Of a stretch of 64,000 bases of DNA, positions 1 to 64,000 are shown in pieces (position 1 is the stretch's first letter; each line of letters begins with the position of its first letter). The DNA lies in the NCBI RefSeq assembly GCF_003688895.1, contig NZ_REFV01000001.1:1-64000 (forward strand). Direction: 5' to 3'. The notes beneath the pieces are model-generated. The model saw only the letters and a list, made by a program, of their open reading frames with translations, did not search any database and was not told where the DNA came from. A program made the translations under genes and the position numbers. The DNA is from Dokdonia sinensis. GTDB taxonomy: Bacteria; Bacteroidota; Bacteroidia; Flavobacteriales; Flavobacteriaceae.

Positions 1-2
1 AC

Positions 3-173
3 GGGAAACTGCTAAAGCAGCTAAGCCCGACAAGCCCGGGATGGAACGGTACCTTTAACGGACAGCCAATGCCATCTAACGATTACTGGTTCAGAGTGGA
101 ATACAATGAAGCAGATGAGAACGGAGAATTGATAAAGAAAGAGTTCTCGGGGCACTTTGCGCTAAAAAGGTAG
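3..173 (+). CDS. C-terminal end of a T9SS type B sorted protein (gliding-motility-associated C-terminal domain), 5' truncated by the window
   Basis: The frame is open from the window edge and ends at TAG 171-173. The last 56 residues read GKLLKQLSPTSPGWNGTFNG, then a PMPSNDYWFRVEY segment, and end in FSGHFALKR. The W-[ND]-G-T-x-N-G, P-S-[ND]-DYWF and F-x-GHF-[AST]-L-[KI]-R signature is that of the CHU_C / type B sorting domain. This domain directs large adhesins and enzymes out through the type IX secretion system. The cargo part lies outside the window, so the function of the whole protein cannot be told. A terminator hairpin follows about 60 nt downstream. Confidence 0.9.
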   Translation, partial: GKLLKQLSPTSPGWNGTFNGQPMPSNDYWFRVEYNEADENGELIKKEFSGHFALKR

Positions 174-230
174 ACGTTGGAAGCTAAAAAATCTAAATCT
201 CCTGGATTATTTATAATCTAGAACTAAAAA

Positions 231-263
231 AAACTCTCTCAGGTTTGTAATCTGGGAGAGTTT
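231..263 (+). terminator. Rho-independent terminator after the T9SS type B gene
   Basis: AAACTCTCTCAG (231-242) pairs with CTGGGAGAGTTT (252-263) around a 9-nt loop, with one G-T pair, and runs into TTTTTGGTTT. It lies 57 nt after the stop codon of the first gene. Confidence 0.8.
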
Positions 264-566
264 TTGGTTTAAGCAAAATAGAATAGCTTGAAGTTCTTCC
301 CTACACCTGATATAACTTAAAAAATATTATTTAATGAAAGAAAAATCGAAAATGAAACTATATCAAAATAGAAGGAAACTAAGGACTTGTAAATTTTGAA
401 GTTTTAAAGGACATATTTGGTTATGTAATTAAATTATTAATAGCCGTGGCTGTTTGACTTTAAAATTCAGCAAGGAATGAATAAAATGAGCATTAAAGAA
501 GGTTTACGGGATCTCGGTTGAGTGCATTTATTAACCGGATAAAAATTTTTAGGACAGGTGAGAAAA

Positions 567-578
567 CTTTCGCGAAAG
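567..578. repeat. Palindrome CTTTCGCGAAAG (one arm shortened)
   Basis: This is a 12-bp perfect palindrome, extended on the right to GC but preceded by A instead of G. It is the first of 17 sites of the dispersed GCTTTCGCGAAAGC family in this window and is intergenic. Confidence 0.85.
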
Positions 579-641
579 CGAAAAATATTTTATTGTGCTA
601 AGATGGCGTAAAAGCTATATTTTCTAAATTTAATGCAATAA

Positions 642-671
642 AAAAGTGCACCCGACTAAAAGTGCACTTTT
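642..671. terminator. Bidirectional-type hairpin; best fit is terminator of a short leftward transcript
   Basis: AAAAGTGCAC (642-651) and GTGCACTTTT (662-671) form a perfect 10-bp stem. Read leftward it is followed by a T-run (TTTTTTATTG), so it looks like a terminator for something starting in 700-770. No annotated gene on the minus strand ends here. Confidence 0.55.
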
Positions 672-696
672 AAAAACAACCTAACCAATAAATCAT
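670..696 (-). other. Candidate 8-codon leader-like ORF directly before a hairpin
   Basis: On the minus strand ATG at 696 opens MIYWLGCF and stops at TAA 670-672, immediately upstream of the 642-671 hairpin. Such a short ORF can arise by chance. It is listed because the compact peptide-then-terminator layout resembles an attenuator or a small RNA and nothing else explains the hairpin. No downstream leftward gene is present, which argues against attenuation. Confidence 0.15.
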
Positions 697-911
697 TACG
701 CAGTTGCGCAACTCAATTATTACTTTATATATTATTTGATATTATCTTCTATTGATTAATATAAAGATACATTTGTTTAGGATATCATTAAAATAATTAA
801 ACAAAATATATCGTTAAAAATGTTTCAAATTAATTGAAATAGAGACCTTTTAGTTCTTAATGGAATGTTGAACTTGAATTAAGAATATGGATATTTCAAT
901 TTTTTTTAGCA

Positions 912-941
912 TTGTCACTTGGGCTATTAATCGTACTTTAG
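912..941 (+). promoter_or_regulatory. Probable promoter of the RelA/SpoT gene
   Basis: TTG at 912-914, a 19-nt spacer and TACTTTAG at 934-941 match the Bacteroidota pattern TTG-N17..23-TAnnTTTG, with one mismatch in the -7 box. The expected start is around 946, leaving only about 5 nt before the ATG at 951, so the message would be nearly leaderless. Confidence 0.5.
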
Positions 942-950
942 TTTCTACAA

Positions 951-3161
951 ATGGAGTTGACACAAGAATTTATAGAGGCAGAGAATAAAGAACTTACGAG
1001 GCAGTATAAAAAACTGTTGCGCATAAGTTACCAGGCGCTTACTAAAGATGACAAGGTTCTCATTAGGAAAGCGTTTGATATTGCTGTAGATGCCCATAAA
1101 GAGCAGAGAAGAAAATCTGGCGAAGCCTATATCTTTCATCCTCTCGCGGTGGCACAAATCGTAGCTTCAGAGATAGGTCTAGATGCTACCTCTATAGCTG
1201 CGGCACTTTTACACGATGTTGTAGAGGATACAGAGTATACGCTTAATGATATCGAGCAAATGTTTGGCGAGACAGTTGCGCGTATTGTTGATGGACTGAC
1301 AAAAATATCTAATTTAAAGAAGGATCGTGACGTTTCGCTTCAAGCGGAAAACTTTAGGAAGATGCTGCTTACCATTAATGACGACCCCCGTGTTATTATT
1401 ATCAAAATTGCAGACCGTCTTCATAATATGCAAACCATGGATGCGATGCGTCCAGACAAACAAGCCAAAATATCTAGTGAGACCTTATACATTTATGCTC
1501 CACTTGCCCATAGAATGGGTCTTTATAATATTAAAACAGAGCTCGAAGATCTAAGTCTAAAATATACGGAACCCGAGGTTTACAATGATATAAGAGGAAA
1601 AATAAAGGAGTCTAAAGCTGAGCAAGATCAGTACATTATTGACTTTAAAAAAGTTATAGAAGATTCTCTGGATACTGAAGGGTTAAACTATGAAATTAAA
1701 GGACGCCCTAAGTCTATTTACAGTATTCGTAAAAAGATTATGACTCAAGGCGTCACCTTTGAGGAGGTTTATGACAAGTTTGCCATAAGGATTATTTATA
1801 AAAGTGACCGAGCAAATGAAAAATTTCTTGCTTGGAAAATATATTCTATAGTAACGGATCACTTTAGACCAAACCCTACTCGTTTGCGTGACTGGATATC
1901 TTCTCCCAAGACTACAGGCTATGAGGCGCTTCACATTACAGTAATGGGATTGAAGGGCAGATGGGTAGAAGTTCAAATACGCTCTGATAGAATGAATGAA
2001 ATTGCCGAAAAGGGCTATGCTGCTCACTTTAAATATAAACAGGGAGACGATAAGGATAAAGGTCTAGACGAATGGATCAATAGACTGCAAGAAGCTCTCG
2101 AAAGTTCAGATCAAAGCGCTGTGGACTTTGTTGAGAATTTTAAACTTAACCTTTATAACAAAGAGATATTTGTATTTACACCTCAGGGTGAGCTCAAGTC
2201 TTTACCTAAAGGTGCTACGCCTCTAGACTTTGCTTTTAGTGTACATACAGAGGTTGGCATGCACACAAGAGGTGCACGAGTAAACGGTAAGCTGGTTCCG
2301 CTAAGCAACGAATTAAAAAGTGGGGATCAGGTAGATATTATCACATCAGACCAAGCAAAACCTACAAGTAACTGGCTCGATTATGCAACCACAGCGCGTG
2401 CACGTTCTAAGATAAAATCTTCTCTTAAAGATGAAAAGAAAGATATTGCGGCCGAGGGTAAAGTTGTGCTTTCGCGAAAGCTTAAATCTCAGAAAATAGC
2501 ACTCAACGAAAAGACAATTAATGAACTCGTTTCATACTTTAAATTGGGAACTAGTTTAGATCTTTTTTATCGAGTTGGTACCGGCGTAATAGATAATAAA
2601 ATGATTAAAGAGTTTGCTGCTCAACGTAGCAATGCGCTTATGTCTTTTATTAAGAGTAAGATTCGTAAGCCAACCATTCAAGAAAATATAGATAGGGATG
2701 AAATTACGGCAAAATATGACTCTCTTGTTTTTGGTAAGGAAGAACAAAAGCTTGATTATACTTTAGCAAAATGCTGTAATCCAATTCCTGGAGACTCTGT
2801 TTTCGGATTTACTACTATAAAGGAGGGGATTAAAGTGCACAAACACAATTGTCCTAATGCTATAGACATGCGTAGTAAATACGCTTACCGGATATTAACC
2901 GCAAAATGGATAGACTCTAGTGCCGAGGGATATAAAGTGGACATTGCTCTTACGGGGATAGACAATTTAGGGCTTGTGAGTCAAGTAACTGCCGAAATAT
3001 CTGGACACATGCACGTGGATATGCGTAATATCAACTTTTCTACAAATCACGGAGTTTTTAAAGGGCAAATAACAGTCGTGGTACAGAATCAAGGAGTGTT
3101 GAAAACTCTTATAGAAAACCTCAAAAAAATCAACGGAATAGATAAAGTCACTCGACTGTAA
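951..3161 (+). CDS. Bifunctional (p)ppGpp synthetase/hydrolase, RelA/SpoT family
   Basis: This long RSH enzyme makes and degrades the alarmone (p)ppGpp in the stringent response. The 736 residues fit the full-length family. The order is an HD hydrolase domain with HD at residues 88-89 (LLHDVVEDT) and DRLHNM; a synthetase domain with GRPKSIYSIRKKI, TGYEALHI and EVQIR; a TGS domain (IFVFTPQGELKSLPKGATPLDFAF); a cysteine-containing segment (KCCNPIPGD); and a C-terminal ACT domain. Both catalytic halves keep their signature motifs, so it is probably the bifunctional Rel type rather than a monofunctional RelA. Fur and purA follow at 29 and 18 nt and are probably cotranscribed. A copy of the dispersed palindrome lies in frame at 2468-2481, encoding LSRK. 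Confidence 0.95.
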   Translation: MELTQEFIEAENKELTRQYKKLLRISYQALTKDDKVLIRKAFDIAVDAHKEQRRKSGEAYIFHPLAVAQIVASEIGLDATSIAAALLHDVVEDTEYTLNDIEQMFGETVARIVDGLTKISNLKKDRDVSLQAENFRKMLLTINDDPRVIIIKIADRLHNMQTMDAMRPDKQAKISSETLYIYAPLAHRMGLYNIKTELEDLSLKYTEPEVYNDIRGKIKESKAEQDQYIIDFKKVIEDSLDTEGLNYEIKGRPKSIYSIRKKIMTQGVTFEEVYDKFAIRIIYKSDRANEKFLAWKIYSIVTDHFRPNPTRLRDWISSPKTTGYEALHITVMGLKGRWVEVQIRSDRMNEIAEKGYAAHFKYKQGDDKDKGLDEWINRLQEALESSDQSAVDFVENFKLNLYNKEIFVFTPQGELKSLPKGATPLDFAFSVHTEVGMHTRGARVNGKLVPLSNELKSGDQVDIITSDQAKPTSNWLDYATTARARSKIKSSLKDEKKDIAAEGKVVLSRKLKSQKIALNEKTINELVSYFKLGTSLDLFYRVGTGVIDNKMIKEFAAQRSNALMSFIKSKIRKPTIQENIDRDEITAKYDSLVFGKEEQKLDYTLAKCCNPIPGDSVFGFTTIKEGIKVHKHNCPNAIDMRSKYAYRILTAKWIDSSAEGYKVDIALTGIDNLGLVSQVTAEISGHMHVDMRNINFSTNHGVFKGQITVVVQNQGVLKTLIENLKKINGIDKVTRL
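2468..2481. repeat. Palindrome GCTTTCGCGAAAGC inside the relA/spoT gene
   Basis: This exact 14-mer is read in the frame that gives LSRK, in the linker after the TGS domain. It lies 1.9 kb from the previous copy. Confidence 0.95.
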
Positions 3162-3190
3162 TTCCGTAAATTCGCATCTTAATACCACCT

Positions 3191-3649
3191 ATGTCAGCCA
3201 GCGGCAACATCAATAAAGATCAAGAAGTCGTAAAAAATGTTTTTACGATGTATCTAGAGGAAAAAGGGCATCGTAAAACCCCTGAGCGATTTGCTATACT
3301 TCAGGAAATCTATAATAACGATGAACATTTTGATATTGAGTCTTTATATATTAATATGAAGAATAAAAACTATCGCGTAAGTAGAGCTACGCTGTACAAT
3401 ACGATAGAACTGTTGTTGGAATGTGGACTCGTGCGTAAACATCAGTTTGGGAACAACCAAGCGCAGTACGAGAAATCATATTTTGACAAACAGCATGACC
3501 ATGTAATTCTGACAGATACGGGAGAGGTCATAGAATTTTGTGATCCGCGCATTCAATCTATAAAGAAAACCATCGAAGAGGTATTTGATATTACGATAGA
3601 TAAGCATTCGCTTTATTTCTATGGTAAGAAAAATGAGGCTTCAAACTAA
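3191..3649 (+). CDS. Fur family transcriptional regulator
   Basis: This is a 152-residue metal- or peroxide-responsive DNA-binding regulator of the Fur/PerR family. The N-terminal winged helix shows [12 protein letters not shown] and [20 protein letters not shown], the recognition-helix region. The C-terminal dimerisation domain starts with the metal-binding HDH of [21 protein letters not shown]. The first CxxC zinc pair of E. coli-type Fur is replaced by LTDT, so the structural zinc site is absent, which I believe is usual in Bacteroidota Fur. The metal specificity (Fe, Mn or peroxide sensing) cannot be read from sequence alone. It sits between the alarmone enzyme and purA in one probable operon. 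Confidence 0.92.
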
Positions 3650-3667
3650 CCATACAATTATAACGCA

Positions 3668-4942
3668 ATGGCAGTAGACTTGCTACTAGGACTCCAATGG
3701 GGAGACGAAGGAAAAGGAAAAATCGTTGACGTTCTTACAAAGGACTACGATATCATCGCACGCTTTCAAGGTGGACCCAATGCTGGACACACTTTAGAGT
3801 TTGACGGTATCAAGCACGTATTGCATACAATTCCTTCTGGAATTTTTCACGATAATGCGCTTAATGTCATTGGTAACGGAGTTGTTATTGACCCTGTTAT
3901 TTTTAAGAAAGAGCTTGAGAATTTAGATCAATTTGAAGGATTAGATTATAAAGCAAAGCTTCTTATCTCTCGCAAGGCTCACCTCATCCTGCCTACGCAC
4001 CGATTGCTAGATGCAGCTTCTGAGGCGTCAAAAGGAAAAGCAAAAATAGGCTCTACTTTAAAAGGAATAGGACCCACCTATATGGATAAAACGGGCCGTA
4101 ATGGTATTAGAGTAGGAGATCTTGAGCTTGCAGATTGGAAAGATCGATATAGCGCCTTGCGCGACAAGCATATTGCAATGATCGATTTTTATGACGCAAA
4201 AATCGATTACAATCTTGAGGAGCTAGAAACTGAATTTTTTAAGGCAATTAAAGTTCTTAAGTCCCTAAAATTTATTGATTCTGAAGAGTATTTATATCAA
4301 GCACAAAAAGCAGGAAAATCTATTCTAGCTGAGGGTGCTCAAGGATCTTTACTTGATATTGATTTTGGGACGTATCCATTTGTAACCTCATCTAATACAA
4401 CTGCCGCAGGTGCTTGTACTGGGTTAGGTGTTGCTCCTAATCAGATCGGTGAAGTTTTTGGAATCTTTAAGGCGTATACTACACGTGTAGGTTCCGGACC
4501 ATTTCCGACAGAACTTTTTGACGAAGATGGAGAAACGATGGGACGTGTAGGAAATGAATTTGGTGCTACTACAGGAAGACCACGTCGTTGTGGCTGGTTA
4601 GATCTTGTTGCTTTAAAATATGCTGTACAAGTAAATGGTGTTACACAACTTATGATGATGAAAGGCGATGTACTTTCAGGTTTTGATACACTTAAAGTGT
4701 GTACGGCATACAAATACAAGGGAGAAACTATAGAGCATTTACCTTACAATATAGAACCAGAGAATGTAGATGTAGTCTATAAAGAAATGAAAGGATGGCA
4801 AGCAGATCTTACTGGAATGACAGAAGCATCACAACTTCCATCAGCATTGATGGAATATATCGAGTTTCTTGAAAAAGAGCTTCAAACACCGATCAAGATT
4901 GTTTCTGTAGGACCAGATCGTACACAGACGATATTGAGGTAA
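3668..4942 (+). CDS. purA: Adenylosuccinate synthetase
   Basis: PurA condenses IMP and aspartate using GTP to give adenylosuccinate, the first committed step to AMP. The protein has 424 residues, the normal length. It shows the N-terminal GLQWGDEGKGKIVD GTP loop, the NAGHT segment, KGIGPTY, the switch-like GTTGRPRRCGWLDLVAL region and a C-terminal VGPDR. Placement behind a (p)ppGpp enzyme is notable because purine nucleotide synthesis is a known (p)ppGpp target, but the link here is only by position. Transcription probably ends at the hairpin 5013-5045. Confidence 0.97.
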   Translation: MAVDLLLGLQWGDEGKGKIVDVLTKDYDIIARFQGGPNAGHTLEFDGIKHVLHTIPSGIFHDNALNVIGNGVVIDPVIFKKELENLDQFEGLDYKAKLLISRKAHLILPTHRLLDAASEASKGKAKIGSTLKGIGPTYMDKTGRNGIRVGDLELADWKDRYSALRDKHIAMIDFYDAKIDYNLEELETEFFKAIKVLKSLKFIDSEEYLYQAQKAGKSILAEGAQGSLLDIDFGTYPFVTSSNTTAAGACTGLGVAPNQIGEVFGIFKAYTTRVGSGPFPTELFDEDGETMGRVGNEFGATTGRPRRCGWLDLVALKYAVQVNGVTQLMMMKGDVLSGFDTLKVCTAYKYKGETIEHLPYNIEPENVDVVYKEMKGWQADLTGMTEASQLPSALMEYIEFLEKELQTPIKIVSVGPDRTQTILR

Positions 4943-5012
4943 GGGGGAAAGTAGAAAAACGAAAGTAGAGATTAGATTGTCTATTTAGGCTTTGCCAAAA
5001 ATCAAAATTCAA

Positions 5013-5045
5013 AACCGTTCAGAATTATTGCTGAGCGGTTTTTTT
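5013..5045. terminator. Shared terminator between convergent purA and the phosphodiesterase gene
   Basis: AACCGTTCAG (5013-5022) pairs with CTGAGCGGTT (5031-5040), followed rightward by a T-run. The stop codon of the leftward gene (5025-5027) lies in the loop. Read leftward the stem is followed by TTTTGAATTTT, so it can serve both directions. Confidence 0.8.
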
Positions 5046-6167
5046 ATTGTGATTATATCTGGCCTTTACGGCAATATCAGTGTAATCTGAAAACACACCA
5101 TCTACACCTGCTTGAAAAAACAACTCGTATTCACTTTCCGGTCGCTCATCTGTACGCCACTTATCATCTTCATTTCTGAAAGTGTATGGGTGAACTTTGA
5201 GATTGTATTTATGAGCGAGATAAACAAAATCTGATGGAGGTAACAACTCCATCTTACCTTCATTATTTGTTTTGTGCGATATGATGAATGGTTTCCAAGG
5301 CCCTAATCCATCAGCATAGGTTGCGGTAAATTTCATTCCCTCTTCTGTAGTATAAAATTGGTAAGTGCGAGTATCGTGAGCAATATAGAAATCATAGGGT
5401 TGTCCTTCTGGGTTATAACTACCATCTCTATCAGTAAACAGAAGCGTCCCATCATCCTGAATGCAAGTCGCACCTATAAGTTGAATCAGTTTTACATCGG
5501 TGTACTTGTTCAAATACTGTAATGATGCCACTTCAAAACATTGCACATATACAGGAGCATCCTTTGTTGTCCATCCTGCAACTTTTAAATGATCTAGAAA
5601 TTTATCTTCCATTGGTAATCCTAAATCTTTATGGAAAGTAGGATGTTTTAATTCTGGATAAATGCCTACTGGTTTTCCTGATTTAGTTTTTGATTGTTTA
5701 GCGAGCATAACGATTTCTTCAAAAGTCGGTATCTCAAAAATGTCATTATGTTCTTGAGGACGTTTGGGCCACGGCTGTCGCGCCCTTAAGGTTTTGAGCT
5801 CTTTTAGCGTAAAATTTGATACAAACCAATCTGTGATTTTAATGCCATCTACTACTTTTGTGGTTTTCCGATTTTTAAACTCCTTTCTGTCAGCTACGTC
5901 CGTCGTTTTTGAAATATAAGGTTCGTGACGTGCTACTAGAACTCCATCTTTAGTCATTACCAAATCAGGCTCAATATAATCTGCGCCTAGCTCTATGGCT
6001 TTTTTATAGCCCTCTAAGGTATGTTCAGGAAAGATGGATTGTGCTCCTCTGTGGGCAATGACGATTGGGATTTTATTTGAGGTCATAACTATTGGAACTT
6101 TTGAATCGTTACAAGCAATGAATACTAATAGAAAAGCAAAATGAAATTTACTCCACATATTGAGCAT
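5025..6167 (-). CDS. Glycerophosphodiester phosphodiesterase, GlpQ-like lipoprotein
   Basis: The predicted enzyme hydrolyses glycerophosphodiesters to glycerol-3-phosphate and an alcohol. It has 380 residues with a lipoprotein signal ending in VFIAC (Cys19). The GDPD TIM-barrel motifs are PIVIAHRGA (His39, Arg40), FPEHT, the metal-binding ADYIEPDLVMTKDG (Glu66, Asp68) and RHEPY (His81). The family's inserted region and the closing GVFSDYTD segment are also present. The length matches the long, GlpQ-type periplasmic enzymes rather than short UgpQ. The gene follows a small membrane protein gene at 4 nt, so the two are likely cotranscribed. Confidence 0.92.
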   Translation of the reverse strand: MLNMWSKFHFAFLLVFIACNDSKVPIVMTSNKIPIVIAHRGAQSIFPEHTLEGYKKAIELGADYIEPDLVMTKDGVLVARHEPYISKTTDVADRKEFKNRKTTKVVDGIKITDWFVSNFTLKELKTLRARQPWPKRPQEHNDIFEIPTFEEIVMLAKQSKTKSGKPVGIYPELKHPTFHKDLGLPMEDKFLDHLKVAGWTTKDAPVYVQCFEVASLQYLNKYTDVKLIQLIGATCIQDDGTLLFTDRDGSYNPEGQPYDFYIAHDTRTYQFYTTEEGMKFTATYADGLGPWKPFIISHKTNNEGKMELLPPSDFVYLAHKYNLKVHPYTFRNEDDKWRTDERPESEYELFFQAGVDGVFSDYTDIAVKARYNHNKKTAQQ

Positions 6168-6171
6168 ATTA

Positions 6172-6633
6172 CTATTGTGAGTTCAATACTGATTTCAACC
6201 TCTTAAAGAGAATTTTCTCTTGGAAGCGATATATGAGCCAAAACCAAATAAGTATAAGCGGTATGTATAAAAGAGTTACATACGAAGTATCATCCTGAGT
6301 TATAAGACCTATAAGGTTTGCTAAAATCGTAAATCCAGCTAAAAGATATAACTCTATTCGGACTCTGGTTCTTAAAATGATTTTGGATGTACCATCTTCT
6401 TGTGATATTAAAGTCGCATAGCCCGATATTCCCAAATCACTTCTATAGAATCCTCTAATTTGTAAAGTACCGAGAGACCATTTTGAGAAGAACAAAAAAT
6501 GGTGGTAGTCCTGCCATTCAATCTGTACACGCTTGTTATTATTTAATCGAATCTTCTCATTTAACTCATCAATACTTCCCGAATATACAATTTCGTCACT
6601 CAGTATAATTTTATTGATAAATTTACCTAGCAC
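6172..6633 (-). CDS. Small two-helix membrane protein of unknown function
   Basis: I do not recognise this 153-residue protein. The first 90 residues are soluble, with many aromatic and basic residues (QIEWQDYHHFLFFSKWSLGTLQIRGFYR), and could form a small beta-rich domain. Two hydrophobic segments follow at about residues 94-111 and 119-136. A basic tail (RFQEKILFKRLKSVL) suggests both ends face the cytoplasm. Its stop lies 4 nt before the start of the phosphodiesterase gene, implying translational coupling. A copy of the palindrome lies upstream, between it and murA. Confidence 0.6.
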   Translation of the reverse strand: MLGKFINKIILSDEIVYSGSIDELNEKIRLNNNKRVQIEWQDYHHFLFFSKWSLGTLQIRGFYRSDLGISGYATLISQEDGTSKIILRTRVRIELYLLAGFTILANLIGLITQDDTSYVTLLYIPLILIWFWLIYRFQEKILFKRLKSVLNSQ

Positions 6634-6675
6634 AATTTAGAGGTATGTTAGAGCCACAATAATGCGTTTTATGTA

Positions 6676-6695
6676 TACGCTTTCGCGAAAGCGTA
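6676..6695. repeat. Palindrome family, 20-bp perfect copy
   Basis: GCTTTCGCGAAAGC at 6679-6692 is extended symmetrically by TAC and GTA. It lies 5 nt beyond the murA stop codon, in the 67-bp gap before the next gene. Confidence 0.95.
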
Positions 6696-6700
6696 AAAAC

Positions 6701-8014
6701 TTAATCTATCCTTACAATCTTTGCTCCTATCGCACGCAATCTATCATCTATATTTTCATAACCACGATCTATTTGCTCGATATTATGAATGGTCGATGTT
6801 CCCTTTGCACTTAGAGCAGCAATAAGCAACGATATTCCAGCGCGTATGTCAGGAGAGGTCATCGTTGTTGCCTTAAGCTGCGACTTAAAGTTGTGACCGA
6901 TGACAGTCGCACGGTGAGGATCACATAGTATAATCTTTGCTCCCATATCGATAAGCTTGTCTGTAAAGAAGAGTCTACTCTCGAACATTTTTTGGTGGAT
7001 CATTACCTCGCCCTTGGCTTGGGTCGCAGTGACGAGCATAATACTCAAAAGGTCTGGAGTAAACCCTGGCCACGGCGCATCTGCAATTGTCATAAAAGAA
7101 CCATCAATGTAACTCTCGATGGTGTAGCCATCTTTATGAGCGGGAATATAGATATCGTCGCCCCTGCGCTCTAATGTGATTCCCAGTTTTCTAAAGGTGT
7201 TAGGGATAATCCCAAGGTCGTCCCAAGAAACGTCTTTTATTGTAATTTCACTCTTGGTCATTGCGGCAAGTCCTATCCACGATCCTATCTCGATCATATC
7301 TGGAAGTACGCGGTGTTTGCAACCGCCCAATGTCTTTACCCCTTCTATGTGAAGCATGTTAGAACCTACGCCTGTAATTTTTGCACCCATACTGTTGAGC
7401 ATTTTACAGAGCTGCTGTAAATAGGGCTCACAGGCTGCATTGTATATAGTGGTTTTCCCTTTGGCAAGCACAGCAGCCATTACAATATTTGCTGTTCCTG
7501 TTACCGATGCTTCGTCTAAAAGCATATATGTACCCGTAAGACCCTTAGGTGCTTCTACTCCATAAAAACGTTCCTCACGATTATAGCGGAAGTTTGCTCC
7601 TAAGTTTATAAAACCTTGAAAGTGGGTATCCAGACGGCGGCGACCTATTTTATCACCTCCAGGACGCGGAATATATCCTTTACCAAAACGTGCTAGCAAC
7701 GGCCCCACAATCATAATAGAACCACGTAATCCTGCACCGTCCGTTTTAAACTGCTCACTTTCCAGATAATCTAGTTGTAGGTCATCACTTTGAAAAGTAA
7801 ATTCTCCTTTCTTTATTTTTTGAATCTTAACTCCCAGATTACTTAAAATCTGAATAAGCTTATTTACATCCCTAATATCTGGGATGTTACTTATGGTAAC
7901 TTTTTCAGGGGTTAGCAATACCGCACATAAGATTTGAAGTGCTTCGTTTTTTGCGCCTTGTGGTTGGATGTCACCTTTAAGTGGGTGACCTCCCTCGATC
8001 TGAAATGTTGCCAT
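6701..8014 (-). CDS. murA: UDP-N-acetylglucosamine 1-carboxyvinyltransferase (Asp-type active site)
   Basis: MurA transfers enolpyruvate from PEP to UDP-GlcNAc, the first committed step of peptidoglycan synthesis. The 437 residues show the substrate-binding Lys-Asn pair in PQGAKNEALQ (residues 22-23) and the expected domain repeats. The catalytic loop reads PRPGGDKIGRR, so the Cys that fosfomycin alkylates (Cys115 in E. coli, in GGCTIG) is Asp121 here. That substitution occurs in naturally fosfomycin-resistant enzymes of Mycobacterium, Chlamydia and Borrelia. The DUF4290 gene lies 20 nt upstream in the same direction. Confidence 0.96.
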   Translation of the reverse strand: MATFQIEGGHPLKGDIQPQGAKNEALQILCAVLLTPEKVTISNIPDIRDVNKLIQILSNLGVKIQKIKKGEFTFQSDDLQLDYLESEQFKTDGAGLRGSIMIVGPLLARFGKGYIPRPGGDKIGRRRLDTHFQGFINLGANFRYNREERFYGVEAPKGLTGTYMLLDEASVTGTANIVMAAVLAKGKTTIYNAACEPYLQQLCKMLNSMGAKITGVGSNMLHIEGVKTLGGCKHRVLPDMIEIGSWIGLAAMTKSEITIKDVSWDDLGIIPNTFRKLGITLERRGDDIYIPAHKDGYTIESYIDGSFMTIADAPWPGFTPDLLSIMLVTATQAKGEVMIHQKMFESRLFFTDKLIDMGAKIILCDPHRATVIGHNFKSQLKATTMTSPDIRAGISLLIAALSAKGTSTIHNIEQIDRGYENIDDRLRAIGAKIVRID

Positions 8015-8034
8015 AAATTATATAAGAGTGTTTT

Positions 8035-8685
8035 TTAGTATCGCTTCTTGCGAGTGTAGTTACCTTTTCCTTTTGATTTTTTTACTGGGTGGTCGGAGGC
8101 TTTTGCCTTCTTAGATGCGCGTATCAAACGATCACTATCGCGCAAGTCTTCATCCTTATCCTTAAGATTAATTTCGCCATTACTGAGTTCAAAAAGATGA
8201 TTAAAAATCACATCATCCTCTACCGTATCTTTATTCCAATTGAGAAAACATTTTTTCATGTGGTTTGCAATTGTAATTACAAGTGCATCTCTCAACTCTC
8301 CTTTTTCCCAGCTCTTTGCCACATCAATCATTCTTTTAATATTGTTTCCGTAAAAACGATATTTAGGAAAATTCTGTGGGTATTCCAGTGGTTCTGGGCG
8401 TTCTGCAAGTTCTTCTCTAGACGGTTTCCCAAAAGGAGACTCTACGTCAAGATCAAAATCTGCCATTATAAAAAGCTGGTCCCACAGCTTGTGCTGGAAA
8501 TCTGGCACATCACGCAAGTGCGGCTGTAAATTTCCCATTACGGCAATAATTCCTTTTGCCTGCTTATTGCGCTCCTCCGAATCTTCTATTTCTCTTGTCT
8601 GATCTATCATTTTTTGAATATGGCGTCCATACTCAGGTATGATCAGATGATCGCGCTCTGTATTGTATTCTAACTGGTCTATCAA
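8035..8685 (-). CDS. DUF4290 domain protein
   Basis: This 216-residue soluble protein is of unknown role. I recognise it as the DUF4290 family, conserved in Bacteroidota and commonly placed directly before murA, as here (20-nt gap). Visible features are an N-terminal LEYNTERDHLIIPEYGRHIQ, a central YPQNFPKYRFYGNNIKRMI and an acidic then strongly basic tail (KKAKASDHPVKKSKGKGNYTRKKRY) that could bind nucleic acid. No catalytic motif is apparent. Conservation next to murA suggests a cell-envelope or growth role, but that is inference. Confidence 0.85.
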   Translation of the reverse strand: MIDQLEYNTERDHLIIPEYGRHIQKMIDQTREIEDSEERNKQAKGIIAVMGNLQPHLRDVPDFQHKLWDQLFIMADFDLDVESPFGKPSREELAERPEPLEYPQNFPKYRFYGNNIKRMIDVAKSWEKGELRDALVITIANHMKKCFLNWNKDTVEDDVIFNHLFELSNGEINLKDKDEDLRDSDRLIRASKKAKASDHPVKKSKGKGNYTRKKRY

Positions 8686-9004
8686 TTGTAAATAATTAAG
8701 TGAAGTCGTCTACCTTAGTAAACAGTTGCAAAATACTAAAAATTGTGTAACTGTGGAGTAAATATTGAGATTTGACAAAAGATTGGGAAAAGGGCTGGTT
8801 TTCGCTTTTGCGAAAGGGAGACTTCGGACTTGAACTTGAAATCGAATTTGAACTTGAATTCGATTTCAAAATCTAAAAAAATGGATTCGTGCCGGTTTCG
8901 CGACAGATAGCAATACAATTAAAAAAAATAAAACGATTGAAGAAACGGCAACTTCCACCTTCCACTTTACAACTGCTACTGCTACTGAAAACTGCCACTA
9001 AAAA
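8686..9004. other. Intergenic stretch of 319 bp, repeat-rich, no gene
   Basis: It contains a degenerate palindrome copy near 8803 (CGCTTTTGCGAAAG), a hexamer-like repeat block with internal inverted repeat (8831-8867) and an ACTGCT-rich segment near 8970. A leftward ORF of 60 codons here (EFKFKFDFKFK) is an artefact of the repeat block. Confidence 0.6.
8831..8867. repeat. Repeat block of TTGAACTTGAA units with internal inverted repeat
   Basis: TTGAACTTGAA-type units recur twice. GAAATCGAA (8838-8846) is inverted as TTCGATTTC (8859-8867). The block could fold but has no T-tail. It resembles the simple-sequence arrays found elsewhere in the window. Confidence 0.6.
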
Positions 9005-9718
9005 CTACTTCACTGGCGGTTTACTAGGCCTCACCTCAACCTTGCTAGGCAATGTGCGTGGGTTCATATTTAATAAATCTACAACCATCTGCCCAATGTC
9101 CTCTGGTTGTATACGCCAGTCCGTACCTTCCTCTGGAGATCGACCGCCAAAATGACTACTCACCGATCCAGGCATTATTGTAGTGACCTTTACATCGTCC
9201 TGTCTAAGGTCCAGCATTAATGCTTGTGTAAATCCTGTAACACCAAATTTACTTGCATTATAGGCCGTTCCTCCCGCAAAAAAGTTTGTACCCGCAAGAC
9301 TGGAAATGGTCATAATATACCCCTTTGACCTTTTAAGTGCCGTAACACTTGCTTTTACAGAATAAAAGACGCCAGTCAGATTGGTTTCAATAACCTCGTT
9401 CCATTGCTCAACAGTCATATCTTCGATGGACTTAAAATGCCCCAGTCCAGCATTTGCGATTAATATATCCAGTTTACCGAAGGTCTTTATCGTCTCATTG
9501 ACGGCGCGCTCTTGACTTTCATAGTCTCGGACGTCTGCTTCTAAACCTAAGGCTCTATTATCGTTCTGAGACAATTGTTTTGCAGCCTCTTCGGCAGATG
9601 CTTTGTCACGGCTTGTGATAGCAACATTTATTCCTAATTTTATGAGCGCCTGAGCAATTCCGTATCCTATTCCCTTTGTCCCACCCGTGATTAGGGCTAC
9701 TTTACCTTTATGATCCAT
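9005..9718 (-). CDS. SDR family oxidoreductase
   Basis: This is a 237-residue classical short-chain dehydrogenase/reductase using NAD(P)H. It has the Rossmann motif TGGTKGIG (residues 11-18), NAG for the central sheet, the catalytic Ser in MTISSLAG and the YNASK pair. The final PSKVEVRPSKPP segment resembles SDRs of the FabG/sepiapterin-like group. The substrate cannot be predicted. It is monocistronic, and the palindrome copy at 9750-9765 lies just upstream, within its promoter region. Confidence 0.9.
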   Translation of the reverse strand: MDHKGKVALITGGTKGIGYGIAQALIKLGINVAITSRDKASAEEAAKQLSQNDNRALGLEADVRDYESQERAVNETIKTFGKLDILIANAGLGHFKSIEDMTVEQWNEVIETNLTGVFYSVKASVTALKRSKGYIMTISSLAGTNFFAGGTAYNASKFGVTGFTQALMLDLRQDDVKVTTIMPGSVSSHFGGRSPEEGTDWRIQPEDIGQMVVDLLNMNPRTLPSKVEVRPSKPPVK

Positions 9719-9749
9719 ATATTCTTTTTTGTATGCTTAAAGATAGGTA

Positions 9750-9765
9750 CGCTTTCGCGAAAGCG
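9750..9765. repeat. Palindrome family, 16-bp copy
   Basis: An exact CGCTTTCGCGAAAGCG copy lies in the divergent gap between the SDR gene and the phytase-like gene. It falls about 30 nt upstream of the leftward start codon, so it could overlap that promoter. Confidence 0.95.
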
Positions 9766-9906
9766 GACAACTAATTATTTTAAACTATTCCTAAAATATA
9801 CTTCAAATCCAAGTTTATACTTTGCTCTGAATAATTTTAAGACCTTTGAGTTAGAATTAATACGGCTTAGATGCTGATTGTTTACGGCGGGAAAAGTGAA
9901 AAATTT

Positions 9907-11010
9907 ATGAAAAAGATCTACTCAATACTAATGACCGCAGGATTCGTATGTGTTTCTTGTGGTTCAAGAATGTCAACGACCAAACAATCAAGTGACATCA
10001 CTGCGCTCAATTATATTGCTGAAATAATCATCCCTCAAGGATTCATTTTTGAAGGTGAAGAAGTAGGTGGTTTATCGGCTATTGACTATGCAAATGGCAG
10101 TTGGTATGTCCTGAGTGATGATCGTAAAAGTCCGCGGTATTACAGTCTTGGTCTCAATTACAATACCAATGGATTTGAAAATCCTAAAATTTTAGGCGTC
10201 GCTGCGCTTAAAAGCAAAAACAATCTCCCTTTTAAATCAGGGCTGGCAGACCCAGAATCGTTGCGCGTTTCTGGTGCTAATGAGCTATACTGGAGCAGTG
10301 AGGGAAATATAAGTACCGGAATTCATCCTTTTATATATCGGGCGTCCAGAGATGGCACTTATATTGCAGAAATTAAATTACCTAATCGCTATCTCGCGGG
10401 TCAAGATGCAAAAAATGGTCCTAGAAATAATGGAGTGTTTGAGGCGCTATCGTTAGATTACAATAGTAATAATTTATGGGTTACGACAGAACTACCTCTT
10501 GTTCAAGATGGTGAGATCCCTACGAGTAAAAGCGCAACGTCACCAGTAAGAATTGCAAACATTAATGTCGCCAAAAATACTTTTGAAAGCGAATACGTTT
10601 ATATGCTTGATAAAGTAGCACGCCCAGGAAAAATGGAGGTAAATGGTATAACCGAAATCTTATCTTATTCCAAAAACAGGCTCCTTATTCTAGAACGTTC
10701 CTACGCTTCGGGACATAGCGATGGAGGGAACAATGTAAAAATTTATAAAGTAGACATTTCTGGGGCTACAGATGTAAGTAAAATAAACAACTTAAGTAAT
10801 ACAGATTTTACTCCTGTTGAGAAGACACTCCTCTTTGATTTTAACACGATAAGAGCACAATTACCTTCTGGAAGAGTAGATAATATTGAGGGAATGACCT
10901 TTGGGCCATTACTTGAAAATGGGAAGAAATCCCTAGTTGTTATCTCAGATAATAACTTTAATAACTTTGGCGAGCAAGTGACACAACTTATCCTTTTTGA
11001 AGTGGAGTAA
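9907..11010 (+). CDS. Esterase-like-activity-of-phytase family lipoprotein
   Basis: This is a 367-residue exported protein of the phytase-like beta-propeller family (Pfam 'esterase-like activity of phytase'). I chose ATG 9907, twelve codons inside the longest frame, because it opens a clean lipoprotein signal (MKKIYSILMTAGFVCVSCGS, lipobox before Cys). Family marks are VGGLSAIDY, WYVLSDDRK, DPESLRV, NNGVFEALSLDYNSNNLWVTTE and RVDNIEGMTFGP. The substrate is unknown; phosphate scavenging from organic phosphates is the usual guess. It is separate from the DUF3817 gene, which has its own promoter. Confidence 0.85.
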   Translation: MKKIYSILMTAGFVCVSCGSRMSTTKQSSDITALNYIAEIIIPQGFIFEGEEVGGLSAIDYANGSWYVLSDDRKSPRYYSLGLNYNTNGFENPKILGVAALKSKNNLPFKSGLADPESLRVSGANELYWSSEGNISTGIHPFIYRASRDGTYIAEIKLPNRYLAGQDAKNGPRNNGVFEALSLDYNSNNLWVTTELPLVQDGEIPTSKSATSPVRIANINVAKNTFESEYVYMLDKVARPGKMEVNGITEILSYSKNRLLILERSYASGHSDGGNNVKIYKVDISGATDVSKINNLSNTDFTPVEKTLLFDFNTIRAQLPSGRVDNIEGMTFGPLLENGKKSLVVISDNNFNNFGEQVTQLILFEVE

Positions 11011-11029
11011 AATATCAGTAGCAGACGGG

Positions 11030-11058
11030 TTGTAATTAAGCTTTGGCACTTATTTTTG
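11030..11058 (+). promoter_or_regulatory. Promoter of the DUF3817 gene
   Basis: TTG (11030-11032), an 18-nt spacer and TATTTTTG (11051-11058) give a full match to the flavobacterial TTG-N17..23-TAnnTTTG pattern. It places the start near 11064 and decides for ATG 11074 rather than the TTG at 11056, which lies inside the -7 box. Confidence 0.75.
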
Positions 11059-11073
11059 TATAAAATTATCGCT

Positions 11074-11349
11074 ATGCTTAAAAGCTTCCGCCTCATCAGT
11101 ATTCTGGAGGGAATTTCTTTTCTTCTCATCCTTTTTGTAACAATGCCTCTCAAATATATCTGGGATAATGGCGATCCAAATAAGGTCATCGGGATGGCGC
11201 ACGGCGTACTTTTTTTGGCTTATGTTGTAATGGCCTTTATGATGAAGCCAGAGCTTAAATGGAATAATAAAACACTGGGAATCGTTTTACTGTGCTCCAT
11301 AATACCTTTTGGAACTTTCTGGATGGACAGGAGATATCTTAGAAATTGA
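11074..11349 (+). CDS. DUF3817 integral membrane protein
   Basis: This 91-residue protein has three predicted membrane helices (around residues 5-25, 38-56 and 68-86). It carries the DUF3817 marks SILEGISF at the N-terminus and IGMAHGVLFLAYVVM in the middle. The family is often fused to or placed near transporters; its function is unknown. The start is set at the first ATG after the promoter. No operon partner is seen downstream. Confidence 0.85.
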   Translation: MLKSFRLISILEGISFLLILFVTMPLKYIWDNGDPNKVIGMAHGVLFLAYVVMAFMMKPELKWNNKTLGIVLLCSIIPFGTFWMDRRYLRN

Positions 11350-11379
11350 AGTGAACTTGAAAGTAAATATGATAAATAA

Positions 11380-11401
11380 AGCCGACTCTTACGAATCGGC
11401 T
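11380..11401 (-). terminator. Hairpin, probable terminator for the leftward DUF4870 gene
   Basis: AGCCGA (11380-11385) pairs with TCGGCT (11396-11401). Leftward it is followed by TTTATTTATC, a fair T-tail; rightward the tail is weak. It lies 84 nt past the DUF4870 stop and 31 nt past the DUF3817 stop, so it could act on both. Confidence 0.55.
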
Positions 11402-11453
11402 AGAATAGTTTAGATGTTTGCTTCTGAAATAAATTTAGAATAAATTTCGCGAA

Positions 11454-11473
11454 CCTGCCTGACGGCAGGCAGG
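11454..11473. repeat. Second palindrome family, CCTGCCTGACGGCAGGCAGG
   Basis: This 20-bp near-perfect palindrome is flanked by TTCGCGAA on the left and AGCGGAAT on the right. The same core and flanks (inverted) recur at 44207-44226 and 49076-49095, so the unit is about 40 bp. Confidence 0.9.
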
Positions 11474-11484
11474 AGCGGAATTAC

Positions 11485-11850
11485 CTACGTGAATAATGGC
11501 AAGCTTATATAGTAATTGGGCTTCTCGCCATTACTTACTTTTATTGCGTTTATAATAGGCAAAATAAATGCGAGAATGCATATTGCTAATAAACCTAAGA
11601 GACCAAGCCCTAATAAGAGTATGGCAGGAATACAGATAAGCGCATAGATAAACATACTGATTTGAAAGTTCAAAATTGCTTTTCCGTGGGCGTCCATCCC
11701 GTGGATTTTGTCTTTATTTACAATCCAAAGTATAAGCGGTACGATAAACCCTCCAAAACCGGTTACATAATCCAGTAATTGAGAAAGGTGAGTGAGTACT
11801 AAAAGATTGCGGTCCTCGCGTACGGGAACGCCGTCGTGAATGATTTCCAT
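11485..11850 (-). CDS. DUF4870 membrane protein
   Basis: This 121-residue membrane protein is of the DUF4870 (Tic20-like) family. It has LTHLSQLLDYVTGFGGFIVP near the N-terminus, the conserved HGKAILNFQIS segment and two to three further hydrophobic stretches. I chose ATG at 11850 (MEIIHDGVPVRED). The longer frame to 11940 runs into the mnmE promoter and adds a peptide with no family match. Its role is unknown. It is divergent from mnmE. Confidence 0.85.
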   Translation of the reverse strand: MEIIHDGVPVREDRNLLVLTHLSQLLDYVTGFGGFIVPLILWIVNKDKIHGMDAHGKAILNFQISMFIYALICIPAILLLGLGLLGLLAICILAFILPIINAIKVSNGEKPNYYISLPLFT

Positions 11851-11915
11851 AGTTTTGATTTTTTCTGATTGATACTTATAAGTAGTGTTAATCGTAAAAA
11901 TGTTACACCTTTCCG

Positions 11916-11923
11916 TAATTTTG
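11916..11923 (+). promoter_or_regulatory. -7 box of mnmE, leaderless layout
   Basis: TAATTTTG matches TAnnTTTG exactly and ends 5 nt before the ATG at 11929, so transcription should begin at or next to the start codon. No TTG is found at the ideal upstream distance. Confidence 0.5.
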
Positions 11924-11928
11924 CAGTA

Positions 11929-13374
11929 ATGAATATACAAGATACTATTGTTGCGCTTGCAAGTCCCGCTGGGGCTGGAGCCATTGCTGTAATTCGAGTT
12001 TCTGGTACAGATGCAATCAATATTTGCACCCCTTTATTTAAATCGATACACGATAAAAATCTGGCAAAACAGAAAACACATACCATACACTTGGGTCATA
12101 TAATAGACGGAGAGCGAGTGATCGACCAGGTTTTAGTTTCGCTTTTTAGAGGGAGTAATTCTTATACAGGTGAACCTACGGTTGAGATTTCTTGCCACGG
12201 CTCTAGTTACATTCAGCAAGAGATCATTCAATTACTATTGCGCTCTGGGTGTCGTGCAGCGCAGCCTGGAGAATTTACGCTACGCTCGTTTATAAACGGC
12301 AAGATGGACCTAAGTCAAGCCGAAGCGGTTGCAGACCTCATTGCTAGCGACAACGAAGCGAGCCACCAGATTGCAATGCAACAAATGCGCGGCGGCTTCT
12401 CAAACGAGATTGCTGCTTTACGCAAGGAGCTACTGGATTTTGCCTCGCTCATAGAACTAGAGCTGGACTTTGCAGAAGAGGATGTAGAATTTGCAGATAG
12501 GACACAGTTTAAAGAACTCGTGGCGCGCATTATGAAGGTGTTAAAACGCCTAATAGATTCTTTTGCCACAGGAAATGTGATTAAAAACGGGATTCCCGTA
12601 GCCATCGTGGGAGAACCTAACGTAGGAAAATCTACCCTTCTTAACGCGCTTCTCAATGAGGATCGGGCGATTGTATCTGATATTGCAGGCACCACTAGAG
12701 ATACGATTGAGGATGAGCTTTCTATAGGTGGAATAGGCTTCCGATTTATTGACACCGCAGGAATACGAGAGACGACCGATACTATTGAGGGACTCGGAAT
12801 TAAAAAGACTTTTGAGAAGATTAAGCAGGCACAAGTGGTGGTATACTTGTTTGATGCTTCTTTAATTCAGAATTCAGAATTCAGAATTCAGAAACCCTCT
12901 CTGCCTGCGGCATCTCTCCCAGGGGGAGAGAATTATTCGTCAGTTTTATTTGAGATTGAGAAGATTAAGAATCAATTTCCATTAAAGCCACTTGTGGTTA
13001 TTGCAAATAAAGTGGATCAACTAGACTCTGCTGAAATCTTAAATCTTAAATCTCAAATCCCTAATATTCATTTGCTCTCTGCCAAAGAGAATATGGGAGT
13101 GGACGAGCTGAAATCAAAATTACTAGACTTCGTAAATACGGGAGCCCTGCGCAATGACGAAACTATTGTTACAAATTCGCGTCACTACGATGCTTTACTA
13201 AAAGCACTTGAAGAGATAGAAAAAGTGCAATATGGTCTTGAGACTGGACTTACGGGGGATTTAATGGCTATTGATATTCGAGAGGCTTTGTATCATTTTG
13301 GTGAAATCACGGGACAAGTAACTAACGATGAACTACTTGGGAATATATTTTCTCAGTTTTGTATTGGAAAATAG
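11929..13374 (+). CDS. mnmE: tRNA uridine-5-carboxymethylaminomethyl(34) synthesis GTPase MnmE, with repeat-derived insert
   Basis: MnmE works with MnmG to modify the wobble uridine of certain tRNAs. I start it at ATG 11929 (MNIQDTIVALASPAGAGAIAV), which gives 481 residues, about 20-25 longer than usual. Present are the N-terminal tetrahydrofolate-binding domain, the G domain with GEPNVGKST (G1), DTAGIRET (G3) and NKVD (G4, residues 360-363), and the C-terminal FCIGK with the essential Cys. The extra length lies between G3 and G4 at about residues 312-338 and is encoded by intergenic-type repeats (four AATTCAG units plus a GC-rich hairpin). A second 7-bp array lies at residues 369-378. The reading frame is intact, so the protein is probably functional. 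Confidence 0.95.
   Translation: MNIQDTIVALASPAGAGAIAVIRVSGTDAINICTPLFKSIHDKNLAKQKTHTIHLGHIIDGERVIDQVLVSLFRGSNSYTGEPTVEISCHGSSYIQQEIIQLLLRSGCRAAQPGEFTLRSFINGKMDLSQAEAVADLIASDNEASHQIAMQQMRGGFSNEIAALRKELLDFASLIELELDFAEEDVEFADRTQFKELVARIMKVLKRLIDSFATGNVIKNGIPVAIVGEPNVGKSTLLNALLNEDRAIVSDIAGTTRDTIEDELSIGGIGFRFIDTAGIRETTDTIEGLGIKKTFEKIKQAQVVVYLFDASLIQNSEFRIQKPSLPAASLPGGENYSSVLFEIEKIKNQFPLKPLVVIANKVDQLDSAEILNLKSQIPNIHLLSAKENMGVDELKSKLLDFVNTGALRNDETIVTNSRHYDALLKALEEIEKVQYGLETGLTGDLMAIDIREALYHFGEITGQVTNDELLGNIFSQFCIGK
12864..12930. repeat. Repeat insert in mnmE: four AATTCAG heptamers followed by a CTCTCCC hairpin
   Basis: AATTCAG is repeated exactly four times at 12864-12891. A GC-rich stretch follows whose CTCTCCC (12914-12920) pairs with GGGAGAG (12924-12930). 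The protein segment it encodes (LIQNSEFRIQKPSLPAASLP) is foreign to MnmE. The sequence looks like an intergenic repeat element placed in frame. Confidence 0.85.
13034..13061. repeat. Heptamer array AAATCTT x4 inside mnmE
   Basis: AAATCTT, AAATCTT, AAATCTC and AAATCCC follow one another exactly at 7-bp steps. They encode EILNLKSQIPN just after the G4 motif. Because 7 is not a multiple of 3, gain or loss of a unit would shift the frame. Confidence 0.8.
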
Positions 13375-13378
13375 GTTG

Positions 13379-13400
13379 TTACGCTTTCGCGAAAGCGTAA
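13379..13400. repeat. Palindrome family, 22-bp perfect copy
   Basis: The 14-mer core is extended symmetrically by four bases on each side (TTAC/GTAA). It begins 5 nt after the mnmE stop codon, ahead of the terminator 13459-13502. Confidence 0.95.
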
Positions 13401-13458
13401 AATTAACAGCTCAAATATTTGAATGAATACAGCGCTCAATTAGAATAGAAAAACCTCA

Positions 13459-13502
13459 AAATGGAAAAACCGTCTCAAATGAATGAGACGGTTTTTCCAT
13501 TT
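13459..13502. terminator. Shared terminator of mnmE and the convergent T9SS gene
   Basis: An 18-bp perfect stem (13459-13476 with 13485-13502) carries CCGTCTC/GAGACGG in the centre and A/T-rich ends that supply T-runs in both directions. It lies between two convergent genes. Confidence 0.9.
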
Positions 13503-13515
13503 CTATAACTCGACA

Positions 13516-16500
13516 TTAATAAACAACAAGCTTCTTTATTGTACTTGTTTTTCCATTTGAGATTTTGACCATATACACCCCTTTAGCTAAACCGGAAACA
13601 TCTACTGTTTCTTGAGCATTAGAGCCTGTAAAACCTACTTGTTTCACATGTTTCCCATTTGTATCATAGATCTCAAGATGCTGGATAACGTCATCGTTAG
13701 AAGTTTTTATGGTAACACTATCTGTTGCGGGATTAGGGAAGAGCTGTATCCTTTTTTCAAATAGTACTTGCTCAGAAACGCCTAAATTCTCTGGCGATTT
13801 AAAGGCTAGAGCAAATCGCTCACTACTGTTGATGGCATTTGTTGTAAAGGAGTACGATTTCTCTTTAAGGTTTACATAAGTTTGGGTCGCAAAATCAATG
13901 AGATAAATAGGGGTACTGTCTATTTGCACTCCTTCAATATCATCTAAGGAAATTATGTACGGAGTAATTTCCTCAATTGCTGTTGCTACTCCTACTTCAA
14001 TAATCATTTCCTGATCAAAGGATTCTCTCCCTTGAATACCCAATTGCTCACCACTTTTTATTGTTGTATAAATGGAAATAGGAGTGGCCATACGTTTACT
14101 ATCATAGCCTCTATCCATTCCTTCAGATGCTTCTGCAAGAAAACCTATAGCCGTTTTGCTCTGCAAGTCGTGTTGCTCATTAGATAATTTAAGCCAGATG
14201 AGGTTTCTTTCACTTTGTGTTCTGTATTGGTTATTGTTACCAGAAACTCTCATTTCATTGTTAAAAGTAACTTCGGTGGTCGCCATTGCAGCTTGATCTG
14301 CCTTTATAGCAAATCCCTGACCAGAAGCAATGTATCGCGATGGAACGCTTCCTGGTTTATTAGGAGCGGCCATACCAGTAGTAAGATTAAGCATTGAGAA
14401 ATCCTGCATTGAGGGATTAGCTCCAAGATATCCTGGATAAGTAGTGCTAGGAGTTGTCGCATGCTCCCAAAAATATACCTCATTAATCATAGGATTAGAT
14501 GCAATCAAGGATCTTACGTCTATTGCAGATGGATATGGATTTCCTAGTAAATTGAAATTATTCTCAGTCGTTCCATTGTATTGTATGGGATAGGTAACTA
14601 TACCGTTGTTTAACGTTCCCTTAGTGTATACAAAGTCGTAAGAGGTTGTAACACCATTAGCTATATATGAATCTTGAGGATAGATGATCAATCCCTCTCC
14701 AGGAACAATATCCTCAGACGCGTTATGATTTCCTAAAAACGTATTATCTACACTCAAAAAAGTTTCCGCACCCATGTAAGGCGCATAATTTTGCACCAAT
14801 GGATCTGCTTCAAAGTTTTCTGGTATTAGATAAATGACACGAAATGCTTGATCGATAGTTGACGTCGCGGCATCTACTACGTTTCCGTAGACTCCATCGC
14901 GCGTTTCGGCGGTCATCGGTGAGCTCGCAAACATAAAATCGCGTGGTGCCATATCCAGCGTAGTCTTACGTACTTCGATAACTGCTCCAGCTCCCTTAGT
15001 CACCACAGCGGCATCGTCCACCTGCAATACGCTTCCTTCGTGTTCTATAATGAGCGTTCCGTTCACGGTTATATTTCCCGCAGCCTTGAGATAAGTCTCC
15101 GGACTTACTATCACCGTTGCTCCTACGGCAATTTCAATCTCACAAGCCTCTATATTTCCAATACTCGTATTATAGTTAGCCGTAAAAATTGCTTTTTCAT
15201 TCTCTGTAGGAGCGCCCAGGCTCCAGGCTCCATTATACGTTGAGGTTAACGAACATGCTGGAGACGGTCTAATAATGACCATATAATCCTCTACTTCTCC
15301 CGCATCAAAATTACAAGCTTGAGGATCATTAAAAAATGAATTCCGTACTCTTAACCGTGTTACTTCATCTGTTACGGCGTCCAGGGGTATTGTAAAATTC
15401 CCAGTGGATACATTAGAAGCATACGGAGCCATTGTAATAGTTTCTATATCGTCAAAGGACGCATCTCTATTAAAATCGATCCACGCACCCGCTTGATCAC
15501 CTGTAAAGGCAAATTGTAAACTCACAGATAAATCATACGACTCACCAGCGATGAATTCGATAGGCGTGTTGTTGTAAACAGTATATCCATCATTGCCGGA
15601 AGGATTAGAATATAGTGTTGTTGCAGCATCATCAATTTCAACAAGATTTATGAAATCCGAGGTTCCATTCTGAACACTAGGCGTACAGTATTCAAAAGGT
15701 TTTACCGTATACATAAATTTGTATGTCTCACTCTTATCGCCAGAATCGCCTTCGGCGAAAACCTTGAAGTATACATCAGTTCCTTCTGGGAAATCTGGTA
15801 TTGGAACATCTGTAACCCAAATATTTCCACTTGTATTGGTCATCGGCAACGTATTTGCCTCAACACTAAAATCTGGGTTGTCTATAGACCATCTGGCATA
15901 GATATCCGTAAGCGTACCACTGTACTCAATTTCTGAAGTGATAAATTGAGGCACACTTGTTTTAGGCAGGTCATCTGTAGGTTGATTTGTTATAGTAGTA
16001 ATTTCTATAGATGGGTAGGCAGATCTCCCTACAAGATCATACTCCCACAAACCGCGTCCCCAGGTCGCAGCTTTAAGCGTGTTTGCTCCAAAATTTATTT
16101 CTAACTCTTCTATTGTAGTATTTGGCATACCAGTATTATATAATGTCCAGGTATTGCCATTTAATGGTTTAGCATATACTCCTATTTCTGTTCCCAGATA
16201 AATATATTTTTGTGGATCATTATCTATCACTATCGTATGTACTGGAATGTCCCCTATGTTATACGTGATGTTTTGCCAACTCGCACCACCATCTTCAGAC
16301 ATATAGACTTTCTCACCATTATCCTGATAGCTTGCGTTAACAACAAAAATCCTATCATCATCCTCGTAGTCAAATGCTATATCCTGAATACTGTGACTAG
16401 GGAGTCCACTACTTATATCAATGAATGTAACCCCTTGATCTGTTGATTTTTCAATGTTGCTACCATTGGAAACGATTATGATATCACTATTGTTCTGTGC

Positions 16501-18306
16501 GATTTCAGCTAGTTGCATACTTCCTGAGAATGATGGACTTCCTTGTAATGTATAACTTGATCCAAAGTCTTCACTTTTACGCACTCCGTCTCGAAAATCA
16601 TAAATTGTTAGATGATGATTAGGATCATAAGCGATAGGTGCTTCCCAGTAGCCACTTGCCGATCCAGAAGGTGTCACCCCATCTTGCGAAAAACCTCCAT
16701 CTTTGGTTCGGCGACGCCCTCCATTCTGTATACTGGAGATCATCCAGTCTGGATTGAGTGGGTGTATAAGCGCCTCCATTCCATCTGCTCCATAAAATTC
16801 AATCCATCCAGATTCTTTGTAAATACTGGTACCATTATCTTGTGAGCCTAAAATGGCAACGCCATTATTAGACTGACTTAATCCTAATTTGTAATTTTCT
16901 CTTACTCCTACTCCATCAACCATGATATTCTCCCAAGTAAGACCATTGTCTTGACTTTTGGCAACTGTACCATCGGTACCTAAATATAATGTCCCATTTA
17001 CAGAAACAACTCTTCTCAAATCAGCGTGTACATATACGTCACTATTGTCATAGCGTTCTTGAAATCCTCCAGCGCCGTGCTCTGCACTACCTAGAGACCA
17101 CCAGCTTCTTTGGTTAAATGATGCGCCTTCATCATCTGATGAAAAGACATCAATACCCCCAGTGATCATATTAGTCTCATCTTGATCGTTTACTCCAAAT
17201 GCTCCTACACCCACACCCGGATTTGTTATTAATGTAAACGTTTCTCCTTCATTTGAAGATTTATAAATACCACTGCTCGACGCATAATATACATTTTGAG
17301 GAGCCGCAGGACTTATATCAAATTCTCCAAAAGCATTATTATTTCCAGGAATTTCACTTGTACGTGTAAAAGTGTCACCACCGTCAGTAGATTTTAAAAG
17401 ATAATCCCTGTGATTATTAAAGAAATAATAGTTGTATGTGTAGACAATTTGATCATTTGTAGGGTGAAAACCTATGGTATAAAACTGCCCGCCATCATAA
17501 ACTTCAGTCCAAGTGGCAAGACCATCCGTAGATTTATACAAACCATCAGATGTTCCTACAAAAACGGTATTTGCTATCGTAGGGTGATATATGATTCTCT
17601 GAATTGAAAAATTAGAACCCAGTCCACCTTTATTAAGGTTTGATGGATTGAATGCTGTTTCATTTAACGTGGCTCCACCATCTGTGCTTTCATATATTCC
17701 GTAAGTAGTACCGTTGCGCGAGTTACGCACATTGACTAAGAGATGGTCCGTATTATAAGGATTTACCGCGAGAGTGTTTACACCGCTAGCAGGAAGGAAG
17801 TCCGTACTACCGCCTACCCAATTTTGACCACCATCTACACTACGCCACAATCCTCCACTACGTGACCCGATATATAACTTTTGTTCATTTGCTGGATCTG
17901 CATAAACATCTTCTATCCGCCCTATTCCTGCCGCATAATGACCTGTGATCAAGTCAACAGAATTCGGGCCAAGCTCTCTCCAGCCCGTCATCATTTTTGT
18001 TGTAGCAAACTGTTCTGGATATCGCGACTGATACGATTCTAGAGCATTTTTTGCAAAGTTAGGGTCTACAAGATCACGTTTTCCAGAAGGGTAGAATTTA
18101 TACTCATTATTATTTTTCCACCTCGCAAACTGTTTGTACCCCGAACCCTTTGCATCTTTATCAATCGTCCTAAAATAAGCTTCACCACTAGCAACAACGT
18201 CATAAAAGTTTATAGACGGGTCATCCATCATCTGCTTATACTCTTGAGCAAATCCATTTCCAATCGCAAAAAACAAAATCAGGGTAAAAAGTAAACATCT
18301 AATCAT
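13516..18306 (-). CDS. Large T9SS type A cargo protein with sortilin/BNR-like propeller repeats and a GEVED domain
   Basis: This 1596-residue exported protein starts with a signal peptide (MIRCLLFTLILFFAIGNGFAQ). Residues about 100-750 hold many repeats of the YxSxDGGxTW type (IYESTDGGATLNET, LYKSTDGLATWTEV, LLKSTDGGDTFTRT), as in sortilin/BNR propellers. A GEVED domain follows (about 872-1005, ending GEVEDYMVII). Next is a roughly 500-residue module that recurs, mostly identical, in the protein at 54620-59464. The last 75 residues form a type A sorting domain (LFPNPATDSVTIKTSN to KGVYMVKISNGKTSTIKKLVVY), so it is secreted by T9SS and probably held at the surface. It may be an adhesin or glycan-binding protein; no catalytic site is evident. 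Confidence 0.9.
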   Translation of the reverse strand: MIRCLLFTLILFFAIGNGFAQEYKQMMDDPSINFYDVVASGEAYFRTIDKDAKGSGYKQFARWKNNNEYKFYPSGKRDLVDPNFAKNALESYQSRYPEQFATTKMMTGWRELGPNSVDLITGHYAAGIGRIEDVYADPANEQKLYIGSRSGGLWRSVDGGQNWVGGSTDFLPASGVNTLAVNPYNTDHLLVNVRNSRNGTTYGIYESTDGGATLNETAFNPSNLNKGGLGSNFSIQRIIYHPTIANTVFVGTSDGLYKSTDGLATWTEVYDGGQFYTIGFHPTNDQIVYTYNYYFFNNHRDYLLKSTDGGDTFTRTSEIPGNNNAFGEFDISPAAPQNVYYASSSGIYKSSNEGETFTLITNPGVGVGAFGVNDQDETNMITGGIDVFSSDDEGASFNQRSWWSLGSAEHGAGGFQERYDNSDVYVHADLRRVVSVNGTLYLGTDGTVAKSQDNGLTWENIMVDGVGVRENYKLGLSQSNNGVAILGSQDNGTSIYKESGWIEFYGADGMEALIHPLNPDWMISSIQNGGRRRTKDGGFSQDGVTPSGSASGYWEAPIAYDPNHHLTIYDFRDGVRKSEDFGSSYTLQGSPSFSGSMQLAEIAQNNSDIIIVSNGSNIEKSTDQGVTFIDISSGLPSHSIQDIAFDYEDDDRIFVVNASYQDNGEKVYMSEDGGASWQNITYNIGDIPVHTIVIDNDPQKYIYLGTEIGVYAKPLNGNTWTLYNTGMPNTTIEELEINFGANTLKAATWGRGLWEYDLVGRSAYPSIEITTITNQPTDDLPKTSVPQFITSEIEYSGTLTDIYARWSIDNPDFSVEANTLPMTNTSGNIWVTDVPIPDFPEGTDVYFKVFAEGDSGDKSETYKFMYTVKPFEYCTPSVQNGTSDFINLVEIDDAATTLYSNPSGNDGYTVYNNTPIEFIAGESYDLSVSLQFAFTGDQAGAWIDFNRDASFDDIETITMAPYASNVSTGNFTIPLDAVTDEVTRLRVRNSFFNDPQACNFDAGEVEDYMVIIRPSPACSLTSTYNGAWSLGAPTENEKAIFTANYNTSIGNIEACEIEIAVGATVIVSPETYLKAAGNITVNGTLIIEHEGSVLQVDDAAVVTKGAGAVIEVRKTTLDMAPRDFMFASSPMTAETRDGVYGNVVDAATSTIDQAFRVIYLIPENFEADPLVQNYAPYMGAETFLSVDNTFLGNHNASEDIVPGEGLIIYPQDSYIANGVTTSYDFVYTKGTLNNGIVTYPIQYNGTTENNFNLLGNPYPSAIDVRSLIASNPMINEVYFWEHATTPSTTYPGYLGANPSMQDFSMLNLTTGMAAPNKPGSVPSRYIASGQGFAIKADQAAMATTEVTFNNEMRVSGNNNQYRTQSERNLIWLKLSNEQHDLQSKTAIGFLAEASEGMDRGYDSKRMATPISIYTTIKSGEQLGIQGRESFDQEMIIEVGVATAIEEITPYIISLDDIEGVQIDSTPIYLIDFATQTYVNLKEKSYSFTTNAINSSERFALAFKSPENLGVSEQVLFEKRIQLFPNPATDSVTIKTSNDDVIQHLEIYDTNGKHVKQVGFTGSNAQETVDVSGLAKGVYMVKISNGKTSTIKKLVVY

Positions 18307-18368
18307 ATATCAATATTTTTATAATAAACACCATAAGCCACCCGATTCAAGTGAACTTAGCAGGAGTT

Positions 18369-18390
18369 ATACCTATGGTATTTCATCGGT
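18369..18390. promoter_or_regulatory. Candidate regulatory element upstream of the T9SS gene: ATACC-TAT-GGTAT next to TTTCATCGGT
   Basis: ATACCTATGGTAT is a 13-bp inverted repeat located 63 nt upstream of the leftward start at 18306. Read leftward, the adjoining sequence is CCGATGAAATACC. A related CGATGAAATAC occurs upstream of the T9SS gene at 59729, and CGATTAAATGC upstream of the one at 54620. Confidence 0.4.
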
Positions 18391-18502
18391 AAAAAATAAC
18401 ATTTTATCGCGCAGCTAATTTAGGACTTTTATCCTAAACACTGAGAACCTGTTCTTTAAAAAGTTTTAAAATTCTTACTAATAAGAGAGAATTGGAATAT
18501 TG

Positions 18503-19828
18503 CTAGAAGACAAATTTATACCCCCCCATAAAACCAAATGTATTTTCTGTACTGTTATTAAAATCGGCTCCAGCAGCTACAGAAAAGACTCCAAAGTTTG
18601 TGGTGTAAAGACCCTTTGCATAAGTGAAGACTTTATTGATACCTTCAGGAATCGGATTTCCTGGCGCACCAAAATCTTGAACATAACTTCCCTTAAGATT
18701 GACCGTGATAGTATCAAATGTAAAGGAACCTCCAAGATGGTGAGCTTTAATCCTGTTATTACTGATACCTAAACCCGTTTCCGGGTTCAACAATATAAAG
18801 GGAATACCTATAGTCCGTCCATCATACGTCCAACCGCTACGGTATACTTTATTACTAAAATAGTTATCGCCCGCGCTTACACTAGGTTGATCTGCGCTAC
18901 TTTGATCTGTAGTGTGTACGAATTCGTAGAGAATTCTTGTTAAAACTCCTACTTTAGGAGCATAAGTAAGGCCCCATACCCCATCTGGAAAATTTTTAAA
19001 TGCTGTTCCTGATCCATCTTCAAAAAGGTGCTGATGGTAAGCTTCTAGTGCGCCACTTACTCCTTTATACTCGTATTCAAAATTATAGGAGCCCAGGTGA
19101 TTACCAAGGGCGTTTTGTTGGTCCCCTTCCGGAGCATCTGCATCTGCATTTTGAGCTAGAAAAATCTTTATAAAATCTGAAAATCCAGCTGGTAGTTTTC
19201 CTGCAATCGGACTAGTGCCACCCCATTGTGCATAATGTTGTAATGTACCTTTGAAAGTACTCTTTTCATTTACAGCAATATGTAAGCCTAGGCGCTTATA
19301 GTGCACCATTGTATTCCCGACGTAGCGATCATCATTGAGAAAATAATTGCCCAGTCCGTAGTCTACAGCAATCGTTTTTGAAAGCTTAATGGGCTCGGGA
19401 GCCTCCACTACAATTCCCGGGATTGCTCTTGCATTTCCAGACCATAATATGTTTCCGTTTGTGGTGGAGAGACCATCGTAGCGCTCTTTCTGTTGCTGGC
19501 TTCCTAACGTGGCAACAAGCCATTTGTTAGTAAAAGAGGCGTAAAGTTCGGCACGTTGCAGGCGGTCTGTCACTCCATCACGATACATCGCTCCCACGCC
19601 TATTTCTAGATGTGAAGAGGAAGATGTTGGGTATTCCGCTTTCGCGAAAGCGTACACATCCCCATTTGTTAACCCATCACGAAGTCCGTTTGTATTTGCC
19701 GTAAACCAGAAAGGAAGTTGCTCACTAGCGTAGGCGCCGTCAAAGCCTGCATTTCCAGAAAATTCGACTTCTTGAGCACTTGCGGTGATAGCGACGCAAC
19801 AGCAAAAAAGTAAGAGTATATTTTTCAA
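18503..19828 (-). CDS. Capsule assembly Wzi family outer-membrane protein
   Basis: A signal peptide (MKNILLLFCCCVAITASAQ) leads a 441-residue protein ending in a C-terminal Phe (GGYKFVF), typical of an outer-membrane beta-barrel. Sequence marks of the Wzi-like family include LPFWFTANTNGL, LQRAELYASFTNKWLVATLG and LHHLGG-type strands (KAHHLGGSFTFDTI). Wzi-type proteins anchor or organise capsule at the surface. It sits at the edge of the polysaccharide locus, divergent from the CpsB-like phosphatase. The palindrome copy at 19637-19652 encodes AFAKA near the mature N-terminus. Confidence 0.85.
   Translation of the reverse strand: MKNILLLFCCCVAITASAQEVEFSGNAGFDGAYASEQLPFWFTANTNGLRDGLTNGDVYAFAKAEYPTSSSSHLEIGVGAMYRDGVTDRLQRAELYASFTNKWLVATLGSQQQKERYDGLSTTNGNILWSGNARAIPGIVVEAPEPIKLSKTIAVDYGLGNYFLNDDRYVGNTMVHYKRLGLHIAVNEKSTFKGTLQHYAQWGGTSPIAGKLPAGFSDFIKIFLAQNADADAPEGDQQNALGNHLGSYNFEYEYKGVSGALEAYHQHLFEDGSGTAFKNFPDGVWGLTYAPKVGVLTRILYEFVHTTDQSSADQPSVSAGDNYFSNKVYRSGWTYDGRTIGIPFILLNPETGLGISNNRIKAHHLGGSFTFDTITVNLKGSYVQDFGAPGNPIPEGINKVFTYAKGLYTTNFGVFSVAAGADFNNSTENTFGFMGGYKFVF
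19637..19652. repeat. Palindrome family copy inside the wzi-like gene
   Basis: An exact CGCTTTCGCGAAAGCG copy is read by the leftward gene in the AFAKA frame. Confidence 0.95.
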
Positions 19829-19914
19829 AACTGTAAGGGGATTTAATTGAAACTTACGATGAATTTTGGCGAAAGTAAGGCAGATTTCAATGGAGATGAC
19901 CGCTTTTTTTAGAT

Positions 19915-19922
19915 TATTTTTG
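19915..19922 (+). promoter_or_regulatory. -7 box of the CpsB-like phosphatase gene, leaderless layout
   Basis: TATTTTTG matches TAnnTTTG and ends 4 nt before the ATG at 19927. No clear TTG lies at the expected distance, so confidence is limited. Confidence 0.45.
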
Positions 19923-19926
19923 AATT

Positions 19927-20652
19927 ATGCTAAGCATCTTTTCCAAAAAAACCTTCCTGCTGGACATCATTGCAGGAATTCCAGACATCCATTGTCACGT
20001 GCTTCCAGGCATAGATGACGGCGCAAAAGATGTACAGTCCAGCACCGATCTACTCCATAAATATAGGGACCTAGGATTTAAAAAAATCATTGCGACCCCG
20101 CACACACTGGGCGAAATCTATACAAATACTCGAGCATCTATAGCAAAGGCATATACTGAGGTTAAAGGACTAGTTCCAGAAGTCTCATTATCTTATGCAT
20201 CAGAATATATGTTAGATTACGAGTTCGAACAGCTACTAGAATCGGACTCCTTGTTGTGTCTTAAGGATAATTACCTCCTCGTAGAGCTTTCCTATTTTCA
20301 GCCACCCATACATCTTATGGAGTTGATTTTTTCCATTACCTCAAAAGGGTATATCCCTGTTATAGCCCATCCAGAACGGTATGCCTATTATCACAAAGAC
20401 TTGAGTATTTTTGAAATCTTTAAAGGCAAGGGCTGTCACTTGCAACTTAATGCGCTGTCCCTTAGTTCTCATTATGGGAGCCACGTCCAGAGACAAGCCT
20501 TTAAACTTTTAGCTTCTGGTGCTTATGATTTCATAGGCACGGACACGCACCGCTTAGAACATCTGGAAAAAATTGCCGAAATAAAAATAAGCAGCAAATA
20601 CTTAGCCACCTTGCGGAATGTTGCGTTAAATAACGATCGCGTTTTTAGTTAA
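19927..20652 (+). CDS. CpsB/YwqE-type tyrosine-protein phosphatase (PHP fold)
   Basis: This 241-residue PHP-domain phosphatase is predicted to dephosphorylate the tyrosine cluster of the Wzc-like kinase encoded convergently 3 nt away. Metal-binding motifs are visible: DIHCHVLPGIDDGAKD (His22, His24), ATPHTLGE, VIAHPERY and GTDTHR. The length and motif set match CpsB/Wzb-analogue enzymes of Gram-positives and Bacteroidota. The kinase/phosphatase pair controls chain length and export of the polysaccharide. Confidence 0.9.
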   Translation: MLSIFSKKTFLLDIIAGIPDIHCHVLPGIDDGAKDVQSSTDLLHKYRDLGFKKIIATPHTLGEIYTNTRASIAKAYTEVKGLVPEVSLSYASEYMLDYEFEQLLESDSLLCLKDNYLLVELSYFQPPIHLMELIFSITSKGYIPVIAHPERYAYYHKDLSIFEIFKGKGCHLQLNALSLSSHYGSHVQRQAFKLLASGAYDFIGTDTHRLEHLEKIAEIKISSKYLATLRNVALNNDRVFS

Positions 20653-20655
20653 TCG

Positions 20656-23040
20656 CTAGCTTTTTCCGGATAAAAAATCTTTTATTTTTCTCCACAGTCC
20701 TACTTCCTCATTGCCATAGCCATAACCGTATTTTGCGCCATAGCCAAAGTTGTTAGACTTCACCCCGTTTACCACATAGGTCATATTTTTGAGCTTTCCT
20801 TCCTTATAAAGGTCCTGAGAATATTGTAACAGTCGCTTTTGCGTAAACTCGGCGCGAGTTACAAATATCGTTACATCTGCATACTGACTGATGAGGAGTG
20901 TATCTGTTACTTGCATCGTAGGAGCTGTATCTACAACTACGTAGTCATACAACTCTGATACGCGTTCTATGAGCTTGTCGTAGCGACTATTCATAAAAAG
21001 TTCTGCTGGATTGGGTGGAATGCGACCTGAAAGTACTACATCAAATTTTTGACCATTTACAGACTCATTTGTAATAATATCTTCTGGGGCTACAGAGTCG
21101 TCGTACATATATTCTGACAATCCTATATTTGCCGTTTTCAAATCCATGTAGCGATGCACTTGTGGGTTACGTATGTCTCCACCTATAAGCAATACTTTCT
21201 TTCCAGTAGAAGCAAGTGTAAGCGACAGGTTAAATGCCACAAAAGTTTTTCCCTCACCTTTAATTGTAGAAGTCACGTATACGACATTACGTTTTTTCCC
21301 TTCTTTGGAACGTGTGAAATAATCTAGATTAGTTCTCAGAATACGGAAGGATTCTGCAAGTATAGAACGGTCGTACTGCTCAATGATGTGGTTTCCTTCT
21401 CCATCTACAAATGGTAATTCACCCAGGATAGGCGTCTTTGTGAGTCGCTCTACATCAGACCTACTGTGAAGTTTGATATCAAGTAAACTACGCACATATA
21501 TTATGATGAGCACAAAAAGAAATCCTATAATGGCTGCAATGAGCTTAATTAATCCGCGTTTAGGAGAAACAGGAGATGGTGACGTTATGGCCTCATCTAT
21601 CACCTTTGCATTAGGCGTATTAATCGCAAGAGAAATTGCCGTTTCCTCTCTCTTTTTAAGTAGATACAGATATAGTTCTTCCTTTATTTCTTGCTGCCGT
21701 ACAATGCCTCTTGCGGCTTTTTCTAATGTAGGAACCGTTGCAATCTTTGAGGCATAGACGCGTTCCTGCCCTCTCAATTCTCGCTCTGTGATCTCTAGCG
21801 CCGAACGTTCATTAGACAATCCAGATTGTATTGTATTTCTAATCTGGCTCAGTTCTGAATCTATGGTTTGAACCACAGGATTTTCCTCGGTAGACGAGAT
21901 TAGTAGATCGTTACGTTGTAATATGAGAGCGTTGTATGCATCTACCTGAGAACTGAGACCTCCTCCTAATACCCCTAGGTTAGAAGGAAGTAGTGCTGTA
22001 GTGTTGCTATTAATATAATCTTCGAGATCTTGGGCAAGTGCTATTTGAGTCGATACGTCTAGGATTCTACTTTTAAGGGCATTACTACTCTCTACGGCGA
22101 TAGTCGCCTCTGCAGGTATATCTGTAAGTCGGTTATCTTTTTTAAAGGTCTCCTTAGTAGTCTCCACGGAGTCTAACTCTTCAGAAATGATTGTTAACCT
22201 GTTTGCAATGAAATTTGCCGTGTTTAGAGCGACTTGATTTTTATCATTTTTGGCGTCCAGATTATACTGTCTAACGAGACTATTTAAGATATCCCTAGAC
22301 TTTATGCCTACGGGACTTTGCGTCGTGAGCTGGATAACATTTGTGTTTTTTCCTTTTGGAGTTGCCGTTATCTGACCAGCATAAAACAATGCCGCTTTTT
22401 TTATTGAAACTATTTGAACAACAACCTCATCCCAATCTCCAGAGCCGTCACCTGACCGCGGTAACACATTAAACTTTCCAAAATCTGAATCTATAATATC
22501 CCCGTATTTATGTGTAGAAGTTTCAGAATTATTATTTCGCTTTAAGCGAAAAGAGCCCGCGCCATTATTTATGATTCGTAGCGTATAAACTCCTTCAAAA
22601 TCTGCAAACTTCTGATTTTCAATATCTGATACAATTACAGGAGCATTATAAGTCTCTACGGTTTTTACCTGACCCTCAGCAAAGTAGCTTATGTTAAGAT
22701 GTAGTTCACTTACGACACCCTCCATTAACCTGCGCGAGTTCAAGATAGCGAGCTGATCTGATAACTTTGACCCTGAACCACCGAAGAAAATGCCCAGATC
22801 CTCTAAGGCCGAAAGTTCTGAAAAACCGCTATTGCCCTTTTCGTCTTTAAGTAAGATTGTTGCTTGGGTACTATAGATAGCCGTTGTGTAGCGCAAGTAT
22901 ATATGTGCGGCCACTACGGCCATTACAATAACAATCAAAAACCATTTCCAATGTCTTGTGTATTGTTTTAAGATATCGTTTACAAGATGGTCATCGTTAC
23001 CTATCTCGTTAAAGCTTGATGCATTATTTCCCTGTTCCAT
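20656..23040 (-). CDS. Polysaccharide co-polymerase with tyrosine autokinase domain (Wzc-like)
   Basis: This 794-residue inner-membrane protein has a Wzz domain with flanking helices (about 33-51 and 498-518), long periplasmic coiled coils (about 290-460) and a cytoplasmic BY-kinase domain. It shows Walker A (STIKGEGKT, residues 591-599), A' (LLIGGDIRNP) and Walker B (YVVVDTAP). The first Asp of the usual A' motif (IDxD) is Gly here. The tail carries a tyrosine cluster (FGYGAKYGYGYG, residues 765-776) for autophosphorylation. It controls polymer length and, together with the Wza-like lipoprotein 2 nt upstream, export. Confidence 0.93.
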   Translation of the reverse strand: MEQGNNASSFNEIGNDDHLVNDILKQYTRHWKWFLIVIVMAVVAAHIYLRYTTAIYSTQATILLKDEKGNSGFSELSALEDLGIFFGGSGSKLSDQLAILNSRRLMEGVVSELHLNISYFAEGQVKTVETYNAPVIVSDIENQKFADFEGVYTLRIINNGAGSFRLKRNNNSETSTHKYGDIIDSDFGKFNVLPRSGDGSGDWDEVVVQIVSIKKAALFYAGQITATPKGKNTNVIQLTTQSPVGIKSRDILNSLVRQYNLDAKNDKNQVALNTANFIANRLTIISEELDSVETTKETFKKDNRLTDIPAEATIAVESSNALKSRILDVSTQIALAQDLEDYINSNTTALLPSNLGVLGGGLSSQVDAYNALILQRNDLLISSTEENPVVQTIDSELSQIRNTIQSGLSNERSALEITERELRGQERVYASKIATVPTLEKAARGIVRQQEIKEELYLYLLKKREETAISLAINTPNAKVIDEAITSPSPVSPKRGLIKLIAAIIGFLFVLIIIYVRSLLDIKLHSRSDVERLTKTPILGELPFVDGEGNHIIEQYDRSILAESFRILRTNLDYFTRSKEGKKRNVVYVTSTIKGEGKTFVAFNLSLTLASTGKKVLLIGGDIRNPQVHRYMDLKTANIGLSEYMYDDSVAPEDIITNESVNGQKFDVVLSGRIPPNPAELFMNSRYDKLIERVSELYDYVVVDTAPTMQVTDTLLISQYADVTIFVTRAEFTQKRLLQYSQDLYKEGKLKNMTYVVNGVKSNNFGYGAKYGYGYGNEEVGLWRKIKDFLSGKS

Positions 23041-23042
23041 AA

Positions 23043-23813
23043 TTAACGGGTAAAAATTACGAAAACAGATAGCAATAAAGAGGCCACCGAAAAATAGATA
23101 CCCGTATTAGGGTTTGAGATGGATTTTTGAACCTCAGCATTATTTTGTTCTACCATAACGACATCATTCTGTCTTAAATAGTAGTATGGAGAGTCTAGAA
23201 AATCACTTTTAGTAACATCCAGACGTCCGTATTTCTTTACCCCTTCATCCTCACGAAGTACAAGGACATTGCTACGCTCGCCGTAAATAGTCATATCACC
23301 AGCTAAGCCTAGTGCCTCAAGTATAGTAACACGCTCATCCTTTATGGCAAAAGTTCCAGGGTTTTTTACTGCTCCCAAAACGGTAATCTTAAAATTCTGT
23401 ATCCTCACTTCTACTCTTGGATCCTTAATATATTTTTTGAGTTTCTCCGTAACTAGTGTCGTAACCTCTTGCCTATCCAGTCCTGCTACTTTAAGCTCTC
23501 CCAACTTAGGAAAGTCAATAGTCCCATCATTATGCACAAGATATGGTTGATTTACAGTACTTATCTGAGCACCATCATTTACATCTCTCGTAGTAGACAC
23601 AGGCAGATTAAAAGGCTGTACAGCTGCCATATTTTCTGCGGTCACGGTTATAGCAAGAAGATCATTAGGCGCAATACGTGTTGTATATGCCGTAGAGCTT
23701 GAGATACTATCTATTTTCTGTATGTCCTGAAGATAGATGACGTTCTTTTTTGAGGCACAAGATGTCACTCCTAAGATAAGTGCGAGGAGTATTATGACTT
23801 TATAAAAATTCAT
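23043..23813 (-). CDS. Polysaccharide export outer-membrane lipoprotein (Wza/BexD family)
   Basis: This 256-residue lipoprotein has its lipobox at GVTSC (mature N-terminus CASKKNVIYLQDIQ). It carries the Poly_export domain (IAPNDLLAITVTAENMAAVQPF, then DGTIDFPKLGELKVAGL) and SLBB-type repeats (VTVLGAVKNPGTF is seen as ITVLGAVKNPGTFAI). A C-terminal hydrophobic segment (YFSVASLLLSVFVIFT) could span the outer membrane. It is directly followed by the Wzc-like kinase. Confidence 0.92.
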   Translation of the reverse strand: MNFYKVIILLALILGVTSCASKKNVIYLQDIQKIDSISSSTAYTTRIAPNDLLAITVTAENMAAVQPFNLPVSTTRDVNDGAQISTVNQPYLVHNDGTIDFPKLGELKVAGLDRQEVTTLVTEKLKKYIKDPRVEVRIQNFKITVLGAVKNPGTFAIKDERVTILEALGLAGDMTIYGERSNVLVLREDEGVKKYGRLDVTKSDFLDSPYYYLRQNDVVMVEQNNAEVQKSISNPNTGIYFSVASLLLSVFVIFTR

Positions 23814-23849
23814 TTAGAATGAAGTAGGTTAGCATTTAAATTTAAAGGG

Positions 23850-23857
23850 CAAAGATA
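23850..23857 (-). promoter_or_regulatory. -7 box for the wza-wzc pair
   Basis: On the minus strand the sequence is TATCTTTG, an exact TAnnTTTG match, 36 nt upstream of the lipoprotein start at 23813. No TTG is seen at 17-23 nt, so this may be a weak internal promoter. Confidence 0.4.
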
Positions 23858-23863
23858 CTCAAT

Positions 23864-25825
23864 CTAGTTGATTGATAATTTCTTATCTAATGCTTCAAAA
23901 ATGGAGTTATTACTTTTAAAATTAGGAACGAGTTCTTTCAGTTCAGAAACTACGGTTTCCTTTGATTCAGATATAGAGCAGGCAATCATTCTATTAATAG
24001 ATGCACTAACTATCTCAAAGTCTTGGGTCTCGTCTTTAGAAATCATAATCTTATGATGATGCGTAGGGATAACGCGGCTACCATCGTTAAGTAATTCTTC
24101 ATACAGTTTCTCACCAGGTCGCAAGCCCGTGTACTCTATCCTGATATCAACCCCAGGAGTATGTCCTGCAAGCTGTATCATTCTTGTGGCGAGGTCTTTA
24201 ATTTTCACAGGATCTCCCATATCAAATACAAAAATCTCTCCTCCCGCGCCCATTACTCCTGCTTCCAGTACGAGCTGACACGCTTCAGGGATAGTCATAA
24301 AGTATCTAATGATATCTGGATGTGTAATTGTTATCGGTCCACCTTGTTCAATCTGTTTTTTGAAAAGCGGTACAACAGACCCATTAGACCCAAGCACATT
24401 ACCAAATCTTGTCGTTATAAATTTAGTTTTAATGGTGTCCGCTTTCGCGAAAAACAACGATTGCACGTACAACTCGGCAACGCGTTTTGAGGCTCCCATA
24501 ACATTTGTGGGATTTACAGCCTTGTCTGTCGATACCATTACAAAATAAGGCACCTTGTGAGCCACTGCAAGATCTGCAATGTTGCGTGTTCCCATTATAT
24601 TTGTGAGTATCGCTTCGTGGGGATTATCTTCTACTATGGGCACGTGCTTGTAGGCGGCCGCGTGATATATATAATCGATATCAAACGTTTCAAAAAGCAT
24701 TTTGAGACGCTCTTTATTCCGTACATCGCATAAAAAATATTCGAATGGAACGTCTAGGAAATTGACCGAAAGTTCCAAGCTCAAATTATGTAATGGCGTT
24801 TCGGCTTGGTCTAGGACGATGATCTGTTTAGGCTCATAAGAAGCAACTTGTCGTACAATCTCACTTCCTATGGAACCTGCCCCACCCGTCACAAGTATTG
24901 TTTTCCCTGTAAGTGCATTTCTTTTATTAGCATCATTCAGCCTTATAGGATTACGATTAAGGAGATCTTCAATCTGAAAGCGTTTAATTTTTTTTGTAAT
25001 AGATTCCCCTTCCGACAAATCTTGAAGTGGCGGTATGGAAAACACCTTGATATCGTGATTTAAACAGTCCTCAACGATAGCGTATTGTTCTTCAAAGGAC
25101 AAATAATCGGCTGTAAAAATGACGGCCTCGGCGTTTGCATTTTGAATTTTAGAGATAAACTTATCACTGTAATGAACCACAGGTTTGTCCAGAACCCGTA
25201 ACCGTTTATTTGCAGTCTTTTTAGAAAGGAACCCCACAACTTCAAAGCGTTTAGGATGCTCCAAATCCATAGCCGAAGCTGTTGAAATTGCATTCTCATT
25301 AAGTCCAAGTATGAATGCCTTCATACTCTTTACTCCAGAAGACGCAGCTTTAAAATATTCATAAACCCTCTTCACAAAAAGCCTGAAAACGTATAACAAC
25401 GTAAAGGATACAAAAGTATTCAGTACCAGCCCAATGGTTAGAAAAATTTTCTCCCCTACGATTGCATTGAACATATAGTTCCCTATGATCAAAAAGCCAA
25501 AGGTGAAACCAGTAGCCATCATAAGCTTAAAAGCATCTACCGTGGAAGAGTGGCGTATTAAACCCGCATAGGTTTTAAATACTAAAAAGAAAACAAGGTG
25601 TGTTACTAGAATCGTACTAATGCGCTGTGTCGCCGAAAAGTAGGGATAGAAGCTTGAAGTAAGCTCCTTTATGATCACATACGTAATGAATATAGACACA
25701 AGAACGAGTGTCAAATCTATAACAAGAACTAGCCAGCGAGGTAAATATCTAAACTTCCTGATATCGAGCTCATTGCTAGTGTAGGAAAAAAGCTTTGTAA
25801 ATATGTTATTTATTCTTGATGGCAC
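23864..25825 (-). CDS. Membrane-bound UDP-sugar 4,6-dehydratase, PglF/WbpM/CapD family
   Basis: The 653 residues comprise four N-terminal membrane helices (within residues 30-150), a linker domain and a C-terminal SDR domain with TGGAGSIGSEI and TDKAVNPTNVMGASKR (Ser/Met/Lys-type catalytic triad of the large subfamily). It converts UDP-GlcNAc to the 4-keto-6-deoxy sugar. Aminotransferase, acetyltransferase, phosphoglycosyltransferase and GT4 genes follow in the order upstream-to-downstream expected for a bacillosamine pathway. The start codon is GTG at 25825; no internal ATG lies before the helices. A degenerate palindrome at 24441 encodes FAKAD. Confidence 0.92.
   Translation of the reverse strand: MPSRINNIFTKLFSYTSNELDIRKFRYLPRWLVLVIDLTLVLVSIFITYVIIKELTSSFYPYFSATQRISTILVTHLVFFLVFKTYAGLIRHSSTVDAFKLMMATGFTFGFLIIGNYMFNAIVGEKIFLTIGLVLNTFVSFTLLYVFRLFVKRVYEYFKAASSGVKSMKAFILGLNENAISTASAMDLEHPKRFEVVGFLSKKTANKRLRVLDKPVVHYSDKFISKIQNANAEAVIFTADYLSFEEQYAIVEDCLNHDIKVFSIPPLQDLSEGESITKKIKRFQIEDLLNRNPIRLNDANKRNALTGKTILVTGGAGSIGSEIVRQVASYEPKQIIVLDQAETPLHNLSLELSVNFLDVPFEYFLCDVRNKERLKMLFETFDIDYIYHAAAYKHVPIVEDNPHEAILTNIMGTRNIADLAVAHKVPYFVMVSTDKAVNPTNVMGASKRVAELYVQSLFFAKADTIKTKFITTRFGNVLGSNGSVVPLFKKQIEQGGPITITHPDIIRYFMTIPEACQLVLEAGVMGAGGEIFVFDMGDPVKIKDLATRMIQLAGHTPGVDIRIEYTGLRPGEKLYEELLNDGSRVIPTHHHKIMISKDETQDFEIVSASINRMIACSISESKETVVSELKELVPNFKSNNSIFEALDKKLSIN
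24441..24453. repeat. Degenerate palindrome copy GCTTTCGCGAAAA
   Basis: One arm lacks the terminal GC. It lies in the coding frame of the dehydratase as FAKAD, and its position (4.8 kb and 4.1 kb from its neighbours) fits the general spacing. Confidence 0.7.
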
Positions 25826-25842
25826 GTTTCATTCTTTAGGGA

Positions 25843-25862
25843 AAAATGAAAATATTCATTTT
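25843..25862 (-). terminator. Short A/T hairpin between the aminotransferase and dehydratase genes
   Basis: AAAATGAA (25843-25850) pairs with TTCATTTT (25855-25862). Read leftward the tail is TTTTTCCC. The stem is only A/T rich, so partial termination or attenuation is possible but weak. Confidence 0.3.
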
Positions 25863-25882
25863 ATTTGAAGTTTCTATTTAGG

Positions 25883-27025
25883 CTATCCAACAAATGTACG
25901 CTTTATTACGGAAGCTATCCGCGTTCTATCTTTGTCTGTAAGATTAGAACCAGATGGAAGGCAAAGTCCATTTTGAAATAAACCCTCGCACACCGTTTCC
26001 CCATAAAACAGAGAACCCTTGAAAACAGGCTGCAAGTGCATCGGCTTCCAGAGTGGGCGACTTTCTATATTTTCGGTTTCAAAGGCATTTCTTAAATCTT
26101 CCCTAGAAACACCATTTGTTTTGGTTTCGTCTATAAGTATTGCACTGAGCCAGTGGTTACTGTAAAAATTACTGTTAGGTTCTTTGAACACTGAAACTCC
26201 TTCGACATCCTTGAACTGCTCTTGATAAAATAAATTCATTGCTCTACGAGCGGCAACCCTTTCATCTAGCACTTCCATTTGGCCTCTTCCTATACCCGCA
26301 CTGATATTACTGAGTCTATAATTATAACCTATCTGAGAATGTTCATAATGAGGTGCATTATCTCGAGCCTGGGTGGCAAGGAAAACCGTTTTCGCTTTAA
26401 GCGCTCTTGAAGGACAAACCAATGCTCCTCCTCCACTTGTAGTAATTATTTTGTTGCCATTAAAAGAGAGCATACTGAAATCCCCAAGGGTCCCGCATTT
26501 ATTGCCTTTATAACTACTTCCCAGAGCCTCCGCACTGTCTTCGATAATAGGTATACCATACTTTCTAGCAACTGAAGTTATTTCATCCATTTGAGCAGGC
26601 ATCCCGTACAGATGCACTACGACAATGGCCTTAGGTTTCCTGTCCTTACTTTCTAGATCCGCAAGAGCAGTTTCCAGATGCACAGGGCACATATTCCAAG
26701 TGTGCGGTTCACTATCGATAAAAACGGGCGTTGCTCCTTGATACACGATGGGATTAGCAGATGCGGCAAATGTAAAACTTTGACAAATTACAGTATCGCC
26801 CTGCTCTACTCCCAACTGCACAAGCGCAAGATGTAAGGCTGCCGTACCGCTGCTCAAGGATGCAACGTGGCGCTTATTCCCAAGATAGTCCTCGATGGCT
26901 TTCTCAAACTCATTAACATTAGGCCCTAGTGGTGCCACCCAGTTTTGGTCAAAGGCTTCTTGAACATAGTCCTGCGATGCTTGACTGATGTGGGGTGAGG
27001 ATAAATATATTTTAGATGGTTGCAC
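25883..27025 (-). CDS. DegT/DnrJ/EryC1/StrS family sugar aminotransferase (PglE-like)
   Basis: This 380-residue PLP enzyme transfers an amino group to a keto sugar. Motifs are SSGTAALHLALVQLGV, the EDSAEALGSSY segment and the PLP lysine in FNGNKIITTSGGG. With the dehydratase downstream and the acetyltransferase upstream (14-nt overlap), it most likely makes UDP-4-amino-4,6-dideoxy-GlcNAc. A PglE-type role is inferred from context, since the family alone does not fix the substrate. Confidence 0.92.
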   Translation of the reverse strand: MQPSKIYLSSPHISQASQDYVQEAFDQNWVAPLGPNVNEFEKAIEDYLGNKRHVASLSSGTAALHLALVQLGVEQGDTVICQSFTFAASANPIVYQGATPVFIDSEPHTWNMCPVHLETALADLESKDRKPKAIVVVHLYGMPAQMDEITSVARKYGIPIIEDSAEALGSSYKGNKCGTLGDFSMLSFNGNKIITTSGGGALVCPSRALKAKTVFLATQARDNAPHYEHSQIGYNYRLSNISAGIGRGQMEVLDERVAARRAMNLFYQEQFKDVEGVSVFKEPNSNFYSNHWLSAILIDETKTNGVSREDLRNAFETENIESRPLWKPMHLQPVFKGSLFYGETVCEGLFQNGLCLPSGSNLTDKDRTRIASVIKRTFVG

Positions 27026-27620
27026 TATCGTGAAATTTTATGGGTTTTGCTGGAACTCCTATGGCGGTGCATCGTGATGGGATATTATGAACTACTACTG
27101 CCCCTGCCCCAATGATTGCGTCCTTACCAATACTTTTACCCTGTATTACTGAAGCATTTAGACCTACCTGCACACCAGCACCTATGGTTACATTCCCAGC
27201 TAAAACGGCTTTAGGAGAAATGTGTGCAAAGTCACCAATCACACAATCGTGTTCAATAACAGCACCAGAATTTATGATGCAATGTTTCCCTATTTGAGCA
27301 TCTGCATTTACTATGGCTCCGGGCATAACAACAGAACCTTCTCCTATTGTCGCACTTGGGTCTACAATGGCAGATGGGTGAATAATTGCAACTGTAAATT
27401 TTCCTTTGTACTGTTTGGCCAGTCGTGACCTTACTTTATTATTCCCCACGGCGATTACAGCAGTTTCATGGTTACTAAAAACCTCCTCGTGAGTGATGCT
27501 GTATGATTTAATTTTTTTCTTTGCAACATCCTTATCGTACACCAATGTGACTGCAATGTCAAGTGCTTCCATTATTCCCAAGACGACCTTTGCGTGTCCG
27601 CTTGCTCCTATTACAATCAT
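27012..27620 (-). CDS. Sugar O/N-acetyltransferase, NeuD/PglD family
   Basis: This 202-residue enzyme has an N-terminal nucleotide-sugar-binding Rossmann-like part (MIVIGASGHAKVVLGIME) and a left-handed beta-helix of hexapeptide repeats (IGEGSVVMPGAIVNADAQIG onward, closing with AIGVPAKPIKF). It probably acetylates the 4-amino group made by the neighbouring aminotransferase, giving UDP-diacetylbacillosamine. Acetyl-CoA binding through the left-handed helix is typical of the family. Confidence 0.9.
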   Translation of the reverse strand: MIVIGASGHAKVVLGIMEALDIAVTLVYDKDVAKKKIKSYSITHEEVFSNHETAVIAVGNNKVRSRLAKQYKGKFTVAIIHPSAIVDPSATIGEGSVVMPGAIVNADAQIGKHCIINSGAVIEHDCVIGDFAHISPKAVLAGNVTIGAGVQVGLNASVIQGKSIGKDAIIGAGAVVVHNIPSRCTAIGVPAKPIKFHDSATI

Positions 27621-27623
27621 AGT

Positions 27624-28229
27624 CTAGTTCTTTCCGTCGTATGGTATTGTGGTTGCAACGCCCTCTGTATTTACTCCAGAGGATGAACATACAATCCATA
27701 CCGTTTTTAAAACAATCTTAATATCTAACCAAAAGCTCTGATGATCCAAGTACCAAATGTCTAAATCAAATTTTTTATTCCACGTAATACTATTACGCCC
27801 ATTTACTTGTGCCCATCCCGATATGCCAGGTTTAACATTACTACGACGAGCGTGAACCTCATTATACAGTGCTAAGTATTGTGGGGGCAAAGGTCGTGGC
27901 CCTACAAAGCTCATTTCTCCCTTAAGTATATTAAAAAGTTGCGGTAGTTCATCTAATGATGACTTGCGCAAAAACTTTCCAAAACCAGTAAGTCTCTCCT
28001 CATCTGGCAAAAGCTCTCCATTCTCATCCCGTGCTTCGGTCATCGATTTGAACTTTAGAATGTAGAACAATCTGTCTTTTTTTCCTGAACGCTGTTGCTT
28101 AAAAATAGGTGTGCTTTTCATTAATAATGTGATGAGCACAAAAAGCACAACCATAATCGGAGCTACGATAACAAGCGCGACTAGAGCAAATACAAAATCA
28201 AAAAATGGTTTTACAAAACTGCTATACAT
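27624..28229 (-). CDS. Initiating sugar-phosphate transferase, PglC-type
   Basis: This small monotopic phosphoglycosyl transferase loads the first sugar phosphate onto undecaprenyl phosphate. I start it at ATG 28229 (MYSSFVKPFFDFVFALVALV). The longer frame up to 28475 overlaps the glycosyltransferase gene and encodes nothing family-like. The 201 residues contain the re-entrant helix, KFKSM, the catalytic DELPQLFNILKGEMSFVGPRPL and KPGISGWAQVNGRN. The small size matches PglC rather than the large WbaP type. It lies 3 nt before the acetyltransferase gene. Confidence 0.92.
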   Translation of the reverse strand: MYSSFVKPFFDFVFALVALVIVAPIMVVLFVLITLLMKSTPIFKQQRSGKKDRLFYILKFKSMTEARDENGELLPDEERLTGFGKFLRKSSLDELPQLFNILKGEMSFVGPRPLPPQYLALYNEVHARRSNVKPGISGWAQVNGRNSITWNKKFDLDIWYLDHQSFWLDIKIVLKTVWIVCSSSGVNTEGVATTIPYDGKN

Positions 28230-28254
28230 CAATTTCAAAGATATTGTTTTCTCG

Positions 28255-29415
28255 TTATTCGTTAGGCAATAGTCTTTGATATTCGCTAAGGATGGCGTTA
28301 TGGACAACTTTTCGCTCGTAATTATCTGTAATTTTACTACGAGACACTTTTGACATTTTTGAGCGCAACGATTCATTATGGAGCAATTTTTCCATTGCTT
28401 TCTGCAAGGCTTCTGCATTTTTAGGCGGTATGATAAGACCATTGTACCCATCCTCCACAATCTCATTGCAACCATTTATATCTGTCACAATGCTGGGCAA
28501 GCCCATTGCTCCCGCCTGGAGGACAACATTTGGGAAGCCTTCTCTGTAGGAGGGGAAGCATAACGCTTTCGCGAAAGCGTAATACGGACGAACATCATCC
28601 TGATAGCCTAGTTTAAAAATTTTAGGGTGATCTTCTATAGCCGAAAGTGTTTGAGGTGCCAATGGGTCCAAATCTGTCTCCAGAGGCCCGACGAGAACTA
28701 GACTGACTTTGCTCTCACTCTGTGCAAGGTTTATGAAGGCAGTTATCAATTCGTTTATCCCTTTATCTGAAACCAGCCTACCCACAAAAACGAATATAAA
28801 ATCTTGTTGCGGGATGCCTAATTTTTGCTTGAGTTCGTTACTTTTTTCCAGACTAAAATCCTCAGGATTAAAGTAGGCTGTGTCTATTCCGTTTGAGCTT
28901 CCGTTGCCTATGACTTTGAGTTTATTGTGAGGTGCAAATTGTAAATCTTTTATAATTTTTGAAAGGCCAAAAGCATTAGGGTATACGCCCGTGGCACACT
29001 TATATGTGAGTCTTTCTACCGTATTTAAAACGATCCTTTTTAATCCCGATGTTTCTAATAATGGAAGACCTGCAACGGTATGCAACCGTAATGGGACTCT
29101 CGCCATTTTTCCTGCGAGCATTCCTACGATTCCCGCCTTAGGAGTGTGTGTATGAATGATCTCTGGTTGTTCGTCTCTTAAAATTCTGTACAATTTATAG
29201 ACAGCTATAAGGTCATTTAAAGGAGTGATCTTACGTGTAAGTTCTAGGGTACGATAGCGCACGCCTTCCCTTTGAGTTATTTTTTTCAAGTACTGCTCAT
29301 CGCCAGAAATCGCAATCACTTCGAAGTGGTCATTCATAAACCGTAACTGTCCTTCCAGAAGTTTGTCCAAAGAGATAGGGACTGTCGTGAGGCGTATGAG
29401 TTTTTTTTGTTTCAT
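28255..29415 (-). CDS. Glycosyltransferase family 4 (PglA-like)
   Basis: This 386-residue GT-B glycosyltransferase is predicted to add the second sugar to the lipid-linked initiating sugar. GT4 marks are HTHTPKAGIVGMLAGK near the N-terminus, FVGRLVSDKGINELI and the E-x7-E motif in SYREGFPNVVLQAGAMGLP. The order dehydratase, aminotransferase, acetyltransferase, PglC-type and this GT4 parallels Campylobacter pgl. A palindrome copy encodes AFAKAL at the start of the acceptor-side loop before the E-x7-E motif. Confidence 0.9.
   Translation of the reverse strand: MKQKKLIRLTTVPISLDKLLEGQLRFMNDHFEVIAISGDEQYLKKITQREGVRYRTLELTRKITPLNDLIAVYKLYRILRDEQPEIIHTHTPKAGIVGMLAGKMARVPLRLHTVAGLPLLETSGLKRIVLNTVERLTYKCATGVYPNAFGLSKIIKDLQFAPHNKLKVIGNGSSNGIDTAYFNPEDFSLEKSNELKQKLGIPQQDFIFVFVGRLVSDKGINELITAFINLAQSESKVSLVLVGPLETDLDPLAPQTLSAIEDHPKIFKLGYQDDVRPYYAFAKALCFPSYREGFPNVVLQAGAMGLPSIVTDINGCNEIVEDGYNGLIIPPKNAEALQKAMEKLLHNESLRSKMSKVSRSKITDNYERKVVHNAILSEYQRLLPNE
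28563..28580. repeat. Palindrome family, 18-bp copy inside the GT4 gene
   Basis: An exact ACGCTTTCGCGAAAGCGT copy is read as AFAKA by the leftward gene. Confidence 0.95.
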
Positions 29416-29416
29416 T

Positions 29417-30796
29417 TTAAGCTATGAGATGTACACAGTTATTCTTAATCATACGGTATTTACCACTATGCTCACGAGGAATCTCATCTATATAGTTTAT
29501 GTTCAACTCCATAGAATTTCCCACACGTTCTCGTAAGTTTTCTACAAATGTCACAGCATCTTTTTTAGTATACTGCACCTCATCTCGCTGTACGTATATT
29601 TCTAGAGTATCTAAAGTGTTCTGCACGACCTGAAAACGGACAACCCCATTAACATCTTTAAGTGTATTGGAAAGATTACCCAAATTAATTTTACCAATTT
29701 CTGGAACGTATAAAAAATCGTTTGAACGTCCCAATATTTTCTCAACCAGAGGATTATTATTACCGCAAGAACAACGATCATCACTAAGCTTTATGCGGTC
29801 ACCTATATCATAACGTATTAATGGTGTGCCGTGTGTTGTAAAGGAGGTTACAATAAGTCTTCCTTCTTTTGCAGGCTTATTATTATCATCTAATACCTCA
29901 AAGACGCCACTTTGAAGTTCTAGGTGTAAATTTTGATTTGCACATTCCATTATAAATGGAGCACCCTCTGAGGAGGCGTACTGATCGTAAACTTTGGTTT
30001 TAAAAAATTTTTCTAATATTTCTCTTGTATGATCATCAACGTTTTCAGCTGTTGGGAATATTGCGCTTACTGTATTCGGCGGAAAGTCAATGTTATTTTG
30101 TAAACCAAAGTTAGCAATATCGAGAATTGAGGAAGGGAATCCTACTATAAATTCGGGCTCAAATTTTATAAGATTATTGAGATACGCTAAGCTTGTTCTG
30201 GATTGAATATGAAATGTGGAATAGTACATTACATTGTACAAAAAGTCTTGCTTCCAAAATCTTTTTTTCCTTATATCTCTTGCTGTTAAAAGTGTTTTGC
30301 CACTAAACCACGCCGTACGTTTTCCCAATTTATAGCCGTGAGAAGCTCTAAAAGCATCCAGCATCCCAAAACGTTCTTGCATATCATTTTTAGTAAAATA
30401 AACCTCTAAGGATTTACCCGTTGTTCCTCCTGTTTTAGACACGACTGCCTCTTCCTTAGTAATAGTATGAACGTCTGCTAAGTTTTGTCGCAGTATTTCT
30501 TTATCTACAATAGGCAATTCCCTAATGTTATCTAAATGAGTGGGATCTATAATATTTTTAAATAATGTGCTATAGAATGGAGAATGCTTCATTGTAGCGT
30601 TCACAAATTCTGTGTACCGCCTAGATTGATCTTTTTCCAACTGATCTATACTTAGGTTCCGATTCTCTTTGTATTGTCTCAAGTAATTAGGATAATGTTT
30701 TCCATATCTCTTTTTATAAGCCAGATAGTTATAACCGCTTATCATAAGACTCTGTATGAAAACAGGAGCATTATTATAGAGTTTCTGGAACTTCAT
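29417..30796 (-). CDS. CapK / phenylacetate-CoA-ligase-like adenylating enzyme
   Basis: This 459-residue member of the adenylate-forming family is often found in capsule and O-antigen loci (CapK). The phosphate-binding loop is VVSKTGGTTGKSLEV; YDQYASSEGAPFIMEC and LIRYDIGDRIKLSDDRCSCG are further family motifs. It presumably activates a carboxylic acid, perhaps to decorate the glycan, but neither substrate nor acceptor is known for most such proteins. It overlaps the polymerase gene upstream by 23 nt and precedes the GT4 gene by 1 nt, so it is firmly within the operon. Confidence 0.85.
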   Translation of the reverse strand: MKFQKLYNNAPVFIQSLMISGYNYLAYKKRYGKHYPNYLRQYKENRNLSIDQLEKDQSRRYTEFVNATMKHSPFYSTLFKNIIDPTHLDNIRELPIVDKEILRQNLADVHTITKEEAVVSKTGGTTGKSLEVYFTKNDMQERFGMLDAFRASHGYKLGKRTAWFSGKTLLTARDIRKKRFWKQDFLYNVMYYSTFHIQSRTSLAYLNNLIKFEPEFIVGFPSSILDIANFGLQNNIDFPPNTVSAIFPTAENVDDHTREILEKFFKTKVYDQYASSEGAPFIMECANQNLHLELQSGVFEVLDDNNKPAKEGRLIVTSFTTHGTPLIRYDIGDRIKLSDDRCSCGNNNPLVEKILGRSNDFLYVPEIGKINLGNLSNTLKDVNGVVRFQVVQNTLDTLEIYVQRDEVQYTKKDAVTFVENLRERVGNSMELNINYIDEIPREHSGKYRMIKNNCVHLIA

Positions 30797-32045
30797 TTTC
30801 CTCTAGTTTTTTATTTAAGACCTGTTGCCTAGCACAATAATTAGCAATGAGCACGACAGCCACAAGAATCCAAAATTCTCTTTTTCTAAAATGATAGGTA
30901 TAGGCCCAGCTAACAAAACAGCCTATGATAAAAGGGGTCACAACCCTGAGGTAATCCATATATTCATTATCACTCCTTTTCAAATTTGCTTTAAGAAATA
31001 ATTTAATGAATGATACAACGAAAATTACATAACCCAAAGTACCCAACAATCCAGTCTCACCAAGCATTTTGAGATAGGTACTGTGTACCTCGTTCTCGTG
31101 ATAACTTTGAAAAAAGGCACCAATGCCAGAACCTATCAACGGTCTTTCTTCGAAGGCCTGAATCGCTGCGCCATAATTGTCTTCGAAAAATTCATCCGGA
31201 CCTTCGTAAATGTTATCAATAATTCTATTCTGATATTTATAAGTGATTCTGTCGTATGTTTGAGGCATAATCTCTTTTAATGAGGGAAAAAGTAATATTC
31301 CAATAATTATAAAAACCGCGCTCCCTAATAATACTTTAAACTTTCTATTCCATAAAAAGAATAGAAAAAAACCTGAAACTAAGCCTACATATGCAGCAAT
31401 TTTAGCTGTTAATAGTAAAAAAATAATCCCAGCAAAAAGAGAAATGTTGAGAACCCTTTTGTTGCTCATTGATAATTTTTGAAAAAGCTTGCTAAAGCGC
31501 ACTGGAACTAGCATAGTAATAAATATAAGAAAGTAAGCTCCCGCTTGACCCGCATTCTTAAAGCCAGATAATGGTTCTCCTGCTGTTCTACCAGTAAATA
31601 TCCTAGGGAATCCTAAAAGACCAGCAAATAAGTCATAGTAGCCCAAGATAGACGCCCCTAAAAATGTATAAATTAATAACGGGACAAGTTTTTCTTTGAA
31701 ATGATCCTTATATGTCTCAAATATCAAAATGGAAATTAAAAATAGAAAAAGAATAATCCCTGATTCTAAAAAAGTAGCAAGCTTATTATAAGAAAACAAG
31801 ATGGGCATAAAAAACAAAAGAATAGTTAGCAACGTTGCCTCAGGAAGAAAACTGTACTGTTTTATCCTTTTAAATCCCATTATAATGGAAGACAGTCCGA
31901 ATAAAATGGCTAAAAATCCAAAAACATCAGATAGAGTTAGTCTCGATAAAACCTCATTCCCGTCAGCTCCAACCAAGGTTCTCGTAATGAAAGACAACCC
32001 TATAAACAACGATATGAGGCTACGCTTTATCAAAATACTCTTCAA
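30774..32045 (-). CDS. O-antigen/capsule polymerase or ligase (Wzy-like)
   Basis: This 423-residue integral membrane protein has about ten helices and the O-antigen ligase/polymerase (Wzy_C) pattern. The large loop contains RPLIGSGIGAFFQSYHENEVHSTYLKMLGETGLLG, with the H[ST]xYL motif. It should polymerise the repeat units in the periplasm, which fits the Wzx flippase and Wzc-type co-polymerase of the locus. It overlaps both neighbours by 23-26 nt. Confidence 0.88.
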   Translation of the reverse strand: MKSILIKRSLISLFIGLSFITRTLVGADGNEVLSRLTLSDVFGFLAILFGLSSIIMGFKRIKQYSFLPEATLLTILLFFMPILFSYNKLATFLESGIILFLFLISILIFETYKDHFKEKLVPLLIYTFLGASILGYYDLFAGLLGFPRIFTGRTAGEPLSGFKNAGQAGAYFLIFITMLVPVRFSKLFQKLSMSNKRVLNISLFAGIIFLLLTAKIAAYVGLVSGFFLFFLWNRKFKVLLGSAVFIIIGILLFPSLKEIMPQTYDRITYKYQNRIIDNIYEGPDEFFEDNYGAAIQAFEERPLIGSGIGAFFQSYHENEVHSTYLKMLGETGLLGTLGYVIFVVSFIKLFLKANLKRSDNEYMDYLRVVTPFIIGCFVSWAYTYHFRKREFWILVAVVLIANYCARQQVLNKKLEENEVPETL

Positions 32046-33315
32046 ATTGATGGGTTTGACTAATTCTAGAATATTTCTCGAGCCCTGAAATATTTAATGG
32101 TTCGTTCAACTCGTGATCCCTATATTTCTTAAAAATACTTTCAATAATGCGACAACTCTTTTCGTCAGAAGTATCTGTCGTATCAATCCACCATCCGCAA
32201 TTGATCTTATCAATTATCTCATTAGAATGTGCTAATGAATTTGAGTGACTAAGGATGGGTCTTCGAGCTCCTAAATATTCAAAAAACTTTAGTGGGACAC
32301 TATTCTGGAACTCTTTGCTATCTACCTCTATCATCCACAATACATGTGATGCGCCTGCACGTTCTAATACCCGCTTTCGCGAAAGCGCACCTAAAAAATT
32401 TATGTTTTTAAATGATTTAAATTGAGTCAATTCGTCGATATTTTGAGTCTCAAAATTACCAGCAATTTCTATTTGAAATTCGTCAGATTTAATTAATTTC
32501 CTTGATAAGAGCGTGTCTAAAGATCTCAAGAAATGTTTTGGATCCCTTCTACCTCCATAAAAAGAACCTGCATAAAAAAATGTTAGTTTCTTACTCTCTG
32601 AAATAGAATCAATACGATCATAATCCGCCTGATCAAATCCATTATAGATTACAGCACATTTATTGCTTATATCAGGATAAGAAGACACGTAGATATCTCT
32701 CATCCGATTTGTAATAAAAGTTAAAAAATTAGCTCTATTTAAAATTTGTCGCTCTAAAAAATGATGTAAGCGTGACGTTTTCTCTTTCTGTCTGCTATCA
32801 TTTACTGTCCAATGGAAGTCTCTAAAATCAACAATATGTTTAGGACTAGAAGTAGCTCTCAAAAATAATCTAGCTATCAAATGATTAGAAAAAAGAGGAG
32901 ATGTAGAAAATACAATATCTGGTGCAAGTATATTCCTGTTGCTCCTAGCATATTTTAACATATTCCAATACCAAAAAACCCCTTTATCTGGAAAAACAAA
33001 AGGAACTAACACATTGAAAAGGCGCATTTTTAGTGACCCCTTTTTTTCGCTCATTGTTTTGTCAACCATTGAGCTTTTTTTAATCTTTCGAAATTTTGAC
33101 AAATCAATAGCATTAATTTTTATCACCTGAACCTTATCCAAACCCTTACTTTCAAATGTCGATAACCCTAAAGAAGCATCCTGATTACCGCAAGTAATTA
33201 CCGTAACCTCGTATTTATCTTTATCTAAATACTTAGCAATTGTATATGGCCTCTGAGCTGCAGGAGCATTAGAAGGAGGGAATGAGTAGGATATGATGAG
33301 AACTTTTTTTTTCAA
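32020..33315 (-). CDS. Glycosyltransferase, family 4-like
   Basis: This 431-residue GT-B protein has the N-terminal glycosyl_trans_4-like start MKKKVLIISYSFPPSNAPAA followed by RPYTIAKYL. It has a membrane-surface basic region and the C-terminal half with FFYAGSFYGGRRDPKHFLRSL and PLKFFEYLGARRPIL. The acceptor and donor are unknown. A palindrome copy (32372-32387) is read as LSRKR in the linker before the sugar-nucleotide-binding half. Confidence 0.85.
   Translation of the reverse strand: MKKKVLIISYSFPPSNAPAAQRPYTIAKYLDKDKYEVTVITCGNQDASLGLSTFESKGLDKVQVIKINAIDLSKFRKIKKSSMVDKTMSEKKGSLKMRLFNVLVPFVFPDKGVFWYWNMLKYARSNRNILAPDIVFSTSPLFSNHLIARLFLRATSSPKHIVDFRDFHWTVNDSRQKEKTSRLHHFLERQILNRANFLTFITNRMRDIYVSSYPDISNKCAVIYNGFDQADYDRIDSISESKKLTFFYAGSFYGGRRDPKHFLRSLDTLLSRKLIKSDEFQIEIAGNFETQNIDELTQFKSFKNINFLGALSRKRVLERAGASHVLWMIEVDSKEFQNSVPLKFFEYLGARRPILSHSNSLAHSNEIIDKINCGWWIDTTDTSDEKSCRIIESIFKKYRDHELNEPLNISGLEKYSRISQTHQFEEYFDKA
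32372..32387. repeat. Palindrome family copy inside a glycosyltransferase gene
   Basis: An exact CGCTTTCGCGAAAGCG copy is read in the LSRK frame (GALSRKRVL). Confidence 0.95.
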
Positions 33316-33336
33316 AACAGAATGTCAATTTACTTC

Positions 33337-34464
33337 TTAATCAATTGTATAGAGTTTATTCCAACTCAGAAATACTTCATCCCAATGAGATAATTCTCTT
33401 ATAATCTTTTTATTCTTAATTCTGTCCGACTCTGAAATAGGTTTCTGAATAATATTTAATAGTATTTCGGGGAGTTCAGAAAAAGTATTACATAAGGAGA
33501 ATGATATTCCTTTCTGAACTAGCAGATTATAAGGTAACCAACTTCCAGTTATTATTTGTCTCTTTGCAAAAAGGGTTTCCTGCATTGCTCCTGAAAACTG
33601 ATCCGTAGTTTGTAATTGAATCAAAACATCTGGCAATAATCTGTAAGAAGCTAATTGCTCACCTTTGTAATAATCAAAATCTAATCTACAGTTCTCTAAA
33701 TGGGATGCCTTTATTTGTTCTTTAATTTCATTTAAATATGTCTGTGATACATTGGGATATCCTAGAGGGATTATAAAACGCCAATTTGATTTTGCATTTT
33801 CAGGTAAAGAATTTAAAGCTGATAAGATTTTGAGGTGATTTTGATTCGGCGATGCATTAGTACCAATGGCTATGACAACATCCTCTTCTCGATAATTCCA
33901 GTTCTTTCTATTTTTGGAAGAATTATAATCATTAAGTTGAGAATCAATATTAGACAGTATAGATAATCCAAAACGTACTGTTCTAAAATTGACAGACAAG
34001 TTAACATGGTGCTCTAAAAAAACCTTTCTGGTATTATCGTTAGTAAAAGTGATTGTCTGAACATTGCGGTATAATATACTTTTTATTCTAGCCTTTATTC
34101 CCGAGGCCTTGTAGAAATCTGACCCCCACACAGTAGCAATTTTAAACAATGGCTTTTTTCTTATGATAAAAAAGTCAATTAGAGGTACTAAAGTGTCAAT
34201 AAAATGATAATGGACGATCTGTACTTCCTTAAGCAGAGGTATTAATTTTCTTGCCCTTAATATTGCTTTCGGTCTTGAGGCTGAAGATTTGCTGCCTTTA
34301 ATCACTACTTTACAATTACCATTTTCATACATCTTCAATTCTCCGGATAGAACATAGTATCGGTAATATTGGCCTCCATTAATAGATAATCGAGAAATCA
34401 ATTCACCCAAAAGAGCATCTTTATCTATTGAAGAAACAAATAAGATAGTGTTCATGTTACTCAT
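33337..34464 (-). CDS. Putative GT-B glycosyltransferase, WecF-like
   Basis: The protein has 375 residues. A Rossmann-type N-terminal part (VHYHFIDTLVPLIDFF, KIATVWGSDFYKASG) and a C-terminal half with RFIIPLGYPNVSQTYLNEIKEQI and DVLIQLQTTDQFSGAMQETL resemble Fuc4NAc transferases of the WecF/GT56 type. The match is by feel and not certain. Its start overlaps the stop of the asparagine-synthetase-like gene by 4 nt (ATGA), implying coupled translation. Confidence 0.65.
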   Translation of the reverse strand: MSNMNTILFVSSIDKDALLGELISRLSINGGQYYRYYVLSGELKMYENGNCKVVIKGSKSSASRPKAILRARKLIPLLKEVQIVHYHFIDTLVPLIDFFIIRKKPLFKIATVWGSDFYKASGIKARIKSILYRNVQTITFTNDNTRKVFLEHHVNLSVNFRTVRFGLSILSNIDSQLNDYNSSKNRKNWNYREEDVVIAIGTNASPNQNHLKILSALNSLPENAKSNWRFIIPLGYPNVSQTYLNEIKEQIKASHLENCRLDFDYYKGEQLASYRLLPDVLIQLQTTDQFSGAMQETLFAKRQIITGSWLPYNLLVQKGISFSLCNTFSELPEILLNIIQKPISESDRIKNKKIIRELSHWDEVFLSWNKLYTID

Positions 34465-36167
34465 GACTTATTAAAAAAATTATTTAATACTGCGAGGAGT
34501 GTTAACACTTTAAAGCGTTGTAAATATTTCCTATCATATTCTGAGTTACACAATTCTAGAAGCTTTGGATAATCATCTAGCAAGTTTAGGTTGTTCTTAA
34601 AATAATCATCTTGATAATTACGCAAACTCTTATTTTCATGTAGCCACTTTTTAGTGGGAATCATAGAAACAGCTCGTCTTGGATCAATTTTAAAATAGAA
34701 AAGGTTGTAATATTTCAAGATAAGAGGAATAACCTTAAATGGATAAGTTAAATATTTTTCAAGGGGCCTCATTGCGTTTGAAGCAATCCTAGTATGAGCC
34801 GCACTTGCGCATTTTCTATTGATCCACTTAATGTAAAGTTCTCTGTTTTTTCTAAGACTAGGTGGTATCGTTAGGCAAAGTTCTATAAAATCTTCATCCA
34901 TAAATGCTGAAGAAAACGAGATATTTTGTTCAATCATTCTATAACCGTTAAAAACTAAATTGAACCCACGATTGTACAATTGAAATAATTCGTGTGTAGC
35001 ATATTTTTTAAGCTCATCTTGTACATAGGGGAGTACATTTTCTTCAATCTCCCTCAATTCAAGTCTCTTCAGTCGTTTTGGGGCCACATAGTTGCTACCC
35101 GAGAGCAAAGTACCCAAAAGACCGTCTCCTAATTGACCCGTATGTAACACGCCAAATTGGTTCAAATCGATTTGGGAAAGAGCATACATCACGTGACTTC
35201 CTCCATCATAGTTTACTGTACCACTATTAAATTGCACAGGCCTGTCAATTTCCTTAAGATATTCTCCACCATTTAGACCTACAAATTTGAAGTCAGTATT
35301 AAAAAAATGAGCGACTTCCTCTGCAATTTTATGTTCAAGATGCCCTGATTGTGAAAAGCAAAAAGTTGTTATATCATCATACCCCAATTTCTTCGCGTAA
35401 GCAAGTACCATTCTGGAATCCATACCTCCACTTAAGGTAACAATATGCTTAAATCCGTGATCTAAGTCTTTCTGAAATTCATTACGTATAGCTTTGCTAA
35501 AGACGCTATCAAGCTTCTCAATCCACTCATTTTCTGAAAGCTCTATATCTGACCTGTTCGTAAACTTAAAATAATTTAAAATTTTTAGTCCCTCATTTGT
35601 AAGCGTAGCGGTACATCCAGGTTCTAATCGCTTTATCTCGGAAATAGGCGTAATATTTCCTAGCATATACCCATAACTTAATAGTAAATACGCACCATCA
35701 TTATCTAGAGTAAATTTAACTTGGTTTTTTTTGAGTACCTCAACAATTCTAGATATGTGAGAGGAAAATACAAGATACTCGTCATTATCAAAATAGAAAA
35801 TATCTTTTGACTTGATCTTATTGGTTGCAAAAAAAACCTCAGATGAGTTTATTGCACTACACCTAAAGTCACCATTAAAATGAGCAATATTTGCACGGTC
35901 CGCGTTTAATTCTTTGGAGAATATTTCTAGCGTATTCTTAGAGATATACTTTTTCTTATGCTCATATATAAGTCCCTCTAACAGGGTAATCGTATTCCCA
36001 TTTATACTGATACCTTCCTCGCCTTTCCATTTGTTTTCTAGAGTACATCTTAGACTTCCACCAGAGAAATTAATCTTGGTTTCTTGGGCACACACTTCTT
36101 TTACAAAGAACCTAGCATCGCTTTGAAAAAATTTAGACTTTCTTATAATGCAAACAAAACTCTTCAT
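34461..36167 (-). CDS. Asparagine-synthetase-like protein without the glutaminase cysteine
   Basis: The 568 residues contain a C-terminal asparagine-synthase domain with the PP-loop SGGMDS (residues 246-251), and GQLGDGLLGTLLSG further on. The N-terminal region keeps glutaminase-like spacing (HFNGDFRCSAINSSEVFFATN) but starts MKSFVC, so there is no Cys at position 2 and glutamine hydrolysis in this chain is unlikely. In O-antigen loci of Pseudomonas O6 and Francisella, AsnB relatives make uronamides. With UDP-GalNAcA genes in this operon, an amidated GalNAcA is plausible. Ammonia from elsewhere, or a different amine, would be needed. Confidence 0.8.
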   Translation of the reverse strand: MKSFVCIIRKSKFFQSDARFFVKEVCAQETKINFSGGSLRCTLENKWKGEEGISINGNTITLLEGLIYEHKKKYISKNTLEIFSKELNADRANIAHFNGDFRCSAINSSEVFFATNKIKSKDIFYFDNDEYLVFSSHISRIVEVLKKNQVKFTLDNDGAYLLLSYGYMLGNITPISEIKRLEPGCTATLTNEGLKILNYFKFTNRSDIELSENEWIEKLDSVFSKAIRNEFQKDLDHGFKHIVTLSGGMDSRMVLAYAKKLGYDDITTFCFSQSGHLEHKIAEEVAHFFNTDFKFVGLNGGEYLKEIDRPVQFNSGTVNYDGGSHVMYALSQIDLNQFGVLHTGQLGDGLLGTLLSGSNYVAPKRLKRLELREIEENVLPYVQDELKKYATHELFQLYNRGFNLVFNGYRMIEQNISFSSAFMDEDFIELCLTIPPSLRKNRELYIKWINRKCASAAHTRIASNAMRPLEKYLTYPFKVIPLILKYYNLFYFKIDPRRAVSMIPTKKWLHENKSLRNYQDDYFKNNLNLLDDYPKLLELCNSEYDRKYLQRFKVLTLLAVLNNFFNKS

Positions 36168-36176
36168 GAAATCATC

Positions 36177-37517
36177 TTAATTCTGCTTTCGCGAAAGCAT
36201 ACTCATAATAAAATTAACTGCAGGTCGCCATTCTTTTTTTGTAATTACAAAATAATTACGCAACGGCAATTTATCAATCATCATGACTGACACAAAGATA
36301 AAAAGCGTGCTAACAGTAAATGAAATTAATACCGCTAAGGCAGCACCCTCTATTCCATAATTCGGAATTAAAAACAAACCAAAAGGTATCAAAATTAGAA
36401 TAGCGACTATATTAGACCAAAATGATACTCGTTGTAAATCCCTCGCGATATTATACATGATAAAGATCCCTTTAAAAGAAAAAATAACCATACTAAAAAG
36501 GATGATTTTAAAAGGAGTAACAACGGATACAAAAGCCTCTCCGTAAATAAATGGAACCAGCCAATCTGCCATAAAAAAAAGTGCTATTGAAATCATTAAA
36601 GTTACAGATACTGTGATACGGGAGAAAAAAAGTAAAATTTCCATGCGCTCTTCACGATTTTTTGCACTAGATAAATATGGCAACAATACCGTACGCAAAG
36701 CCCCTGGAATCTGAGCAACCATTTCAGACAGTCCTAAGGCAATAGCATAAAACCCCACCTGCTCGATAGACAAGAAATTATCCACTAGCCAAATATCGAT
36801 GCGTAGACTTAAGAAATTTAAAATTGCAGTAAGGAAACCTATTCCAGAAAAAAGTAACAACGGTCTCAACTCTAACCACGTAATTTTAAAATCAATACGC
36901 CATGAATATTTAGTCTTGAAAAATCGAAGTATAGAAAGTGTGATAAAAATTATTGTTACTATATGAAGACAAAACAGAACAAACTCAGATATGTAATTAT
37001 CGTAATAATGCGACCAAAAAAACAATCCACCAAAAAGAAAGAGCCTTAAAAAAGAGTAATATAGCGTAGATTTATATAAATCTTCAAAACTCTTGGATCC
37101 TCTCAAGAAGGCACTCAACACCTCTTTGATTTCGTTTATTACTAACAAAATTGCGAGTAATATTACATTTGTCTTCAAGTTTTCTAAAGGTAATAATAGA
37201 TCAAGATAACCTAAAAAATAAAGGACGGTCAAGACTGTGAGAGAGGACAGCAAGCTTATTCCAATTACAATAAAAGCCACTCCCAATAGCTTCTCCGTAG
37301 GTAACTTCTCTTTTGCAATAAAATGGATAAGACTCAAATTAATATTGAAAGTAGTCAATATCATGAAAAATCCTACGGCTATCTCGATTAGGGTTAATAC
37401 TCCCTTACCATCTGGACCTAAAAGTCGTATAAAAAAAATACTAGAAACAAAACCTAACAAAAGTGCGATGATTTTTGTTCCTACAACAAGAAAGGAATCT
37501 TTGAGCAATCTACTCAT
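36177..37517 (-). CDS. Polysaccharide/oligosaccharide flippase (Wzx-like)
   Basis: This 446-residue polytopic membrane protein has 12-14 predicted helices and a MATE-like/MOP N-terminus (IIALLLGFVSSIFFIRLLGPDGKGVLTLIE). It should flip lipid-linked repeat units across the inner membrane. It begins with a 4-nt ATGA overlap with the cysQ-like gene. Its C-terminus ends SMLSRKQN, where the palindrome copy at 36184-36199 supplies LSRK right before the stop codon. Confidence 0.9.
   Translation of the reverse strand: MSRLLKDSFLVVGTKIIALLLGFVSSIFFIRLLGPDGKGVLTLIEIAVGFFMILTTFNINLSLIHFIAKEKLPTEKLLGVAFIVIGISLLSSLTVLTVLYFLGYLDLLLPLENLKTNVILLAILLVINEIKEVLSAFLRGSKSFEDLYKSTLYYSFLRLFLFGGLFFWSHYYDNYISEFVLFCLHIVTIIFITLSILRFFKTKYSWRIDFKITWLELRPLLLFSGIGFLTAILNFLSLRIDIWLVDNFLSIEQVGFYAIALGLSEMVAQIPGALRTVLLPYLSSAKNREERMEILLFFSRITVSVTLMISIALFFMADWLVPFIYGEAFVSVVTPFKIILFSMVIFSFKGIFIMYNIARDLQRVSFWSNIVAILILIPFGLFLIPNYGIEGAALAVLISFTVSTLFIFVSVMMIDKLPLRNYFVITKKEWRPAVNFIMSMLSRKQN
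36184..36199. repeat. Palindrome family copy at the 3' end of the flippase gene
   Basis: A TGCTTTCGCGAAAGCA copy encodes the last residues LSRK of the flippase. Confidence 0.95.
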
Positions 37518-38350
37518 ATACTCCTATTTTCAGCCACAAAACTCCCATTCTTCATTTCTTTACGATTATATACGATTTCCATTCCTGTGCTTTCATCTAT
37601 CACAGCAATACCCACAGCATTGCATATCGCGTGTCCCGCGGCAGTGTCCCACTCCATTGTGGGTGAGAAACGCGGATATACATCAATTTCACCCTCGGCG
37701 AGAAGGCAAAATTTTAATGAGCTTCCTCTTCTTACAAGTTCAACCGTCGTGTATTTTTCTTTCAGTTTGTTGATGTATCGCTCTGTGGTTCTATTCATAT
37801 GTGACTTACTGGCTGCGATGCGTATACCTGATGTTGGGATTTCCGCTCCTGTCTGCCCGCGAGACAATTTTGCGAAAGCAGAAAAAACGGTAGCCTCATC
37901 CCATTGTAATGTTCCATTTTCTGTCACAGCAACCTTCTCCATTTTATTTTCAACCACATTACCCACGTACAGCATTCTCAACACAGGAATATAGATAACG
38001 CCAAAAATGGGCTTTCCATCTTCTACCAGAGCAATATTCACTGTAAATTCTCCATTTCTGTTTACAAACTCCTTTGTCCCGTCCAGCGGATCTACAATCC
38101 AGCACCTTTCCCACGACTTTCTTACTTCATAAGGAGGAATTTCTCCTTCTTCACTTAAGATGGGAATTTGAGTTGTGCTGAGCGCTGCGACAATGATATC
38201 GTGCGCCTTCACATCTGCAATCGTTACTGGGCTAGCGTCCTTCTTAGTTTGAACATTAAAAGACGTGCCGTACACCTCCATTATCGCTCGTCCAGCCTCG
38301 ACCGCCGCTTTAAAAACTACATCTTTATGGAAGGAGGTATTACTTGCCAA
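37514..38350 (-). CDS. cysQ: 3'(2'),5'-bisphosphate nucleotidase
   Basis: This 278-residue lithium-sensitive phosphatase of the inositol monophosphatase superfamily hydrolyses PAP, the by-product of sulfotransfer. Metal-binding motifs are EEGEI and WIVDPLDGTKEFVNRNGEFTV, followed by WDTAAGHAI near the C-terminus. Its presence inside a polysaccharide operon could reflect PAPS-dependent sulfation of the glycan, but no sulfotransferase is visible in the window, so the link is speculative. It overlaps the flippase start by 4 nt. Confidence 0.93.
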   Translation of the reverse strand: MASNTSFHKDVVFKAAVEAGRAIMEVYGTSFNVQTKKDASPVTIADVKAHDIIVAALSTTQIPILSEEGEIPPYEVRKSWERCWIVDPLDGTKEFVNRNGEFTVNIALVEDGKPIFGVIYIPVLRMLYVGNVVENKMEKVAVTENGTLQWDEATVFSAFAKLSRGQTGAEIPTSGIRIAASKSHMNRTTERYINKLKEKYTTVELVRRGSSLKFCLLAEGEIDVYPRFSPTMEWDTAAGHAICNAVGIAVIDESTGMEIVYNRKEMKNGSFVAENRSI

Positions 38351-38352
38351 AA

Positions 38353-39633
38353 TTACAATTTGCCATCTACCTTTCCTTCCAGAACGCCCTTTACATCATA
38401 CGTCACACAAGCGGTAGCTCTAAGTGACTCAAAATTAATATCTCTAAACTCTTTATGTGCAACTGCGTGTACAATCGCATCATAACTGCCTTTGGGTAAT
38501 ACGTCTGTTGTTTTTAGTCCGTACTCATGCATCACCTCCTCTGGGTTTGCCCAGGGATCATAAATAGTGAGGTCTACTCCATAATCTTTCAGGTTTGAAA
38601 CTACGTCAACCACTTTTGTATTGCGCACATCTGGGCAGTTTTCTTTAAACGTAATTCCCAGTAACAGGATGTTTGCACCTTTTACTTTTATATCGTGTTG
38701 CAACATCAACTTTATGACCTCTGCCGCTACATAAGCGCCCATACTGTCGTTTAGACGGCGTCCTGCCAGAATAATCTCTGGGTGGTAACCTAATTCCTGT
38801 GCCTTTTGAGCAAGGTAGTACGGATCTACACCTATACAGTGCCCTCCTACGAGCCCTGGTTTAAAAGGGAGAAAATTCCATTTGGTTCCCGCCGCTTCTA
38901 GTACATCGTGGGTATCTATTCCCATTAAGTTGAAAATTTTGGCCAACTCATTTACAAACGCAATATTAATGTCACGTTGTGAATTCTCAATGACCTTTGC
39001 CGCCTCTGCAACTTTGATCGTAGGGGCAAGATGCGTGCCCGCTGTGATTACAGAAGCATATAGAGCGTCCACTTTCTTACCTATTTCTGGCGTACTTCCA
39101 GAGGTAACTTTTAAAATCTTATCTACCGTGTGCTCCTTATCGCCAGGATTTATGCGCTCTGGCGAATAGCCAGCATAAAAATCTTCATTAAATTTAAGCC
39201 CGCTCACACGTTCCAGGACGGGAATGCATTCCTCCTCCGTCACACCAGGGTAAACAGTACTTTCATAAATCACAATATCTCCTTTCTTAAGCACTTTTGC
39301 CACTGTCTCGCTACTCTTGTACAACGGCGTTAGTACTGGCCTATTATTTTTATCTACTGGTGTAGGAACGGTAACGATATAATATGTACAGGCTGCAATA
39401 TCTTCAACCTGAGCCGAATTGTACAATCCATTCTCAGCATTATTCTCGGCTTTAAGCACTAATTTCAGATCTTCATCTGCCACCTCTAGAGTGCTATCCC
39501 TTCCCGAATTGAGTTCGGTAATGCGTTCTTGATTGATGTCAAAACCTACAACAGGATATTTAGTTGCAAACAGTCTCGCCAGAGGTAATCCGACGTAGCC
39601 TAAACCTATGACTGCAATTTTAGGTGTGTTCAT
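38353..39633 (-). CDS. Nucleotide-sugar dehydrogenase, TviB/VipA/WbpA family
   Basis: This enzyme oxidises UDP-GlcNAc or UDP-GalNAc twice at C6 to the uronic acid using NAD. The 426 residues show the Rossmann start IAVIGLGYVGLPLAR, TPVD, SPERINPGD and the catalytic Cys266 in GLVGGHCIGVDPYY. The sequence follows the Vi-antigen type (TviB). Paired with the TviC-like epimerase encoded upstream, the predicted product is UDP-GalNAcA. The stop lies 2 nt before the cysQ-like gene. Confidence 0.93.
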   Translation of the reverse strand: MNTPKIAVIGLGYVGLPLARLFATKYPVVGFDINQERITELNSGRDSTLEVADEDLKLVLKAENNAENGLYNSAQVEDIAACTYYIVTVPTPVDKNNRPVLTPLYKSSETVAKVLKKGDIVIYESTVYPGVTEEECIPVLERVSGLKFNEDFYAGYSPERINPGDKEHTVDKILKVTSGSTPEIGKKVDALYASVITAGTHLAPTIKVAEAAKVIENSQRDINIAFVNELAKIFNLMGIDTHDVLEAAGTKWNFLPFKPGLVGGHCIGVDPYYLAQKAQELGYHPEIILAGRRLNDSMGAYVAAEVIKLMLQHDIKVKGANILLLGITFKENCPDVRNTKVVDVVSNLKDYGVDLTIYDPWANPEEVMHEYGLKTTDVLPKGSYDAIVHAVAHKEFRDINFESLRATACVTYDVKGVLEGKVDGKL

Positions 39634-39654
39634 TGTTAAGGGTGTTTGGGTTTA

Positions 39655-39670
39655 CGCTTTCGCGAAAGCG
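39655..39670. repeat. Palindrome family copy between the tviC-like and tviB-like genes
   Basis: An exact CGCTTTCGCGAAAGCG copy lies in the 55-bp gap, 19 nt after the stop of the epimerase gene. Confidence 0.95.
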
Positions 39671-39688
39671 GACTCATATCAATCGTTA

Positions 39689-40687
39689 TTATTTTAAATG
39701 CTCCCAGTACCAAGCTACAGCTTCAGAAAGTCCTTCCTCAAAACTATATGCTGGATCATAACCTAGCAACCTGCGCGCTTTTTCTATACTGGCGAGAGAA
39801 TGAGGAACATCACCTAAACGTTGCTCACGGTGCTTTACCGGAACAGAAGCTATCTTACTATCAAAGCGTGCAAGCAACTCCTTTAATGATGCAACTAATG
39901 TACTAAGATCTGTGCGCTCTCCAAAGGCTACATTATACACCGTATTCATAGCCGCGGTATCCTCTGTGAGCATTGCAAGGATATTTGCCTGTATGACATT
40001 ATCGACGTATGTAAAATCTCTAGAAAATGAGCCATCGCCATTGATTACAGGAGACTCGTGCTTCAGGAGTTGCATCACAAATTTTGGGATTACAGCAGCA
40101 TATGCACCATTAGGATCTTGCTTACGCCCAAAAACATTAAAATACCTCAACCCAATACTATCAAGCCCATAGGTCTTATGAAACACATCTGCATATAGCT
40201 CATTCACATATTTTGTAATAGCATACGGCGAGAGCGGTTTCCCGATAACATCTTCTTCTTTAGGTAAGGACGCATTATCCCCATAAGTAGATGAACTTGC
40301 CGCATATACAAATCTCTTTATGCCATTGTCTTTTGCCGCAACAAGCATATTGAGAAACCCTCCTACATTTACCTCATTAGAGGTTACAGGATCTTGTATA
40401 GAACGTGGTACACTTCCCAAGGCCGCTTGATGTAATACATAATCCACTTGAGAGACAGCACGCTTACAAACTTCCATATCACGTATATCGCCGTTTATAA
40501 AAGTAAAGCGCTCGTGAGACATTACTGCATCCAGATTTTTTTTATGTCCAGTAGCATAATTATCGAGTCCCGTAACCATAGCCCCGTGTTCAATCAGAAA
40601 TTCGCACAGGTTTGATCCTATAAAACCAGCCGCACCAGTTACAAGAACCCGAGTATTTTTTAAAGAAGATAAGACGTGATTTGTCAT
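39689..40687 (-). CDS. UDP-sugar C4 epimerase, TviC/WbpP family
   Basis: This 332-residue extended SDR interconverts UDP-GlcNAc/UDP-GalNAc or their uronic acids. The Rossmann motif is [28 protein letters not shown] is diagnostic of the WbpP/TviC group; SSSTYGD and YAITK give the catalytic Ser/Tyr/Lys. I start at ATG 40687 ([15 protein letters not shown]), because the GTG ten codons upstream overlaps the promoter -7 box. It is the first gene of the long leftward polysaccharide operon. Confidence 0.93.
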
Positions 40688-40716
40688 TGAGAATTGAAGC
40701 AATTTTCTATCTGACA

Positions 40717-40724
40717 CAAATATA
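40717..40724 (-). promoter_or_regulatory. -7 box of the promoter for the leftward polysaccharide operon
   Basis: On the minus strand it reads TATATTTG, an exact TAnnTTTG. Transcription would start near 40711 and give a leader of about 24 nt before the ATG at 40687. A TTTG lies 24 nt upstream, one base beyond the usual spacing. Confidence 0.6.
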
Positions 40725-40890
40725 GGTTTTCTAGAGGGAAACTGTGTACAAAGAAATGGTTCAATCCTAGGTCAAGCTACTTGTGAAAGAACTCAAAATG
40801 GCAAGTTAAAGTTATGATAAACGCCAGTATATCCTTTACTTTTAGACCACTGCACACTAATTTTAAACAATTACCAAAATTATACATATT

Positions 40891-41382
40891 ATGAATTATT
40901 TAAACTTAGATAGCGCTAAAACAAAAGACACCGTAGGTACTCTTAATGTCCTCCTTGCCGACTATCATTTATATTATCAAAAACTACGCAACTTCCACTG
41001 GAACATTTCTGGAGAAAATTTCTTTGACCTCCACGTGAAGTTTGAAGAGCTATACGACGATGCAAAGCTTAAAGTAGATGAAATTGCAGAACGTATTTTA
41101 ACTTTAAGACACCAACCCTTAAGTAACTATTCCGATTACCTCGAAGTCTCTAATCTTAAAGAGGCAAGTGCAGACCAGTCTGACCGCGAGATGGTAAATG
41201 CAATATTAGAAGACCACGGGAAACTGCTCATCCAGATGCGCAAAGTGGTAGAGACCGCAGATGCTGGAGATGATGAAGGCACCATAGATCTTACCGGAGC
41301 CTACATACGAGAACTGGAAAAAACGAGTTGGATGCTAGACGCGTGGCGCAAGAAAACCGCTGCATCTTATGATAAGGCATAA
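40891..41382 (+). CDS. Dps family ferritin-like DNA-protection protein
   Basis: This 163-residue four-helix protein forms dodecamers that store iron and protect DNA from peroxide. Ferroxidase ligands are visible: RNFHWNISG (His36), DLHVKFEELY (His48) and KVDEIAERI (Asp63, Glu67). It is probably iron- or stress-regulated, but no box is evident. The following gene starts on the last A of its stop codon (TAATG), so the two are translationally coupled. Confidence 0.92.
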   Translation: MNYLNLDSAKTKDTVGTLNVLLADYHLYYQKLRNFHWNISGENFFDLHVKFEELYDDAKLKVDEIAERILTLRHQPLSNYSDYLEVSNLKEASADQSDREMVNAILEDHGKLLIQMRKVVETADAGDDEGTIDLTGAYIRELEKTSWMLDAWRKKTAASYDKA

Positions 41383-42257
41383 TGCGCTACATCCCCATTC
41401 TAAGTTTCCTATTGGTCGCGCTACAGGTTCAATGTCAAGATGAGACAAACTATGGAAAGCTCACCTACGTGAGTACGCTCCCAGAACTCCTACGGGAGAA
41501 CTCTGGGATGGAAACTATAGAAAATAGTGACTTGACGTATATTATAAACGACTCCAAGGGTGCCTCGAGCGTCTTTGGAGTTCGTGCGTCTACGGGTAAA
41601 ATTGTTCAAGAGATTGATATTAAGAACTATGGTAACCGCGATTGGGAAGATCTAACCAGCAGGGGCAACGATCTTTTTATTGGGGACTTTGGCAATAATG
41701 GGAACCTGCGCAAGAATCTAGTCATCTATTGGATCTCAAATGTAGATGAAATGGATAAGGAAAAGGTTTCCGCTTTCGCGAAAGCGATACCATTCACATT
41801 AGAAGATCAGAAGAAATTTCCGCCAAAAAAGAAAGATCGCAACTACGACATCGAAGCCTTTTTTGTAAAGGGTGACCATCTGTATCTCTTTACCAGAAAT
41901 CGCTCTTCAGATTTTGACGGCACTACAAATTGCTACAAACTCCCCATCGCCGAAGGCGCTCAAGTTGCCAAAAAAATAGGAAGCTTTAAAACCTGCGATG
42001 ATAGCTCAGACTGTCAAGTCACCAGCGCAGATTATGATCCAAAATCGGGAAAAATGGTGCTACTCACTTACGATAAGGTTTTTCTCTTTTCAGATTTTGA
42101 AGAGGACGACTTTTTTAATGGAAAATCAGATAAGATTAAGTTGGATTATGCTTCACAAAAAGAATCTGTTTATTTCAAAAATGCAAAAACGCTTATCATA
42201 GGTGAAGAATCTAGAAAAGGCGCTGGAGGAAATATCTACAGCCTCAAAATAGATTAA
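41382..42257 (+). CDS. Exported protein of unknown function, beta-propeller-like
   Basis: The 291 residues have a signal peptide (MRYIPILSFLLVALQVQCQ). The mature part has repeated short beta-like segments (LTYIINDSKGASSVFGV, NRDWEDLTSRGNDLFIGDFGNNG, YDIEAFFVKGDHLYLFTRNR) that resemble a six-bladed propeller of the kind found in esterase-like/phytase or SdiA-regulated families. I cannot name a function. Start-stop overlap with dps suggests a joint stress response. A palindrome copy encodes AFAKAI (41771-41786). Confidence 0.65.
   Translation: MRYIPILSFLLVALQVQCQDETNYGKLTYVSTLPELLRENSGMETIENSDLTYIINDSKGASSVFGVRASTGKIVQEIDIKNYGNRDWEDLTSRGNDLFIGDFGNNGNLRKNLVIYWISNVDEMDKEKVSAFAKAIPFTLEDQKKFPPKKKDRNYDIEAFFVKGDHLYLFTRNRSSDFDGTTNCYKLPIAEGAQVAKKIGSFKTCDDSSDCQVTSADYDPKSGKMVLLTYDKVFLFSDFEEDDFFNGKSDKIKLDYASQKESVYFKNAKTLIIGEESRKGAGGNIYSLKID
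41771..41786. repeat. Palindrome family copy in the propeller-like gene
   Basis: An exact CGCTTTCGCGAAAGCG copy is in frame as AFAKA. Confidence 0.95.
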
Positions 42258-42310
42258 AAATCTGAAAGTTATCCCTGCTGCTCGCGACATAGAGGTATAA
42301 ATCTTGTATT

Positions 42311-42814
42311 ATGAAGGCCATATTGCTACCCCTGCTACTTTTCATCGGCTGTGCTGCATCTGCTCAGATGAATAATGAAACACTCAAAAATATTCTTGAA
42401 AAAGAAGTAGACACCCTAAGCGGTACTTCTGGAAGGTGGCAACTACTTTACAATGATTTACCGATGATAGTCCTTACAGATGAGACTAATGATAGAATGC
42501 GCATTATCGCTCCCATAACCGAAGCGAGTACACTAGACAAAGGTTTATTGCTGGATTGCCTCACTGCAAACTTCCACAGCGCGCTGGATGTAAAATATGC
42601 CTTATCTGATGATATATTGTGGTCCGTATTTGTTCACCCACTTAGTCCGCTTACTGAAGGAGAAGTACAAAGCGCGGTCCAACAGGTATATGCCGCAGCA
42701 GTTACTTTTGGGACGACGTTTTCAAGCACACCGTTGTTGTTTGGCGGGAACCAAACTGAAGATAAACCAGTAAATGATGAAGATATTCCTACGGTTATTT
42801 TGAAAAAAACTTGA
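42311..42814 (+). CDS. Small exported protein, YbjN/CesT-like fold suspected
   Basis: This 167-residue protein has a signal peptide (MKAILLPLLLFIGCAASAQ). The mature part shows WQLLYNDLPMIVLTDETNDRMRIIAPI, a helix with LLDCLTANFHSALDVKYAL, then DDILWSVFVHPLSPLTEGEVQSAVQQV. That alternation resembles the chaperone-like YbjN/CesT fold, usually cytosolic; here it would be periplasmic. No catalytic residues are recognisable. The acidic tail (NQTEDKPVNDEDIP) is likely unstructured. Confidence 0.55.
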   Translation: MKAILLPLLLFIGCAASAQMNNETLKNILEKEVDTLSGTSGRWQLLYNDLPMIVLTDETNDRMRIIAPITEASTLDKGLLLDCLTANFHSALDVKYALSDDILWSVFVHPLSPLTEGEVQSAVQQVYAAAVTFGTTFSSTPLLFGGNQTEDKPVNDEDIPTVILKKT

Positions 42815-42844
42815 TATCGGAGATTATCTTTTTCCTAGTCCCTT

Positions 42845-43396
42845 TTAAAGCGGCTCATAACTATATTCAGGGATCTTCCCAACGGCACCTTTAAAAAAAG
42901 CGTTTATGATTTTTAAATCCTCTTCAAAATTTCCAGAGGGATATAGCGGTTCGGAAATACGGTGCTCTTTCTTACCAAAATCAAAGGCGACCATTATAAT
43001 AGGTACACCAGCCTCTACGGCAATCCAGTAAAATCCAGTCTTTAAAGTACTCACCTTTTTTCGCGTTCCTTCGGGCGCGAGCGTGAGCCTGAACTCCTCT
43101 TTGGTTTTAAAAACCTGTGCTATTGCTTTAACCTTATCCTGACCCGGAGTACGGTCTATAGGTGCACCACCCATAGCTCTCATAAACCAACCCAATGCTC
43201 CTTTAAAAAGCGACTTTTTGCCTATAAAACCTATTTTAGTTTTGAGCACATTACGCAATAAAATTCCCATATAGAAATCGTGCCAACTCGTATGTGGCAC
43301 GGCGATAATAACCGCTTTTTTTACCGTGTCTTTTGAAAAGTCACCAACTGCCCTCCAACCGAGGATATTATTATAGATAAATTTGGCTAAGCCCAT
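42845..43396 (-). CDS. PlsC-family acyltransferase
   Basis: This 183-residue 1-acyl-glycerol-3-phosphate acyltransferase-like enzyme has the catalytic HTSWHDFYMG (H-x4-D), FMRAMGGAPIDR and LAPEGTRKK blocks. I prefer ATG 43396 (MGLAKFIYNNILGW); a frame to 43474 is open but adds a hydrophobic-basic leader of doubtful relevance. It probably acylates lysophospholipids or a lipid-linked substrate at the inner membrane. It is convergent with the preceding gene, and no terminator was found. Confidence 0.85.
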   Translation of the reverse strand: MGLAKFIYNNILGWRAVGDFSKDTVKKAVIIAVPHTSWHDFYMGILLRNVLKTKIGFIGKKSLFKGALGWFMRAMGGAPIDRTPGQDKVKAIAQVFKTKEEFRLTLAPEGTRKKVSTLKTGFYWIAVEAGVPIIMVAFDFGKKEHRISEPLYPSGNFEEDLKIINAFFKGAVGKIPEYSYEPL

Positions 43397-43552
43397 ATAT
43401 TGAGATTCAAAGCACCTTGTTAAAATCAAAAAAGGTGCTCTTATTAATCCAAAAAATTTTGGTAAAAATACCAAATCTGCCGCATACGACTATCGTTTTG
43501 TTAGATAGTGCAAACATTTTTTTTGTCTAAAGTATCCCAAAAATGAATAAAG

Positions 43553-44119
43553 TTATTTCCCAGCCCTACGCACTCTGGCAATCAGCTTGTATATCGCATA
43601 AAGAAAAGTAAGCACTAGAATGAACGCAAGTACAGGAGAAAATATACTTGCCGTTGCAACGGTCACGGCCGCACCAGTTTCGGCGGTGGCGATAACTGGA
43701 TTCCCTAGTCCACCAGTGGTTGCAGATGACGTCAACCTACTCGCGCTAGTGGTTCCTGAAATCGCAGCAGCAGCTCCACCACCTGCAATAATGGCGAGTG
43801 CCCAAGTAAATACAGGATTCATTTCTCCCATAGTCGCCACCATAATAAGTGTCCCAGCTATTGCAGAAAGGGGTACGGCAACACTATCTAACAGATTATC
43901 TACCCAAGGGATGAAATAAGCTAAAATTTCAATAACCGTCGCCACCGAAAGTAAAATTACAGCAGTCAGGCTACCCATCCATTCCCAACTTTCGGAAATG
44001 GGAAACCAGTTAAAATATGCCGCGAGGCTTAACGCCAAAAGTGGCACAAACACTCGAAACCCAGCCGCTGCTGCAAGACTGAAACCTAATATGATACTAA
44101 TAACGAGTTCGATGGACAT
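43553..44119 (-). CDS. DUF4126 membrane protein
   Basis: This 188-residue polytopic membrane protein has four to five helices. The N-terminus (ISIILGFSLAAAAGFRVFVPLLALSLAA) and the Gly/Ala/Thr-rich loop (GGGAAAAISGTTSASR) identify DUF4126. Its function is unknown. It is divergent from the coiled-coil gene at 44447 across a 327-bp gap. Confidence 0.88.
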   Translation of the reverse strand: MSIELVISIILGFSLAAAAGFRVFVPLLALSLAAYFNWFPISESWEWMGSLTAVILLSVATVIEILAYFIPWVDNLLDSVAVPLSAIAGTLIMVATMGEMNPVFTWALAIIAGGGAAAAISGTTSASRLTSSATTGGLGNPVIATAETGAAVTVATASIFSPVLAFILVLTFLYAIYKLIARVRRAGK

Positions 44120-44446
44120 AATATGAGTTTGCTTTTTGAATTATCAATCAGCAATGAGTAGACAATTGTTCTTATTTGTTACTAAGCGATTAAAATTGAG
44201 TCCGCTCCTGCCTGACGGCAGGCAGGTTCGCGAAAGCGGAGTACTAAATATCATTGACAAACAAACTGTAAACCAGCAATATAAGACAAACGTACTGTTT
44301 TACTCACATCTCGAGCTGTAACAAAATAAAAAAACAGGCGACTAATCTACCAAATGAATGCACCAGAGTTCTCATAACTCAATAATTTTCCCGAAATTGA
44401 TGCTTCATTGCAAACCACGTTCAACACTTAAAACCACCACATAAAA
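44120..44446. other. Intergenic stretch of 327 bp before the six-gene AAA locus
   Basis: It holds a composite palindromic element (44201-44240) and no clear promoter matching TTG-N-TAnnTTTG, although transcription of the six-gene locus must begin here or upstream. A 61-codon rightward frame at 44136-44321 is translated across the palindrome and lacks any protein-like signal, so I do not call it. Confidence 0.55.
44201..44240. repeat. Composite element: CCTGCCTGACGGCAGGCAGG embedded in a broken TCCGCT...TTCGCGAAAGCGGA palindrome
   Basis: The 20-bp second-family palindrome (44207-44226) is flanked by TCCGCT on the left and TTCGCGAAAGCGGA on the right. This looks as if it had interrupted a first-family site whose TT is missing. 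A copy of the second family with related flanks is at 11454 and another at 49076. Confidence 0.8.
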
Positions 44447-45796
44447 ATGGCAGATGATTTTGACCTTTTAGAAACAAATGATGCAACACAGCAAAAGAGC
44501 GCAAAAGTAGATGTAAACTGGGGCAAGGCCGTAGATACAATGAAGTCCAAACTTGCGCAGGAAGATGACCCAGAAGTACGTCAAAAGATTCTGAACGCCA
44601 CCCTAGACGACGTTGTAGGGATGGCCGAAAAAGACCGCACCTCCCTACTCGATGCCATTAAAGATCTTACAGACTATCAAGATGAAGTAGGAATTATTTT
44701 TGAAAAATTCTCGACCCTTAATCCAGCTGAGCAAAAGGTCATAGACGATGCTCAAAAAGCACTGGAACGCGCTAAAATTGAACTTGAAGATGCAGAGAAA
44801 GTAGCGGACAACTGGTGGAACAACCTCTGGGGACGTAAGGCAAAAATCAAAAAGAAAGAAGCCGAACTCGCCGAAGCTCAAAAAACACGCGACGGAGCAG
44901 ACTTAAAAGCAAAGTCTATGTTCCAGGAGCGTATCGAGAGTGCAGATGTGCAGACGCTTCTCAACGAGCTTTCCTATAAATCTCAAGCCGCGGTAACCCG
45001 TCTTAAAAACCGAGAGGTAGAGATTAAAGAGGTAGAAGATAAACTTCAAGTGGCGATTGTTGAGGCGAGTAAAAACCACAACAAAGCTTTAGAAAAGAAA
45101 AAAGAAACAGAGGAGCAGCTCGAAGAGCAATATGCTTTACTTAAACAAGCACGTCAAGCGCTGGAAGAAGTAACAGACAAGCAGAGCACCGCATACTCTG
45201 AGGCACTAGCAAACATCACAAAGGTCGAGCAAAAGGTGGAGGAACTGGAAGGCCTCAAGAATGCCTACACGACCCTTGCTGCCAGTAAAGACAGTTTTGT
45301 ACACAAGCATAATCTTACGATTAAAGTGTTGACCTCATTAAGAAGCAACTTGCAAACGCACCGTGCTAAATTAAAGAGTGATACAGATGAGCGTCTTAAA
45401 TATTATGACGGTTACGTAGTTGCTCTTAAGGCGAGAACAGACCAAGAGTTTGCTGCCATCCTTGAACACCTGGGTGTAAAAACAGATGAGCACATCGGGG
45501 TAACACTTGCTGCGATGCATACTGCGAGCAGTAAAGCACGTCAGGATATGATGGAGAATATTCCAGTACACGAGAAGGTAATGCAAGGCGTTTACGGCAG
45601 CTATGCCGAGTCCTTACAGGAAATTCGTGAGAAGGATGCAACGATTCAAAAAGACTTTGCAAACCGTTACGGTATTGATATGAAAGAACTTTTTGAAGAG
45701 TATTATGCTTCAGATCCTTCGGCGCCAGCGGGTGATGGAGATGCTACTCCAGAGAAACCAGTGGCAGATGGTGGAGAGGATGATCTTTTAAGCTAA
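44447..45796 (+). CDS. Long coiled-coil protein, first gene of the six-gene AAA locus
   Basis: I do not recognise this 449-residue cytosolic protein. About residues 95-300 are a near-continuous charged coiled coil (KALERAKIELEDAEKVA, KNHNKALEKKKETEEQLEEQ). A helical C-terminal region (LTSLRSNLQTHRAKLKSDTDERL, LEHLGVKTDEHIGVTLAAMH) and an acidic disordered tail (DPSAPAGDGDATPEKPVADG) follow. A remote resemblance to TelA/toxic-anion-resistance proteins crossed my mind but is unproven. It could be a scaffold or a substrate of the AAA ATPase two genes downstream. Gaps to the next gene are 117 bp and contain a palindrome copy. Confidence 0.7.
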   Translation: MADDFDLLETNDATQQKSAKVDVNWGKAVDTMKSKLAQEDDPEVRQKILNATLDDVVGMAEKDRTSLLDAIKDLTDYQDEVGIIFEKFSTLNPAEQKVIDDAQKALERAKIELEDAEKVADNWWNNLWGRKAKIKKKEAELAEAQKTRDGADLKAKSMFQERIESADVQTLLNELSYKSQAAVTRLKNREVEIKEVEDKLQVAIVEASKNHNKALEKKKETEEQLEEQYALLKQARQALEEVTDKQSTAYSEALANITKVEQKVEELEGLKNAYTTLAASKDSFVHKHNLTIKVLTSLRSNLQTHRAKLKSDTDERLKYYDGYVVALKARTDQEFAAILEHLGVKTDEHIGVTLAAMHTASSKARQDMMENIPVHEKVMQGVYGSYAESLQEIREKDATIQKDFANRYGIDMKELFEEYYASDPSAPAGDGDATPEKPVADGGEDDLLS

Positions 45797-45812
45797 AATA
45801 AAGTAATGATGG

Positions 45813-45834
45813 GTACGCTTTCGCGAAAGCGTAC
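45813..45834. repeat. Palindrome family, 22-bp perfect copy after the coiled-coil gene
   Basis: The 14-mer core is extended symmetrically by GTAC on each side, 16 nt after the stop codon. It is one of the two longest copies in the window. Confidence 0.95.
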
Positions 45835-45913
45835 TCTTACATTTCCAAAAAAAATCTAATTAAACAACCTTGCGAAAGAAATCTCTCAAGATTACCTCTC
45901 GCAGGAATTCAAT

Positions 45914-46966
45914 ATGGGCATAAACCAAATCGTTACCGCACTAGACAGCGCTGTTCTGGAAACCAAAGAACAGTATGAAGTATATTTCAAGATCGTGACC
46001 CACGCTTTTGAGCAGCTGGTGGTGCAAATGGAAGCCGAAACCATATGCTCTCCTCTCGAGATCACGTATGTGAAACAGTATTGCGATTTGATTACGTATA
46101 CATTAGAGGCCTTTAGGGTCAAATATCTTTTTGACGATGAAGAGAAAATGAAGGTGGACCTTACGGAGTCTGGTTTTCCAAATTACTCCGAGTTTCGATA
46201 TCTCATCAATGATATGGAGCTCAAACAGGAGCATATCAATAAACTGCCAAAAATAGAAGACCTAAAAGCGGAGTTTCTTGAAACGCTCTTGAGACACAAA
46301 GAGCCTATTTCGGATAAACGTATGCACCAGGCCGCTTCCATAGTGTATTATAAATCGGTGGAGAGCAAGTTCTTGTTTAAGCGATTTGTGCAAGGAAAAG
46401 TACAACGCACAAACGATCCTAAGGAGCCGGAATATATGGTGAGTTGGGCATTTTATGACATTGCGCTCAACCGTCCCTTTATCTGTTTTATGTACTTTGA
46501 CTTACATAAAACTAAGATGGAAGATTATCTGGGGGAGCTTTATAAAGTTTTAGAAAGCACGGCAGATAGATCAATGACGCTGGACACAATGGGCTATGCC
46601 ATTGATAAGAAATTACCGAACCTCTGGCCCAAACGTATTAAGAAAATAGATTTAGGTCCTATTCATAACGTATTTGCAAAGGATGAATTACTCATCACAC
46701 ACGCCATTTTAAAGGGTATCGTAGAGAAGACTTTAGACATCGGTTCGTACGCAATAACCGTAGGTATAGAAGAAACTTCCTCTAAAGGTAATTTTGCCGA
46801 AGGAAATATCTTTTCAAAACAGTTCCTACAAGTATGGGAAAATGAGAGGCCTGAGCAATATCTTTTTTCGTCCCATCGCGTGATGCAACTACTATATGAC
46901 CAGTTGCCTCAATACGTCTATGCACTTTCAAAAGATCCCATCGAAATAGAACCATTAAAATTATAA
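45914..46966 (+). CDS. Mainly helical protein of unknown function, second gene of the AAA locus
   Basis: This 350-residue soluble protein has no signal and no family I can name. The N-terminal half is helical (LETKEQYEVYFKIVTHAFEQLVVQME, YCDLITYTLEAFRVKYLF). The second half has beta-type segments (PEYMVSWAFYDIALNRPFICFMYFDL, IGSYAITVGIEETSSKGNFAEGN). It ends 29 nt before the AAA ATPase, the tightest spacing in the locus, so the two are likely partners. No enzymatic motif is visible. Confidence 0.65.
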   Translation: MGINQIVTALDSAVLETKEQYEVYFKIVTHAFEQLVVQMEAETICSPLEITYVKQYCDLITYTLEAFRVKYLFDDEEKMKVDLTESGFPNYSEFRYLINDMELKQEHINKLPKIEDLKAEFLETLLRHKEPISDKRMHQAASIVYYKSVESKFLFKRFVQGKVQRTNDPKEPEYMVSWAFYDIALNRPFICFMYFDLHKTKMEDYLGELYKVLESTADRSMTLDTMGYAIDKKLPNLWPKRIKKIDLGPIHNVFAKDELLITHAILKGIVEKTLDIGSYAITVGIEETSSKGNFAEGNIFSKQFLQVWENERPEQYLFSSHRVMQLLYDQLPQYVYALSKDPIEIEPLKL

Positions 46967-46995
46967 TCCCTTAACACCTATATCCTCAAATATTT

Positions 46996-48951
46996 ATGGA
47001 GCATAACAGTACATTTCCCATACCGCTTAGTGAACTTGCAAATCTTCGTGATGAGGCAACCTCCTATCTTAAAGGTGTACAATGGGAACAGGGAAGTAAA
47101 GCCAAAAGCCGAGATAAAAGTGCTAAGGATGAATCTATCCTTCTCTATTTATCTAAAGCGACGGGCAATGCGACAAATAATGTGACCTCGGTTTCTAAAA
47201 CGATATTGGCGCTTAAAAAACGTTTATTACCAGACTCCGTTGCGATTCCTTTACATCTTAATGAGGCGCTTTTTGCGCTACAAGAAGGTCTTACTACAGG
47301 AATTTGGTTGCGTGACAGTTACTCAGATGCTTCGGGATTTTCAAGCCTTAATGAACGGAAGGCCACACTGGACAGTGCTGGACGCATGGAGTTTGAGTCA
47401 AAAATGCAAACGGCAACAGCCTTTATGTTGCACGGGATTGCATATCGAATTTTATTTGAAATAAAGAATGGAGCGTCAGACGATCTGAGCGTGATGAAGA
47501 ACAAATTTGCTGGCATTCCAGAGCTATCTTTTATGAGTCCGCTCAAGGGGATTTCCTGTATGCTTTTTTATTATGACAAATACCTGAGCCATCCTGATAT
47601 CATAAATTTAGACAAGGATGTTATAGATTTTACAGCTGTTTATTTTGAAGCCATACTGAGTGAAATCCAACAACGTCGCGGTTCATTAGAGTATACTGAA
47701 GTTATTACGGACAGAACTTACAAACTTGAAAAAAGCGACTTTGCGGTTTCTGGATGGGAAAATATTCTGGAGGGAACTGCCGTGAGTGTAGAATTTAATA
47801 AGATTGAGTTTGAGCAAATTGTAGGAAATCGTGATGCAAAACATTTTGCGCGCCGACTCACAGAGCGTATGCTCAGCTATGATTTCACGGCTAAGAAAAA
47901 CCCATTTCAGGAACTGGGTGGTTTTATGCCTGTTTTTATGGGTTATGGAATTCCAGGAACGGGTAAAAGTATGCTCATTGCGGCCATCGCTACACGTCTT
48001 AAGGAGCATTGTGACAACCTTGATATTCCTTTTCTTTTTCACCCGATGCCAGATACCTTGATATCAACATTTCAAGGAGGATCTGCGGAGAAAATGGTAC
48101 AGTGGATGAAACCTTTGCAGGACCCAACAAAGTTAATTTTTGCGCCAATCGATGATGCCGAAAACAATCTTCAGGAGCGTACGGCACAAGGCGTATCGGC
48201 CGGTGTAAAAGAAGTTATAGGTGTATTTTTAAGATATACAGAAGGTGCTTATGCGATCAACTATGGGAATAGTTCCATAGGATTATTTACAAATCTTCCC
48301 GAGATGCTGGATAAAGCAGTCATTTCACGTGTACAAGGACGTTTTAAAATAGACGGTGCGCGAACTATTCCGGATTTTATAGATCAAGATTATATCTGGT
48401 GGAACAAGCTGGAGCAATCTATGCCCGACTTTGTAAATATGACAAAGCCAGAGCAATATGAATTCCTGAGCGAACAGGGACTTGCCAAAAATATGGGCGA
48501 AATCCTAAATCAATCCGAAAAACCCTCAGAGGCCAAAGTTTTAGAAATTTACGACCGCGTAGCATCCCAGCACAAAACGACGGAGCACTTGTTTTTTGCA
48601 GAGTTGTATAAGGAGATTCAAAAGGCATTTCCTTTTTTCTCATCGAGAGATATAAGGAATATCCAGAGCGCGATTTCGCTACGACTCACAGATTTTGATT
48701 TGCCTGAGCAATGGTTTGAAGATCCTACGCTCTATTTTAAAAAGGACTACGACACTAAGTACGCAATGCTTCAGGACCTTATGAAACAAAATATGAAAGG
48801 ACTGAACTTCTCAGACATTAGACGTCAGGAAGTGGTGCGATATCTAGATAATGTTGCCACAATAGCAGACACAGATTTCAAACGTCAAGTTGAAGGTCGC
48901 GTGCACGATATGGAAGTGCAACTGGCTGCAAGGAAACTTTTTGAGAAATAG
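46996..48951 (+). CDS. Classic-type AAA ATPase with Asp in place of the Walker B glutamate
   Basis: The 651 residues comprise an uncharacterised helical N-terminal region (1-300), then one AAA module. Walker A is GYGIPGTGKS (residues 316-325) and a pore-loop-like TFQGGSAEKMVQ is at 358-369. Walker B reads LIFAPIDDAEN, so the catalytic Glu of FIDE[IL]D is Asp387. The sensor-1 region is GLFTNLPEMLD and candidate arginine fingers are SRVQGRF. A long C-terminal helical part (450-651) follows. It resembles the katanin/FtsH-like classic AAA clade in spacing but fits no named member. It is probably the motor of the six-gene system, acting in the cytoplasm at the membrane proteins encoded downstream. 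Confidence 0.8.
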   Translation: MEHNSTFPIPLSELANLRDEATSYLKGVQWEQGSKAKSRDKSAKDESILLYLSKATGNATNNVTSVSKTILALKKRLLPDSVAIPLHLNEALFALQEGLTTGIWLRDSYSDASGFSSLNERKATLDSAGRMEFESKMQTATAFMLHGIAYRILFEIKNGASDDLSVMKNKFAGIPELSFMSPLKGISCMLFYYDKYLSHPDIINLDKDVIDFTAVYFEAILSEIQQRRGSLEYTEVITDRTYKLEKSDFAVSGWENILEGTAVSVEFNKIEFEQIVGNRDAKHFARRLTERMLSYDFTAKKNPFQELGGFMPVFMGYGIPGTGKSMLIAAIATRLKEHCDNLDIPFLFHPMPDTLISTFQGGSAEKMVQWMKPLQDPTKLIFAPIDDAENNLQERTAQGVSAGVKEVIGVFLRYTEGAYAINYGNSSIGLFTNLPEMLDKAVISRVQGRFKIDGARTIPDFIDQDYIWWNKLEQSMPDFVNMTKPEQYEFLSEQGLAKNMGEILNQSEKPSEAKVLEIYDRVASQHKTTEHLFFAELYKEIQKAFPFFSSRDIRNIQSAISLRLTDFDLPEQWFEDPTLYFKKDYDTKYAMLQDLMKQNMKGLNFSDIRRQEVVRYLDNVATIADTDFKRQVEGRVHDMEVQLAARKLFEK

Positions 48952-48962
48952 GGTTTTGAGTG

Positions 48963-48997
48963 GTGAGTTGTGAGTTGTGAGCTGTGAGGTGTGAGGT
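48963..48997. repeat. Heptamer array GTGAGTT x5
   Basis: Five consecutive 7-bp units (GTGAGTT twice, GTGAGCT, GTGAGGT twice) begin 12 nt after the AAA stop codon. The period matches other arrays in this locus but the unit sequence differs. Confidence 0.85.
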
Positions 48998-49033
48998 GTA
49001 CAAAATTACTAAAGGAAAAAAGGGTTTGTTTTT

Positions 49034-49047
49034 GCTTTCGCGAAAGC
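49034..49047. repeat. Palindrome family copy in the gap after the AAA gene
   Basis: An exact GCTTTCGCGAAAGC copy lies in the 184-bp gap before the next gene, between a heptamer array and a second-family palindrome. Confidence 0.95.
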
Positions 49048-49075
49048 GTGACTAGAATAAAATTAGATTTCCGCC

Positions 49076-49095
49076 CCTGCCTGCCGGCAGGCAGG
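49076..49095. repeat. Second palindrome family, CCTGCCTGCCGGCAGGCAGG
   Basis: This copy is a perfect 20-bp palindrome, flanked by TTTCCGCC and TTCGCAGAAA, the same flank type as the copies at 11454 and 44207. A further small palindrome (TTCCGCCTTTGCGGAA) lies at 49119-49134, just before the next start codon. Confidence 0.9.
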
Positions 49096-49135
49096 TTCGC
49101 AGAAATTAAATGAATGAATTCCGCCTTTGCGGAAA

Positions 49136-50410
49136 ATGAATATGGAAAAACTAAAAGCAGCAGGATTATACGGAGGAGCGCTCGTAACACTTACGGGAGC
49201 ACTTGCGAGACGCTATAACGAGTGTCTTGCGATGCTGGGTGTTGCCCCTACAAAACTGGAGCGCTTTTCCATAGATGCGATGGGCTGGAGTCCAGAAATT
49301 GCAGCCGAAAAACAAGAAGATTTCTACTTAAACAGTGGTGAGGCAAATACGAATGCCATCATTATCTCACCAGCACAGCGGGATAAGCCAGTGCATATGC
49401 CCAGTCATAGTTTTGACCGTGACCTGATGGAGGCGGTTTTTACCGCTTTCGCAAAAGCAATCAAAGACATCACAAAAGACAGCGCCCTTTGTGTTCACAT
49501 AGATCAGAAAATTGATACGTTTTTTGAGCCTTTTGACTTGTTACGATATGACAAGATCACAGTCAGTTTTGAAGTACTCAATAAGTTGGATATTGTACAG
49601 CAAGAGCAGAATAATCTTATTACCACGCTTACAACAGGCAATAATTTTATAGATCGAGATATACACAGACAACTGCTGGAAAGCGCTAAAAACTATGGCG
49701 ACTTGCGCAACCGAAAGTTATCCATAGACCCGATGACCTTAGAGGTAAAATCGTTTTACACGAGAGCCTTTGGCGGTGTGTTTGTCCTGCGCGATTTTAT
49801 TAAAGATATTTTGATTTTTGAGGATAAAGCCGTTTTTGAAAAAGCAATTCAAGATACAGGGCACGATGTGTTACTTTTTCATATCTCGCACGATGAAATG
49901 TTGAGCACGCTGGTGAGTCATCTCGTTCTTGAAAACGATATGAAGAAGGCCTCAAAAAGCAGTCGCTATGACAGAATAAAAAAACATCGCTTTATGCAGT
50001 CAGTAACAGAAACAGAGCATCCTTTAAGCGAGATTCTAGACAGTCATTTTCTATTTAAAAAATACCTTTCTGGATTAGACATCAATGCTCAGAAACAACT
50101 GAATGGTGTTGAGACGTATTTCCAAAAAGTCATTATTAACAAAGAATTGAAACAAAAAGACTTTATAGACGACCTATACTACAAAGCATTACATATACCA
50201 CATTCCGCAATGGAGGACGAGCTAAAATCGCTGGTTTGGAAGTTGCTCGTAAAGATTGCTCCCGTAGACCCTGTTCACTTATTTTGGTATGACAAGACGA
50301 CATTTTACAAGCTATACGAGGGTTGGGATGAGTCTTATAAAGAATGGGTAATTGCTCAGATTCTTGAAGAGAATAGGAAGAGCGTTAAGAGTTTAGAGTT
50401 CAGAGTTTAG
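49136..50410 (+). CDS. Unknown cytosolic protein, fourth gene of the AAA locus, 3' end in a repeat array
   Basis: No family is recognised. The 424 residues start at ATG 49136 (MNMEKLKAAGLYGG); ATG 49142 is equally possible, while the TTG at 49127 lies in a palindrome. The region 215-235 (TRAFGGVFVLRDFIKDILIFED) and the C-terminal helices (SLVWKLLVKIAPVDPVHLFWYDK) look well folded. No transmembrane segment or catalytic motif is seen. The last residues (KSVKSLEFRV) are encoded by the heptamer array 50390-50480, so the array has run into the gene and provides its stop codon. A degenerate palindrome at 49444 encodes AFAKAI. Confidence 0.65.
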   Translation: MNMEKLKAAGLYGGALVTLTGALARRYNECLAMLGVAPTKLERFSIDAMGWSPEIAAEKQEDFYLNSGEANTNAIIISPAQRDKPVHMPSHSFDRDLMEAVFTAFAKAIKDITKDSALCVHIDQKIDTFFEPFDLLRYDKITVSFEVLNKLDIVQQEQNNLITTLTTGNNFIDRDIHRQLLESAKNYGDLRNRKLSIDPMTLEVKSFYTRAFGGVFVLRDFIKDILIFEDKAVFEKAIQDTGHDVLLFHISHDEMLSTLVSHLVLENDMKKASKSSRYDRIKKHRFMQSVTETEHPLSEILDSHFLFKKYLSGLDINAQKQLNGVETYFQKVIINKELKQKDFIDDLYYKALHIPHSAMEDELKSLVWKLLVKIAPVDPVHLFWYDKTTFYKLYEGWDESYKEWVIAQILEENRKSVKSLEFRV

Positions 50411-50480
50411 AGTTTAGAGTTTAGAGTTTAGAGTTTAGAGTTTAGAGTTTAGAGTTTAGAGTTTAGAGTTTAGAGTTTAG
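50390..50480. repeat. Heptamer array AGTTTAG x13
   Basis: Thirteen uninterrupted 7-bp units (one is AGTTCAG) span the last seven codons of the upstream gene and the intergenic gap. Only 33 bp separate the array from the next start codon. Confidence 0.95.
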
Positions 50481-50513
50481 AAAAAAAATAATTAAAATCC
50501 TCAATCAAAAAAT

Positions 50514-51038
50514 ATGACATTAGAAATTATCATTTTCATTCTCGCCATTCTCTTTGGGATTATTCTGTACTGGAGTGAGTCTAAAAGCAACCGCATTTAT
50601 AAGTTTATCAATAGGCTTACCCATAACGAAGAGCTGCAGATGAAAGCTGGAAACCGAAAGGGATTCGTACACAAACAACCTTTTTTAATGCGACTGGTTT
50701 ATGTAACGTTACTGTTTGTAATTGCTGGTGTCATCGTGCAATTTGTTACACCTATAAACGCATTTTATGTTCAGTATTTTGCTTCGGCGATTGTGGGGAC
50801 TTTGATTGGGACGTATCTCGCGAGTGCGGTACTTTTTGCTAAGGAAAGCACAAGCAAGGAAACTCTTGAAAAAACTTTTGAAAAAGGAAAAACTGCTGTT
50901 GAAGATTTTACAGAAGACCTCAAAGACCGTTTTGAAAAAGAGGAAGCACCAGAAGCAGAACTTAAGCCAGATCCTAACGCTCCCACAAATAAAAAAAGTG
51001 CTCGGGATCGATTTAAGGATAAGGGGATGATAAAGTAG
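50514..51038 (+). CDS. Three-helix membrane protein with charged cytosolic tail, fifth gene of the AAA locus
   Basis: The protein has 174 residues. Hydrophobic helices are at about 3-20, 60-79 and 87-108, separated by a basic loop (SNRIYKFINRLTHNEELQMK) that should be cytosolic. The tail (KESTSKETLEKTFEKGKTAVEDFTEDLKDRFEKEE) is highly charged, helical and probably coiled, followed by a Pro/Lys-rich end. This topology suits an anchor for cytosolic partners such as the coiled-coil protein or the AAA ATPase. The family is not recognised. The stop codon TAG shares its last base with the following heptamer array. Confidence 0.65.
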   Translation: MTLEIIIFILAILFGIILYWSESKSNRIYKFINRLTHNEELQMKAGNRKGFVHKQPFLMRLVYVTLLFVIAGVIVQFVTPINAFYVQYFASAIVGTLIGTYLASAVLFAKESTSKETLEKTFEKGKTAVEDFTEDLKDRFEKEEAPEAELKPDPNAPTNKKSARDRFKDKGMIK

Positions 51039-51093
51039 AAGTTGGGAGCCGGAAGTTGGAAGTTGGAAGTTGGAAGTTGGAAGTTGGAAGTTG
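51038..51093. repeat. Heptamer array GAAGTTG x8
   Basis: Eight 7-bp units (the second degenerate, GGAGCCG) start at the last base of the upstream stop codon and end 23 bp before the next ATG. It is the third array of this period in the locus, again with a different unit. Confidence 0.95.
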
Positions 51094-51116
51094 GATGAAA
51101 TTTAATGATATAAGTA

Positions 51117-52787
51117 ATGATAAAAACATACTGGAATAAAGGAGGGAAACAGAAACGTATCGTGATAATAAGCGGTATTATTCTCTTACTGCTGCTTTTC
51201 TTTTTACGTGATGACTATCAGCCAGCGCTTCTGTTTTTAAGGAAGTATGTGTTTGTAATTTTAGTGAGTTTGCTCTTCTTGTGGTTAACGCTTAGAAAAT
51301 TTCGCGCAAGCGCACAGACAGGAAGGCGCATTTTAATTCTTGCTGGAATTGGGGCATTCTTTTTTACGATTTGGTTTCTAGGTTGGAAGACGGGACTGTA
51401 TCAATATATGCAAACCTATAATGTTTACAATAACCTCAACAAGATAGAATTACAGGAGTTACCACTGACACGTAACGAGCGCATACAACCATACAACAAC
51501 ATTGTTACGATGGCCTACGAGTCTGTAGGGGAAACGCAGGAAGTATCGCCACCACAGCTGGTGCGCATTGACACGGTAAATCAATGGACGATGGCCGTAC
51601 AACCTGCTAAAGAATACTCTTGGCAACGTATGAACGACAACACAGAGGAACTATTTACGGTAGAAAGCACCTCACCATTCCCGCGATTTTCCACAGATAA
51701 TCGTATTCCGGTGACTTTTTCTATTGGCGAATCACTGGCCTTTAGTCGAAACACTTATAATGCGGTGGTGCAACGTTTCAATTTCTTTCAGTTGTTCACA
51801 CTAGAGCCTAGCCAAGTGTATTATATGAAAAACGATGCTGGAAAATGGGTGCAGGTTGTAAACCTGATAAAATGGAAAGGATTTTTCTTCCCATATCCCT
51901 CTTACGGTGGAGTGATGATTATAGACTCTGGAGAACACGACGCAGGAGATTATCTTGAACGTATTACCATAGGAAAGGGAACGTATGTCGCGCCAGATGA
52001 AATTAAGAATTATCCATTCCTTACTAGGCAAAACACGCTGAGTGAAAAGGTCTCAAGACTACAAGCTAAATCATTGCAGTTTTTGGGTGGCTTTACAGAT
52101 CCGCTACCGTGGAATATGGAGACTGCAGTTAAGATTCCAGATCTGGAAGATGACCAAAACCAACAACCCTTTGTCACCGATTTTGATTTTGATGGAATGG
52201 CTGTAGATGCTTACAGTGGTTTGTACCACTGGTTTGGGTTAGAGCCCATAGGCGATGAGCGCACGAGTCTTGCTTTCTCGATACTCATACCAGGAGACGG
52301 AACAGACAAGTTATATTATTACAATCACGCGGGCAAAAAGGAAGGTCTTGCTGGAGTAAGTGCTATGCCTCTAAAAGTGATTGAGTCGAGAAAAGAATAC
52401 GATTGGTCTGTAAACAAGGCCGTCGAGTTTAGACCATTTATTAAAAAGATTGCCGGTAGGAAACGTCTCTTTGTCATCAGTACCATTGCCGCAAAGCGCG
52501 ATGACAGTAAGAAATTTGATGGCGCAGCCACACCAGACCTTGCGCTTGTAGATGCTGAGTATCGTGATGTCATCTGGGTAGATGCAAAACACCCCTCGCA
52601 ATGGGAAACTACCATACTGAAGCAACTGGGCGAAACCTGGAAAACATCAGAGCGTCTCACCGATGAACAGTTATATCCTGCCAAACAAAATCCTGATATT
52701 GAAGATGCTATTGAAGGAATGTCTATTCCGCAAGATACTATAATGACGGAGCGTCCCGTATCTATGCTCGATTCTTTGAATAACTAG
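51117..52787 (+). CDS. Membrane protein with large periplasmic domain, last gene of the AAA locus
   Basis: The 556 residues begin with three helices (about 16-30, 42-58 and 71-90). By the positive-inside rule (basic N-terminus, basic RKFRASAQTGRR loop) the remaining 450 residues lie in the periplasm. That domain has many aromatic beta segments (NLIKWKGFFFPYPSYGGVMIID, VTDFDFDGMAVDAYSGLYHWFGL) and no enzyme motif I know. It ends with a low-complexity acidic tail. As the only component with an extracytoplasmic domain it could sense or engage envelope substrates for the cytosolic AAA machine; this is inference from topology. Confidence 0.65.
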   Translation: MIKTYWNKGGKQKRIVIISGIILLLLLFFLRDDYQPALLFLRKYVFVILVSLLFLWLTLRKFRASAQTGRRILILAGIGAFFFTIWFLGWKTGLYQYMQTYNVYNNLNKIELQELPLTRNERIQPYNNIVTMAYESVGETQEVSPPQLVRIDTVNQWTMAVQPAKEYSWQRMNDNTEELFTVESTSPFPRFSTDNRIPVTFSIGESLAFSRNTYNAVVQRFNFFQLFTLEPSQVYYMKNDAGKWVQVVNLIKWKGFFFPYPSYGGVMIIDSGEHDAGDYLERITIGKGTYVAPDEIKNYPFLTRQNTLSEKVSRLQAKSLQFLGGFTDPLPWNMETAVKIPDLEDDQNQQPFVTDFDFDGMAVDAYSGLYHWFGLEPIGDERTSLAFSILIPGDGTDKLYYYNHAGKKEGLAGVSAMPLKVIESRKEYDWSVNKAVEFRPFIKKIAGRKRLFVISTIAAKRDDSKKFDGAATPDLALVDAEYRDVIWVDAKHPSQWETTILKQLGETWKTSERLTDEQLYPAKQNPDIEDAIEGMSIPQDTIMTERPVSMLDSLNN

Positions 52788-52795
52788 AAGAGCGA

Positions 52796-52830
52796 TTGAT
52801 GTTTTCGGGATTTTGGAATTGGTATATTTG
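52796..52830 (+). promoter_or_regulatory. Probable promoter of ubiA-maf
   Basis: TATATTTG at 52823-52830 matches TAnnTTTG exactly; TTG at 52796-52798 lies 24 nt upstream, just beyond the usual range. The expected start is near 52836, before the GTG at 52853. It separates ubiA-maf from the six-gene locus. Confidence 0.5.
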
Positions 52831-52852
52831 ACCAAAGCAACTCATCATTCTT

Positions 52853-53773
52853 GTGCTGTTCCTAAAAATCATACGACTTCCCAATCTCGTGATGATGGCT
52901 CTTTTACAGGGTGTCGTTCAGTTTGGGGTGCTTCCCTATTTTTCAGAGGCAAGGCAATTATCTTCAGCCGAATTTGTGCTTCTCGTTCTGGCGACGGTTT
53001 GTATTGCAGCAGGCGGTTACATACTAAATGATTACTGCGATGTAAGAACCGATTTAGTCAATAAACCAGGACGGGCTATTGTGGGAAGTACGCTTTCGCG
53101 AAAGCGAACTCTACATCTCTATCTTATCACCACAGGGCTGGGACTATTTTTAGGAGCTCTATTATGCCTAGTAGCACAAAAGTGGGTGCTATTCTTGTTA
53201 TTTGTAGCGATTGTCGCGATGTTAAATTTTTACTCAAAAAGCCTGAAGGGTGTTGCCGTTTTAGGTAATCTTCTGGTGAGTTGGCTCGTTGCGCTTACCC
53301 TAATCACGATAGCGCTTTTTGCAATACCATTTGCTCACTTAGAGCCAAAAGTTATATCGCAAAGTGATTTTGCCCGCGTGATCTGGTACTTTATCGTCTT
53401 TGCGATGGTACTTACATTCCTACGGGAAGTCGTAAAGGACCTTGAGGATATAAAAGGTGACTATGCATCTGGACATAAAACATTGCCCATTGTTTTTGGC
53501 ATTGAGAGAACCGCAAGGTTTGCATCGGTGTTTGGGATGGCTTGTTTATTTCTCATCGCTTTGTTTACTTTTACCGCAATTACAAATCATATCCTACAAG
53601 GAGCCCTTATTATGGGCACCGTTGCACCTTTAGGATATGTGGCGTCACAACTTTGGGAGGCTAGGAAGCCAGAACAATTTGGCCGATTGTCCACCATACT
53701 TAAGATCGTAATGCTTGTAGGTGTACTTCTTATACCATTCATCGCTCAATATATTGCACATGCTCAAGGATAA
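52853..53773 (+). CDS. UbiA-family prenyltransferase, geranylgeranylglycerol-phosphate geranylgeranyltransferase-like
   Basis: This 306-residue polytopic membrane enzyme attaches a prenyl chain to a small acceptor. Two Asp-rich motifs bind the Mg-diphosphate: NDYCDVRTD (residues 59-67) and DLEDIKGDYASGHKTLPI. The N-terminus (KIIRLPNLVMMALLQGVVQF) matches the Bacteroidota group usually annotated as geranylgeranylglycerol-phosphate geranylgeranyltransferase. The start is GTG at 52853. The maf gene overlaps its 3' end by 14 nt. A palindrome copy encodes LSRKR in a cytosolic loop (53091-53106). Confidence 0.88.
   Translation: MLFLKIIRLPNLVMMALLQGVVQFGVLPYFSEARQLSSAEFVLLVLATVCIAAGGYILNDYCDVRTDLVNKPGRAIVGSTLSRKRTLHLYLITTGLGLFLGALLCLVAQKWVLFLLFVAIVAMLNFYSKSLKGVAVLGNLLVSWLVALTLITIALFAIPFAHLEPKVISQSDFARVIWYFIVFAMVLTFLREVVKDLEDIKGDYASGHKTLPIVFGIERTARFASVFGMACLFLIALFTFTAITNHILQGALIMGTVAPLGYVASQLWEARKPEQFGRLSTILKIVMLVGVLLIPFIAQYIAHAQG
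53091..53106. repeat. Palindrome family copy inside the ubiA gene
   Basis: An exact CGCTTTCGCGAAAGCG copy is read as LSRKR at residues 81-85. Confidence 0.95.
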
Positions 53774-54347
53774 ACTCAAACATAAAAACATCATCCTCGC
53801 CTCTGGTTCTCCCAGACGACAACTCTTTTTTAAAGAACTAGGGTTGGATTTTACTATTGATCTTAAACCAGTGGACGAGATTTTCCCTGAGCTTTTAAAA
53901 GGAAGTGAGATTACAGATTACCTATCACAACTCAAGGCTTCTGCTTTTAGTGAACTAGGCAAATCAGACATTTTAGTAACCAGCGACACCATCGTGTGGC
54001 ATATGGATAAAGCCCTTAATAAACCACAAGATCGTGCAGAAGCCGTGACTATGATTTCCAGCCTCTCCGGAAATACCCACGAGGTCATTACCTCTGTATC
54101 CTTTACCACTTCAAAAAAGCAGGTTACTATAAATGACACTACAAAAGTCACTTTTAAAACCCTCACTCCTGCCGAAATAGATTATTATATCGATAATTTT
54201 CAGCCCTATGACAAGGCCGGTGGCTATGGCGTTCAAGAATGGTTTGGCTACATAGCCGTGACGCATATTGATGGATCATATTTTAATGTGATGGGAATGC
54301 CATTGCATAAAGTTTATGAAATCTTAAATCAACTTGCTGGGCATTAG
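53760..54347 (+). CDS. Maf family nucleotide pyrophosphatase
   Basis: This 195-residue Maf protein hydrolyses non-canonical or UTP/dTTP-type nucleotides to monophosphates. The start at ATG 53760 (MLKDKLKHKNIILASGSPRR) gives the normal length; the longer frame from 53721 adds 13 unrelated residues. Motifs are ASGSPRRQ, LVTSDTIVW, the KPQDRAEAVTMISSLSG segment and YDKAGGYGVQ near the end. It overlaps the ubiA stop by 14 nt, so the two are cotranscribed. Confidence 0.92.
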   Translation: MLKDKLKHKNIILASGSPRRQLFFKELGLDFTIDLKPVDEIFPELLKGSEITDYLSQLKASAFSELGKSDILVTSDTIVWHMDKALNKPQDRAEAVTMISSLSGNTHEVITSVSFTTSKKQVTINDTTKVTFKTLTPAEIDYYIDNFQPYDKAGGYGVQEWFGYIAVTHIDGSYFNVMGMPLHKVYEILNQLAGH

Positions 54348-54402
54348 ACCAACCTTACTCAGGGCTATTGTGTCACTAATGATTTAAAGATTATTTCAAT
54401 TC

Positions 54403-54418
54403 CGCTTTCGCGAAAGCG
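54403..54418. repeat. Palindrome family copy between maf and the M14 peptidase gene
   Basis: An exact CGCTTTCGCGAAAGCG copy lies 55 nt after the maf stop codon. Confidence 0.95.
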
Positions 54419-54473
54419 AACAACATCAAGTAAAAACGTTTACATTCTAACTGGAAAATTTGCATTTATGTCG

Positions 54474-54507
54474 AAAAACATCGATTAAATGCTATTTTAT
54501 TTCGATG
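54474..54507. promoter_or_regulatory. Candidate regulatory element upstream of the M14 surface peptidase gene
   Basis: AAAAACATCGATTAAAT (54474-54490) recurs with one mismatch at 59586-59602, at nearly the same distance to the start codon (146 and 143 nt). Here CATCGATTAAAT is also followed by the inverted ATTTCGATG (54499-54507). A related sequence is upstream of the T9SS gene at 18306. Confidence 0.45.
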
Positions 54508-54536
54508 TTATACACAAATAATCGTGTTTTACTTGT

Positions 54537-54564
54537 TTGTACTTTTCTTTTTTTATTACATTTG
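54537..54564 (+). promoter_or_regulatory. Promoter of the M14 surface peptidase gene
   Basis: TACATTTG (54557-54564) is an exact TAnnTTTG; TTG occurs at 54537-54539 (17-nt spacer) and at 54533-54535 (21-nt spacer). Transcription would start near 54570, leaving a leader of about 50 nt. Confidence 0.65.
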
Positions 54565-54619
54565 GTTACCCAAATTATTGAAAGTCATCCTCAAGAGAGC
54601 TTTCAAAACTTACCTAAAT

Positions 54620-57600
54620 ATGAAGAAAATTACATTATTGACAGCACTTATTTGTGCCCTTTCTGTTTTTAGTCAAGATAGTCCACAACGTATTTCTATA
54701 TCAAATATAGACCAGTCAAAAGCAACGTTACTTACAGATGCTGGTATCGACTTGCGATGTGGAGCTCAAATTAATGAAGGTAACCTCATATTAGAACTAG
54801 GTCCTAACGAGCTCAACACCCTTAAAGATTTAAACGTAGATTATAAGGTTGAAATAGAAGATCTTTTTGACTTCTATAAAGAGCAAACTGACCGCTACTT
54901 ACCTATAGCAAAGCGAGAACTAGAGTTGAGTAAACGAGCCACCAAGGCAACTAAAACCTCTACAGGTAGTGTTATTTTGGATAGCTTTCTTCAAACAGAA
55001 GGGACACAAGAAGTAGATTGGGTCACCCCTACTAACTTTAAACTAGGTGCATCTATGATGGGATGCCTTACAATAAGTGAGGTAGAGTCAGAAATGAATT
55101 TAATGCACTCCTTTTTTCCTAATTTGATTTCGGCAAAGATGGATGCAGGAGCTCCTTCTAATACAAAAACCTATGGAAACACGCTAGGGACTGCTACTTG
55201 GGGACCTCAGACAGTATATTACTCCAGAATGACTAGTGATCAAGATTCTGATGAAGGCACTAAACCTCAAATTCTCATCACCTCAATGATTCACGCCCGT
55301 GAGGTCAGTGCTCTTATGAGTAATATGTTTTTTATGTGGTATTTACTAGAGAACTATGCTACAGACCCTGCAATAAAGCATTTACTCGATAATAATGAAA
55401 TTTACTTTATCCCTGTTGTAAATCCAGACGGATTACTTTGGAATGAAACCATAGCACCGAGTGGCGGCGGGTTTCAACGTAAGAACCTACGTGTAAACTC
55501 TGGTGATAGTGGAACAATAAACATAAATAACAACGATCGGGGTGTTGACTTAAATAGGAATTTTGATTACTTTTTTGGAAGTGCAGGTTCTGGTTCTTCA
55601 GGAGTTCCAAGTGCAGATTCATATAGAGGTCCTAATGCTTTTTCTGAGCCAGAATCGAGAATACTAAGAGATTTTGTTTTGTCTAGGAATTTTGAAACTG
55701 GATTGATGAACCACTCCTTTGCAAATGGGATTCCTCATCCTTACGGAGGTAATCCTACGTTTACCTCGGGCAGGGAAGATGAGATGCATAAGATGCACGA
55801 GGATATGACAAAATATAACCGTTATGTTTCTGGTGCTACTATTTTTTCTGCTGCAAATGGTATAGCAGATGACTGGATGTTAGGCGGTAACATAGATGGT
55901 AATGGCTCAGTTGGATCTGGACAAAATATTCTTGCTACAACTCCAGAACACGGAGGTACAGGTTTCTGGCCTAACCCTACTGACATTACACCTATTGCTA
56001 AAACAGGAATGCGTATCTATCTTACTGCAGTTTACTATGGTGGAAAGTATGCACGCCTTCACGACTTAACACAAAGCGATATTGCAACAATAACGGCAGA
56101 TCTTGATTTTGGTATAGAGCGGGTTGGTTTAGCAGGAAGTAACTTTTCCATAGAACTCTCGCCTGTTTCGAGTAATATCGTGTCTATGACATCGCCTACG
56201 ACACAAAGTCTTACAATGCTGGAGCAAAAGAACGTCTCTGGAACGGTGACTTTAGACCCATCTATACAACCTAACGATATTATTGAGTATAATGTTAAGT
56301 TACGTAATGAAGATAACGTCGTCATTTATGATGTGAATATCAAAAAGTATTTTCAGCCCTCGGTAATCTTTGCAGATGATGTGGATGCAAATGGATTGAG
56401 TAACTGGACGGTAACTGGAGATTGGTCTACAACAAATCAAAAACCTTATGCAGGCTCGCCATCTGGCAATACATCTATACGTAGCACCGCTACAATACCT
56501 TACGTAAATAATGGAAATGGTGTACTCACAACGAGCACATCCTATAGTCTTACAGATGTAAGTGAAGCTGTAGTGCAGTTTTATACGAAATGGGATCTAG
56601 AGCGTAACTTTGACTTTGTTGAGATTCAAGGTTCGACAAATGGAACTTCTTGGACTCCTCTAACAGGAAAATACAATAAACCAGAAGCTCAAAGTAATAC
56701 TAATGATGCACACGGAGGTAAAATTGGACTTCACGGATTTCAGTCTGGTGCGAGTAGTGGTCTGGTATATGACGGCGACCAGATGGATAAATGGGTAATG
56801 GAAGAAATTGAAATCTCCGCTGCTAAAAATAGTTTTTTATTAGGAAGCCCAACAGCATTTTTTAGATTCCGCTTTAGATCAGACGCTAATCAGCGTCCAG
56901 AAAGTTACAGCACGACGTATGAAGGATTTTCCATAGATGATTTTAAAATTATAGGGCCTCAAGTACCTTGTGCTCTGTCTGTTCCTACCAACATTTCCGT
57001 TTCTAATCTAGCAACGGTAAGTGCTACTATCTCTTGGGATGCAATTCCCTCTGCATCGTTTGATTTACGTTATAGGGAAAGTGGAACACCGTCGTGGACA
57101 ACTATCGTAGATATAACCACCCCAACCTATGATCTTACTGGACTTTCCCAAAGTACACAATATGAGGTTCAAGTACGGACAAAATGCGATACAGATGTAT
57201 CTGACTATAGTACTTTAGTGAACTTCACAACCCCGGCGCCAGGGGCGTATTGCACTTCAAATGGTAATAACTCGAGCGAAGAGTATATTTCTAATGTATC
57301 CCTAGGAACAATTGATAATCCTTCAACTTTAAATGAATCATCGAGTGGTTATACAGACTATACCTCCATCACGCCAGCAGATATAACTCTAAATAGTACT
57401 CCAACAATTTCTGTTGAAAAATCATTTGTGGGAGGTCCATTTACGGATGCAGTATCCGTTTGGATAGATTATAACCAAGACGGAGATTTTGATGATCCTG
57501 GAGAGCAAGTTATAGAAGATCCCTCCTCTACTAATAGTCTCGTCAATGTTGCTTTTAGTAATCCGGTCCCAGCAGATGCTTTGATAGGGAATACTAGAAT

Positions 57601-59464
57601 GCGCGTAGTGATGAAATTTCAAGGTGGTACTAATAATACGGCAGCCCCTGCTTCTTGTGGAACATACAATTTTGGAGAAACAGAAGATTATACTGTAAAC
57701 ATTGTAGAAGGACCTACATGCGAAATGACAACAATCTATAATGGGAGCTGGAATAATGGTTTTCCCGATAGTGCAAAGGAAGCTATTATAAATTCAAGCC
57801 TTACACTTAATACGTTAGATTTAGAATCCTGCTCACTTACTATAGAAGCTGGTGCAACCTTAACTATAAATGCTGGCCACTATGCCCGTATTCAAGGGGA
57901 TATTGTTGTAAATGGTACATTAATTATCGCACACGAAGGAAGCTTAGTCCAAGTAGATAATAATGCTAACGTAACTAAAAACGCTGGAGGAGTGATAGAA
58001 GTTCACAAGACTTCTCTGGATATGAAACCCCGTGATTTTATGTTTATGAGTAGCCCTATGACCGCCGAAACGCGCGATGGCGTATTTGGCAATGTTATCG
58101 ATGCGGCAACAAGCACCCTTGATCAAGCCTTTAGAGTTATTTATCTAAACCCTGAGAATTTTCAAGCAGATCCTGTAGTAACAGGTTACGGACCCTATGC
58201 TGGTGCAGAAACTTTTTTAAGTGTTGACAACACCTTTTTAGGTAATCACAATGCTAGTGAAGCAATCATTCCTGGAGAAGGATACATTATTTATCCTCAA
58301 GATTCTTATCTAGCAAATGGAATTACAACGACCTACGATTTTAACTTCAATAAAGGAACACTTAATAATGGGATTGTAAATTACCCTATTCAATATAACG
58401 GAACTACCATAGATAACTTCAATCTTATAGGTAATCCATATGCTAGCGCTATAGATATCAATAAACTTATTGCGGCAAATCCTATGATTAACGAAGTTTA
58501 CTTCTGGGAACATGTGACTACTCCTAACAATAGCCTCCCAGGTTATTTAGGAGAGAATCCATCGATGCAAGATTTTTCTATGCGCAACCTTACTACAGGT
58601 ATGCCTGCCGTAAATAATCCAGGAAGTACGCCTAGTCAGTTTATTGCATCTGGACAGGGGTTTGCCATAAAAGCAGACCAAGCCTACTCCACCACAGATC
58701 CTGTTGTAACGTTTACAAATGAGATGCGTAGTACAGGAAACAATGACCAGTTTAAGAATACCGCCGAAGAAAAAGATTTGATATGGCTCAAAATATCTAA
58801 TGAATTATTTGAGCTTGAAAGTAAAACAGCAATAGGCTTTTTACCTCAAGCGACAGAAAAACTTGATAAAGGATATGATAGTAAGCGTCTAGGTACTCCC
58901 CTTTCCATATTCTCTTTACTGAAAGATGGAACACAGCTGGGTATTCAGGGTTTAGGAGAATTTGACAACACTAAGGTGATCCCAATAGGCTTTGCCACAG
59001 CGATTGAACAGGTAACTACATATAGTATATCGCTAGATGATATAACAGGACCCTCGTTACAAAATACCGAAGTATATCTAATAGACACCACGTTTGAAAC
59101 GTATACAAACCTTAGAGAAAAACCTCACGTGTTTACGGCAACAACCGCTAATGACGGAAATCGATTTTACCTAGCATTCAATAAGAATGAAACACTAGGT
59201 ATTAATCAGGAATCTGTACTCTCTGATAGTATTGCCATTTACCCAAATCCAGTCAAAGAACGTTTTACAATATCTTATGATGGCAGAAGCATCCTTTTGA
59301 AGGCTATAGTAACCGATGTTCAAGGGAAGATGATTCAAGAATTTGACCTATCAAACTTTAAGTCTCTTAAATCTTTTGATTTAGCTAACTACGCTACAGG
59401 AATCTATTTTGTGCAAATTCAGTCATCCGCAGGGGTGGTTGTAAAACGTATTCTAAAACAATAA
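54620..59464 (+). CDS. T9SS type A secreted M14 zinc carboxypeptidase with FnIII and GEVED domains
   Basis: The protein has 1614 residues, starting at ATG 54620 (MKKITLLTALICALSVFSQD, a signal peptide); the longer frame to 54524 crosses the promoter. The M14 peptidase domain shows the zinc motif HAREVS (His225, Glu228), RGVDLNRNFDYFFG (about 307-320), the third zinc His in the NHSFANGIPHPYGG region and TPEHGGTGFWP with the catalytic Glu (about 442). A fibronectin type III domain (about 782-875), GEVED (about 875-1030), the module shared with the protein at 13516-18306 (about 1035-1540) and a type A sorting domain (IYPNPVKERFTISYDG to VVKRILKQ) follow. It probably degrades peptides at the cell surface. 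Confidence 0.93.
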   Translation: MKKITLLTALICALSVFSQDSPQRISISNIDQSKATLLTDAGIDLRCGAQINEGNLILELGPNELNTLKDLNVDYKVEIEDLFDFYKEQTDRYLPIAKRELELSKRATKATKTSTGSVILDSFLQTEGTQEVDWVTPTNFKLGASMMGCLTISEVESEMNLMHSFFPNLISAKMDAGAPSNTKTYGNTLGTATWGPQTVYYSRMTSDQDSDEGTKPQILITSMIHAREVSALMSNMFFMWYLLENYATDPAIKHLLDNNEIYFIPVVNPDGLLWNETIAPSGGGFQRKNLRVNSGDSGTININNNDRGVDLNRNFDYFFGSAGSGSSGVPSADSYRGPNAFSEPESRILRDFVLSRNFETGLMNHSFANGIPHPYGGNPTFTSGREDEMHKMHEDMTKYNRYVSGATIFSAANGIADDWMLGGNIDGNGSVGSGQNILATTPEHGGTGFWPNPTDITPIAKTGMRIYLTAVYYGGKYARLHDLTQSDIATITADLDFGIERVGLAGSNFSIELSPVSSNIVSMTSPTTQSLTMLEQKNVSGTVTLDPSIQPNDIIEYNVKLRNEDNVVIYDVNIKKYFQPSVIFADDVDANGLSNWTVTGDWSTTNQKPYAGSPSGNTSIRSTATIPYVNNGNGVLTTSTSYSLTDVSEAVVQFYTKWDLERNFDFVEIQGSTNGTSWTPLTGKYNKPEAQSNTNDAHGGKIGLHGFQSGASSGLVYDGDQMDKWVMEEIEISAAKNSFLLGSPTAFFRFRFRSDANQRPESYSTTYEGFSIDDFKIIGPQVPCALSVPTNISVSNLATVSATISWDAIPSASFDLRYRESGTPSWTTIVDITTPTYDLTGLSQSTQYEVQVRTKCDTDVSDYSTLVNFTTPAPGAYCTSNGNNSSEEYISNVSLGTIDNPSTLNESSSGYTDYTSITPADITLNSTPTISVEKSFVGGPFTDAVSVWIDYNQDGDFDDPGEQVIEDPSSTNSLVNVAFSNPVPADALIGNTRMRVVMKFQGGTNNTAAPASCGTYNFGETEDYTVNIVEGPTCEMTTIYNGSWNNGFPDSAKEAIINSSLTLNTLDLESCSLTIEAGATLTINAGHYARIQGDIVVNGTLIIAHEGSLVQVDNNANVTKNAGGVIEVHKTSLDMKPRDFMFMSSPMTAETRDGVFGNVIDAATSTLDQAFRVIYLNPENFQADPVVTGYGPYAGAETFLSVDNTFLGNHNASEAIIPGEGYIIYPQDSYLANGITTTYDFNFNKGTLNNGIVNYPIQYNGTTIDNFNLIGNPYASAIDINKLIAANPMINEVYFWEHVTTPNNSLPGYLGENPSMQDFSMRNLTTGMPAVNNPGSTPSQFIASGQGFAIKADQAYSTTDPVVTFTNEMRSTGNNDQFKNTAEEKDLIWLKISNELFELESKTAIGFLPQATEKLDKGYDSKRLGTPLSIFSLLKDGTQLGIQGLGEFDNTKVIPIGFATAIEQVTTYSISLDDITGPSLQNTEVYLIDTTFETYTNLREKPHVFTATTANDGNRFYLAFNKNETLGINQESVLSDSIAIYPNPVKERFTISYDGRSILLKAIVTDVQGKMIQEFDLSNFKSLKSFDLANYATGIYFVQIQSSAGVVVKRILKQ

Positions 59465-59486
59465 TTATTCAAAAATTAATAAGGAG

Positions 59487-59515
59487 CATCTAAAGAAATT
59501 TAGATGTTTTTTTTT
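59487..59515 (+). terminator. Terminator of the M14 peptidase gene
   Basis: CATCTAAA (59487-59494) and TTTAGATG (59499-59506) form an 8-bp stem with a GAAA tetraloop, followed by a run of nine T. It lies 22 nt after the stop codon. Confidence 0.9.
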
Positions 59516-59529
59516 GCTTTCGCGAAAGC
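59516..59529. repeat. Palindrome family copy directly after a terminator
   Basis: An exact GCTTTCGCGAAAGC copy begins at the end of the terminator T-run. It is the last copy in the window; none is seen in the following 4.5 kb. Confidence 0.95.
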
Positions 59530-59585
59530 GTATTTAGCCATCAAACACTCTTTCATAAGTTTTTTGAGATATAGCACACGATTTT

Positions 59586-59602
59586 AAAAACATCGATGAA
59601 AT
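59586..59602. promoter_or_regulatory. Candidate regulatory element upstream of the last T9SS-type gene
   Basis: AAAAACATCGATGAAAT matches the element at 54474 with one difference. It is followed by ACACAATTATAGGT, which resembles the ATACC-ATA-GGTAT repeat upstream of the T9SS gene at 18306. A weak -7-like GTAATTTG lies at 59666-59673 with TTG 22 nt upstream. Confidence 0.4.
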
Positions 59603-59728
59603 ACACAATTATAGGTCTAAATACGCATTTTTATGGTTTTTTGTTCGTTTACATTAAGAAAGTTTGTAATTTGTTCATACCAAATATGCAAAATGTCTAT
59701 CCCAAATGGCATTTGAAACCTACTCATT

Positions 59729-62700
59729 ATGAAAACAACTTTACTCAAGGATGTCTTGCGCCTTGTTGGCCTTTTATCAGCTCTTTTTTTCGTTTTCGGA
59801 AATACAATAGCTCAGACTACTCTATTTAATGCAGACTTTGCAAATGGGGGTGGTGATAATGCATGGAGCTCGTCTACTAATGTTGGTAGTACCTGGGAAC
59901 GCGTAGGAGCTTCTCAGAATGTAAGGATAAATCCCAGAAATGTTTACGATAACAGTTCATTTTCAGATTATATAAGCCGCACTATCGATTTTACTGGATA
60001 TGGCGATTTAGTGCTTGACGTAGACTTGTATTGTGACACAGAATTTGGATATGACGGTATGCGTATCGAGTACTCGATCGCAGGTGGTGCTTGGACTCCC
60101 CTAGGAACTCAAGCCTCTGGTTTCTATAATGATACTGGAGTAGATGCTATAGGCTTTGGTGCAGACGGATGGTCTGGTAATCAGGGTGATTTTAGTAAAT
60201 CTATAGACCTTAGTGCCTTTGACGCCTCATTTGATAATGAAAGTGATGTAAGGTTTAGATTTCTGTTTGCTTCTGATGGTAGTATACAAGGTAACGATGT
60301 ACGATTTGATAATTTCAGAATTACTGGAGACACCTATGTTCCCTCTTATTGCACATCTGGAGGGTTTATAAACCCTTCAGTTATTAGAAGAGTTGCGATA
60401 AACACAATAGATAACAATACGCCTATTGAAAACATAGGTTATTCGGATTTTACAAATCTATCGACCAATTTGCAACAAGGAAGCACACATAATCTTATTG
60501 CTCAAGTTAATACTAATGGCAACAATTATTTTGAAATAAAAGCTTGGATTGATTGGAATCAAGATTATGATTTTGATGATGCCGGCGAAGAATATAATTT
60601 AGGTACAGCTACAAATGTCACAAATGGGGCAACATCTAATTCTCCTCTATCGATAACTGTTCCATTAGGAGCAACACTCGGAAATACTAGGATGAGAGTT
60701 GTGAGTTATTGGAATGGAACTCCTACTTCTTGTAGTACTAACTTCTATGGAGAAACCGAGGATTATACTATAAATGTTACTAATAACATTCCTGCTCCAG
60801 AAATTGAAATAACAGGAAACGGGAATAGTATAAATGACGGAGATACTGGGGTAAGTACAGCAAACGCAACTAATTTTGGAGGAACAGCAGTAGGAGCTAC
60901 CATTGACCGCGTGTTTACCATAACAAATGCTGGAAATTTAAATCTTACTATAAGTTCTGCCACCTTAACAGGAGGTGATGCAGCTCGTTTTAATTTTATA
61001 ACCTCTCCAGCTACGACCATTGCCCCGGGTACATCAAGTACATTTACCATACGATACACCCCTACAGTACTAGGTACAGATGGGACAACGGTCAGAATTT
61101 TAAGTAACGACTCAGATGAAGCCATTTTTACCTATGCTATTCAAGGTAGCGGTATAGACCCTACAGCAATAGTAGATGTTTACTGTGAAGATTTTGAGAC
61201 TGGCTCTCATTCTTGGAGTGTGACTGATAATACAAATGGAGATTTCTCTAGAGGTACTGAAGGAACAGCCTCTTCAGGTGCAGATGGCGGCTATTTCTAT
61301 TCGGATAGGGTTTCTGGTGGGTATTCTAATAATTCGTCTCTTGTCATCGAGAGTCCTACACTAGATTTTACAGGATATGAGCGACTTGTTTTTAATGCAG
61401 ATATATGGTACGACTTTAGTAATGATGGTGATCCCGTCAACCCGACCCCTGACGGTTTTCAAATTCAATTTTCAGATAACGACGGGGTTACTTGGTACGC
61501 TTTAGGAGCAAAAGATGAAGGGTCAAATTGGTATAATAGTGACGTAGTTTATAATTTTGGAAACATCGTAGGCGGTACGTTTACTTACATAAATGGCTGG
61601 ACTGGAAATAGTGGTGGATGGGTAAATGTATCCATTGACCTACATAGCCAGGCATTTGATAACAATCCTAACGTAAAATTTAGAGTTGATTTTAGGTCTG
61701 ACTCGGGCACTACAGATATAGGGATGGCTTTTGATAATATTTGTGTTACGGGTAAGGCTATAGAAACGATTACTGATCCTACCTGTGGTCCTGCGGGAAT
61801 AGGTGCTAATCTTAAATTATGGCTTCGCGCAGATGCTATTTCTGGTGTGGTAGATGGTAATAACCTGAATATATGGGAGGACCAAGTGCTTAATGATGAT
61901 TACAGAAATGCGACTGCATCTTCTGGCTCAGAGCCCTCTTACAGAAATAACACTACAGATAACCTCAATTTCCATCCCGTTGTTAAATTTGATGGTTTAA
62001 ACACCTATATGACAGGTAAAGACGGTTTTTACTCTGATGAATTTTATATCGTAATAAAACCGGATTCAGCAATATCTGCGGCATCTTCTCCTAATGATAT
62101 TTTTTGTGGGGATGACTATGTGAATGTTGCTCCTTCTGAAGATGTAACGGGCTTTGAGTTGGGCAACACCTCGGCTCGCTTTAACAATGATGTTGCGGCA
62201 TTCAATCTTGGGACACAGCTGGACTACGGTGTTGCCGAGATAAGCACAACTAAAATCATTGAAGGTGGGAATATTTTTAATGGAAGAACAAACAATTCGA
62301 ATGATGGTCTAGAATTATTTCAAAACGGACTTAACATAGGGAACAGCATTGCAAATACTTCAAAATTTTCTAAAGTCCAGAACTCAAGGTATTTTTTAGG
62401 ACGAAGTGAATTTTTTGGGCCTCAGTATGCGGGCGATATTGTTGAAGTTATCTCCTATTCTCAGAGCAATTCTGACATTGATCAACAGAAAATCCAATCG
62501 TATCTGGCCACTAAATATGGTATTACTTTAGGAACAAATGGTACTAGTCTAAATTATGTAGATACAGATGCCAATATCATATGGGATATTTCTGAAGATA
62601 GTGGTGCGTTTAATTATGATATCGCTGGTATAGGTAGAGACGACTGTTCTGAACTCAATCAAAAACAATCTAAGAGTATAAACTCTGATGCTTTACTCAC

Positions 62701-64000
62701 CTTCGGACTTGGCGATATCTTTACAACAAATGCCGCAAATACGAACACATTCCCAAATGACAAGGACTTCCTTATGTGGGGCAATGACAATGGTGACTTG
62801 ACAAGTGCATCTCCTATAGGGGTAGATTTAAGCGATGGCATAGCTGGAACTAGTACGCCTGTAGACTTTATAGCTATTAATAGAGTTTGGAAAGTGGTAG
62901 AGAGCGGCTCTATAGGATCTACAAAAATATCTATTCCAGAATCTGCTCTTACGGCCGTGATTACTCCTCCAGGTAACTTCTTAATGTTCATATCTGACAC
63001 ACCTAACTTTAATCCAACTTCAGATTATAGGGTTATGCAACTTAACGGTTCAAACCTTGAGACTACATTTGATTTTGATGGGACAAAATATATTACCTTC
63101 GGCTATGCTCCAGAATATCGGTTTGAGCGCTCCGTAACTTTTGGAGGAGTGGGAGATTATCTAGATGCCGGAGATGTACTAGATCTCGCTTCAGAGTTTA
63201 CGATCTCTGTATGGGTAAATAGAGGTCCTAATTCTGGGAATAAAGAGCTTATTGCCAAAAGAAATGATGGCCCTTGGAACGAAGGTTATTCACTACGTTT
63301 AACAAGTAGCGGAGAGCCTAGGATGGTATGGAGAGATTCTGCAGGAACTAACAGGAACTTTAATTCTTCGGTAGTAATACCGCAGAATCAATGGCATCAC
63401 ATTGCCGTTGTTTATTCGGGAGGTACTGCAACTTTTTATATTAATGGTGTGGAAGACACGTCATTTAGCGCTCCAGCTCCAGCTCCTACAGCACAACACT
63501 TTACCATTGGAGCGGTAGATAGTAATAACCCTACTAATTTCTTTGACGGTATCCTAGACGAGGTACGCGTCTGGCAAGCTGCCTTATCAGAAAATCAGCT
63601 GCGTTATATAATGAATCAGGAAATTATTGAGCATTCTGATGGTTCTGTAAATGGAAAAATCGTTCCTCAAGATATTACTAAAAATGATATAAAAACGATT
63701 CCTTGGACTTCTCTGGATGGTTATTTCCCAATGAATTTATTTGCTTATACGAATATCAAGGATGAATCCAGCAATGGTCATATAGCAGCCATTAGAAATC
63801 TAAATACAGTAAGTGCCCAAACTGCACCTTTACCATATGTATCGACATCAGACGGGCAATGGAATACAGCTGGTACTTGGAAAAATGGAAGCACGTTATA
63901 TACTCCAGGTTCAATAGCAAACCCCACTCTGGGAACAAATGTAGATTGGAATATTGTCCAAACAAATCACGAAGTAACTAGTCAAATTAACACAAATCTA
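59729..64000 (+). CDS. Giant exported surface protein with GEVED, choice-of-anchor, DUF8202 and LamG-like domains, 3' truncated by the window
   Basis: The frame is open from ATG 59729 to the window edge (1424 codons). A signal peptide (MKTTLLKDVLRLVGLLSALF, cleavage near the AQ at 28-29) leads. Domains are GEVED (about 205-350, ending YGETEDYTINV), a choice-of-anchor D / ASPM-SPD2-like Ig domain (about 355-475, ITNAGNLNLTISSATLTGGD), a MAM/CUB-like beta region, DUF8202 (about 690-1110, YLATKYGITLG and IAGIGRDDCSELNQKQSKSI) and a LamG-like jelly roll (about 1130-1300, LDLASEFTISVWVN and GILDEVRVWQAAL). It is probably a T9SS cargo and adhesin; the sorting domain would lie beyond the window. No start-proximal ribosome site is obvious. 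Confidence 0.88.
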   Translation, partial: MKTTLLKDVLRLVGLLSALFFVFGNTIAQTTLFNADFANGGGDNAWSSSTNVGSTWERVGASQNVRINPRNVYDNSSFSDYISRTIDFTGYGDLVLDVDLYCDTEFGYDGMRIEYSIAGGAWTPLGTQASGFYNDTGVDAIGFGADGWSGNQGDFSKSIDLSAFDASFDNESDVRFRFLFASDGSIQGNDVRFDNFRITGDTYVPSYCTSGGFINPSVIRRVAINTIDNNTPIENIGYSDFTNLSTNLQQGSTHNLIAQVNTNGNNYFEIKAWIDWNQDYDFDDAGEEYNLGTATNVTNGATSNSPLSITVPLGATLGNTRMRVVSYWNGTPTSCSTNFYGETEDYTINVTNNIPAPEIEITGNGNSINDGDTGVSTANATNFGGTAVGATIDRVFTITNAGNLNLTISSATLTGGDAARFNFITSPATTIAPGTSSTFTIRYTPTVLGTDGTTVRILSNDSDEAIFTYAIQGSGIDPTAIVDVYCEDFETGSHSWSVTDNTNGDFSRGTEGTASSGADGGYFYSDRVSGGYSNNSSLVIESPTLDFTGYERLVFNADIWYDFSNDGDPVNPTPDGFQIQFSDNDGVTWYALGAKDEGSNWYNSDVVYNFGNIVGGTFTYINGWTGNSGGWVNVSIDLHSQAFDNNPNVKFRVDFRSDSGTTDIGMAFDNICVTGKAIETITDPTCGPAGIGANLKLWLRADAISGVVDGNNLNIWEDQVLNDDYRNATASSGSEPSYRNNTTDNLNFHPVVKFDGLNTYMTGKDGFYSDEFYIVIKPDSAISAASSPNDIFCGDDYVNVAPSEDVTGFELGNTSARFNNDVAAFNLGTQLDYGVAEISTTKIIEGGNIFNGRTNNSNDGLELFQNGLNIGNSIANTSKFSKVQNSRYFLGRSEFFGPQYAGDIVEVISYSQSNSDIDQQKIQSYLATKYGITLGTNGTSLNYVDTDANIIWDISEDSGAFNYDIAGIGRDDCSELNQKQSKSINSDALLTFGLGDIFTTNAANTNTFPNDKDFLMWGNDNGDLTSASPIGVDLSDGIAGTSTPVDFIAINRVWKVVESGSIGSTKISIPESALTAVITPPGNFLMFISDTPNFNPTSDYRVMQLNGSNLETTFDFDGTKYITFGYAPEYRFERSVTFGGVGDYLDAGDVLDLASEFTISVWVNRGPNSGNKELIAKRNDGPWNEGYSLRLTSSGEPRMVWRDSAGTNRNFNSSVVIPQNQWHHIAVVYSGGTATFYINGVEDTSFSAPAPAPTAQHFTIGAVDSNNPTNFFDGILDEVRVWQAALSENQLRYIMNQEIIEHSDGSVNGKIVPQDITKNDIKTIPWTSLDGYFPMNLFAYTNIKDESSNGHIAAIRNLNTVSAQTAPLPYVSTSDGQWNTAGTWKNGSTLYTPGSIANPTLGTNVDWNIVQTNHEVTSQINTNL

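Follow-up and report, generated by a model that had tools for sequence, protein, structure and literature searches.

Why does a single 14-bp palindrome, GCTTTCGCGAAAGC, recur along the DNA of Dokdonia sinensis, and what might recognize it? Few short motifs are known to be distributed genome-wide (uptake sequences, Chi and HIP1), and each of them has led to a machine.

Copies in the window and among genomes

The window (the whole 64,000-nt stretch that was analyzed) contains 15 exact matches to GCTTTCGCGAAAGC, in agreement with the number originally predicted for ~59 kb, as well as four near-exact copies (Table 1). Two of the latter had been placed at 567 and 24441; both exist, although the first begins at 566. 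Chance was expected to supply far less than one copy, and the computed value is 0.16 matches at ≤2 mismatches. Some copies were also thought to have 22 bp of perfect symmetry, and this is the case for exactly 22 bp in 18 of 215 sampled sites (for an example, see Table 1), while in three of the 215 the symmetry extends further.

Table 1. Exact and near-exact copies of the 14-bp palindrome in the window.
Position	Match	Setting
566-579	1 mismatch	left end
2468-2481	exact	in RelA/SpoT gene (951-3161); homologues align over the copy gap-free
6679-6692	exact	intergenic, 8 bp beyond the stop of an EPSP_synthase-family gene (6701-8014, -)
8804-8817	degenerate, 2 mismatches	
9751-9764	exact	intergenic, divergent genes either side
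13383-13396	exact	intergenic, convergent genes either side
19638-19651	exact	within ORF 18503-19828 (-); may be upstream of the true start, because the TTG start of this ORF is uncertain
24441-24454	half-degenerate, 2 mismatches at right end	
28565-28578	exact	in gene
32373-32386	exact	in gene
36185-36198	exact	extreme C-terminal end of ORF 36177-37517 (-)
39656-39669	exact	55-bp intergenic gap
41772-41785	exact	in gene
45817-45830	exact	intergenic, 20 bp beyond stop codon; 22-bp perfect palindrome 45813-45834
49034-49047	exact	intergenic
49445-49458	degenerate, 1 mismatch	
53092-53105	exact	in gene
54404-54417	exact	intergenic
59516-59529	exact	intergenic; follows directly on the T-run of a hairpin that by eye resembles a terminator

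Genome-wide, GCTTTCGCGAAAGC was counted 857 times in 3.65 Mb (one per 4.3 kb), compared with 0 for a reversed control, and it is present 369–905 times per genome in all 18 genomes of the genus Dokdonia. Exact copies outnumber one-mismatch copies (108 vs. 21 and 107 vs. 8 in two genome samples). Hundreds of copies are found in only four of 298 genomes of the family, representing three of the 203 sampled genera; Nonlabens also carries the motif, and is perhaps among the two related genera that share it with Dokdonia. Samples of 20–40 kb from 15 non-bearing genera contained no comparable palindromic “dialect”. One of these samples (G111) has one copy of the 14-mer, and another (G149) has two copies of a different 14-bp palindrome within 20 kb. 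Among 80 named Bacteroidota loci, an iterated 14-mer is present only in L177; an iterated 10-mer palindrome is seen in L205 and L204. No description of GCTTTCGCGAAAGC was found in the literature searched, and no paper among the matches listed joins a highly iterated palindrome with Bacteroidetes.

Architecture, conservation and turnover of the site

The full site is wider than the 14-mer, consisting of TTTACGCTTTCGCGAAAGCGTAAA and ~20 bp on each side that are G-poor on the outward strand. The core is palindromic over 14–16 bp, the strand running into it is G/T-rich, and the 3' flank is A/C-rich. No arm covariation beyond composition is seen in the 215 sampled sites, which points to recognition of the duplex by a symmetric binder. 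The duplex-binding dimer of the original prediction is likewise supported by the symmetry of the wider consensus and by the conserved core.

The extent and symmetry of the site were observed directly, as was its conservation. The core is kept in all 32 sites at 94.6% identity (57% for random 14-mers) and in 6–7 of 8–10 sites at 77% identity (random, ~5%). A count over 462 core bases gave one change, compared with a background of 5–7%. Synteny between G060 and PRO95 placed only 10 of the 33 sites, six of them at the same position. Change occurs mainly by point mutation: sites that differ between species mostly do so by one or two substitutions, and the RelA copy has no gaps against the 16 homologues that span it (20 loci searched), both of which support the earlier view that the motif is not a REP element. 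One in-gene copy is missing from a 61%-identical homologue, which has a gap of 6 residues opposite it in the alignment; this leaves room for an insertion or deletion there.

These properties bear on the possibility that the element functions in RNA, as an intrinsic terminator or mRNA 3' hairpin, or is a dispersed mobile palindrome (REP/MITE). Copies are indeed more frequent just downstream of stop codons (in the G060 sample, the median distance to the 3' end of a gene is 31 bp), and the 6-residue gap is a possible indel. However, the core is followed by an A/C-rich flank rather than a T-run, the arms do not covary, and many copies are in genes (60 of 108 in the G000 sample; 37 of 107 in G060). 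Terminator, hairpin and mobile repeat were rejected on the grounds of the flanks, the lack of covariation and the mostly substitutional turnover (including the gap-free RelA alignment), with one possible indel, and we consider all of them exceedingly improbable.

Differences in the flanks were pooled from the three closest pairs (81 sites), with sites having more than two core mismatches dropped. A/G differences number 19, compared with ~72 expected. Cytosine deamination predicts normal A/G differences per outward-strand A site, and is disfavored as the cause of the flank bias. C-to-G and T-to-G differences (10 and 11, respectively) are near background, with no visible suppression, so that selection against G cannot, in its simple form, be the whole explanation; this comparison separates mutation from selection only in part. 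The flank bias is weak in the third genus (G185), where outward G is 0.17, compared with 0.04–0.06 in g11. A weak period-3/6 texture is also seen in the flanks.

Such extended flank constraint is unexpected for a methylation target maintained by an orphan DNA methyltransferase, a role suggested by cyanobacterial HIP1 (GCGATCGC). HIP1 is also a highly iterated palindrome of coding and intergenic DNA, and its ties to methyltransferases, according to passages of one paper (PMC4390886), count in favor of methylation. Unlike HIP1, the motif described here has the core GCTTTCGCGAAAGC, which is longer, with constrained flanks and strong short-range repulsion, and its bearers have no common methyltransferase from three families. 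PF00145 is absent from five of nine bearer genomes, PF01555 is above the cut-off in only two of the nine, PF02086 is found in three (one weakly), and G065 and G230 lack matches to all three families. The original prediction offered a HIP1-like, uptake, organization or protein-binding site; recognition of the duplex by a symmetric protein stands, but HIP1-like methylation is disfavored by the distribution of these three methyltransferase families, and we view it as very improbable.

Placement and spacing along the chromosome

Copies had been described as occurring in both coding and intergenic DNA. Both are occupied, but not indifferently, since intergenic DNA is favored: based on assignments by a purpose-made simple gene caller, 48 of 108 copies fall within the 11.5% of the G000 sample that is intergenic, and 70 of 107 within the corresponding 14% of G060 (which includes 5 kb of N). 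When the gaps are divided into fifths from the upstream stop to the downstream start, copies in G060 number 17, 11, 11, 6 and 1, and are thus nearer to the upstream stop; the bias is less clear in G000 (8, 11, 5, 5 and 4). In-gene copies prefer one reading frame (54 of 97).

The 16 intervals between 17 copies in the window are as even as first reported (recomputed mean 3684 bp, SD 1227 bp, CV 0.33, compared with 0.94 for random placement). The more general notion of quasi-regular spacing holds in that, with wider sampling, copies are still spaced more evenly than random (CV 0.64 and 0.73 vs. ~0.99), but they do not form a lattice. At distances below 1 kb the copies avoid one another (6 pairs vs. 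53 expected), and beyond this exclusion zone the distribution is flat, with no order seen. In the same G000 DNA, 596 other 7-mers of comparable abundance were examined, and none is as evenly spaced. The dispersion index is 0.48 over 46 sampled 20-kb bins (28% of one complete chromosome), and no trend is apparent across these bins as the distance from a parS-like pair increases (Spearman 0.005).

Chromosome organization is the main rival of DNA uptake as an explanation for these sites. Here a hypothetical intracellular dimeric nucleoid protein would loop, anchor or condense the chromosome from ~900 sites, and sites less than 1 kb apart would be redundant or sterically unfavorable. A symmetric 55–60-bp duplex site with non-covarying arms, a strongly conserved core and even coverage of the sampled chromosome are all consistent with such a protein, and the same reason could put sites on phage contigs. 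The spacing without order beyond the exclusion zone and the absence of a chromosomal trend argue against it, and we consider organization rather unlikely. A protein of the Noc/ParB type is specifically disfavored. NBS and parS are also palindromic duplex sites for a dimer, but GCTTTCGCGAAAGC has far more copies and no visible ori or ter bias, and a ParB/Noc paralogue was rejected because there is one PF02195 match, a single ParB, per genome in six of six bearers. Moreover, G060 has separate parS-like sequences (two in its sampled DNA, with 2 mismatches each; none in 464 kb of G000).

The density of GCTTTCGCGAAAGC is close to that of E. coli Chi (GCTGGTGG), which occurs once per 3.4 kb (250 kb sampled). 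A Chi-like or self-protection site would signal a RecBCD/AddAB-type nuclease to switch from degradation to recombination, with the G/T-rich 5' flank helping RecA loading, and its palindromic form would let it act from either side. The G/T-rich strand entering the core fits this proposal, as does the absence of GCTTTCGCGAAAGC from the isolated Nonlabens phage P12024S (33 kb). However, the Chi sites known so far are short, polar motifs, while the GCTTTCGCGAAAGC core is symmetric and, at 14–16 bp, too specific for this role; in addition, E. coli Chi is randomly spaced (CV 1.03; 17 pairs below 1 kb vs. 18.5 expected, 250 kb sampled). We therefore judge a Chi-like function to be improbable.

A proposed role in DNA uptake

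The short-range repulsion, the exactness of the copies and the clade restriction together favor an uptake-like role. Core conservation, the preferences for intergenic DNA and for one reading frame, and the flank constraint are further points in its favor; the weak flank bias in G185 and the unsuppressed C-to-G and T-to-G differences speak against it. By analogy with the uptake sequences of Pasteurellaceae (USS) and Neisseriaceae (DUS), the site would most likely be a self-mark for DNA import, to which we assign about an even chance. Each copy would be a duplex recognition site of ~55–60 bp, with a palindromic 14–16-bp core and ~20-bp flanks that are G-poor outward, and would be read by a single sequence-specific machine with two-fold symmetry, belonging to Dokdonia and its nearest relatives. 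A receptor would capture site-bearing fragments, ComEC would bring one strand in, and RecA-type recombination would copy the site back into chromosomes; the binder, the import, and the spread or upkeep via recombination are what we infer. If a short fragment already has one site, another would bring no benefit, and import would therefore produce the <1-kb exclusion zone.

ComEC (PF03772) is present in six of six bearers tested, but its presence in 15 of 16 non-bearers as well means that it does not explain the clade restriction. The six bearers placed in a ComEC tree of 20 form one group (support 83/87). Strain-specific (unaligned) DNA, where depletion is expected for uptake sequences, has 2 sites compared with 2.8 expected, in only 11 kb.

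DUS and USS are likewise clade-specific and evenly spaced, with hundreds to thousands of near-exact copies in intergenic and permissive coding locations, a core that is much better conserved than the adjacent sequence, and flanking bases that matter. For these sequences, passages of earlier papers give 97% vs. 85% identity, permissive locations and spacing tied to conversion tracts (PMC2397512), and describe a core with flanking tracts (PMC7811141); for Riemerella columbina, a preference for its own DNA is described in part of another (PMC7965970). Known uptake sequences are non-palindromic according to an excerpt of PMC1939737, which counts against an uptake role for the palindromic GCTTTCGCGAAAGC. 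The motif also differs from DUS and USS in having a 14–16-bp core rather than a polar 9–12-mer, in its phylum, and in occurring about once per 4 kb rather than once per 1 kb. Among the matches listed on transformation, no paper names Dokdonia or Nonlabens.

The narrower proposal, that GCTTTCGCGAAAGC is a palindromic uptake (self-recognition) sequence in Bacteroidota, with strand-polar flanks, that arose a single time in an ancestor shared by Dokdonia and two related genera, outside the two families for which such sequences are described in the literature searched, is more tentative, and we place it slightly below an even chance. If true, a symmetric dsDNA receptor or import complex of an undescribed kind would be implied. 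The Dokdonia motif would then offer a third lineage in which to test the origin of self-DNA preference or chromosome marking, and would bear on gene exchange among marine flavobacteria. The lineage has several complete genomes and isolated strains, PacBio sequencing was used for at least two Dokdonia genomes, and the wide symmetric footprint is a good bait for finding the protein.

Like USS, whose core is found in phage HP1 (17 copies in 31 kb), GCTTTCGCGAAAGC is present in phage DNA. Phage contigs with several copies have the same flank bias as the chromosomal sites, among the matches listed and with the host inferred; this comparison covers loci L121-L135 and L270-L343, with multi- and single-copy contigs sorted by hand.

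Abundance and form of the site

The palindrome GCTTTCGCGAAAGC occurs 15 times in exact form in the window, and four further copies carry one or two mismatches, against a chance expectation of 0.16 with up to two mismatches allowed. The claim of the original prediction that the exact copies lie far above chance is thus borne out, and it extends to the whole genome (3.647 Mb; 39.4% G+C in a 464-kb sample), where 857 exact copies stand against zero for the backward-read control pattern. Counts range from 369 to 905 per genome across the 18 Dokdonia genomes searched (own included), the two lowest being from incomplete assemblies. The exact form predominates in 864 kb sampled from the window's own genome and a congener, G060 (108 exact versus 21 one-mismatch copies; 107 versus 8).

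The extended consensus is TTTACGCTTTCGCGAAAGCGTAAA. Outside it, out to about 20–25 bp, the outward strand is poor in G (about 5% near the core; 376 sites), a property common to intergenic and coding copies. Mirrored flank positions pair no more than composition predicts (215 sites), which is not how the arms of a folded strand would behave.

Placement and spacing

Copies had been noted in both coding and intergenic DNA, and both do occur, but intergenic sequence is favored: it holds 48 of 108 copies in 11.5% of the sequence and 70 of 107 in 14% (own gene caller; samples from the window's genome and G060). In gaps between co-directional genes, the copies lie closer to the upstream stop than to the downstream start (clear in G060, n = 46; weak in the window's genome, n = 33), while 54 of 97 in-gene copies use one reading frame, encoding Ala-Phe-Ala-Lys-Ala.

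Pairs less than 1 kb apart show a 9-fold deficit and pairs at 3–4 kb a mild excess (72 vs 53), with no clear order of pair distances beyond. In 46 sampled 20-kb bins of G060, counts are under-dispersed (index 0.48). Chi sites in 250 kb of E. coli show no such pattern, and none of 596 other 7-mers of like abundance in the sample from the window's genome has as few close pairs. Of the quasi-regular spacing in the original prediction, the avoidance of close copies stands, without a lattice; site density shows no trend outward from the parS-like pair in the 46 bins of G060. The site is neither a lattice nor a polar replication-linked signal. Exclusion without longer order is expected where fragments of some 1–3 kb each need only a single site.

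One 20-kb segment of G060 has a single copy and a strongly negative GC skew (−0.19; see table). A repeated word, TCACCATCACAATC, which occurs 28 times within the initial 400 kb of this genome, may mark a giant repetitive gene.

Coordinates of features discussed in the text
Feature	Sequence	Position
Gene with copies on its 3′ side	window	6701-8014
Clustered region, low-copy genome	G012:C18	74148-174392
Clustered region, low-copy genome	G021:C1	729029-757694
Segment with a single copy	G060:C1	300001-320000
Palindrome GTAAAACGTTTTAC, two copies	L142 (G149)	about 4 and 7993

Conservation and mode of change

Sites are retained far beyond random 14-mers. Two Dokdonia sharing 94.6% identity keep 32 of 32 and 32 of 33 (random, 56–57%); at 94.3%, 26 of 26 and 26 of 27 (52–53%); and at 89%, 22 or 23 of 24–27 (28–30%). 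At about 77% identity, queries from G060 or G075 keep six or seven of 8–10 sites, and the reverse direction keeps every one of the six or seven aligned sites (random, 4–6%). The core has one change in 462 bases, against a background of 5.1% (coding) and 7.5% (intergenic), and the flanks evolve at about background rate. On the outward strand of the flanks, A/G differences number 19 versus about 72 predicted by background, with C/T differences near background. Exchanges of C or T with G show no visible reduction, a result that a simple anti-G rule leaves unexplained.

Diverging sites are mostly one or two substitutions apart, with gaps in a few alignments. The copy in RelA aligns gap-free with all 16 homologues covering it (20 loci searched, one of them itself from a bearer, i.e., a genome with hundreds of copies). 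For the in-gene copies in the sample from the window's genome, homologues could be aligned at 22 sites, giving 80 alignments; 17 of these have a gap within a few residues of the site, eight of them among the 45 alignments at ≥60% identity. Seven of these eight homologues retain all or most of the peptide of the site; in the other, at 61% identity, the peptide is missing over a gap of six residues, and here an indel is possible. Overall, the site is a symmetric, wide, constrained duplex element; it changes chiefly through point mutation and is barred from its own neighborhood.

On the 3′ side of one window gene (see table), 17 loci from congeners (L064–L080) were compared, and at least 11 carry an exact or degenerate copy beyond the match start, at several different offsets, estimated from match starts and uncertain for L079 and L080. 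These sequences suggest that position turns over while local presence persists.

Distribution and possible function

The 12-base core reaches hundreds of copies in four of 298 family genomes (203 genera), from three genera (g1, g11 and g169); the remainder have at most 21 (control, 0–3). Class-wide, 13 of 247 genomes have any 14-mer match, the 12 other than the window's own carrying 1–4, and among 80 named Bacteroidota loci (about 3–21 kb) only uncultured Nonlabens has the 14-mer (five copies in 21 kb). The flank bias is strong in g11 (outward G 0.04 and 0.06) and in the Nonlabens locus (0.075; five sites), and weak in g169 (0.17). One g169 genome, G185, has 445 copies of the 12-mer yet a weak bias (120 kb sampled), possibly reflecting decay or another stage of the system.

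The few copies are clustered in low-count genomes G012, G021 and G054, and mostly so in G051, as imported islands would be; those of G042 lie scattered. A Fur-like reading frame, seen by eye, spans a copy in two clustered regions (L053, L057), which suggests a mobile element derived from a bearer host.

In a 20-genome tree of ComEC, the six bearers included group together (support 83/87, and in 89% of bootstrap trees), next to the two g75 genomes (12-mer counts of 19 and 21) and G110 (seven copies). ComEC does not account for the restriction to bearers, as 15 of 16 non-bearers also have the gene. It lies on long branches in two of the three bearer genera (1.8 and 1.65 changes per column; L394, L399 and L406, from G230/G010 and G185; median end branch 0.64), as it does in the non-bearer G179 (1.79).

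According to PMC2397512, PMC7811141 and PMC1939737, DNA uptake sequences (DUS/USS) are highly conserved, lie in permissive regions, have spacing tied to conversion tracts, and consist of a core with flanking tracts, a combination like that of the site. Phage HP1 has 17 copies of the USS core within 31 kb and in this resembles a siphovirus-type contig of the present set whose copies are spaced 4.5 kb apart. Riemerella columbina favors its own DNA (PMC7965970), so that self-preference exists in this broad group. On these analogies, we judge the chances of an uptake-like function to be about even. That the binder is instead a nucleoid protein is plausible, though less likely. Readings that invoke ParB/Noc, three methyltransferase families, terminators or mobile repeats either failed their tests or fared badly in them. 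We found no description of the site among the matches listed in open-licence papers.

In viral contigs, the flank bias is present where copies are multiple (outward G 0.09; 27 sites) and absent where they are single (0.27; 54 sites), these latter presumably being chance copies; the comparison covers loci L121–L135 and L270–L343 among the matches listed, hand-sorted. Four contigs (L128, L129, L130 and L132, IMGVR_UViG_3300039191_000376) have copies exactly 4480 bp apart, and L132 encodes siphovirus-type head, portal and tape-measure proteins (PHROGs). The isolated Nonlabens phage P12024S has no copies in 33 of its 35.7 kb.

Other iterated words were also seen. The short words AACGGTTAAGGC (14 copies in 20 kb; L149, G110) and CCTTTGTCAC (20 copies in 20 kb; L144, G056) presumably represent repeat proteins or arrays. 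A different 14-bp palindrome, GTAAAACGTTTTAC, present twice in 20 kb (see table), may have arisen by chance or be a further iterated site, and CCTACGTAGG, found six times in 17.8 kb of an uncultured Bacteroides (L205), is possibly another iterated palindrome.
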